From: Bacteroidales bacterium
Lineage (GTDB): Bacteria > Bacteroidota > Bacteroidia > Bacteroidales > WCHB1-69
DNA length: 37,304 nt
Assembly (NCBI GenBank): GCA_017438945.1
Contig: JAFRUI010000029.1
Location: 1 to 37,304, forward strand
Direction: 5' to 3'
The position numbers were made by a program, and so were the translations under genes. The notes under the pieces were generated by a model. That model was not told the DNA's origin, ran no database searches, and saw nothing but the letters and a program-made list of their open reading frames with translations. Shown here piece after piece: positions 1 through 37,304 of the stretch (positions are counted from its first letter, which is position 1; every line of letters starts with the position of its first letter).

Positions 1-70
1 GCATTCAGCATTCAGCATTCAGCATTCAACATTCTACATTCTACATTCTTCATTCTTCATTCTACATTAA
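1..70 (+). repeat. heptamer array, CATTCA class
   Basis: Ten consecutive 7-bp units fill the leader of the malic enzyme gene: GCATTCA x4, ACATTCT x3, TCATTCT x2, ACATTAA. In the sense of the downstream gene the units contain C and almost no G. The array may extend left of the window. The same word recurs at 18636 and 20102 in the opposite orientation relative to its gene. Confidence 0.95.
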
Positions 71-76
71 AAATGC

Positions 77-84
77 TATCTTTG
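77..84 (+). promoter_or_regulatory. -7 promoter box of the malic enzyme gene
   Basis: TATCTTTG matches the Bacteroidota -7 consensus TAnnTTTG and lies 20 bp before the ATG at 105. No convincing -33 TTTG is seen, because that position lies in the CATTCA array. Confidence 0.55.
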
Positions 85-104
85 CCGCTTAAAATGGATA
101 TCGT

Positions 105-1553
105 ATGAAAAACAGTATTGAACACCTTGACGACCTCTTCCCAAAGTCTTTTGACGAGGCGCAGAAAGCGAAAGCTAAAACTTTATTTTACAAACAGTTG
201 TCTTTGTTTGCACACGAATATTATCGGGGCAAGATGGGTACACTTCCCAAAGTGCCCATCGAGAGTCTGAACTGGTTCAATGCCTGGTACACGCCAGGCG
301 TATCAGCTATTTCCACAACCATCCGCGACAATAACGACCGTTCATTCCAACTCAGCAACCGCTCGAACATGGTGGCGGTGGTCAGCGACAGCACCCGTGT
401 GCTCGGAGACGGCGACTGCACGCCTCCCGGCGGACTGGGAGTGATGGAAGGCAAGGCGCTCATTATGAAATATTTGGGTGGCATCGATGCCAGTGCACTC
501 TGCATTGACAGCCGTGACGAGAACGGCGAGCATCAACCCGACAAGATCATCGACTTCGTGAAGATGGTGCAACCCAGCTTCGGGGCTATCAATCTTGAAG
601 ACATCTCGCAACCCAACTGTTTCCGCGTCTTAGACGTGCTGCGCGAGGAGTGCGACATCCCCGTCTGGCACGACGACGCGCAGGGCACCGCCTGCGTCAC
701 GCTTGCAGGTGTGCTGAACGCCCTCAAGATTGCGGGCAAACGTCTTGAGGATGTGAAGATTGTGCTCTACGGATCAGGCGCGGCAAACTGCAGCATCGCC
801 CGTCTGATGATGGAGGACGGCGCGAAGCCCGAGAACATCATTCTGTTCGACAGCAAGGGGGCGCTGCACAAGAACCGCGAACGCTACGCCAACGACCCGC
901 GCTACTATCCGCAGTGGAAGCTCTGTCAAACCACCAACCCAAAGTGCATTGACACCGAAGAGGAGGCTTTCAAGGGAGCGGACGTTTTGGTGGCGCTCTC
1001 CAAACCGGGTCCTGACACCATCAAGCCGGAGTGGGTCTCGCTGATGGCGGAGAAGGCCATCGTGTTCGCCTGCGCCAACCCGGTGCCGGAAATCTATCCG
1101 CATGCCGCCAAGGCTGCCGGCGCCTACATCGTGGCCACCGGTCGCGGCGACTTCCCCAACCAAGTCAACAACTCCGTCTGCTTCCCTTCCATCCTGAAAG
1201 GCACACTGCTCGTCGCTGCCCGCAAGATCACCGACGAGATGGCCGTCTGCGCCGCACATGCCATCGCCGACTTCGCCGAGCGACAGGGTATCAGTCCCGA
1301 CCGCATCATGCCCACCATGATGGACAGCGACCTCTTCCCTGAGGTAGCCGCCGCCGTGGGTGAATGCGCCGTGAAAGCTGGACTCGCCCGCAACCCGCTC
1401 ACCCGCGAGGAAATCCACAAACTGGCCAAACACGACATCGATGAAACCCACCGTGTGATGGATCTGCTTGTCGAACAAGGGATTATCGAGCAGTTCCCCG
1501 AGTCGGAAGTGAAACGGATTTTCGACGAAGTGGTGGCGACGATGACACGATGA
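105..1553 (+). CDS. malic enzyme (malate dehydrogenase, oxaloacetate-decarboxylating)
   Basis: Oxidative decarboxylation of malate to pyruvate and CO2 with reduction of NAD(P); cytosolic. The 482-residue protein carries the malic enzyme signature YTPGVSAIS near residue 62, the VMEGKA segment near residue 113, the metal-site motif HDDAQGTA near residue 190 and a Rossmann dinucleotide loop GSGAAN near residue 225, followed by an ACANPVPE block. It is the short bacterial form without a phosphotransacetylase tail. Which cofactor it uses cannot be told from the sequence. The start is the ATG 20 bp after a -7 box. The last residues and the TGA stop are encoded inside a CGATGAG octamer array, so the C-terminal MTR is repeat-derived. 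Pyruvate phosphate dikinase at 4655 could work with it in C3/C4 interconversion. Confidence 0.93.
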   Translation: MKNSIEHLDDLFPKSFDEAQKAKAKTLFYKQLSLFAHEYYRGKMGTLPKVPIESLNWFNAWYTPGVSAISTTIRDNNDRSFQLSNRSNMVAVVSDSTRVLGDGDCTPPGGLGVMEGKALIMKYLGGIDASALCIDSRDENGEHQPDKIIDFVKMVQPSFGAINLEDISQPNCFRVLDVLREECDIPVWHDDAQGTACVTLAGVLNALKIAGKRLEDVKIVLYGSGAANCSIARLMMEDGAKPENIILFDSKGALHKNRERYANDPRYYPQWKLCQTTNPKCIDTEEEAFKGADVLVALSKPGPDTIKPEWVSLMAEKAIVFACANPVPEIYPHAAKAAGAYIVATGRGDFPNQVNNSVCFPSILKGTLLVAARKITDEMAVCAAHAIADFAERQGISPDRIMPTMMDSDLFPEVAAAVGECAVKAGLARNPLTREEIHKLAKHDIDETHRVMDLLVEQGIIEQFPESEVKRIFDEVVATMTR

Positions 1554-1618
1554 GACGATGACACGATGAGGCGATGAGGCGATGAGACGATGAGACGATG
1601 AGACGATGAGACGATGAA
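1539..1618 (+). repeat. octamer array, CGATGAGA class
   Basis: Ten consecutive 8-bp units of (A/G)CGATGA(G/C/A). Each unit holds a TGA and, because the unit is 8 bp, successive TGAs fall in different frames. The TGA at 1551-1553 is the stop of the malic enzyme. The same word recurs in reverse complement at 23463 and 25763, and again at 36868. Confidence 0.95.
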
Positions 1619-1632
1619 AGGGACTTTACAGA

Positions 1633-1677
1633 CACCAATCACCAACTCAATAACCAATAACCCATAACCAATAACCA
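1633..1677 (+). repeat. ACCAATC and ATAACCA arrays before the acyl-CoA reductase start
   Basis: A short ACCAATCACCAACTCA stretch is followed by four heptamers (ATAACCA, ATAACCC, ATAACCA, ATAACCA), then TTA and the ATG at 1681. There is no Shine-Dalgarno sequence. The leader contains essentially no G. The same order of words leads into the PspC gene on the other strand. Confidence 0.9.
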
Positions 1678-1680
1678 TTA

Positions 1681-2712
1681 ATGTTCACCAACAACATCCA
1701 AGCATTCAAACAGTTAGGTCAAAACCTCGCTGTCCCGCAATGGGTTGACGCCACCTTCGGGGAGGCCATTGAGCGGCAGTACCGCGAGAACAGTTGGTTC
1801 ACTCCGGAGTTCTGCCGGCACGCGCTATACGCCATCGGGCAGATGCTTGCGCCCGATGCGTTGGACACGTATCACGCCCAATACCAAGGCGTTGCACTGG
1901 CTAACGCACGACGTAAGCGCGTCGCGGTGATCTCCGCCGGCAACATTCCCTTGGCCGCCTTCCACGACTTCTTCTGCATCCTCGTTAGCGGCAATGACTA
2001 CCAAGGAAAACTCTCTTCGCAGGATAAGCACCTGTTGCCCGTGCTCGCACAGGAACTCATTCGCATCGAGCCTGCATTCGCTGAACGGATCTCTTTTGTT
2101 GAGAAAGTTGCCGATTTCGATGCAATCATTGCTACGGGAAGCAACAACTCAGCCCGTTACTTCGACTACTACTTCAGCAAATACCCGCACATCCTGCGCA
2201 AGAACCGCAACAGCGTGGCCGTCCTCAACGAAACGGAGAGCGACGACGAACTTCGTGCCCTCGCAGACGACATCTACCTCTATTTCGGACTCGGTTGCCG
2301 TTCCGTCTCCAAGCTGTTCGTACCGCGAAATTACGATTTCGTGCCGTTTTTGCAAATTTTAACACAGGAAAGTCAACCCATCGCCCTGCATCACCAGTTC
2401 AACAACAACCTGGAATACCAAAAGGCTGTCCATCTGATGAACCAGATTCCCTATATGGATGCAGGAACCTTCCTTCTTGTTGAGAATCAGAATTATGCGT
2501 CTCCCATTGGGATGATATACTACGAATTCTACGATGACATCGAAACGGTCAACCGCCGTTTGGAAACCGACTCCGATCTTCTGCAATGCATCGTCAGCAA
2601 CGACCCGCACATCACCCGCGCGGAGCCTTTCGGCAGTGCCCAATCCCCCACCCTCTCCGACTATCCCGATGGCATTGACACGCTACGCTGGTTGTTGGCT
2701 GTTGGCTGTTAG
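1681..2712 (+). CDS. acyl-CoA reductase, LuxC family
   Basis: Probably reduces a fatty or aryl acyl-CoA (or thioester) to an aldehyde with a nicotinamide cofactor; cytosolic. The 343-residue protein has the LuxC/aldehyde-dehydrogenase-like layout common in Bacteroidota: an SAGNIPLAAFHDF segment near residue 86, an ATGSNNSARYFDYYF motif near residue 157 and the catalytic cysteine Cys206 in YFGLGCRSVSK. The ATG at 1681 follows directly on the ATAACCA array. The 3' end runs into a TTGGCTG heptamer array: the last residues (LLAVGC) and the TAG stop come from repeat units, so the natural C-terminus may have been eroded or replaced. It follows the malic enzyme on the same strand. Its physiological acyl substrate cannot be inferred here. 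Confidence 0.85.
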   Translation: MFTNNIQAFKQLGQNLAVPQWVDATFGEAIERQYRENSWFTPEFCRHALYAIGQMLAPDALDTYHAQYQGVALANARRKRVAVISAGNIPLAAFHDFFCILVSGNDYQGKLSSQDKHLLPVLAQELIRIEPAFAERISFVEKVADFDAIIATGSNNSARYFDYYFSKYPHILRKNRNSVAVLNETESDDELRALADDIYLYFGLGCRSVSKLFVPRNYDFVPFLQILTQESQPIALHHQFNNNLEYQKAVHLMNQIPYMDAGTFLLVENQNYASPIGMIYYEFYDDIETVNRRLETDSDLLQCIVSNDPHITRAEPFGSAQSPTLSDYPDGIDTLRWLLAVGC

Positions 2713-2750
2713 CTGTTGGCTGTTAGCTGTTGGCTGTTGGCTGTTAGCTG
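2695..2750 (+). repeat. heptamer array, TTRGCTG class
   Basis: Eight exact 7-bp units in the order TTGGCTG x2, TTAGCTG, TTGGCTG, TTAGCTG, TTGGCTG x2, TTAGCTG. The TAG at 2710-2712 in the third unit is the stop of the acyl-CoA reductase. Confidence 0.95.
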
Positions 2751-2776
2751 TTCTACTTGCGAGAGACTGATACCTA

Positions 2777-2818
2777 ATAACAATAACTATAACTATAACA
2801 ATAACTATAACTATTACC
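2777..2818 (+). repeat. hexamer array, ATAACT class
   Basis: Seven 6-bp units: ATAACA, ATAACT x2, ATAACA, ATAACT x2 and a degenerate ATTACC. It is followed at once by the CTAACTA array. The same pair of words, in the same order on the + strand, sits at 28485-28529. Confidence 0.93.
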
Positions 2819-2826
2819 CCAAATTG

Positions 2827-2882
2827 CTAACTACTAACTACTAATTACTAACTGCTAACTAATCACTCTTCACTAATCACAA
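2827..2882 (+). repeat. heptamer array, CTAACTA then ATCAC class
   Basis: Five CTAACTA-type heptamers are followed by ATCACTC, TTCACTA and ATCACAA, ending 5 nt before the ATG of the histidine kinase. G is almost absent in this leader. Confidence 0.92.
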
Positions 2883-2887
2883 GAAAA

Positions 2888-4438
2888 ATGAAAAAACGCA
2901 TCATCGTCACTTTGTTCATTTTGGTCGGCTTGTCGGCTATTCCGCTGATGGTCGGCATTTTCTATCTTTACACGGAGGCTGAAAAGGTGCAGCGCAGCAT
3001 CTTTGTGAACGAGGTGCTGACGGCAGGCAACGAGGTAGTGGACCGCATCGACGCCACCATCAAGAACGACACCAACGCCCTTGACGGCATTGATGCGGCG
3101 AATCTTGCCCAACAGGATATTGACACCACCAATGTCATTTCCGTGCAACAGAGCCGCAAATTCCTGATTGACAGTGTCAACAATCAGCCCATCGGGGTCA
3201 TCAAATCAACTATTTACTTCCAAGAAAACGATTCCCGCATCATCGCCAACGACACGGAGTACTTCACCGCAGCATTCCGGCGATTGTTCCCGCTCTACAA
3301 TGACCCCTGGGACCCGAAAAATCCGCAGAACGGCATCTCCAACGCATTCAACATCAAGGACAAGAACCTGATTCAACTGGACAGCGCGACCACCGAACTG
3401 CTGAATGCCGGAACCTTGCGACGGATGATCACGGAAGCTTTAATCAATGAAAATGTCGATTCTCGCTTCGACTTCGCCCTTTTCAACGCCTTCACTTCGC
3501 AATTCGTTGTCGAGCCGCAATACACCCAGCCCGACAAAGTACTCAACAGCGAGTTCATCTTCCTGCTGAAATACAACGAGAAAGTGAGTTCACCGCACTA
3601 CTTGATTATCTACTTCCCCACCGTACGCGGCATTGTGTTCAAACGTATGAGCAGCATTATCATCCTGATTGTCATCTTCTTCGTCATCACTTTCACCGTC
3701 GCGTTTGTCGCCCTTTATTCGCTCTACCGCCAGAAGAAAACTCAAGAAGTGACCAACGATTTCATCAACAACGTCACCCACGAATTCAAAACTCCCATCG
3801 CGACCATTTCGCTGGCTTGCGAAGTGCTCGCTGACCCCACCATGCTCGGGGACCAGGACATTCGGGCCTCCTACGTGGAAATTATCAATGACGAGAACAA
3901 CCGGCTTAAAGACATGGTTACCACCGTGTTAGAAACAGCACAGCTGCGAAAAGGACAGATCAAGATGAACATCGAACTCCTTGACATGCACGAGCTCATC
4001 CAGAAAATCACAGATAGCTTTGCCCTGATGATAAACTCTTCAAACGGAGTGCTGACCGTCGCGCTGAATGCGGACAACCACCAACTGTTCGGCGACCGCA
4101 CCCATCTGACCAACTCCATCACCAACCTGATCGAAAACGCCATCAAATACTCCACCAACAGTCCGGAAATTCTGATCAACACCCTGTCAGACAACAAGAA
4201 TTTCATCTTCTCGGTCACCGACAAAGGTGTCGGGATCCCGCAGAAAGCCATTACCAAGATTTTCGACAACTTTTACCGCGTGCCCCATGGCAATATCCAC
4301 AATGTCAAAGGTTACGGATTGGGCTTGGGCTATGTGAAGAAAATCGTCCACCTGCACCACGGCCGCATCGAGGTGCAGAGCGAGGAGGGCAAAGGCAGCA
4401 CGTTCACGATATATTTACCTTTGAAAATTGGGAAATAA
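2888..4438 (+). CDS. sensor histidine kinase, no adjacent response regulator
   Basis: Membrane-bound two-component sensor of 516 residues. TM1 covers roughly residues 4-27, a periplasmic sensor region of unrecognised type about 28-250, and TM2 about 255-280 (a run of Ile, Val and Phe). The HisKA dimerisation domain follows, with phospho-acceptor His298 in THEFKTP. The HATPase domain has the N box NLIENAIKYS, the G1 box DKGVGIP and the G2 box GYGLGLGYVKK. No HAMP domain is evident between TM2 and HisKA. In Bacteroidota such kinases usually have an OmpR-type regulator beside them; here the upstream gene is a reductase and the downstream gene is convergent, so the partner must be elsewhere. The TAA stop is directly followed by a TTAGCT array. 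Confidence 0.92.
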   Translation: MKKRIIVTLFILVGLSAIPLMVGIFYLYTEAEKVQRSIFVNEVLTAGNEVVDRIDATIKNDTNALDGIDAANLAQQDIDTTNVISVQQSRKFLIDSVNNQPIGVIKSTIYFQENDSRIIANDTEYFTAAFRRLFPLYNDPWDPKNPQNGISNAFNIKDKNLIQLDSATTELLNAGTLRRMITEALINENVDSRFDFALFNAFTSQFVVEPQYTQPDKVLNSEFIFLLKYNEKVSSPHYLIIYFPTVRGIVFKRMSSIIILIVIFFVITFTVAFVALYSLYRQKKTQEVTNDFINNVTHEFKTPIATISLACEVLADPTMLGDQDIRASYVEIINDENNRLKDMVTTVLETAQLRKGQIKMNIELLDMHELIQKITDSFALMINSSNGVLTVALNADNHQLFGDRTHLTNSITNLIENAIKYSTNSPEILINTLSDNKNFIFSVTDKGVGIPQKAITKIFDNFYRVPHGNIHNVKGYGLGLGYVKKIVHLHHGRIEVQSEEGKGSTFTIYLPLKIGK

Positions 4439-4473
4439 TTGGCCATTAGCTTTTAGCTATTAGCTGTTGGCAA
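4439..4473 (+). repeat. heptamer array, TTRGCTN class, 3' of the histidine kinase
   Basis: Five units (TTGGCCA, TTAGCTT, TTAGCTA, TTAGCTG, TTGGCAA) begin at the first base after the TAA stop. Confidence 0.9.
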
Positions 4474-4562
4474 TTTGTTGGCCAGCACTTGTTAGATTCC
4501 CACTTTTAAGAAAGCCAGGGGGAATTTAACCATGAATTATGAATGAATTAATAATGTAACAA

Positions 4563-4597
4563 AAAGCAAAGAGCTAAAGGCTAATAGCCAAAAGCAA
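4563..4597 (-). repeat. heptamer array, TTRGCTN class, 3' of pyruvate phosphate dikinase
   Basis: Five units on the + strand (AAAGCAA, AGAGCTA, AAGGCTA, ATAGCCA, AAAGCAA). Read on the minus strand they are the TTRGCT word in the sense of the dikinase gene, lying just past its terminator. The array is an imperfect inverted partner of the one at 4439. Confidence 0.85.
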
Positions 4598-4638
4598 AAA
4601 AAAAGCAGCGGCATAAAATTTACACCGCTGCTTTTTCT
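4598..4638. terminator. bidirectional intrinsic terminator
   Basis: AAAAAGCAGCGG (4600-4611) and CCGCTGCTTTTT (4625-4636) form a 12-bp stem with a 13-nt loop. There are A and T runs on both sides, so it can end both the histidine kinase (+) and the dikinase (-) transcripts. Confidence 0.9.
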
Positions 4639-4654
4639 TTCACCAAGTATAGGA

Positions 4655-7387
<2,733 letters not shown>

Positions 7388-7530
7388 ACAGTTTTGAATA
7401 AAAAAATTTCTCTAAAAAACGGCCGCGAAAATACAAAAAATGTGGGTACAAATCAATTATGAACGTGAACTTTTTTTCAAAGTCACGAACAAGAAGGAAA
7501 ATAATGAGAAATCATGTATTTTGAACTTGA

Positions 7531-8925
7531 TCAATCGCGGACACAGCGGACGGAAAAACCAGAATTATTAGTGCTATTGTAATGATAATCAAGCATGCTG
7601 ATGGCTAATAGGCTAAAGTATCTGGAGGCCTCATTCATTTCCCTCGTAGAAGACCATATACACGCTTCGGCACCCGCATTTACCAAGGTCGCGCCGAAGT
7701 AGCCTGCAGGAACAACGCTGAAGCCCGTGATATTGTTGGCGGTCAGGTCATTGCCGACCGAACAGTTGTATGTGGAACTGTCCCACCATGCCGTGGAGGC
7801 CATCGCCTTGGCAATGAAGTAATTGATGTCCGGGCCACAGGTATAGGCGGTCTGGTCCTTCACATACATCGTCAACTGTGACCACTCCGCCGAGCTCGGC
7901 AGATGCCAACCTGAAGGACAGACTCCCTGCACCCCGCTCGGATTGGCGTTGCTGGAGGACGCTCCGTGCATTGCCGCACGCCAGTTGTACAGGTACCCCC
8001 GTTCCTCCAACGGGATTCCGGAGCTGTCGTAATCGTAATAGTAGGGATCAAAATAGCTGTAGTCGTTTCCGCCGTAAGGGATGTCGGTGCCGTCCGCGTA
8101 TTTCGTGACACGCAAGTTTTCCTTCATCCAGCACTGGAAACCAATCTGCACGGTGTTATAGACGTTGCCCTCAACGTCTGTCAGTGTCGGAGACCCAGGG
8201 CAAGGTTGACCGTCTTTCAACGACATCGTGAAAGAGAGCTCAATTGTCTGAGATTCATACTGTCCCTGCCACAAGCGATTACTCTTCACCTCTTCTCCGC
8301 GAAAGATAGCATAACCTACGATATCCAACATATCGCCGAGGTCAAACGGATTGTCAGAAACACCACGAGAGAGGGATTTGGTCTGCAGGGGCGTTTCTTC
8401 GGCAACACCCATAAACGTTATGGCATAGTCGCTTCCGTTTCCAAGGTTCACCATCTTCACCGAGGCAGACTGCCCTTTCTGGCTGGCGGTCAGGAAATAG
8501 AGGCCCGCAGAAGGAATGGTGACGCGCAACGAATAGGTCCCCGGCTCGGAAGCCAAATAATGATTCGTCCCCACAACCCGGCCAGTAATGTCCGTCATCG
8601 CTATGGACACATCACCCGGCTCGCTCACCTGCAGGTTCACAAAAGTTGTACCTTCGAATGGGTTAGGGCTGTTTGGTGACAACCTTACCGATGCGCCTTG
8701 GAGCGTGCCAAAATCATCGATGCCCGTGGCGCTCAAATACAACACGGTGTCAGGCCACGTCAGTGTCTCCGACCAACCCTTATTGCCGTCGTAAACCTCC
8801 ACACGGGTGAGCTGAACATTATCGTTGTAGATATCATGCCCTGTGAATGTAAGGGTCAGCGACTGCGCCTGCAAGAAATTCAACGTCAGGCAAAATATCA
8901 AAAGAATAATGGAAAATCTTTTCAT
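7531..8925 (-). CDS. secreted FISUMP-domain protein with an internal T9SS-type Ig-like domain
   Basis: A 464-residue exported protein of unknown function. A signal peptide (MKRFSIILLIFCLTLNFLQA) is followed by a short beta domain. About residues 77-168 resemble a T9SS type-A sorting domain (SPNPFEG, then TDITGRVVG, then GLYFLTASQKG), but it lies in the interior instead of at the C-terminus. After a linker, residues about 245-464 form a FISUMP domain (Fibrobacter succinogenes major paralogous domain). It has the landmarks DVEGNVYNTVQIG, CWMKENLRV, GYLYNW, GVCPSGWHLPSSAEW, WSST and GFSVRCVRD. Cysteines in these motifs probably form disulfides. No promoter box was recognised upstream. The 143 bp between this gene and the dikinase hold no gene. 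Confidence 0.85.
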   Translation of the reverse strand: MKRFSIILLIFCLTLNFLQAQSLTLTFTGHDIYNDNVQLTRVEVYDGNKGWSETLTWPDTVLYLSATGIDDFGTLQGASVRLSPNSPNPFEGTTFVNLQVSEPGDVSIAMTDITGRVVGTNHYLASEPGTYSLRVTIPSAGLYFLTASQKGQSASVKMVNLGNGSDYAITFMGVAEETPLQTKSLSRGVSDNPFDLGDMLDIVGYAIFRGEEVKSNRLWQGQYESQTIELSFTMSLKDGQPCPGSPTLTDVEGNVYNTVQIGFQCWMKENLRVTKYADGTDIPYGGNDYSYFDPYYYDYDSSGIPLEERGYLYNWRAAMHGASSSNANPSGVQGVCPSGWHLPSSAEWSQLTMYVKDQTAYTCGPDINYFIAKAMASTAWWDSSTYNCSVGNDLTANNITGFSVVPAGYFGATLVNAGAEACIWSSTREMNEASRYFSLLAISMLDYHYNSTNNSGFSVRCVRD

Positions 8926-9005
8926 ATAGTTATCTCTTTAACGAGAATTTGTTACGTGAATAATAATGCGTCATCGGGGCATTGCGACACTCCCTTGTCT
9001 CGTCA

Positions 9006-9078
9006 TCGCCGAAAACACCTTCGCTGAATTCGTCAAATTCGCCGAAAACATTTTCGCTAAATTCGTCAAATTCGCCGA
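9006..9078. repeat. 33-bp tandem duplication
   Basis: Two 33-bp units (9006-9038 and 9039-9071) beginning TCGCCGAAAACA differ at about four bases, and are followed by a 7-bp partial unit TCGCCGA. It lies between the YbjQ stop and the FISUMP gene start. The unit itself contains AATTCGTCAAATTCGCCGA sub-repeats. Confidence 0.9.
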
Positions 9079-9080
9079 CT

Positions 9081-9401
9081 CTACGCCACGGTCACGGCGG
9101 TTCCTGACGCGGTGACCATCAACATGCCGTTGTTCTCTCCCAGCACTTCGTAATCGAGATCGATGCCGACCACAGCGTTGGCACCCTTCTCCATGGCGCG
9201 CTGTTCCATTTCCCGCATGGCGGCGTCGCGGGCCTGCGTCAGCTCGTCCTCGTAGGAGCTCGAGCGGCCGCCCACGATGTTGCGGACCCCCGCAAAGAAG
9301 TCCCTCACGAAATTGACACCGGCAATAACCTCGCCGAACACAATGCCATGATAGTTTACAATCTGTTTTCCTTCGATGGTTTGGGTGGTGGTTAATATCA
9401 T
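9081..9401 (-). CDS. YbjQ/UPF0145 family protein
   Basis: A 106-residue protein of the heavy-metal-binding-like YbjQ family, fold known and role unclear. Family landmarks are [14 protein letters not shown] at the N-terminus, GIVFGEVI near residue 19, [17 protein letters not shown] near residue 35, an amphipathic helix rich in Ala, Arg and Glu, and [13 protein letters not shown] near residue 74. It is full length for the family. The start is the ATG at 9401, 25 nt after a -7 box. It stands alone between the macroglobulin-like gene and the FISUMP gene, with the 33-bp duplication just past its stop. Confidence 0.9.
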
Positions 9402-9426
9402 AATGGTTGGTTTTAAGATGAGGGTG

Positions 9427-9434
9427 CAAAGATA
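9427..9434 (-). promoter_or_regulatory. -7 promoter box of the YbjQ gene
   Basis: TATCTTTG on the minus strand, 25 nt before the ATG; matches TAnnTTTG. The distal -33 element is not evident. Confidence 0.5.
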
Positions 9435-9459
9435 CGATTTTTATTGGTTTAAGGTACAC

Positions 9460-12400
9460 CTACCGCACCGTCACCCTCACTCCGCTGCCCTGTGCGCGGT
9501 ACTCCGGTGCGTACATACACTCCACGGTGGTGGCACCGGCGGAGAAGTCGCCGGTCTGAGTGGCAAAGACATCGTATTCCAGCACGATGGTGCCTTGCGG
9601 GAAGCGGCTGAAGAAGAAGCAGTTGGCGGCATCGCGGGGACTCTCCACCCACCATACACCGCCCTGATTGCCCTCGCGCTCGTGGATGTACACCGGCTCG
9701 AAGGCCGCCGCCCGCGGATCCTTGACCTGCACGTACTCTAAGTCGCGGTCGCTGGTGATGACGATCTTCACGGTGATGCGCTCGCCTAAACGGACAGGGT
9801 TCTCGTCAGTCACCGGCGCGGCGGTCTTCCCGTCGCCGACAGCCGGCTGGTGGTAGAGCGTGCGCCGCACCGACAGTCCGCTGCCCGTTGCCTCCACCTT
9901 GTCGGGGACCTCCAAATACTGCCAGTACGCGGCCCCGAAGGTCGGGTGTGTGCCGTCGGTGCGCACGGTGATGTCGGCCAATCGCGGCGACATTTCCTCC
10001 GGAGCCCAGACCCGCTGCAGGTAGCCGGTGCCGGCTTCGGCGCGGACCGCCTCCGTGTTCGTAATCTCCTCGCCGCCCACAGTGATGACCGTCGCGGCGG
10101 ATTGCAGCAGGTTGGCTGGGGCACCGAGCAGCAGCGCATAGACGGCCTCCGCCGTGGCTTTCGTGTTTGACCAGCTGTTGCCTTCCTTCTGCATCAGCAG
10201 CCACTGTTTCATCATCGTCAGCTCGCCCTCGCGCGGCGAGATCTCGGTGAACGCTTCAATGAGCAACGCCTGCCGCTCGATGGGCGCCTCGTACCAGCGA
10301 TAGTAACACCCGCTGTACTCCCTGCGCCAGTACATCCCCTTCTCACGGTCAATAACCGACTGCTGACGAATCGTTTCCATAATGTCCTTCGCTTCTTTCA
10401 CTCTGCCGATGCGATACAAAACCAACGCCACCTCCGCCTGACGGGTGAACTTGGCTTTCTCCAAATCCTCCATCATCCGTGTGGTGAGATTCTGCACGTA
10501 AGGCTTTGACAGCCAAATGGAATCAAACGGTGCGAACGTGCGGGCGTAGAGGTAGTGAATCTCTTCCTCAGAGAAATAGAACATAGCCTTGGGATCTTTC
10601 TCCAACCGTTTCAGGTACGCTTGATAACGCTCCTCTTGATACCGGTCGGCGGCGCGGATGGCTCTTTCGAGCATCTTGTCGGCGTTTGGCACCGTGATAC
10701 CCATGCGCTGCAGCTTGTAGAAGCCCGCCACGAGGTGGTCGGTGATGTACGGGGAGTAGCTCCAGCGTCCGTACCAGTCCCAACCGCCGCCTAATAACTG
10801 ATTGTTCTGCAGCTTGTTGAAGCTCTTGTCCAACACCTTCTGCAGGTTCTCGTCGGCGAAGAGCTTGGCGGTCTCTATCCGCTGTTGCGACTCGATTTGC
10901 GCGTCCCGCAACCACGGAGTCTCCTCCGTCAGCATACTCTGCAGCGACTCGTTTTTGAGCAGCGGGGAGGTCAATGCGTTGTTCACTGTGTCGCTCAGCC
11001 ATTGGGTGAACACCTCGCGGAGACCGGGGTTCTGCGCGAGGGCGTGCTGCACGGTCGCCGCCGCGAACAGCTTGCTGAAGGTCTGCTCGTTGCAGTCGTA
11101 AGGGTAGCGCATCAGGTACGGCAGTGCGCGGATGGCGAGCCACGCGGGGTTGGTGGTCGCCTCCACGGTGTAGCTCAGAGGCTGCATCGTGGGGGTGCTG
11201 TGCGTGCGGTAGCGGCGGAACGTGACGGCCGTGTCGCTGCCCGCAGGCACCACGAACGGGCACGATTCTGTCACTAACATCTTGTTGGGCAACACGGGCA
11301 GGAGGTTCTCCTCGCCATCGCCGTAGTTGCCGGCGCGGGCCACCATCCGGTAGCCGATGGCGGGGAGGCCGCCAGGGACGACAATGAGGAATTGGACGGA
11401 TTGGGAGGCGCCGGCCGCCACGGAGAATCGGGAATCCCCTTCCGTAGAGACGCGCCATGGCACGTCTCTACCGTCATCGTTAATTACCATTTCCACGGGT
11501 AGTCCATCCTCCGCATTGAAAAATTCCACCGTCACCGTGCCCGCCAGGTCGGATTCACTGCGGTTGGTGATTTTGGCACGGAGCGTGAGGGTGTCGCCCT
11601 CGCGGAAGAAGCGCGGGGCGTTGCTCTGCAGCATCAGCGTGCGGCGGCTCTGCAACAGCGCGGTGACACTCTTTATGCGCATGTCCTTGGTATGCCCGAA
11701 GGCGTAGAACTCCCAGCCGGTGTATTGGTCGGGTAAGGTGAAGTCGATGTGCACGCGGCCGCTGTCATCGGGATGGAGGTTCGGGTAGAAGAAGGCCGTC
11801 TCCACGAAGTTGCTGCGCGGGGTCACGTCGGGCGAAAGGGTCGGTTCCGTGACCGTCTCGACTATCTCTATCTCCGGAGCGCTGTCCGTGCGTACGCCAT
11901 CGACGATGGTCACCTGCCCGTCGCTGCGGTTGCCACGCACGAGGGTCATCGTCCCATCCACGGAAGAGACTCCGTCCAAATTAGACAATGCGCGGGCCAC
12001 ATCATAGCCGCCGGACGAAGAGGTGTTGTCCGCGCTGAACACCGGCGGTTCCCACGCGATAACCACTTCACTAAGTTCATTTGAGGTTGTGTTGTCCTGA
12101 TAGTAAATGTATCTCGGCATGGGCGACTGCACCTTCTCGTAACGCAGTTTGGTCTTCGAAGCGGTCCCTTTGTTGTAGCGGGTGTAATCGCTGTAGGCAT
12201 CGGACAGGTCATAGCAGTGGTTTCGGGATGGCCTCATCAGGGCTTGGCGGATTTTGCGCGGAATGCTGAATCTTTGCGGATAATAGTGCTGCCCGTAGTC
12301 GGCCTTGCGCATGCCCAACTCATACAGACTCCCGTCGATCATCCAGGCTAAAAGTTCCGCCTGCTGCACGGATTTCGAATCGCCGTCGGTGAGGGTGATC

Positions 12401-15400
12401 TCCCAATGTTCGTTGCTGCCGGGCTCCGACACGTCGCGATAGTGTGTCAGCTTGGCGTTCATAATCAGCTTGCGGTAGCGTTTGTTCACTCGCTCGATAT
12501 AGCGGGCATCCAGCGGCAACAACGTGTCGCGGATAACTTTATGGAGCTGGTCGTCTTTCACGATGCGGGCGCAGAAGCTGAGATTGCGTTTGCCGCCACG
12601 GTGCGTCTTCACCGTCACGGTACGTTGCTCCTTGTCGAGCGGAATGCGCAGGGTCTTGAGCTTCCGCTCTCCCTGATAGACGTCGCAAATCGCCACCGCG
12701 TTACGCAGACAGCTGCCGACCGAGAGGATCAGCGGTTCGCCAAGCCTCTCCGGCACTGAGACGAAGGTCGCCCGAATCGGTTGGTAAGGACGGAAATCCG
12801 AATCGTTGGAACGGTTCACTGTGAAGTGCCGTTTCGCCGATGCCGTTTTCCCGGATTTGTCAACGCATTCGACCAACAGCAGGTAATTACCCGCTTCCCA
12901 GTTTCTCACATTTATCTTTAAGATGGAATCCGGCACCATCGTTTCCACCGTTTTATACACGGTGTCCAAACCGGGCCAACTGTCGGGATTGTTGGCGTGA
13001 GGATCGAAGGTGAGGTGCGGGAACTCGCGGGCGTATTCCGCTTCGCTGTGCATGGGATGCCAGTAGAGAGGCTTGCGTTCGAATGCCGGAATCCGGTATT
13101 CGTCGGGTGCCTGCAGGCGCACCACGCGGATGTTCATCGGGACGGGTTGCAGTATGCCGTTGTGGTTGACCGCCTTCACTAACCAGCGGGCCGTGTCAGC
13201 CAGCGACAAATCAATGTCGTCATCCTTGGAGATGCTGACCGTCAACATCTTGTCCGGAATCCAGACAGAGCTCTCGTCACGGTGCGTTTCGCCGTTCAGG
13301 TCGGTGACGATGGCCTCGATTTCCAACATATAGGAAAACGGCCCGACAGGATAACGGTACTCGAAACGCCCGTCGCGCTCCGTATAGACCTCTATGAGCC
13401 GGGTTTTAGCTTCGCCTTTCGCCTGAATATGCAGGGCGACGGCGGCGTTGGCGATGGGCAAGCCGTTAAGGGCGGTCACCGTGCCCCGGATGGGGAGCGT
13501 GTCGCCGGCGGCCACCTGCTGCGAGTCGGGCTCCAGCTTCACCTTGAAGGTGGGCAGCTTGTATTCGGCCACCTCAATGGTGGCACGCTCTCCGGAACAA
13601 GTCCGCATAGAACGCCTCCTGCCATATTTGGCGTGGTCTGGGCAGAAGACCCGCAAGGTGTATTTCCCAATGGTTTTCGGCAGGGTGAACACGCCAGACA
13701 CACTGCCGTATTCGGAGGTGACGAGCTCCAGCGTGTCGGGCGCGGCATTCGTTCGCTCCAGAATCGCCAGCACCCGCTCGTTCTTGACGGCCTTGCCTTT
13801 TTTCGACAATATATACTTGAAATGAACGGTCTGCCCCGGCCGGTACAACGTCCTGTCGGTGAAAAGCTGCGGATTGTACTGGCAACGGTGACCGTGCCGG
13901 AAAGGATAGCGATAAACCGCCGAACTTGCCAATTCATCTATGACAGAATACTCGGCTTTTTGATCAAAAACAGAGATGTTACCCTTCATATAGATAAAGC
14001 CAAACAAATTGTCCGAATAGGGAATCTCCCCGAAACGATTAGAGTAAAGGGCGTGAGGGTGATGACTTCTGACACGTAATTTGCGAAGGGGTTCGCCCGT
14101 GCGCAGGTCATTGACAGCCACGAATCTTTTCTTGCCGGCATTCCAGTTGGCGAGCTTGAGGCGGGTGACCCGGAATTTTGCCGTCATGAGCGCTCCGGTG
14201 ACATCCAACTCCGGCCGCGTGTGGAAGCAGAACAGGTAGTTCCCCGCAGGCAGGGAATCCACCCAAAGTTCCGTGGTGGAGAAACGGCTCCTGTCACGGC
14301 TGTCCAAATCAAACCGCTGCCAGAGGACAGGCACTTTGGAGAGCAAACTGGTATCTACATTGTGATTTTTATAGCGCGACGAATAATAATCTTCACTGCT
14401 TCCGTCGTCATCATATTCACTTGTAGTGATGGGTGACGTGGTATAAACGCTGACGTAGAGGGTCTCTAAGTTTCGGTATTGTACAGGGATGCGCAGCTTG
14501 TGTCCGAGGGTGAGATCGGTATGGGCGTTGAAAAGCGAGATGGCCGGGAGGGTGAGCGTCTCCAAGTAGTAGGCGGCGTTCTTTGCGTACATCCTGATGA
14601 CGGCATCGGTGTAAGGCTCCGTGCCGCACTGCTTGAGCACTTGGTTGAAATAGTCGATGGCACGGGACTTGTAGTCGGTCTCCCGGTCCACAATTTGTTG
14701 GGCGGCGACGAGCAGCACTCCGCGCTCGTAGTCGAAGGTAAGGTCGGGACCGAAAGCCTTCTCTAACGAGTCGAGCGTCTTCCAGCAGGCGGAGGCGTAC
14801 ACGTCCTCATCGACTTTTGGGAAACGATAATGCAGCCGCTGCACCTCATAGTCTATCAAGATATTCCGCTCCGTATGGGCGGTCATGGCCTCGTCAATCA
14901 GCGCGATGGCGAGTTCGGGCTCCTTATCCCCAACAATCCGGATGCAGCTTTGGTAGAGCACGTCGTTGAGGGTCGGGCGCAGGTGGCGGGTTTCGGGTAC
15001 CGTTTCGAGCAGGAAATCCCAGCGGTGCGTGAGAATCGGCACGTCGCGGGGCATCGCGTCAAAGCAGGCGAAGAAATGCCGTTTCGCGACCTCGCGGTAG
15101 TTCTCCGCCGACCACTCCGTCATATTGCGGAAGTCGGCCTCCTGCAGGGTGGTCGCGTCGGGGTCAGCCGGTCTTGAAGGATAAAGCATCAACCCGATAA
15201 GATAGTGGTACAACGACTGATACACCATGCTGTCGCGGTCGCTCCAACGGGCTTCCACATTGTCGCGCCGCAGCGAGTCGAGCCACATCGCCGACTGCTG
15301 CACGCTCATGTCACCATACAAACGGTTGAGGAGCAGCCGCTTGTGGTTCGCGATGAAGCGATGGTAGGCGTTGTGCTCCGCCTCGGCCTTCCACCTGATA

Positions 15401-15570
15401 GTATCGAGCATCGCCTGCTGGCTGGTCAGATGGCGCTGTGGGATGCCGTCATAGAGCGTCCACAAATGCTCGAACGAGCGGCTGTCGGGGCGAGTCTGCG
15501 CGTGCGACCCCGTCACCGCGAATAGTGCCGCCATGAGCAGCAAAATATTGAGAATGTGCCGATTGTTCAT
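9460..15570 (-). CDS. alpha-2-macroglobulin family protein with thioester motif
   Basis: A very large (2036-residue) exported protein, likely a periplasmic or surface protease trap. A signal peptide (ending near GSHAQ) lacks a lipobox. The N-terminal ~450 residues are helical and repeat-like. An MG2-type domain with DRTLYRPGQTVHF lies near residue 575. A segment about residues 1160-1226 (LSEVVIAW, then LSNLDGVSSVDG, then VTIVDGVRT) resembles the linker and plug of TonB-dependent receptors and occupies the bait-region position. The A2M domain starts at about 1240 (FYPNLHPDDSGRVHIDF). The thioester motif CNEQ starts at Cys1493 in an all-alpha thioester domain, and a receptor-binding-like beta domain closes the protein. 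Residues about 1367-1376 (GRDVPWRVST) are encoded by an inserted 28-bp palindrome. No penicillin-binding protein 1C gene is adjacent, unlike the enterobacterial homologue. Confidence 0.9.
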   Translation of the reverse strand: MNNRHILNILLLMAALFAVTGSHAQTRPDSRSFEHLWTLYDGIPQRHLTSQQAMLDTIRWKAEAEHNAYHRFIANHKRLLLNRLYGDMSVQQSAMWLDSLRRDNVEARWSDRDSMVYQSLYHYLIGLMLYPSRPADPDATTLQEADFRNMTEWSAENYREVAKRHFFACFDAMPRDVPILTHRWDFLLETVPETRHLRPTLNDVLYQSCIRIVGDKEPELAIALIDEAMTAHTERNILIDYEVQRLHYRFPKVDEDVYASACWKTLDSLEKAFGPDLTFDYERGVLLVAAQQIVDRETDYKSRAIDYFNQVLKQCGTEPYTDAVIRMYAKNAAYYLETLTLPAISLFNAHTDLTLGHKLRIPVQYRNLETLYVSVYTTSPITTSEYDDDGSSEDYYSSRYKNHNVDTSLLSKVPVLWQRFDLDSRDRSRFSTTELWVDSLPAGNYLFCFHTRPELDVTGALMTAKFRVTRLKLANWNAGKKRFVAVNDLRTGEPLRKLRVRSHHPHALYSNRFGEIPYSDNLFGFIYMKGNISVFDQKAEYSVIDELASSAVYRYPFRHGHRCQYNPQLFTDRTLYRPGQTVHFKYILSKKGKAVKNERVLAILERTNAAPDTLELVTSEYGSVSGVFTLPKTIGKYTLRVFCPDHAKYGRRRSMRTCSGERATIEVAEYKLPTFKVKLEPDSQQVAAGDTLPIRGTVTALNGLPIANAAVALHIQAKGEAKTRLIEVYTERDGRFEYRYPVGPFSYMLEIEAIVTDLNGETHRDESSVWIPDKMLTVSISKDDDIDLSLADTARWLVKAVNHNGILQPVPMNIRVVRLQAPDEYRIPAFERKPLYWHPMHSEAEYAREFPHLTFDPHANNPDSWPGLDTVYKTVETMVPDSILKINVRNWEAGNYLLLVECVDKSGKTASAKRHFTVNRSNDSDFRPYQPIRATFVSVPERLGEPLILSVGSCLRNAVAICDVYQGERKLKTLRIPLDKEQRTVTVKTHRGGKRNLSFCARIVKDDQLHKVIRDTLLPLDARYIERVNKRYRKLIMNAKLTHYRDVSEPGSNEHWEITLTDGDSKSVQQAELLAWMIDGSLYELGMRKADYGQHYYPQRFSIPRKIRQALMRPSRNHCYDLSDAYSDYTRYNKGTASKTKLRYEKVQSPMPRYIYYQDNTTSNELSEVVIAWEPPVFSADNTSSSGGYDVARALSNLDGVSSVDGTMTLVRGNRSDGQVTIVDGVRTDSAPEIEIVETVTEPTLSPDVTPRSNFVETAFFYPNLHPDDSGRVHIDFTLPDQYTGWEFYAFGHTKDMRIKSVTALLQSRRTLMLQSNAPRFFREGDTLTLRAKITNRSESDLAGTVTVEFFNAEDGLPVEMVINDDGRDVPWRVSTEGDSRFSVAAGASQSVQFLIVVPGGLPAIGYRMVARAGNYGDGEENLLPVLPNKMLVTESCPFVVPAGSDTAVTFRRYRTHSTPTMQPLSYTVEATTNPAWLAIRALPYLMRYPYDCNEQTFSKLFAAATVQHALAQNPGLREVFTQWLSDTVNNALTSPLLKNESLQSMLTEETPWLRDAQIESQQRIETAKLFADENLQKVLDKSFNKLQNNQLLGGGWDWYGRWSYSPYITDHLVAGFYKLQRMGITVPNADKMLERAIRAADRYQEERYQAYLKRLEKDPKAMFYFSEEEIHYLYARTFAPFDSIWLSKPYVQNLTTRMMEDLEKAKFTRQAEVALVLYRIGRVKEAKDIMETIRQQSVIDREKGMYWRREYSGCYYRWYEAPIERQALLIEAFTEISPREGELTMMKQWLLMQKEGNSWSNTKATAEAVYALLLGAPANLLQSAATVITVGGEEITNTEAVRAEAGTGYLQRVWAPEEMSPRLADITVRTDGTHPTFGAAYWQYLEVPDKVEATGSGLSVRRTLYHQPAVGDGKTAAPVTDENPVRLGERITVKIVITSDRDLEYVQVKDPRAAAFEPVYIHEREGNQGGVWWVESPRDAANCFFFSRFPQGTIVLEYDVFATQTGDFSAGATTVECMYAPEYRAQGSGVRVTVR
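11444..11471. repeat. 28-bp GAGACG-type palindrome inside the macroglobulin-like gene
   Basis: GTAGAGACG and CGTCTCTAC arms (9 bp each) flank CGCCATGGCA, whose core GCCATGGC is itself a palindrome; 26 of 28 bases are symmetric. It is read in frame as GRDVPWRVST. Related palindromes sit at 37003-37049, which suggests a dispersed element. Confidence 0.85.
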
Positions 15571-15593
15571 TCTTCCGTCGGTTTTTCGTAATG

Positions 15594-15601
15594 CAAAAAT
15601 A
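15594..15601 (-). promoter_or_regulatory. -7 promoter box of the macroglobulin-like gene
   Basis: TATTTTTG on the minus strand, 23 nt before the ATG; matches TAnnTTTG. Confidence 0.55.
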
Positions 15602-15673
15602 CAACATTTTTGTATTAAAACGGAAAAAAGCCAAAGGGTTGCAGAGAAATTTTTTTTTATTTGGGCGAGTTAC

Positions 15674-15772
15674 AATGTTTTTTGCCATCCGTCCCGTATG
15701 TACGGATGATTGTCCGTACACACAATCCATTGTACGCCAGTGTTATATCATCGAAAATAGGCAAAAAACATT
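15674..15772. repeat. 13-bp inverted repeat enclosing a hairpin
   Basis: AATGTTTTTTGCC (15674-15686) is the exact reverse complement of GGCAAAAAACATT (15760-15772). Inside is a second perfect hairpin, TGTACGGA (15699-15706), loop TGATTG, TCCGTACA (15713-15720). No target duplication is visible at the ends. It could be a structured leader RNA, a regulatory site or a MITE-like remnant. Confidence 0.6.
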
Positions 15773-15934
15773 TCCACTTCAATCCCTCTCGCACACCCGT
15801 CCGCAACACCATCCCATTTCGCGGCGAACTAACCAATCCCCTCGCCCTAACCTTTTTTCCGCGCCGCGAACATCGCGTCCGGACCTTCTCACAAAAAAAA
15901 TGGGAACATCGCCCGCATCCGGCTACAGATATGC

Positions 15935-15950
15935 AACCGCTAACGCGGTT
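15935..15950. repeat. AACCGC/GCGGTT palindrome with conserved-looking flank
   Basis: AACCGC, loop TAAC, GCGGTT, with the flank GGCTACAGATATGC on the left. The combination reminds me of dispersed repeats seen between genes in other Bacteroidales, but that is from memory and untested here. Confidence 0.4.
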
Positions 15951-15980
15951 TGAGGGCAAATCCGCCCATTTTCTCAACAC

Positions 15981-16036
15981 AAATCACAAATCACAAGTCA
16001 CAAGTCACAAGTCTCAAATCACAAGTCTCAAATCAC
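15981..16036 (-). repeat. heptamer array, AARTCWC class, abutting the TolC stop
   Basis: Eight units on the + strand (AAATCAC x2, AAGTCAC x2, AAGTCTC, AAATCAC, AAGTCTC, AAATCAC). In the sense of the TolC gene they read GTGATTT or GTGACTT and start at the last base of its TAG stop. Confidence 0.95.
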
Positions 16037-17346
16037 TACTCTTCCCCCGCTAACAGCTGCAACAGCCGCACCTGATACATAAACTCACACTTCGCCTGCG
16101 CGAGGTTGGAGGCCGCTTGCAAGTAGTTGTTCTTCGCTTCGTTGAAGGATGTACCCGTGGATTTCCCGTTCTCGTACAGAGCCGTTTCAAGGTCGAAGGC
16201 CTCTTTCGCGCTGGCCTCCGCCACCTGGCTGCTGGCGTACTTCTCCTTCGCAGCCACTGCATTGAAATAGGCCTGCTGGATCTCCTTGTACAAACTCTTC
16301 TTGACGTTCTCTGTCTGTATCCGCTGGCTTTCGAGCTGCAGCTTGGCCATCCGCACGTTGTTGCGGGTCTCTAACCGGTCGAAGATCGGCACGTTGAGTG
16401 AGATGCCCACGTACGGACTGAAGTTGTCGCGCAGCTGCGCCCCGAAACCCTTGCCCGGGTAGCCCAACAAAGCATAGTAGTCAGTGACCAGTCCGCCATT
16501 CATCGACAAAGTAGGATACCAACCGCCCTTCGCCAAGGCGATGTTGGTCTTCGCGTAGTCGGTGCGGATCTCCTCGGCTTTCACGGACGCCCTGTTACCC
16601 AATGCCTGCTGGTAGATCTGCTCGGGCGACGGCAAAACGGCGGGCAAAGCAGCGTCAAGTTCCGGCTTCGCAACTACGAAACCCTCCGGCGACTCCAGCT
16701 CTAGCAACTGGGTCATATCCAACGTGGCGGAAACCAGTCCGTTGTGCGCCTGCGTGTAGGTGAGGCGGCTCTGTGCCAAGGTGGACTTCCTTGCGGCAAC
16801 CTCCGCGGGACCAATCTTGCCGAGCTCGTAAAGGGCAATCAACCGCTCCACCTGCGCGGAGTCGATGGCGATCTGCAGCTTCGCGACCTCGCAGACCTCC
16901 ATCTGGTACAGAATCTGCATGTAGGCCTGCGTCACCGCGATGCGGATGTCCTCTTTGGCCTTGTCGCAGTCGGCGGTAGCAGCTTCCAAGTTCAACTTCC
17001 CCATTGTGATGTTGTTCTTGACCCGTAAGCCGGTGAAGAGGTTCATGCTCCCCCCTATACCGAAGGATGTGTTGGCAGTGTTGGAGCTGACGTAGGTGTT
17101 GTCCTCCGAGAGTCCCCTCCCGAAGGAGAAACTCTGCGACGCACTCGCCTGCAATGCCGGCCACACGCTGTTCTTGGCCGTGTTCAGCTCGACCTCCCGC
17201 TGCGACTTCACCAGTTCGCTCTGCTTGACCGTCAGGTTATGGTCGAGGGCGTACTGCACGCAGGCGTCAAGGGTCCAAGGGGTGGATTGGGCCTTTGCCA
17301 GGAAAACGCACAATATGAATATTGCTATAGAAGATGTCTTTTTCAT
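16036..17346 (-). CDS. TolC-family outer membrane efflux protein
   Basis: Outer-membrane channel of a tripartite efflux pump. From the chosen start MKKTSSIAIF the protein is 436 residues with a signal peptide cleaved near AKAQ. Two OEP repeats of about 200 residues are visible, with long amphipathic helices (for example the VEVNTAKNSVWPALQAS-like segment and the NVRMAKLQLESQRIQTENVKK segment). A start 12 bp upstream (MLGN) is in frame, but MKKTSS gives the usual signal peptide. It is the last gene of the padR-pspC-ABC-adaptor operon. The gap to the adaptor is short and filled by an ATTATCA array. Confidence 0.93.
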   Translation of the reverse strand: MKKTSSIAIFILCVFLAKAQSTPWTLDACVQYALDHNLTVKQSELVKSQREVELNTAKNSVWPALQASASQSFSFGRGLSEDNTYVSSNTANTSFGIGGSMNLFTGLRVKNNITMGKLNLEAATADCDKAKEDIRIAVTQAYMQILYQMEVCEVAKLQIAIDSAQVERLIALYELGKIGPAEVAARKSTLAQSRLTYTQAHNGLVSATLDMTQLLELESPEGFVVAKPELDAALPAVLPSPEQIYQQALGNRASVKAEEIRTDYAKTNIALAKGGWYPTLSMNGGLVTDYYALLGYPGKGFGAQLRDNFSPYVGISLNVPIFDRLETRNNVRMAKLQLESQRIQTENVKKSLYKEIQQAYFNAVAAKEKYASSQVAEASAKEAFDLETALYENGKSTGTSFNEAKNNYLQAASNLAQAKCEFMYQVRLLQLLAGEE

Positions 17347-17376
17347 ATTACCAAGCATTTGCCTCTACCGAGGCTA

Positions 17377-17404
17377 ATTATCAATTATCAATTATCAATT
17401 CTGA
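17377..17404 (-). repeat. heptamer array, ATTATCA class
   Basis: ATTATCA x3 then ATTCTGA on the + strand. In the adaptor gene sense it reads TGATAAT, and the TGA at 17395-17397 within a unit is the stop codon of the adaptor gene. Confidence 0.9.
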
Positions 17405-18483
17405 ATTACCTTCGTGCCCCGCACTTTCTCCCCTTCTTTCAACCCGCTGGTCACCACGATGTTGAGGCCGTCGCTGAGGCCGGTGGTGATGCTACGGCGT
17501 TCGTAGTCGTTGCCTTTCTTGACATAGACGAAGGTGGAGTCGCCGGAGAACTCCAAGGCGCTCTCGGGGATGGCGAGGACGTGCTCGGCACTCTCCAAGA
17601 CGAGCTCGGCATTGGCGCTGTAGCCGGAACGGATCTTGTTGTCGCTCTGCGGCTTGACGGCGGCACGGATCTCGAACTGGTTGGCCCCGTTATTCTGCAC
17701 GGCCTTCGGGGAGATGTACTCCAACACGGCGTCGAAGCTGTAGTCCTGCAATGCCCCGATGGTGATCTTCAGCGGGGTGCCCTCACGCAGCGTACCGACC
17801 TCCGTTTCATCGACGTTCCCCTTGAAGATCAGGTCGTTCATGTCGGCAACGGTGGCGACCGTGGTGCCGTCGTTCAAGGTGTTGGCTTGGATGACGGAAT
17901 TACCGACTTTCACCGGCACGTCGAGGATCAAGCCCGAGATAGTGGAGCGGATGAGCGTGGAGCTGGACTTGGCGTTCGTGGAGGAGACACCGTCGCGGAT
18001 GATCTCTAACGCATCCTGCGCCGCCGACTTCTCCTCCCTGACCTGCTGCAACGCCTGCGTCACCTGCTCGAACTCCTCGTTGCTGACCAACTTCTTGTCG
18101 TACAAGGCTTTCTCGCGGTCGTAGTTGGCCTTGGCCTGGTTGTAGTTGATGTCGGCCAAGCGCACCCTACTCTGCGCCGCACTCAGCGAGTTCATGTCGG
18201 GGATGACCTTCAGCTTGGCGATGACCTCGTTCTCCTTCACCTCCTGACCGGCCTCCTTGTACAGCTCGGCGATGATGCCGTTGATCTGCGGCTTCACGGC
18301 CACCTCGTTGCGCGGACCTATCTGTCCGGTGATCAGCGTCTTCCGACTGATGTCCATGTACGTGACCTCGTACTCGTTGAAGACCTCCTTCTCGGGTCTC
18401 GACTTCTTGAAGAGGAACACGAAGGTTCCGATGAAGATGAGGGCGATTAATCCAAAAATCAAATACTTAATACCTTTTTTCAT
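17395..18483 (-). CDS. periplasmic adaptor subunit (HlyD/MacA type)
   Basis: Membrane-fusion protein that links the inner-membrane ABC transporter to TolC. The 362-residue protein has one N-terminal TM helix (residues about 6-26), a lipoyl/barrel-sandwich segment split around a coiled coil (QSRVRLADINYNQAKANYDREKALYDK, about residues 103-130, and a second helix to about 165), a beta-barrel domain and a membrane-proximal domain ending in EGEKVRGTKVIQN. The ATG at 18483 is preceded by a hairpin-rich intergenic element. The last codon and stop lie in the ATTATCA array. Confidence 0.93.
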   Translation of the reverse strand: MKKGIKYLIFGLIALIFIGTFVFLFKKSRPEKEVFNEYEVTYMDISRKTLITGQIGPRNEVAVKPQINGIIAELYKEAGQEVKENEVIAKLKVIPDMNSLSAAQSRVRLADINYNQAKANYDREKALYDKKLVSNEEFEQVTQALQQVREEKSAAQDALEIIRDGVSSTNAKSSSTLIRSTISGLILDVPVKVGNSVIQANTLNDGTTVATVADMNDLIFKGNVDETEVGTLREGTPLKITIGALQDYSFDAVLEYISPKAVQNNGANQFEIRAAVKPQSDNKIRSGYSANAELVLESAEHVLAIPESALEFSGDSTFVYVKKGNDYERRSITTGLSDGLNIVVTSGLKEGEKVRGTKVIQN

Positions 18484-18536
18484 ATCAATGTTTATTATCT
18501 CATTCGTCTTTTATCCATCATTCTGCTACCGAGCTT

Positions 18537-18640
18537 TTGCCCCTCCGGGGCTGCTCAAGGAAGTAGTTCTGATACCCCCTGCCCTTCGGGCATCCCCCCT
18601 AAAGGGGGGAATGGTGCTTCGACCGTATCTTTTGTCATTC
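18537..18640 (-). repeat. ~105-bp hairpin-rich dispersed element, copy 1
   Basis: Contains GCCCC-TCC-GGGGC, GCCC-TTC-GGGC and CCCCCC-TAAA-GGGGGG (18594-18609) hairpins, ending GTATCTTTTGTCATTC and running straight into the CATTCAG array. Copy 2 at 20002-20106 differs by about eight substitutions and one indel (my hand count). Both copies lie between genes of the same operon, just past a permease stop codon. Confidence 0.9.
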
Positions 18641-18698
18641 AACATTCAGCATTCAGCATTCAACATTCAACATTCAACATTCAACATTCAGCATTCAC
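18636..18698 (-). repeat. heptamer array, CATTCAR class, 3' of the first permease
   Basis: Nine units on the + strand (CATTCAA, CATTCAG x2, CATTCAA x4, CATTCAG, CATTCAC). In the permease sense each reads with a TGA, and the one at 18695-18697 is the permease stop. Confidence 0.95.
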
Positions 18699-19927
18699 TC
18701 GTCCCTCATCGCATCCACGGGCTTGATGTGCATGGCGCGGTAGGCGGGGGCGATGCCAGCGAGGAGGCCGAGGAGCATCAACAGGAGCAGAGCCGCGACG
18801 GCCGTACCGAACTGGATCTGGAAGACGGCCTGGTGCTTGGTGATGACCTCGAAGAGGTTGAGCAGCAGCACGGAGAAGACGATGCCGGACATGCCCGCGA
18901 CGGTGGTGAGGACGATGCCCTCGAGGATGATCTGGGTGAGGATGTCGCGCGGCGTGGCCCCGATGGCCCGGCGGATGCCGATCTCCACGGTCCGCTCGCG
19001 CACGACCACCAACATGATGTTGCTCACCCCGATGGCACCCGCCAACAACGTGCCGATGCCCACTAACCAGATCAGGAAGTTGATGCCCCTGAAAAGGTTG
19101 TCGATGATGCTGAACATCACCTCCATGTTGAGCAGCCTCATGGCCTCCTTGTCATCGGGGGCAATATAGTGCTGACGGGCAATCACTTGCCGTATTCTTC
19201 CCTCCAACTCGTTCATGTTGACCCCAGGGCCTCCCACGGTACAGATCACACCCACCTTGTCGCCGCTGTTCATGATGTCGCTCATCACCGTGAAGGGTAT
19301 GGTGACCTCATCCGCGCTGTTGCCCCAGAGGTTGATGTTGGAGGTACAGACATCCACGCCAATGACCTGATAGTAAATCCCTCCCACGCAGATGTACTGT
19401 CCGCAAGGATCGTCGCCATCAGGGAAGAGTGTCTTCCAGACGCGCTCGCCGATAACGCAGACTTTCCGCTTGTGCATCACATCGACTTGGTTGAGATAAC
19501 GCCCGAACTTCATTGTGGGTGCCTGCACCTTTACGTAGTCGGCCTCCACTCCTTTGACGGAGCAGCTGGCGTTGTGCTCGTCGCGGGTGGCAGTACGTCC
19601 CCACTCGGGCAGCAACGGGGTGACGACCTCCAGTTCGGGCACCATGGCCTTCAACCGTTCGATGTCCTTGTACTGCAGGTTCCATGAGCGCCCCTCTTTG
19701 AAGCCCTTGTACGGCTTGGTGGTCTCGTTCGCCGCGATGATGACAGTGTTGGTGGCAAACCCTTCAAAGTTCTTCTCCAACAGCTGTTTAAGACCATTAC
19801 CGCCGCCGATGAGGAACAACAGCATGAACAGCCCCCAGAAGATGCCGAAGCCCGTGAGGAAGCTGCGCCGCTTGTTCCGCATCAGCGCATCGAGGATTTC
19901 CCGGTATGTGTCTGTATCGAATTTCAT
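18695..19927 (-). CDS. ABC transporter permease, MacB type (second of pair)
   Basis: Inner-membrane permease of 410 residues with the MacB/FtsX architecture. There is one N-terminal TM helix (GFGIFWGLFMLLFLIGGG), a large periplasmic domain about residues 60-270 and three C-terminal TM helices with the conserved GVSNIMLVVVRERTVEIGIRRAIGATPRDI segment. I chose MKFDTDTYREI at 19927 as start; an in-frame GTG 30 bp upstream would place the N-terminus in a GC-rich hairpin. The stop is inside a CATTCA array. It is related to, but clearly different from, the permease at 20125, so the pump may be a heterodimer. Confidence 0.92.
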   Translation of the reverse strand: MKFDTDTYREILDALMRNKRRSFLTGFGIFWGLFMLLFLIGGGNGLKQLLEKNFEGFATNTVIIAANETTKPYKGFKEGRSWNLQYKDIERLKAMVPELEVVTPLLPEWGRTATRDEHNASCSVKGVEADYVKVQAPTMKFGRYLNQVDVMHKRKVCVIGERVWKTLFPDGDDPCGQYICVGGIYYQVIGVDVCTSNINLWGNSADEVTIPFTVMSDIMNSGDKVGVICTVGGPGVNMNELEGRIRQVIARQHYIAPDDKEAMRLLNMEVMFSIIDNLFRGINFLIWLVGIGTLLAGAIGVSNIMLVVVRERTVEIGIRRAIGATPRDILTQIILEGIVLTTVAGMSGIVFSVLLLNLFEVITKHQAVFQIQFGTAVAALLLLMLLGLLAGIAPAYRAMHIKPVDAMRDE

Positions 19928-19951
19928 TCGTTTATTGATCTCTGTTCCAAG

Positions 19952-19998
19952 CCCCACACTGCGGCTTCGCCTTGTGTGGGGTTATTAGCGCTTCGCGC
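19952..19998. repeat. two GC-rich hairpins before the permease start
   Basis: CCCCACAC (19952-19959) pairs with GTGTGGGG (19974-19981), and GCGC-TTC-GCGC follows at 19988-19998. They lead directly into copy 2 of the ~105-bp element, giving five consecutive hairpins in about 125 bp. Confidence 0.75.
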
Positions 19999-20001
19999 GT
20001 C

Positions 20002-20106
20002 TTGCCCCTTCGGGGCTGCTCAAGGAATATGTTTTCATACCCCCCTGCCCTGCGGGCATCCCCCCTAAAGGGGGGAATGGTCCTTCGACCGTATCTTTTG
20101 TCATTC
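20002..20106 (-). repeat. ~105-bp hairpin-rich dispersed element, copy 2
   Basis: Second copy of the element at 18537, with GCCCC-TTC-GGGGC, GCCC-TGC-GGGC and CCCCCC-TAAA-GGGGGG (20060-20075). Like copy 1 it lies between a permease stop with a CATTCAG array and the next start codon of the operon. Confidence 0.9.
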
Positions 20107-20122
20107 AGCATTCAGCATTCAT
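20102..20122 (-). repeat. heptamer array, CATTCAG class, 3' of the other permease
   Basis: Three units (CATTCAG x2, CATTCAT), ending 2 nt before the permease stop codon on the minus strand. Confidence 0.9.
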
Positions 20123-20124
20123 AA

Positions 20125-21396
20125 TTAGTTAACGTCGTTCAACGCTTCAATGGGGCGAATCCTCGCGGCTTTCATCGCGGGGGAGATGCCGGCGAGGGTG
20201 CCAGCGATGACCAACAGGATGGTGACGCCGACGGAGATGCCGAGCCCGACGGTCGGGTTGACGAACAGTTGGACTTTCTCGCCGAAGAACTCCACCGACG
20301 ACTGTCCCACGGTCATCTTCATCACCTCGCAGGCCACCATGCCGAGGAACATCCCAATGTAACCGAACAACGCGGTGATGGAGACGCTCTCCGCCAAAAT
20401 CAGCTTCATGATCTCCCACGGCGATGCGCCGATGGCCTTGCGGATGCCAAACTCGCGGGTGCGCTCCTTGACGGTGATCAGCATGATATTGGAAACGCCC
20501 ACGATGCCACCCACCAACGTGAAGATGCCCAAAATCCACAACGCCGTACGGATGAAATGCGTCCCCTTGTCCATCTGCATGTTCTGTGTGAAACGGTTCC
20601 AGATCCAGATCGAACTCTCATCATCCGGAGCCGCTTTGTGCGCCCGGTTGAGCGCGGCACGGTAGGTCTTCTCAAACTGCTCATTTTCCTCCTTGGTCGT
20701 CAATCCGTGGAAGGAGAAGTTGATCTGATCAACATAGTTGATGTCATTCGTGATCATCTGCATGGTCGTTATCGGTGCAAAAGCCTCCACACGTTGTGCC
20801 GTGCGGTCTGTCTTATAGATGCCCACCACCACCCACGTGATGTTGTCGGTGGTCACCGTCTTGCCAATCAGGGAGGCGTAATCTTCGCCGCCATTCATCA
20901 ACTCAATGGCATGAGAAGCGGCCAAGACAATGGACTTCCGATGCTGTTTTATGTCATTTTGGTTGATAAAACGGCCCTCCAGCATCTCGATCTTGTTCAT
21001 TTCCATCAAAGAGGGATAACAACCGTTCAGATAAACGGATGTGTGTCGGCTTTTAAAGGCCAGCGTATAAGGACCTTTGAAGAGCTCAGGGGAAATCTTG
21101 TCCACATTTCCGGAAAACAGGGCGCTTTGGGTGATGGCCACATCCTGGTCATTGAGATTAATGCGCCGACCGGTCTGATAGCCGTTGGCGGGTTTGCTGG
21201 TGACTCCACCAAACACCGCCATCGTGTTGGTGGCAAAGCGACCGCCTTGGTTCATGAAGGCGTTCATCAGCCCGTTGCCTGCGCCGAGGAGCACGATGAG
21301 CATGAAGATGCCCCAAGCCACTGCAAATCCCGTGAGGGCGGTGCGCAGCTTGTTGCGCCGGATGGATTCCCATATCTCTGTCAACAGATCGTTCAT
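20125..21396 (-). CDS. ABC transporter permease, MacB type (first of pair)
   Basis: Inner-membrane permease of 423 residues. The N-terminal TM helix (GFAVAWGIFMLIVLLGAG) follows a short cytosolic helix (MNDLLTEIWESIRRNKLRT). A large periplasmic domain is followed by three TM helices with the MacB-type block VGVSNIMLITVKERTREFGIRKAIGASPWEI. The ATG at 21396 lies 4 nt after the ATPase stop, so the two genes are probably translationally coupled. With the neighbouring ATPase, second permease, adaptor and TolC it makes a complete tripartite pump of the macrolide or peptide exporter class; the substrate is unknown. Confidence 0.93.
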   Translation of the reverse strand: MNDLLTEIWESIRRNKLRTALTGFAVAWGIFMLIVLLGAGNGLMNAFMNQGGRFATNTMAVFGGVTSKPANGYQTGRRINLNDQDVAITQSALFSGNVDKISPELFKGPYTLAFKSRHTSVYLNGCYPSLMEMNKIEMLEGRFINQNDIKQHRKSIVLAASHAIELMNGGEDYASLIGKTVTTDNITWVVVGIYKTDRTAQRVEAFAPITTMQMITNDINYVDQINFSFHGLTTKEENEQFEKTYRAALNRAHKAAPDDESSIWIWNRFTQNMQMDKGTHFIRTALWILGIFTLVGGIVGVSNIMLITVKERTREFGIRKAIGASPWEIMKLILAESVSITALFGYIGMFLGMVACEVMKMTVGQSSVEFFGEKVQLFVNPTVGLGISVGVTILLVIAGTLAGISPAMKAARIRPIEALNDVN

Positions 21397-21400
21397 AGTG

Positions 21401-22123
21401 CTATTTCATAATAGTGGTGGTGCCGAAAATCGAGGCTTTGTGCTGCTCGTTGAGTGTCGTCTCGCCGATGATGCCGTCTTTGATGTGGATGATCTTGTCG
21501 GTGCAGTTGGCCACGCCGCTCTCGTGCGTCACCACGATGATGGTAACTTTCTCGGTGCGATTGAGCTCGGTGAGCAAATCCATGACCTCCACGGAGGTCT
21601 TGGAGTCGAGAGCACCGGTGGGCTCGTCAGCCAGCAGAATGCGCGGATTCGTGATGAGCGCCCGCGCGATAGCCACACGCTGCTTCTGTCCACCCGATAG
21701 CTCGTTGGGGTAATGCATGGCCCAATCCGCCAAACCGAAATGCTCTAAGAAGTGCATGGCTAACTCGTTGCGCTTCTTGCGACTCACCCCTTGGTAGTAC
21801 AACGGCAACTCCACGTTCTCGACCGCCGTCTTGAAGTTGATGAGGTTGAAGGACTGGAACACGAAGCCGATCATGCGGTTGCGATAATGCGCCGCCTCCT
21901 TCTCGCTCAGGTTCTTGATGAGCTTGCCGTCTAACCAGTATTCCCCTTCGTCGTAATTGTCGAGGATGCCGAGGATGTTCAGCAGGGTGGATTTTCCCGA
22001 GCCGGACGCCCCCATGATGGAGACGAACTCGCCCTCGCCAATCCCGAGGTCGATGCCCTTCAGCACGTGCAGGGGCTGGCCGTTGTTGTAGGTTTTATGG
22101 ATGTTGTGGAGGTCGATTAACAT
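21401..22123 (-). CDS. ABC transporter ATP-binding protein (LolD/MacB type)
   Basis: ATPase subunit of the pump, 240 residues. Walker A is GASGSGKST (near residue 40), the Q loop is at FVFQSFNLI, the signature is LSGGQKQR, Walker B is ILLADEPTGALDS, and the switch histidine is in VVTHE. It energises the two permeases that follow. The start at 22123 is an ATG preceded by TTAACA and a short run of C-form repeat units. It is separated from the PspC-like gene by a TTRGCT array. Confidence 0.95.
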   Translation of the reverse strand: MLIDLHNIHKTYNNGQPLHVLKGIDLGIGEGEFVSIMGASGSGKSTLLNILGILDNYDEGEYWLDGKLIKNLSEKEAAHYRNRMIGFVFQSFNLINFKTAVENVELPLYYQGVSRKKRNELAMHFLEHFGLADWAMHYPNELSGGQKQRVAIARALITNPRILLADEPTGALDSKTSVEVMDLLTELNRTEKVTIIVVTHESGVANCTDKIIHIKDGIIGETTLNEQHKASIFGTTTIMK

Positions 22124-22140
22124 GATGAAACTGTTGGTTG

Positions 22141-22182
22141 TTGGCTGTTAGCTAAAAGCCAACAGCTAAAAGCTAAAAGCTA
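22141..22182 (-). repeat. heptamer array, TTRGCTN class, with an inverted half
   Basis: On the + strand: TTGGCTG, TTAGCTA, AAAGCCA, ACAGCTA, AAAGCTA x2. The units next to the PspC-like stop (cta at 22180-22182) are in its sense TAGCTTT form. The two units nearer the ATPase start are inverted, so the array can fold back on itself. Confidence 0.88.
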
Positions 22183-23394
22183 AATACTATCAGTTTTTAT
22201 TAACGTACTATCACTCTTTTTATTGCCACTGATATGTAGATTCACGCCTTTGTCGGGATTGGTTTGGATAGTGATGTCGTAGGAGGTGTTTTCGTCGCGG
22301 AGCTCATCGAGTACGGGATCAATGATACTGTCGAGTTCTTTGGTGCCGTAGTAGCTGTCGGTGCTGATGTAGTCGTGGTCTTCGAACCAGCGTTCCCACT
22401 GCTCACCCGTGCGCTCGAGCCGCTTCCCGATGTCATCGCGCTTGTCCATCTCGATGGCGAAACCGATGATGCCGAACAGGCTCAGAAGCCACACCGCCAA
22501 CAAGGTCCAGCCGACCCATTTGTGTTTACGTTCACCGTTTGCGGCACGCACGCACAACACCGCGATGCCGATGACAGGACAGAGCAGGAAGAGGGCGCAG
22601 CTGCCCAGCAACCCCATGTCGATGGCGTTGCCGAACGTGCCGGGCGCGTGCGTCAGCAAAGCCACGAACATGGCAATGAAGATGCCTAAAACGGCCACGG
22701 CAAGACTTGAACCTATAACAACACCAACCACTATCAGACAGATTTTCAATATCTTGCCAAATGTATTTGAACCATCACTTCGGGTACTGGGCTCCTGATG
22801 GAAATTATCAATATTCTCCAAAGTGGGTTCTATGCCCTGCATTTCAAGGAACTGGGCCTTGGTTTTGGCTTCCGGCATGATGATGAGCATAACCAAATAG
22901 ACGAGAATGCCCCAACCGAAACTGATAAGGGTGAGGACGATGAACAAAATCCGGGTGATGGCCGGATCGATGTCGAAATAGGCAGCAAGTCCGCTCGCCA
23001 CACCGCTCACCATGCGGTCATTGCTGTTGCGATAGAGTTTGCGCGGACGACGCGGTTTCCGCTCCGTGGTCCGACCGGAATTTCCCGTCGTGGCGTTGTC
23101 AGCGGAGGTACCACCGTCCGGTTGCCCCACCCCGCTCTCGTCATCGAACTGCTCGGGGCGACCGATAACCTCGATCACCTCTTCCACATCGTGGATTTCC
23201 ACAACGTTGCGGGCCTGGAGTTTGAAGGTGAGCAATTCCGCCATACGTTCTTCAATGTCGCGGATAATTTCTGCACGTTCCTCTTCGGGAAAACGTTTTT
23301 CAATGTCGGCGAGATACTGACTCAGCCGATCGCAAGCGTCATCGTCGATGTTGAAGACGACTCCACCAAGATTGATTGTTACGGTCTTTTTCAT
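22180..23394 (-). CDS. PspC-domain membrane protein
   Basis: Bacteroidota PspC-type protein of 404 residues, probably an envelope-stress or regulatory membrane protein. Residues 1-90 form a helical domain with conserved acidic and DIEERMAELL motifs typical of the family's N-terminus. A Gly/Thr/Arg linker follows. The PspC domain at about 130-195 begins RKLYRNSNDRMVSGVASGLAAYFDIDP and continues with two TM helices. Further TM helices lie at about 225-310, then a polar C-terminal tail. It is the second gene of the padR operon. The C-terminal codons end directly in a TAGCTTT repeat unit whose TAG is the stop. The leader consists of AAATCAC and AATAACC arrays. Confidence 0.9.
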   Translation of the reverse strand: MKKTVTINLGGVVFNIDDDACDRLSQYLADIEKRFPEEERAEIIRDIEERMAELLTFKLQARNVVEIHDVEEVIEVIGRPEQFDDESGVGQPDGGTSADNATTGNSGRTTERKPRRPRKLYRNSNDRMVSGVASGLAAYFDIDPAITRILFIVLTLISFGWGILVYLVMLIIMPEAKTKAQFLEMQGIEPTLENIDNFHQEPSTRSDGSNTFGKILKICLIVVGVVIGSSLAVAVLGIFIAMFVALLTHAPGTFGNAIDMGLLGSCALFLLCPVIGIAVLCVRAANGERKHKWVGWTLLAVWLLSLFGIIGFAIEMDKRDDIGKRLERTGEQWERWFEDHDYISTDSYYGTKELDSIIDPVLDELRDENTSYDITIQTNPDKGVNLHISGNKKSDSTLIKTDSI

Positions 23395-23405
23395 ATTTAT
23401 TTAAT

Positions 23406-23486
23406 GGTTATGGGTTATCGGTTATTGGTTATTGAAGCAGGTGATTTGTGATTTGTGATTGACATTCATCGTTTCATCGTCCTTCA
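23406..23486 (-). repeat. compound array between padR and the pspC-like gene
   Basis: On the + strand: GGTTATN x4 (23406-23433), GTGATTK x3 (23441-23461) and TTCATCG-type units (23463-23486). In gene sense the order is CGATGAA units holding the padR TGA stop (23484-23486), then AAATCAC, then AATAACC, then the pspC ATG. The same order occurs between the malic enzyme and the acyl-CoA reductase. Confidence 0.93.
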
Positions 23487-23813
23487 TCGCTTCAGATGTT
23501 CTACCGCATCCCTCAGCTCCTCCCAGCCGGCTTCAAGTTCGGCGAGGAAAGACCTGCCGGCTTCGGTGAGCTCATAATACTTGCGCGGGGGACCAGAGAC
23601 AGACTCCTGCCACTCGTATTGCAGGATACCGTTGTTCTTCAGGCGCGAAAGAAGCGGGTAAAGCGTGCCTTCCACCACAATCATCTTCGCCTCCTTCAAC
23701 TCGTTGATTATATCCGAGACATACGCAGGCTTTTTGTTGATAATCAAAAGGATGCAGTATTCCAAATACCCCTTCCGCATCTGAGATTTCACATTTTCCG
23801 CATTGATGTTCAT
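23484..23813 (-). CDS. PadR-family transcriptional regulator
   Basis: Winged-helix repressor-type protein of 109 residues, first gene of the efflux operon and the likely regulator of it. PadR landmarks are QMRKGYLEYCILLII (helix 1), the recognition region VSDIINELKEAKMIVVEGTLYPLLSRLKNNGILQYEW, and the wing GPPRKYYELTEAGRSFL, with a C-terminal dimerisation helix. I place the start at MNINAENVK (23813). An upstream in-frame ATG at 23870 would put the -7 box inside the coding region. The stop lies in CGATGAA repeat units. The promoter carries a near-perfect palindrome suited to autorepression. Confidence 0.93.
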   Translation of the reverse strand: MNINAENVKSQMRKGYLEYCILLIINKKPAYVSDIINELKEAKMIVVEGTLYPLLSRLKNNGILQYEWQESVSGPPRKYYELTEAGRSFLAELEAGWEELRDAVEHLKR

Positions 23814-23840
23814 CGTTTCTTGCTTTATAATTTGACGCGG

Positions 23841-23848
23841 CAAAGATA
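23841..23848 (-). promoter_or_regulatory. -7 promoter box of padR
   Basis: TATCTTTG on the minus strand, 27 nt before the ATG at 23813; matches TAnnTTTG. Confidence 0.6.
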
Positions 23849-23860
23849 CAAAATTTTTAA

Positions 23861-23879
23861 TACCTTGCATTGCAAAGTA
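23861..23879. promoter_or_regulatory. 19-bp palindrome, candidate PadR operator
   Basis: TACCTTGCATTGCAAAGTA is symmetric about its central T at eight of nine base pairs. It begins 12 bp upstream of the padR -7 box, across the region where the -33 contacts fall, and lies between the divergent padR and T9SS-cargo genes. Autoregulation by PadR is common in the family; binding here is inferred. Confidence 0.55.
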
Positions 23880-23940
23880 CTATTTTTTTTTAAAATTTTT
23901 TTCTGAATATATTTTCAAGCTCGTCAGATTGCTTTTTTTA

Positions 23941-23948
23941 TATTTTTG
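23941..23948 (+). promoter_or_regulatory. -7 promoter box of the T9SS cargo gene
   Basis: TATTTTTG, 47 bp before the ATG at 23996, at the end of a very AT-rich stretch; matches TAnnTTTG. Confidence 0.5.
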
Positions 23949-23995
23949 CAGGTTCAAAAATTAAGAGAAAATTCTTAAAATTAATATGTAGCAAT

Positions 23996-25681
23996 ATGAA
24001 GAAATTAAGTTTACTTTTGTTTTCGGTTTTGTTCGCCCTATGCGGGCTGAACGCCCAAACCGTTGTCCTCAGCGAGGATTTCTCCGCCATTGTGGACAGT
24101 AACTCCTACACCATCACCAATTCGCTGGACGAATACACGCAGGTGCCCGGCTGGACGGGTGACTGGGTGTATCCGAGCAACGGAAAGGTGAAGATCGGCA
24201 AGTCGGCCGAAGCGGGTTTCCTTCAAACCCCGGCACTCAACCTCTCCGCCAACAACGGTCAGTTCGTGGTAACCTTCGACGCTAAGGCGTGGACGAATGA
24301 CGCCACCAGCCTCATCGTGGCTGTGGACGGTGTCCCCTACACGGTGGAAGGTCTCAGCACGAGCACCTTTAACACCTTCTCTGTACCGCTCTCTGGCGGC
24401 ACAGCGGCCACTGTCGTCAAATTCCAAGGATTCCAGGCCAGCCACGGACGTTTCTTCCTTGATAACGTGATCATCACATCCCAGGAGCTGGGTCCCGACA
24501 CGGAAGCCCCGTTTGTGGCAAATGTGACCCCTTCCAACAACTCTCTGGCCGTCACCTTCAACGAAGTGCTGGATCCCTCCACTGCCCAGAATATCAGCAA
24601 CTACTCCCTCGACAACGGCATTTCTATCTCCTCCGCCACGCTGAACGGCAGTGTGGTCACGTTGGCCGTCTCCCCTGCCCTCACAGAAGGCAACACTTAC
24701 ACGCTGATAGTCAACAATGTGGCTGATGTTGCCGGCAATTTCTTGACCGCCGACACAATCACTTTCACCTACGGCGTCGCGCAGGATTTCCAAGTGGCCA
24801 ACATCGCGGCTCTCCGCGCCAAATGGACTGACGAGCTTGACGTCAACGGCACCCACTTCGGCAACGATGTCTACAAGCTCACCGGCCATGTGATTGTCAC
24901 CGGCATCAACGACAGCTACCGCCACCAGATCTTCATCCAAGATGCCTCCGGAGCTATCGTCATCGACGACCCCAACGGACTTATTACCAGCGCATTGGAA
25001 TCCGGTGATGAAATCTCAGACATCTATGGCAAACTCACCGACTACTACGGTCTGCTCCAGTTCGCCGTTTCTGAGCCCTACACGGCATCCGCACTCTCCA
25101 TCTACAACGACGTCACCCCGCTGACGGTCTCGCTCGCCGACTTACAAAACGTGAGCTACATGAACGCCCACCAGTGCGAGCTTATCCGCATGGAGAGCGT
25201 GAAGATCAATCCGCTCACCAGCAACGTTTTCGAGAATGGCAAAAAATACACCCTGACCCAAAATGGACAAACGGGCAACGGAATGTGGATCCATTTCTAT
25301 AACATTGAAGGCCTCACGGGCGAAGCCATCCCGACTTCTCCAGTGAACCTTCTAGGTGTGAACAAGATTTCCTACAGCGAGTATTACCTGATTCCGCGTA
25401 CGGGTGCCGACCTCGGCACGGGTCTTCCGCAGTACCTCACAGAGAACGACCTTGTGGTGTACCCCAACCCTGTCAGCAACAGACTCACCGTGACCCTCCG
25501 CACCGACAAATTCCAGATCTCGAACATGGCCGTTTATGACATCAACGGCAAACTGGTCCGCATGCTAGCTGTCAGCGACAACCAAATCGAGATGAACACG
25601 CAAGGCCTCGCCGCCGGAAGCTATTTCCTGCGCCTGAGCGACGGAAAGAACTGCGTGACGACGAAGTTCGTTAAGAAATAG
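23996..25681 (+). CDS. T9SS-exported multidomain protein with SbsA-type Ig-like domain
   Basis: A secreted, probably surface-attached protein of 561 residues. The signal peptide ends near CGLNAQ. Residues about 24-160 look like a jelly-roll/choice-of-anchor domain (SEDFSAI, GFLQTPALNLSANNGQFVVTFDAKAW). Residues about 165-262 are an SbsA-type Ig-like domain (VTPSNNSLAVTFNEVLDPSTA). About 270-460 form an OB-fold-like region (HVIVTGINDSYRHQIFIQDASGAIVIDD). The last ~80 residues are a T9SS type-A sorting domain (VVYPNPVSNRLTV, MAVYDINGKLVRML, GLAAGSYFLRL, TTKFVKK). Function is unknown. The TAG stop is the first codon of a TAGGACT array. Confidence 0.88.
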   Translation: MKKLSLLLFSVLFALCGLNAQTVVLSEDFSAIVDSNSYTITNSLDEYTQVPGWTGDWVYPSNGKVKIGKSAEAGFLQTPALNLSANNGQFVVTFDAKAWTNDATSLIVAVDGVPYTVEGLSTSTFNTFSVPLSGGTAATVVKFQGFQASHGRFFLDNVIITSQELGPDTEAPFVANVTPSNNSLAVTFNEVLDPSTAQNISNYSLDNGISISSATLNGSVVTLAVSPALTEGNTYTLIVNNVADVAGNFLTADTITFTYGVAQDFQVANIAALRAKWTDELDVNGTHFGNDVYKLTGHVIVTGINDSYRHQIFIQDASGAIVIDDPNGLITSALESGDEISDIYGKLTDYYGLLQFAVSEPYTASALSIYNDVTPLTVSLADLQNVSYMNAHQCELIRMESVKINPLTSNVFENGKKYTLTQNGQTGNGMWIHFYNIEGLTGEAIPTSPVNLLGVNKISYSEYYLIPRTGADLGTGLPQYLTENDLVVYPNPVSNRLTVTLRTDKFQISNMAVYDINGKLVRMLAVSDNQIEMNTQGLAAGSYFLRLSDGKNCVTTKFVKK

Positions 25682-25720
25682 GACTGAGGACTTAGGACTT
25701 AGGACTTAGGACTTAGGACC
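25679..25720 (+). repeat. heptamer array, TAGGACT class
   Basis: Six units: TAGGACT, GAGGACT, TAGGACT x3, TAGGACC. The first unit's TAG is the stop codon of the T9SS cargo gene. Confidence 0.95.
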
Positions 25721-25722
25721 AT

Positions 25723-25763
25723 AAAAAAAGCGTAGGTTGTTTGATACAGCCTACGCCTTTTTT
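25723..25763. terminator. bidirectional intrinsic terminator
   Basis: GCGTAGG pairs with CCTACGC, extended by three pairs including one G-U, flanked by a run of A on the left and of T on the right. It can serve both the T9SS cargo gene (+) and clpB (-), which converge here. Confidence 0.88.
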
Positions 25764-25802
25764 CATCGTCTCATCGCATCATCGCATCATCGCATCATCG
25801 CC
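25763..25802 (-). repeat. octamer array, CGATGA class, 3' of clpB
   Basis: Five + strand units (TCATCGTC, TCATCGCA x3, TCATCGCC). In clpB sense they read GGCGATGA and TGCGATGA and start at the first base after the TAA stop. Confidence 0.95.
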
Positions 25803-28400
<2,598 letters not shown>

Positions 28401-28436
28401 ATTGTTTTCTCCTTTCTTATAAAACGCCCCCTATTC

Positions 28437-28453
28437 AGCAATTATTTTGCCAA
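28437..28453 (-). promoter_or_regulatory. sigma-54-like -24/-12 promoter of clpB
   Basis: On the minus strand TTGGCAAAATAATTGCT fits yTGGCACGrNNNTTGCw at 15 of 17 positions, with GG and GC exactly 12 nt apart. It predicts a start site about 25 nt before the ATG, leaving room for the AGGAG. No TAnnTTTG box is visible in this leader. Confidence 0.5.
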
Positions 28454-28484
28454 GAGAATCTTACTGACAAAATGGCAGTTTTAC

Positions 28485-28529
28485 GATAACTATGACTATA
28501 ACTATGACTGCTAACTACTAATTGCTAAC
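28485..28529 (-). repeat. hexamer and heptamer block, 3' of the MATE gene
   Basis: On the + strand: GATAAC, TATGAC, TATAAC, TATGAC, then TGCTAAC, TACTAAT, TGCTAAC. The MATE stop (cta at 28518-28520) and its last three residues (VSN) are encoded inside the heptamers. The block matches the ATAACT-CTAACTA block at 2777-2861. Confidence 0.9.
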
Positions 28530-29828
28530 CGTAGAGAAAACAAATCTCCGTTGGCCGAGGAGCATCAGGAGACCCCTGAATATAAGGAAGAAGATGAAGG
28601 CGAACCAAAGGGCGTCGTTTTGCCACGAAGAGAAAAGCGCGTAATAGAGGATGAAGAAGACCGCGGTGGCCACGAACATCACGTTGCGCATGGCGGCCGT
28701 GGCGGTGGCCCCGATGTAGATTCCGTCGTAAATGAAGGCGGCAAAACCGGTGAACGGCAGCAAATAGGTCCAGAACATGTACTCCATGGCTGTTCGGATC
28801 ACCGTCTCGTCGCTGGACAAGACACGCAGCAGTCCTTCCCCGAAGAACACGAACAGCAACGTGAACAGCACAGCCAGAGCCACGCCCCAGTAGAAGAGGT
28901 TACGGACGGTATGTCGCAGCATAAGCGGTTCGCGCGCCCCCACATACTTGCCCACCACCGACTCGCCGGCATAAGCAAAGCCATCCATCACGTATGAAGT
29001 GAGCGTGAACAGTTGCATCAGCAAAGTGTTGGCAGCCAGGATTTCCTCGCCCATAGTGGCGGAAATGTACGGGATAAAGGTAAACACCGCGATCAAACAG
29101 AGCGAACGAAGGAAGATATCAGCGTTCACTTGGAAGAAGCGGAGCATTTTGCGCAAATGCAATGCGGCTCGCCATTGGATATCCTTCCACAAATGCCTGT
29201 ACCGGCGGATCCAGATGATGATGGCTAGCAGCAGACCGCTGTATTGCGCCATCACGGTGCCCCACGCCACGCCGGCGATGCCTGCATCAAAAACATAAAC
29301 GAACAGAAGGCTGAAAATGATGTTGACCACATTCAGCAACGTGGCGATCCACATCGGGGATCTGGCATTCTGCATGCCCAGAAACCATCCTTTCAGCACA
29401 TACAGACTGATGGTGGCCGGTGCCGCCCAAATACGGATGTAGAAATAGGTGAGCATCAGCCCTATCGTTTCCGGGGAACTTTTGATCCACCGTTTGCAAA
29501 ACAACGCTATCGGATATTGCAGCGCAATCAGCACCGCCGCCACCGAGAGTGCAATGACCATACCCCGCACCAGCACGTTAAGGTACTCCGTCTTGTCCTC
29601 AGCGCCATACGCTTGTGCAGTCATGCCTGAAGTCCCCATCCGAAGAAAACCGAAATTCCAGTAAATCAGGTTGAAAACCATGGTGCCGAGCGCAATAGCC
29701 GCAATGTAGGAGGCGTTGCCGATGTGCCCGACAATCGCCACGTCCACCATGCCGAGCAGCGGCACCGTGATGTTCGTGATAATACTGGGGATAGAAATGC
29801 GTAGGATTTCGCGGTTCAATGAGGTCAT
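28518..29828 (-). CDS. MATE-family multidrug/sodium efflux transporter
   Basis: Inner-membrane antiporter of 436 residues with twelve predicted TM helices in two homologous halves. The N-terminus (LNREILRISIPSIITNITVPLLGMVDVAIVG) is the standard MatE start, and a GTSGMTAQAYGAED motif follows TM2. The second half has MDGFAYAGESVVGKYVGAR. It belongs to the DinF-like branch by general appearance; the substrate is unknown. Its start codon follows a C-form CCTAACC repeat leader. Its stop lies within a repeat block shared with the clpB leader. Confidence 0.93.
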   Translation of the reverse strand: MTSLNREILRISIPSIITNITVPLLGMVDVAIVGHIGNASYIAAIALGTMVFNLIYWNFGFLRMGTSGMTAQAYGAEDKTEYLNVLVRGMVIALSVAAVLIALQYPIALFCKRWIKSSPETIGLMLTYFYIRIWAAPATISLYVLKGWFLGMQNARSPMWIATLLNVVNIIFSLLFVYVFDAGIAGVAWGTVMAQYSGLLLAIIIWIRRYRHLWKDIQWRAALHLRKMLRFFQVNADIFLRSLCLIAVFTFIPYISATMGEEILAANTLLMQLFTLTSYVMDGFAYAGESVVGKYVGAREPLMLRHTVRNLFYWGVALAVLFTLLFVFFGEGLLRVLSSDETVIRTAMEYMFWTYLLPFTGFAAFIYDGIYIGATATAAMRNVMFVATAVFFILYYALFSSWQNDALWFAFIFFLIFRGLLMLLGQRRFVFSTVSN

Positions 29829-29829
29829 C

Positions 29830-29860
29830 GGGTCGGAGGGTTAGAAGGTTAAGGGTTAGG
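29830..29860 (-). repeat. GGTTAG-type heptamers before the MATE start
   Basis: Four degenerate units on the + strand (GGTCGGA, GGTTAGA, AGGTTAA, GGGTTAG). In MATE sense they read CTAACCC and TTAACCT and lie just before the ATG. Confidence 0.8.
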
Positions 29861-29863
29861 TTT

Positions 29864-29905
29864 TTGGCCAAAAGCCAACAGCTAAAAGCTAACAGCCAAC
29901 AGCCA
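29864..29905 (-). repeat. heptamer array, TTRGCTN class, 3' of the MORN gene
   Basis: Six + strand units (TTGGCCA, AAAGCCA, ACAGCTA, AAAGCTA, ACAGCCA x2), ending 3 nt before the MORN-repeat gene's stop. In gene sense they read TGGCTGT and TAGCTTT. Confidence 0.93.
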
Positions 29906-29908
29906 AAA

Positions 29909-30937
29909 TCATTCTTTCGGTTTCTCTGTGTTAAACAAAGCTTTCACCATCTTGGCTTCCACACCTTCGGAATAGATCTCCTCGTCGGGGGCTGGCGCCA
30001 CTTTCACAATTACAGCGTCTTCCGTATCCTCCACAGGTTTGTAACTGACAAATGCGTCCAGAGCAATAATGTAGCGCGGGTTCACCTTCATGAACTCCGT
30101 GTAATCAATCCATTGCTCTACATCTTCCATGCTCTCGTCAATAGTCAGCTTCTTGCCGCTTCGCAGCACCACCGTCATTTTGTCGTGGTTTTTCACAAAG
30201 TAGGCCACTGTATTTTGGTTGAGCTTCTGCCCCACCCCTTTCTGATACAAGTAGATGTAGGTGTTCAGCAGCCGCTTGTCCTTATACACCATTGTGAAAC
30301 GTATTTTCCCGTTCACATCGTAAGTATGCCATTCCCCGTCACGCCAACCATTATGGTAATTTCCTGTCACTGAAACACTTCCATTAGGGTAATAGGAGGT
30401 ACTCTTTCCGTTGGTTTTGCCATTCAGATAGTTCTCTTCCAAACTGGCGTTGCCGTTGAGATAGTATGTTTTGAACACACCGCTTCTCGTGTCGTTCAAA
30501 TAGTTGCATTCTTCAAGAAGGATACCGCCAGTAGAGAAGGTCTTCCAACTTCCGGAGCGTTTTCCTTCCGCATAGCTTTCCTCTTTGATGAGTGTGTCTT
30601 TATCGGAATAATAACGCCACAAACCGTCTTTCTGCTGGTCGATATACGATCCTTCGGAAGCTTTCCGCCCATTCTCATGGTAAATTGTCGTCTTAACCTT
30701 ATGCACTCCCTGCACAAACTCCGTGACGCTTTTCAGTTTGCCATTTTCGTAGTAGTATTTGAATGTCCCATAAGGCACATTATCCTTGAACTGTCCCTCA
30801 TATTGGAGTTTTCCATTCTCATATTTCTTCCAGACACCCTGCTTTTTCCCGTTCTTGTCCGTAAAGTTAACCCTGTCCTGCGCAAGCAGCACAAACGGAA
30901 TCATCAAACAGCAAATTATGGTGAATATTCTTTTCAT
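29909..30937 (-). CDS. secreted MORN-repeat protein (YwqK-like)
   Basis: Exported protein of 342 residues. A signal peptide (MKRIFTIICCLMIPFVLLAQ) is followed by about eight MORN_2-type repeats of ~22-25 residues over residues 25-225, recognisable by G.W..Y..NGKL, GTFKYYYENGKLKS, GSWKTFSTGGILLEE and GEWHTYDVNGKIRF. The last ~115 residues (about 228-342) are a separate alpha/beta tail without a known motif. A cysteine pair in the signal sequence could form a lipobox-like site, but the AQ cleavage context favours signal peptidase I. Similar proteins are often labelled toxin-antitoxin YwqK family; I see no toxin neighbour and do not infer such a role. Confidence 0.85.
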   Translation of the reverse strand: MKRIFTIICCLMIPFVLLAQDRVNFTDKNGKKQGVWKKYENGKLQYEGQFKDNVPYGTFKYYYENGKLKSVTEFVQGVHKVKTTIYHENGRKASEGSYIDQQKDGLWRYYSDKDTLIKEESYAEGKRSGSWKTFSTGGILLEECNYLNDTRSGVFKTYYLNGNASLEENYLNGKTNGKSTSYYPNGSVSVTGNYHNGWRDGEWHTYDVNGKIRFTMVYKDKRLLNTYIYLYQKGVGQKLNQNTVAYFVKNHDKMTVVLRSGKKLTIDESMEDVEQWIDYTEFMKVNPRYIIALDAFVSYKPVEDTEDAVIVKVAPAPDEEIYSEGVEAKMVKALFNTEKPKE

Positions 30938-30981
30938 ATTGAGATGATTGAAAAAACAGTTCAGTTCATTCCACCCCTCTA

Positions 30982-31009
30982 AACCTTGAACCTTGAACTT
31001 TTAACCTTA
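30982..31009 (-). repeat. heptamer array, AACCTTG class, 3' of the HdrC-like gene
   Basis: Four + strand units (AACCTTG x2, AACTTTT, AACCTTA). In gene sense they read CAAGGTT and TAAGGTT, and the array ends 8 nt after the HdrC-like stop. Confidence 0.88.
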
Positions 31010-31017
31010 AACGAAAA

Positions 31018-31617
31018 TCACAGCACTTTATTGCGCAGGTCAAAGCCGCCGGTGACTTCGAAGATTTTATGCACCTCCTCCATGTCCTCGTGAGGGATGG
31101 TCCGCAGAGCGCCGGCACCTTCACCGTGATAGTTGGCACCCAATTTCGGGGCGACCTCCTCAATATTCTCCACAAACCAGCGCCAAACGGGTCCCTGTTC
31201 CACATGGTAGTCGGGATCCACACGGTCGGGATGGACACAGTACCCTATATCAAGGATGTTCTTCTCGATGCTGTTCATGAGCTGAGTCTGCTGGCGACCC
31301 ATTTCGCTGTCGCGGAAATAGCCGGTTTCTTGGGACACCTTCCGCAGCACGTTGATGACCTCACCGGGGGCATTGCCGCGCGGACAGCGGGGTTTGCACG
31401 ACATGCACTGCCCGCAATACCAGATGGTTTCCGAGCGCAGCAGCTCCTCAATGATCGTTTCGTCGTTCCGTTGCACGAGGTCACAAATGCGGCGGGGGTC
31501 ATAATCATAGAACTCCGCAGCGGGGCAGACCGCCGTGCACATGCCACAGTTCATGCAGGCATGGAGAGCCTCCTCGTAACGCAGGTCTTTTTTTATCAAA
31601 TCAAGCAGATTGCCCAT
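31018..31617 (-). CDS. HdrC-like 4Fe-4S dicluster protein
   Basis: Iron-sulfur electron-transfer subunit of 199 residues related to heterodisulfide reductase subunit C. Two cluster motifs are complete: CMNCGMCTAVCP near residue 21 and CGQCMSCKPRCP near residue 68. The C-terminal ~100 residues include GYCVHPDRVDPDYHVEQGPVW and are charged. I chose the ATG at 31617, one nt after the stop of the VOC gene; a TTG nine nt upstream overlaps that gene. HdrC normally partners HdrB and a flavoprotein HdrA, none of which is present here, so the redox partner is unknown. The tight spacing suggests cotranslation with the double-VOC protein. Confidence 0.85.
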   Translation of the reverse strand: MGNLLDLIKKDLRYEEALHACMNCGMCTAVCPAAEFYDYDPRRICDLVQRNDETIIEELLRSETIWYCGQCMSCKPRCPRGNAPGEVINVLRKVSQETGYFRDSEMGRQQTQLMNSIEKNILDIGYCVHPDRVDPDYHVEQGPVWRWFVENIEEVAPKLGANYHGEGAGALRTIPHEDMEEVHKIFEVTGGFDLRNKVL

Positions 31618-31618
31618 A

Positions 31619-32692
31619 TCAGTCAAATTTCACGCGGTTAAGTTTCATCAGACGGAAAAAGAACTTCGGCATAGGCTTTGTTCTGTCCTTTTTCATCAAA
31701 TTCAAACAGATATTGAATTTGTTGCTGATGGGTATCTTATGAATTTCCACGAATTCGATCAACGTGCCATCGGGATCCTCGATATAGGTGAAATGACCAG
31801 AGGCCAATCCCATGTCGAAATTGCCGGCGTCGGGACAGCTGTCCACGGTGAAAGAATAGCCGTGTTCGTTGCAATGTTGTTCCAATGCCCGCATGTTGAC
31901 CACGTCCAGACAAAGCTGAATAAAGCCGGGATCGCCCCACTGGCGCGGTTTTTCAAAGATTTTCCGCGGGGTGCGTTCCACTGCTTGCACCAGCTCGATG
32001 GTGCTGCTGCCATAAAGTTCCGAGAAAGGACCCACAAAGGGTTTGGAATGGGTGAGGAGCACGCGTCTGTACCGTTGGGTGCCGCCGCGCAAGGTCTGCC
32101 AGTCGCTGAATGCGCCTGTTTTGTCATAAACCACCGTGTCATATCCGAGGATATCGCGATACACCTCGAGGGACTTGTCTATGTCCGACACGCCAATCAT
32201 TGCGCCGACCACGCCGCCGGAGAGACGATTCTCGTCAATGAAGATGTAGTTGTCCTCCACCACTTGGAAAAGGTTGCCGCTAGGGTCATAGACATAAAAA
32301 GTGGGCAATCCTATCGGATCGGTGAAAATCTGGGAGACGTTTTTGTACTTTGCGGCCAGTTCGGCATGATAAGAGGCGATATTATGGGATTTGACTTTAA
32401 CCGCGAACACGCCCAGATCGCCTATTTGCACATCAAAGTCAATAGGCAACGGCTTGCGTTCCGAGTACTGCCAGATTTCCAAACCACCGCCACCCTGAAG
32501 GTTTGCGGCAATACAAGCGTGGCGTTTCTCCGGTTTGTTGTTCGTATAGGGCAACATCCGTTCCGCCACCGTGTCATCCTCAAGCATCCGTATATTCATC
32601 TGAAACATGTCGGCGTACCATTTCCAAGAGGCCTTCATATCCTCCGTTCCAACGCCAACTTGTTGGATGCCAACAATATAAAAATTCTGCAT
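31619..32692 (-). CDS. double VOC-domain (glyoxalase/HPPD-like) protein
   Basis: A 357-residue protein with two tandem vicinal-oxygen-chelate domains (about residues 5-155 and 160-320), the layout of 4-hydroxyphenylpyruvate dioxygenase and related extradiol enzymes. VOC landmarks are VGIQQVGVGTEDMKASWKWYADMF, FYVYDPSGNLFQVVED, AMIGVSDIDKSLEVYRDILGY and FTYIEDPDGTLIEFVE. The glutamates of QVVED and IEFVE sit where metal ligands usually lie, but the first-strand histidine appears to be Gln, so a metal-dependent dioxygenase role is not secure. A true dioxygenase would be surprising in an anaerobe. It is cotranscribed with the HdrC-like gene, whose ATG follows its stop by 1 nt. Confidence 0.82.
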   Translation of the reverse strand: MQNFYIVGIQQVGVGTEDMKASWKWYADMFQMNIRMLEDDTVAERMLPYTNNKPEKRHACIAANLQGGGGLEIWQYSERKPLPIDFDVQIGDLGVFAVKVKSHNIASYHAELAAKYKNVSQIFTDPIGLPTFYVYDPSGNLFQVVEDNYIFIDENRLSGGVVGAMIGVSDIDKSLEVYRDILGYDTVVYDKTGAFSDWQTLRGGTQRYRRVLLTHSKPFVGPFSELYGSSTIELVQAVERTPRKIFEKPRQWGDPGFIQLCLDVVNMRALEQHCNEHGYSFTVDSCPDAGNFDMGLASGHFTYIEDPDGTLIEFVEIHKIPISNKFNICLNLMKKDRTKPMPKFFFRLMKLNRVKFD

Positions 32693-32711
32693 ATTATCTT
32701 ATTATAACTTG

Positions 32712-32719
32712 CAAAGATA
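32712..32719 (-). promoter_or_regulatory. -7 promoter box of the VOC gene
   Basis: TATCTTTG on the minus strand, 19 nt before the ATG at 32692; matches TAnnTTTG. Confidence 0.55.
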
Positions 32720-32741
32720 TAATTTTTATTAACACTTCCAT

Positions 32742-32770
32742 TAAAAAAACGGCCGCCCAACAGCAGCCGT
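32742..32770 (-). terminator. intrinsic terminator of the CapD-like gene
   Basis: On the minus strand ACGGC and GCCGT arms are extended past one mismatch by two GC pairs, and are followed by seven T. It lies 21 nt beyond the CapD-like stop. Confidence 0.8.
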
Positions 32771-32791
32771 ATAATGTTTTCTCTTCAGGAA

Positions 32792-34765
32792 CTATTTGTC
32801 TTCGTGCTTGTCGTATTTTTCGAAGACAGAGTTTTTGCTGACGAACTCGGGCACGAACTCCTTCATTTTCATAACCATTTCCGGGATTCTGACAAAGATG
32901 GAATGCTCTTCCATCTCATTGACAGCCTCGAGAGCTTCTTTATAGGAATACTCGCGAACTTTAGCGACATAGATGCGGTTATGAGTGGTCTTGGTCGTGT
33001 TCTCCTTGTTGGAAAGCACCTCCTCGTACAGTTTTTCGCCAGGGCGCAGACCCGTATAAACGATCTGGATATCTTCGCCGAGTTTTAGTCCGGCAAGGTC
33101 AATCATACGTTTCGCAAGGTCATCGATTTTCACGGACTCGCCCATGTCGAAGACGAAAATCTGCGTGCCCGTGCTGAAGGTGGCAGCTTCCATCACCAGA
33201 CGGCAAGCTTCGGGGATCGTCATGAAAAAGCGGGTGATCTCCGGATGGGTAACCGTGATGGGGCCGCCCTTCTCTATCTGCTCACGGAAACGCGGAATCA
33301 CAGACCCGTTGGATCCCAGCACGTTGCCGAAGCGTGTGGTCACGAATTTCGTGCGTCCCTTTATTTCACCGCGCTCAATGGCCAGACCCAGCGACTGCAC
33401 ATAAATCTCAGCGATGCGCTTGGAGCAGCCCATCACATTGGTGGGGTTCACCGCCTTGTCAGTGGAAATCATCACCATCTTCTCCACGTCATACTCGATA
33501 CACTTGTCCGCCACGGTATGCGTGCCGTGCACATTGACACGGATGGCCTCGCAGGGGTTCTCCTCCATAAGGGGCACATGTTTGTAGGCAGCGGCGTGGA
33601 AGACAATCTGCGGACGATAGGCGCGGAATGCGAAGTCCACGCGCGGTCCTTGACGCACGTCCCCGATCACCGGCACAAAGGTCAAATCAGGGAATTTTTC
33701 CTCCAATTCCAGACGGATGTTGTGCATCGGGGTTTCGGCATTGTCGAAGAGGATCAGCTTTTTGATGCCGAATCCGGCAAGCTGACGGCACAGTTCCGAC
33801 CCGATAGAGCCCGCGGCACCCGTGACCATCACCACCTTTCCTTGGAAATTGGCCTTTATGGCATCCATGGAAATCTGTATCTCCTCGCGGCCGAGCAAAT
33901 CCTCAATCTTCACGTTACGGACGGTATTATGCAGCATCCGGCCTGTTATCTCGTTAATATTCGGGATAATCAGAGGTTTCACGTTCAAATCGAGGCATTT
34001 CTTCACCAAGCCATCACGTTCTTGTTTGGCATCCACTTCGGAGGTGAACAAGACGGCGTCCACATCATAATCGTTGATTTTCTGTTTGAACTGTTTGTCA
34101 TCCTGATAGCTGAACACAGGAAGATTGGCCAACCGCAAATCGGAAGGTTGTGGTTCCTCTGTGAGAAACCCCACCACCTTGTAGTGGGTGGAGTTCTGAA
34201 GGCGCACAACAGCAGCCATGGACTTGTCACCCGTTCCGAAGAGCAAAACACGCTGGCAGCGACGGTTTGTTTGGCGTTTCTTCATGAAATAGTTGTATAC
34301 AACTATCATCGCCAAACGGACAAAAACCAGTAAAAAGAGGGTGAAGAAACCGTCAGCAAACAAGGCAAACAAAACGCCTTTGTAGAGTTGGCGGTATGCA
34401 ACCAGCATCACCACAAACATGATCGCAAACTTAGCCGCGACCTCTTCCACAAAAACAAGCACATCATGCAAGGAAGTGTGCCGTATGATTAGCTTATGCC
34501 CCTTGAAAATCAGCATGGCCAAAATGGTTGCCACCAATGAAGAGGACAGCCAGAGAAGCGCGAAATTACCCGAGGCGTACATCGTGCCACGCATGTACCC
34601 CAGACAAAGAAGCGCAAAAATGGAAGCAATTATGGAAAGTAGGCAATCGAGTATGAAAATCACCCTCGAATCCAGAAAAGTGGAAAGCTTACCAGCCAAT
34701 CTGTCGAATAAGTTTGCCATATCTAATGATTTCGTTTTTTCTTTGAGATTCCGATTATCAGTCAT
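32792..34765 (-). CDS. membrane-bound nucleotide-sugar 4,6-dehydratase/epimerase (CapD/FlaA1/PglF family)
   Basis: Makes a keto-deoxy nucleotide sugar (probably from UDP-GlcNAc) for surface polysaccharide or glycan synthesis. The 657-residue protein has four predicted TM helices in residues about 30-145, a CoA-binding-like Rossmann region about 160-280 (LLFGTGDKS), and a catalytic SDR domain from about 305. That domain has the NAD motif VTGAAGSIGSELC, HAAAYKHVPLMEE, and the active-site block MISTDKAVNPTNVMGCSKR. The ATG at 34765 follows a -7 box by 45 nt; an internal Met (MANLFDRLAGK, 16 residues in) is a possible alternative start. Upstream lie fabD and a GDP-mannose pyrophosphorylase, ended by their own terminator. 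Confidence 0.93.
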   Translation of the reverse strand: MTDNRNLKEKTKSLDMANLFDRLAGKLSTFLDSRVIFILDCLLSIIASIFALLCLGYMRGTMYASGNFALLWLSSSLVATILAMLIFKGHKLIIRHTSLHDVLVFVEEVAAKFAIMFVVMLVAYRQLYKGVLFALFADGFFTLFLLVFVRLAMIVVYNYFMKKRQTNRRCQRVLLFGTGDKSMAAVVRLQNSTHYKVVGFLTEEPQPSDLRLANLPVFSYQDDKQFKQKINDYDVDAVLFTSEVDAKQERDGLVKKCLDLNVKPLIIPNINEITGRMLHNTVRNVKIEDLLGREEIQISMDAIKANFQGKVVMVTGAAGSIGSELCRQLAGFGIKKLILFDNAETPMHNIRLELEEKFPDLTFVPVIGDVRQGPRVDFAFRAYRPQIVFHAAAYKHVPLMEENPCEAIRVNVHGTHTVADKCIEYDVEKMVMISTDKAVNPTNVMGCSKRIAEIYVQSLGLAIERGEIKGRTKFVTTRFGNVLGSNGSVIPRFREQIEKGGPITVTHPEITRFFMTIPEACRLVMEAATFSTGTQIFVFDMGESVKIDDLAKRMIDLAGLKLGEDIQIVYTGLRPGEKLYEEVLSNKENTTKTTHNRIYVAKVREYSYKEALEAVNEMEEHSIFVRIPEMVMKMKEFVPEFVSKNSVFEKYDKHEDK

Positions 34766-34810
34766 TTACAATCACACAGCGAGTCCGTATAGTTTCTTAA
34801 GAATAAATTG

Positions 34811-34818
34811 CAAAAATA
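34811..34818 (-). promoter_or_regulatory. -7 promoter box of the CapD-like gene
   Basis: TATTTTTG on the minus strand, 45 nt before the ATG at 34765, between that gene and the fabD terminator; matches TAnnTTTG. Confidence 0.55.
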
Positions 34819-34848
34819 AAAAAAATACAAACCGTACGTTTATTTTTG

Positions 34849-34884
34849 AAAAAAAACGATTCCCGCCTGTTTCTCGGGAATCGT
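34849..34884 (-). terminator. intrinsic terminator of fabD
   Basis: ACGATTCCCG (34856-34865) and CGGGAATCGT (34875-34884) form a perfect 10-bp stem with a 9-nt loop. On the minus strand it is followed by eight T. Confidence 0.92.
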
Positions 34885-34912
34885 AACTATTCATAACCTA
34901 AGAAGATCGGCA

Positions 34913-35788
34913 TCAAGCCTCCAGACTTTTCTGTATTCGTCCCACCAAACCTGTAAGCACGGTGCCCGGACCGCATTCCACGAAATCCGTCATGCCATCG
35001 GCAATCATATTCATCACCGACTGCGTCCAGCACACAGGAGAAGTCAGTTGTTTGAGAAGATTTTCCTTGATCTCCGCGGGATCCTTGTGCGGCAGAGCAT
35101 CCACATTTTGGTATATCGGGCACACCGGCGCACTGACGGGCGCCTGCTCGATGGCAACGGCCAGTTCCACGCGGGCGGGTTCCATCAACGGGGAATGGAA
35201 CGCGCCACCCACAGCCAACGGGAGCGCACGCTTCGCCCCTGCGGCTTTCATCCGTGCACATGCCTCCTTCACAGCGTCCACATCTCCGGAAATCACCACT
35301 TGTCCGGGACTGTTATAGTTGGCAGGAACCACCACCCCACCCTCCTTGCTGATCTCATCGCAGATCTTCCTGATGGCCTCATCCGGCAGGTTGATGATAG
35401 CCGCCATGGTGGAAGGCGTGGATTCGCAAGCTTTCTGCATCGCCATGGCGCGGGCATAGACCAGTCGCAAGCCATCCTCGAAGCGGAGGGCACCCGCAGC
35501 TGTCAGAGCCGAGAACTCGCCAAGGGAATGTCCCGCCACCATATCGGGATGGAAATCCTCCAAGCACATCGCTGTGACAACCGAATGGAGAAAGATGGCC
35601 GGTTGAGTAACTTTGGTTTGCTTCAGATCCTCATCCGTGCCATTGAACATAACGTCCGTGATGCGATATCCGAGAATCTCATCCGCCTGTTCAAAAAGCT
35701 CGCGGGCAGCTGGGAAGTTGTCGTAAAGGTCTTTGCCCATCCCCACAAATTGGGCGCCCTGACCTGGAAAAAGATATGCTTTCTTCAT
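34913..35788 (-). CDS. fabD: malonyl-CoA:acyl carrier protein transacylase
   Basis: Transfers malonyl from CoA to ACP to start fatty-acid elongation; cytosolic. Full length at 291 residues. It has the oxyanion-hole motif FPGQGAQ near residue 7, the nucleophile Ser88 in GHSLGE, and the active-site histidine in GGAFHSPLM near residue 195, with a ferredoxin-like subdomain between. Its ATG at 35788 overlaps the TGA of the GDP-mannose pyrophosphorylase gene by 4 bp (ATGA), so the two are translationally coupled. The gene ends in a strong terminator. Confidence 0.97.
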   Translation of the reverse strand: MKKAYLFPGQGAQFVGMGKDLYDNFPAARELFEQADEILGYRITDVMFNGTDEDLKQTKVTQPAIFLHSVVTAMCLEDFHPDMVAGHSLGEFSALTAAGALRFEDGLRLVYARAMAMQKACESTPSTMAAIINLPDEAIRKICDEISKEGGVVVPANYNSPGQVVISGDVDAVKEACARMKAAGAKRALPLAVGGAFHSPLMEPARVELAVAIEQAPVSAPVCPIYQNVDALPHKDPAEIKENLLKQLTSPVCWTQSVMNMIADGMTDFVECGPGTVLTGLVGRIQKSLEA

Positions 35789-36813
35789 TCTGCTGAAAAG
35801 TCTTTGATTCTTTGTTCTTCACTGCGTTTGCAAACCAAGAGGCGGTCGCCTTTCTGCGACACAATATAATCCTGCAGACCCTGAAGCACCACTTTGCCGG
35901 CATCCTCGGCATGCACCACACAGTTGCTGCATTCATAGAGGCGCACCTTGCCTACCACTCCGTTACCATCCCGATCGTGCTGAAGTTTGTCGTATAGAGA
36001 TGCCCAGTTACCGAGGTCGCTCCACCCGAAATCAGCCGGATGGGTATACACTTTCCCGTCAGCTGCGGCGGGTTCCATCACGGCAAAGTCTATGGAGATT
36101 TTCTCACACTGCGGGAATATGTGCTGCACGTCACCGGAGGCCATCATGCGGTCCATATCCTCCGCGATATTCGGCTTGTACGTCTTGATGGACGACGTGA
36201 TCATTTTAACATTCCAGACGAAGATGCCGGCGTTCCACAAATAGTTTCCGGCAGCGAGATAGCGTTCCGCCACTTCCCGTTGGGGTTTCTCTTTGAAGGC
36301 GGCCACCTTGCAAATCTCTCCCGACACCGTTTCTGCTGCTTCTACATAGCCGTAGCCTGTCTCGGGTCGGGAGGGTTTGATGCCGATGGTAACGATAGCC
36401 TCCTTGTGCGCCGTGAAAGACAGGGCGTTCTGGATCACACGCCGGAACTCTTCGGGGTTCATCACCACCGCATCCGCCGGGGTCACCACCACATTGGCAT
36501 CGGGAGACTCTTTCCGGATACTCCAGCAGGCCCAGGAGATGCAAGGTGCCGTGTTCCGGGCGGCGGGTTCCGCCAGAATATGGTTGACAGGGATTTCCGG
36601 GAGTTGCTGCCGCACAATCTCCACGTAGGCGGCATTGGTCACCACCCAGAAGTTCTCCATCGGGCACACCCCTTTGAAACGGTCCACTGTCAGCTGGATC
36701 AGCGTCCGTCCACAACCCAGAATGTCAATAAACTGCTTCGGGAACTCCGGAGTGCTGAGCGGCCAGAAACGGCTTCCCACACCGCCGGCCATAATCACAA
36801 CATGCGTTTTCAT
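35785..36813 (-). CDS. mannose-1-phosphate guanylyltransferase (GDP-mannose pyrophosphorylase)
   Basis: Makes GDP-mannose from mannose-1-phosphate and GTP for surface glycans; cytosolic. The 342-residue protein is the short form without a phosphomannose isomerase domain. Motifs are the nucleotide-binding AGGVGSRFWPLS at residue 9, the PKQF region, HILAEPAARNTAP, a VTPAD motif for metal binding, FKEKP near residue 175, NAGIFVWN, SIDFAVMEPA and FGWSDLGNW. The ATG at 36813 follows a -7 box by 32 nt. It is coupled to fabD by a 4-bp overlap and lies two genes before the CapD-like dehydratase, consistent with a glycan-precursor cluster. Confidence 0.95.
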   Translation of the reverse strand: MKTHVVIMAGGVGSRFWPLSTPEFPKQFIDILGCGRTLIQLTVDRFKGVCPMENFWVVTNAAYVEIVRQQLPEIPVNHILAEPAARNTAPCISWACWSIRKESPDANVVVTPADAVVMNPEEFRRVIQNALSFTAHKEAIVTIGIKPSRPETGYGYVEAAETVSGEICKVAAFKEKPQREVAERYLAAGNYLWNAGIFVWNVKMITSSIKTYKPNIAEDMDRMMASGDVQHIFPQCEKISIDFAVMEPAAADGKVYTHPADFGWSDLGNWASLYDKLQHDRDGNGVVGKVRLYECSNCVVHAEDAGKVVLQGLQDYIVSQKGDRLLVCKRSEEQRIKDFSAE

Positions 36814-36845
36814 ATTTCGATTTTTGGATTTTCTTTCTCAGATGG

Positions 36846-36853
36846 CAAAAATA
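36846..36853 (-). promoter_or_regulatory. -7 promoter box of the guanylyltransferase-fabD operon
   Basis: TATTTTTG on the minus strand, 32 nt before the ATG at 36813; matches TAnnTTTG. A CGATGAG array begins 15 bp further upstream, over the expected -33 region. Confidence 0.55.
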
Positions 36854-36867
36854 CATTTTTTCCGAAC

Positions 36868-36931
36868 ACGATGAGACGATGAGACGATGAGGCGATGAAA
36901 CGATGAAACGATGAGACGATGACGCGATGAG
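36868..36931 (-). repeat. octamer array, CGATGAG class, upstream of the guanylyltransferase gene
   Basis: Eight + strand units (ACGATGAG x3, GCGATGAA, ACGATGAA, ACGATGAG, ACGATGAC, GCGATGAG). In the sense of the downstream gene (minus) it reads CATCGTCT, the C-bearing form, unlike the same word at 3' ends. Confidence 0.93.
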
Positions 36932-36936
36932 ACTGG

Positions 36937-36957
36937 TTTGAGCTTTGAACCTTGAGC
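36937..36957 (-). repeat. short heptamer array, TTTGAGC class
   Basis: Three units (TTTGAGC, TTTGAAC, CTTGAGC), related to the AACCTTG word at 30982. Confidence 0.7.
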
Positions 36958-37002
36958 AACGAAACAAGAGCGAAGATCCCTCTCCGCCCTTGTTTTTGGT
37001 AT

Positions 37003-37049
37003 AGACGGCGCCAACGGCGCGTCTCGAGACACAACGCTGGTGCTGTCTC
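37003..37049. repeat. two adjacent GAGAC-type palindromes
   Basis: AGACG-GCGCC (37003-37012) faces GGCGCGTCT (37016-37024), and GAGACA (37026-37031) faces TGTCTC (37044-37049). The junction GTCTCGAGAC is itself a perfect 10-bp palindrome. The block starts about 2 nt past the T9SS protein's stop and resembles the palindrome at 11444. Confidence 0.75.
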
Positions 37050-37051
37050 TA

Positions 37052-37304
37052 CTACCGCTTCACCACCTTCCGCATGGTCACGCCCTGCGGCACCGTGATA
37101 CGGAGCATATACACGCCCTTGGCGAGCTCGCCGATGTTCAGATCGTTCACGTTGTCGTAAACGCCCACCAACTGGCCCATCTGGCTGTAGCACTCCACTT
37201 TTTGCACATCAACCGCGTCGATGTGCAGCACACCCGTCGTCGGGTTAGGATAAACTGAGATGTTGTCCAGGTAGCGCTCGGTGTCCATGGCGTCGCCGCC
37301 AAAC
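37052..37304 (-). CDS. T9SS cargo protein, C-terminal part only (5' end outside window)
   Basis: The reading frame is open to the window edge, so only about 83 C-terminal residues are seen. They form a complete T9SS type-A sorting domain: LDNISVYPNPTTGVLHID, VECYSQMGQLVGVY, LNIGELAKGVYMLRIT and the terminal MRKVVKR. The in-frame Met at 37288 is internal to the linker and not the start. The protein is therefore exported and processed at the outer membrane; its functional domains cannot be seen. The stop is followed directly by GAGAC-type palindromes. Confidence 0.88.
   Translation of the reverse strand, partial: FGGDAMDTERYLDNISVYPNPTTGVLHIDAVDVQKVECYSQMGQLVGVYDNVNDLNIGELAKGVYMLRITVPQGVTMRKVVKR

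What the first reader, a model, noticed from the sequence alone, without database searches (positions are those of the whole stretch)
1..37304. Intergenic short tandem arrays obey a strand-polarity rule relative to gene ends
Over 20 arrays of 6-8-bp words occupy the gaps. Read in the sense of the gene they touch, arrays at 3' ends are always in the G-bearing form (CGATGAG, TTRGCTG, CTGAATG, GTGATTT, TAGGACT, TGATAAT, CAAGGTT). Arrays just before a start codon are always in the C-bearing, nearly G-free form (CATTCA, ATAACCA, AAATCAC, CTAACTA, ATAACT, CTAACCC, CATCGTCT). The same word flips strand to obey this: CATTCA at 1 versus 18636 and 20102; CGATGAG at 1539, 23463 and 25763 versus 36868; TTRGCT inverts at the convergent pair 4439 and 4563. 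Similar arrays (STRR) are known in cyanobacteria, but I know of no such polarity rule. G-free leaders might keep start codons unstructured in a phylum that rarely uses Shine-Dalgarno pairing; G-form, stop-rich tails might insulate 3' ends.
Basis: partly seen in the sequence, partly recalled or inferred. Interest (0 to 1): 0.85.

Follow-up and report, generated by a model that had tools for sequence, protein, structure and literature searches.

The report
Strand-polarised heptamer arrays flanking genes
In this rumen Bacteroidales genome and in other Bacteroidota, short repeated DNA words packed against gene ends mostly point their G-richer strand away from the gene, a rule already reported for other repeat words in two distant bacterial groups and still unexplained.

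Summary
In the window, 13 of 13 classified arrays of 6-8-bp words within 20 nt of a gene end obey it. In a 657-kb sample of the same MAG, arrays within 20 nt split 69 G: 12 C after stops and 8 G: 28 C before starts; with relatives and other Bacteroidota 208 of 247 obey. So it is strong (84%), not "always". Random flips through the same pipeline give 439:456 and 195:200. The two-part rule is one rule: the G-richer strand runs outward from the nearest functional block. G minus C predicts orientation better than stop or start codons. Arrays upstream of promoter-like boxes obey too (18 C: 6 G), so unstructured leaders alone cannot explain it, though folding fits the 5' side. At the same stop, relatives can carry unrelated words in the same orientation. 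The rule is not new in kind: Rehm 2015 (PMC4692102) reports it for GGGNATC/GGGGAYT heptamers in Xanthomonas and Nostoc. New here: a third phylum, dozens of words, and almost no quadruplex-capable arrays (4 of 313). The mechanism is open.

The parts
1..68 (+). CATTCNN array, C-form in the sense of gene 105-1553, upstream of its promoter-like box
77..84 (+). TATCTTTG, promoter-like (TAnnTTTG) between the array and the start at 105
   Evidence: motif recalled as the Bacteroidota -7 box
1538..1617 (+). CGATGANN array, G-form, overlaps the stop of malic enzyme gene 105-1553
1648..1681 (+). AATAACC array, C-form, abuts the start of the LuxC-like gene 1681-2712
2689..2752 (+). TTRGCTG array, G-form, contains the stop at 2712
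2777..2880 (+). ATAACT / CTAACTA / CTAATCA arrays, C-form, before the start at 2888 (the first is 64 nt from the upstream stop)
4445..4465 (+). ATTAGCT array, G-form, after the stop at 4438 (below the classifier's score)
   Evidence: read by eye
4560..4600 (-). TTRGCT-like array of the convergent gene, G = C in number, 54 nt from its stop
15978..16036 (-). GTGATTT/GTGACTT array, G-form on -, starts at the stop of the TolC-like gene 16036-17358
17376..17408 (-). TGATAAT array, G-form on -, spans the stop at 17395
18636..18697 (-). TTGAATG array, G-form on -, reaches the stop at 18695
20102..20121 (-). CTGAATG array, G-form on -, 3 nt after the stop at 20125
22131..22153 (+). TTGGCTG array, C-form in the sense of gene 21401-22123 (-), inverted to the next array (below the classifier's score)
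   Evidence: read by eye
22150..22184 (-). TTTAGCT array, G-form on -, at the stop of gene 22180-23394
23401..23434 (-). CAATAAC array, C-form on -, before the start at 23394
23441..23460 (-). AAATCAC array, C-form on -, mid-gap (23 nt from a stop)
23465..23494 (-). CGATGAA array, G-form on -, at the stop of gene 23484-23870 (PadR-like; below the classifier's score)
   Evidence: read by eye
25679..25719 (+). TAGGACT array, G-form, starts at the stop at 25681
25730..25756 (.). inverted repeat with T-runs on both sides (shared terminator-like hairpin) between two convergent arrays
   Evidence: read by eye
25763..25801 (-). GCGATGAT array, G-form on -, directly after the clpB stop at 25803
28486..28529 (-). 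AGTCATAGTTAT / AGTAGTTAGCA arrays, G-form on -, at the stop at 28518 (below the classifier's score)
   Evidence: read by eye
29867..29908 (-). TTRGCTN array, G-form on -, at the stop at 29909
30982..31012 (-). CAAGGTT array, G-form on -, 5 nt after the stop at 31018
36846..36853 (-). TATTTTTG, promoter-like, between the next array and the start at 36813
36868..36933 (-). CTCATCGT array, C-form on -, 54 nt before the start at 36813 and upstream of the promoter-like box

Best explanation
The arrays are fast-turning, dispersed heptamer-type repeats that come to rest against the edge of a functional block (a coding region, or a promoter plus its gene). Their polarity is a property of the DNA strand and not of the gene: the G-richer strand runs 5' to 3' outward from the block edge, so that the typical gap reads G-form, then C-form, on either strand. 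The mechanism I think most likely is copy-in at spacer DNA ends. A 3' end leaving the conserved block is extended by repeated copying from an array elsewhere, on that array's C-rich strand, so the new array is G-form outward. Later slippage changes copy number, and selection removes insertions that enter the block. Shown here: position, polarity, its presence in all gap types, word replacement at the same stop, shared vocabulary. Inferred: that orientation is fixed at birth. Speculative: the copy-in step.
For: Summed over the four sets, arrays within 20 nt of a stop are 106 G: 16 C in tandem and 28:8 in convergent gaps, and those within 20 nt of a start in divergent gaps are 7 C: 0 G. Arrays upstream of promoter-like boxes obey (18 C: 6 G). 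Gaps with two or more arrays: in the genus 31 of 61 run G...C and 2 run C...G (13 GG, 12 CC, 3 with a tie); elsewhere 9 of 14 and 1. Arrays sit closer to the ORF on the 5' side of their G strand: own 110 of 147, genus 97 of 131, others 48 of 64; medians 4 versus 63 nt in own; convergent and divergent gaps of these sets together 53 of 71. They are enriched at edges: in genus gaps of 350 nt or more, 10.3% of the first 15 nt after stops lie in G-outward and 3.1% in C-outward arrays, against 0.4% and 0.1% at 150-300 nt. Perfect arrays obey 28 of 31, degenerate ones (neighbour identity <0.8) 50 of 64, so no sign of slow sorting (not significant, p = 0.14). clpB genes 88-95% identical in DNA carry unrelated words after the same stop, all G-outward; 12 of 15 word clusters at 6 such ortholog groups are G. 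131 heptamer arrays use 49 words, about 120 expected at random. Non-array 3' flanks have no such skew (G 0.20, C 0.20). Rehm 2015 describes the same geometry in two other phyla.
Against: No growth direction is visible: purity does not differ between the two ends (n = 228, p = 0.15 and 0.47), nor do decayed flanks (n = 114, p = 0.38). No enzyme for copy-in was looked for. AATTATG turns round, and before starts it lies so that its ATG can be or overlap the start codon, which is selection on genes. At 3' sites TAG/TGA content predicts almost as well as G-C (log-likelihood 82.1 versus 77.1). The 5' bias is weaker without CCC words and nearly absent where stops are equal on both strands (6 C: 5 G). 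Before starts, ortholog groups with unrelated words give 3 C and 2 G clusters. Of the promoter-upstream cases 13 of 24 are tandem and could be read through from upstream, and some are orthologous to each other. One cyanobacterial plasmid gave 5 of 8.
Confidence: 0.38

Rival explanations
1. RNA-level selection, two separate pressures. Arrays arise in either orientation; before starts the G-poor form survives because it keeps the start region unpaired and free of spurious start codons, and after stops the G-form survives because it brings stop codons and avoids C-rich ribosome-free RNA.
For: Native array leaders are less structured than flipped ones (57 of 75, mean 5.4 kcal/mol); array-less leaders of the own MAG show no such effect. 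In the genus ATG and GTG/TTG are rarer in sense than antisense at 5' (fewer in 35 arrays, more in 8; fewer in 36, more in 8), and stops commoner in sense at 3' (84 vs 32). Translation in F. johnsoniae is tuned in part by structure and by A's upstream of the start (PMC6847099, passages). In tandem gaps, array-bearing stops rarely have a terminator-like hairpin (6 of 91 versus 53 of 271), so these arrays are probably often inside operons.
Against: Arrays upstream of promoter-like boxes obey. G-C beats stops and starts at both ends and wins when stops conflict, 25:11. By my reading the Xanthomonas unit GGGAATC holds no stop and no ATG/GTG/TTG on either strand, yet follows the rule. Degenerate arrays do not obey better than perfect ones. 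At stops the native form is, if anything, more structured.
Confidence: 0.36
2. Rho-dependent termination: C-rich, G-poor RNA just after a stop would be a Rho loading site and switch off the rest of the operon, so only G-form arrays are kept there.
For: 3' polarity is strong in tandem gaps (106 G: 16 C over four sets), and array-bearing tandem stops mostly lack terminator-like hairpins.
Against: Convergent 3' ends, where termination would do no harm, are also G-form (13:2 own, 6:2, 3:3, 6:1). Nostoc shows the rule, and cyanobacteria lack Rho (recalled). It says nothing about promoter-upstream arrays.
Confidence: 0.1
3. G-quadruplex or i-motif elements, as proposed for GGGNATC repeats.
For: Same geometry as Rehm 2015.
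Against: Only 4 of 313 genus arrays and 2 of 78 others have four tracts of three G; arrays with no GGG/CCC still give 107 G: 16 C after stops and 27 C: 13 G before starts in the genus.
Confidence: 0.03
4. Plain slippage seeded by each gene's own last codons, with polarity inherited from the G>C skew of the coding strand end.
For: The last 60 coding nt are G 0.274, C 0.224 in own; a CGATGA pair exists at the malic enzyme stop even in a relative without an array (L052).
Against: The skew is far smaller than 69:12; unrelated words follow similar coding ends; words are shared between loci far beyond chance; it does not cover 5' ends.
Confidence: 0.08
5. Artefact of gene calling or of base composition.
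For: Genes were called by my own script; starts are approximate.
Against: Random flips through the same pipeline are balanced; non-array flanks lack the 3' skew; arrays swallowed by ORFs are few (15 in own).
Confidence: 0.02

Closest known systems
G-rich heptamer repeats GGGNATC (Xanthomonas) and GGGGA(C/T)T (Nostoc PCC 7120), Rehm et al. 2015, PMC4692102 (passages and sections 10, 13, 16 read)
   Same: Heptamers, intergenic, overlap stop codons, hug the ORF on the 5' side of the G strand (28 vs 160 nt on average), sense strand after stops and antisense strand before starts, inverted pairs close together, rare between divergent ORFs, length and sequence variation between relatives.
   Different: One quadruplex-forming word type per lineage there; here dozens of words, almost none able to form quadruplexes; a different phylum; polarity looked at upstream of promoter-like boxes and across orthologous stops.
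TAACTGA direct repeats of Beggiatoaceae and some Bacteroidetes, MacGregor 2015, PMC4679880 (abstract, passages, sections 9 and 12 read)
   Same: Heptamer arrays with one preferred strand toward start codons; in one Bacteroidetes (F. litoralis) 12 of 14 sets forward before starts and one reverse just after a stop, as an outward rule predicts.
   Different: One word with G = C, so no G/C form; arrays mostly shorter; read as a translation regulator site. One TAACTGA array in the own sample.
Cyanobacterial STRR sequences (recalled; search listing only)
   Same: Degenerate heptamer arrays in spacers.
   Different: Words and polarity in cyanobacteria not established here; 250 kb of one Trichormus plasmid held too few arrays (5 of 8 within 60 nt obey).

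Membership tests
Rehm-type polar heptamer repeats | period of 7, mainly in spacers | tested here: met
   own: 131 of 182 non-coding arrays have period 7; array bases 6297 of 159368 non-coding vs 1498 of 497484 coding
Rehm-type polar heptamer repeats | G strand outward from the nearest ORF | tested here: met
   208 of 247 within 20 nt; 110 of 147 own by distance
Rehm-type polar heptamer repeats | unit GGGNATC or GGGGAYT able to form a quadruplex | tested here: not met
   4 of 313 genus arrays quadruplex-capable
Rehm-type polar heptamer repeats | preference for four units | tested here: inconclusive
   four copies is the commonest class (94 of 313), but the detection threshold shapes this
TAACTGA repeats (MacGregor) | unit TAACTGA | tested here: not met
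   1 of 161 own arrays
TAACTGA repeats (MacGregor) | arrays end within several nt of a start codon in one strand sense | tested here: met
   5' arrays peak 0-15 nt before starts; 28 C: 8 G in own
Cyanobacterial STRR | cyanobacterial heptamer words | not tested
   words recalled only
Terminal inverted element or hairpin between the two arrays of a gap | first and last array of a gap complementary beyond chance | tested here: not met
   genus 9 of 61 gaps, shuffled mean 9.6; outside the genus 6 of 14 versus 2.5, partly orthologous copies

The most novel reading that the evidence does not exclude
One strand-polar DNA process, shared by Bacteroidota, Xanthomonas and Nostoc, lays down tandem words only with the G-richer strand leaving a conserved block, much as telomere repeats point outward from a chromosome end; orientation is fixed at birth and does not depend on transcription, translation or quadruplexes.
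Probability: 0.27. Interest if true: 0.82.

Novelty: new variant of a known kind. Interest (0 to 1): 0.55.

Why it matters
The polarity was published in 2015 for quadruplex-forming heptamers and left unexplained. Finding it in a third phylum, on dozens of words with almost no quadruplex capacity, takes the leading structural explanation away and turns the question into how tandem arrays are born beside genes. It also gives a practical test set: hundreds of arrays, and orthologous stops where the word changes but the strand mostly does not.

Tried and rejected
Quadruplexes: nearly excluded for this genus. Stop codons as the only cause at 3': rejected by conflict cases and regression. Start-codon avoidance as the only cause at 5': with ATG equal on both strands the C-form still wins 21:3 in the genus. 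Hairpins between the two arrays of a gap: no excess in the genus (that script stopped with an error in its last, tRNA part, redone). Directional growth by purity gradient or flank decay: nothing seen. General base composition: not at 3'. Slow sorting by selection: no support. Arrays beyond terminator-like hairpins: too few and mixed, and my hairpin finder also takes some arrays for hairpins. Arrays beside tRNAs: 2 near 48 tRNAs, both in the predicted form but 63 and 91 nt away. Cyanobacterial plasmid: too few arrays, 5 of 8 obey. Twelve other families of the order: almost no arrays, so uninformative. Literature searches for such a rule in Bacteroidota; several listings were capped (20 of 267, 15 of 86, 10 of 1,295). 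In what was listed I saw none on polarity in Bacteroidota apart from the TAACTGA remarks, and most subscription papers are not in that library. Ties (G = C) were dropped from ratios; periods other than 6-8 were dropped from the main counts. TRF score thresholds were 36 in the main sets, 34 and 32.
Full report
What the window is. It is bases 1-37,304 of contig C3 of a 1.86-Mb, 44-contig MAG (63% complete). Its nearest named relatives are Bacteroidales MAGs such as RUG083 and RUG13189, several of them titled as rumen samples. The genes look ordinary: malic enzyme, LuxC-like reductase, histidine kinase, pyruvate phosphate dikinase, MacB-type permeases, ClpB and others.

Method. Genes were called with a codon-usage script, arrays with Tandem Repeats Finder, and each non-coding array was assigned to the nearest gene end and read in the sense of that gene. 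'G-form' means more G than C, 'C-form' the reverse. Main counts use periods 6-8 and distances under 20 nt.

The rule holds. Own MAG 69 G: 12 C after stops and 8: 28 before starts; same-genus genomes 30:6 and 1:11; named same-genus loci 18:4 and 4:14; 65 other Bacteroidota loci, many of them Pedobacter, 22:2 and 2:16. At any distance the own figures are 76:27 and 14:41. New stretches of six genomes behind those other loci give 7:0 and 0:3. In all, 208 of 247 in the first four sets. Random flips through the same pipeline gave 439:456 and 195:200 over 12 runs, so the pipeline does not make the signal. Within words seen at both ends the association stays (z = 5.8). It is not absolute: 39 of 247 break it, and AATTATG prefers the other way. 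At 5' ends in the own MAG, arrays without CCC are only 12 C: 8 G, and in the genus 5' arrays with equal stops on both strands are 6 C: 5 G.

One rule, not two. Sense G after a stop and sense C before a start are the same statement: the G-richer strand leaves the coding block. Of 61 genus gaps with two or more arrays, 31 read G...C on the + strand and 2 read C...G (13 GG, 12 CC, 3 ties); elsewhere 9 and 1 of 14. Arrays lie closer to the ORF on the 5' side of their G strand: 110 of 147 in own, median 4 versus 63 nt; convergent and divergent gaps of the three larger sets together 53 of 71, though most single groups are too small to be significant. In long gaps of the genus G-outward arrays fill 10.3% of the first 15 nt after stops and 0.4% at 150-300 nt. 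Of 214 arrays on the 3' side within 200 nt, 94 begin before the end of the stop codon; in cases read by eye the array then supplies the stop.

What predicts orientation. For 167 arrays after stops, G-C alone lowers the negative log-likelihood from 115.8 to 77.1, TAG/TGA to 82.1; for 87 before starts, G-C from 60.3 to 34.0, the next best (GTG/TTG) to 46.5. After stops, where the C-form has more stop codons the G-form is still chosen 25:11; where they are equal 19:5 (genus).

Leaders. Native orientation leaves the start region less structured, which array-less leaders of the own MAG do not show on flipping. But of the genus arrays with a TAnnTTTG box between array and start, 18 are C and 6 G (of the listed cases under 100 nt 17 are C and 2 G, some of them orthologous). 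A leader rule does not reach there unless there is read-through. At stops the native form is slightly more structured (unpaired probability -0.04, p = 0.035; folding energy p = 0.21).

Turnover. At the clpB stop the window has GCGATGAT; L147 (94.8% identical DNA over 1716 bases), L124 (92.7%, two units only) and L126 (88.0%) have GGCAAAA/GGCAATA; L127, L129, L132, L133, L135 and L137 (86-88%) show no array in the 66 nt printed. In L147 the old stop is gone and the array gives the new one. Of 12 ortholog groups with arrays after the stop in two or more genomes, 6 have unrelated words, and 12 of the 15 word clusters are G-form. Before starts only 5 such groups exist, 2 with unrelated words (3 C, 2 G). 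Words are shared between loci beyond chance: 131 heptamer arrays, 49 words, about 120 expected. So arrays seem to come from a common pool.

Prior work. Rehm 2015 (PMC4692102; passages and sections 10, 13 and 16 read) reports for GGGNATC and GGGGAYT heptamers that they lie within 50 bp of stops on the sense strand and of starts on the antisense strand, that they are nearer the ORF on their 5' side whatever its orientation, and that inverted pairs are common. MacGregor 2015 (PMC4679880; abstract, passages, sections 9 and 12) reports TAACTGA arrays oriented toward starts, also in a few Bacteroidetes. The rule is therefore known in kind. The additions here are the third phylum, many words with almost no quadruplex capacity (4 of 313), the promoter-upstream cases, and the change of word at a mostly constant strand sense.

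Mechanism. The data fit a DNA-level process that fixes the strand when an array is laid down next to a constrained edge; perfect arrays obey at least as often as degenerate ones (28 of 31 versus 50 of 64; difference not significant). They do not prove it: no growth direction was seen, and RNA-level selection at each end remains nearly as likely. I give 0.38 to the first and 0.36 to the second.

Noticed in passing
window about 18540-18630 and 20002-20095: A dispersed GC-rich element of about 90 bp (CCCCTYCGGGGCTGCTCAAGGAA ... GCATCCCCCCTAAAGGGGGGAATGGT) sits beside the CATTCA arrays; by eye, similar pieces follow malic enzyme in L054, L056 and L057.
   Followed up: no
L147 (end of clpB): The clpB stop is replaced by the array, which adds a few codons and its own TAG; gene ends can be rewritten by arrays.
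   Followed up: partly
own and genus sample: Array-bearing stops in tandem gaps rarely have a terminator-like hairpin after them (6 of 91 versus 53 of 271 without arrays), so these arrays are probably often inside operons.
   Followed up: partly
genus sample: The word AATTATG runs against the G rule; before starts it lies so that its ATG can be or overlap the start codon.
   Followed up: partly
L084 and L093 near 7663-7735, L100 9562-9647 (Pedobacter): The two arrays of one gap are the same word inverted (ATTGAATG ... CATTCAAT), which could fold into a stem; not general in the rumen genus.
   Followed up: partly
window 25719-25763: A shared two-way terminator-like hairpin is flanked on both sides by G-outward arrays, each lying between a stop codon and the hairpin.
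   Followed up: no
window 9006-9078: A 33-bp direct repeat of 2.2 copies just after the 3' end of a small gene at 9081-9401 (-).
   Followed up: no
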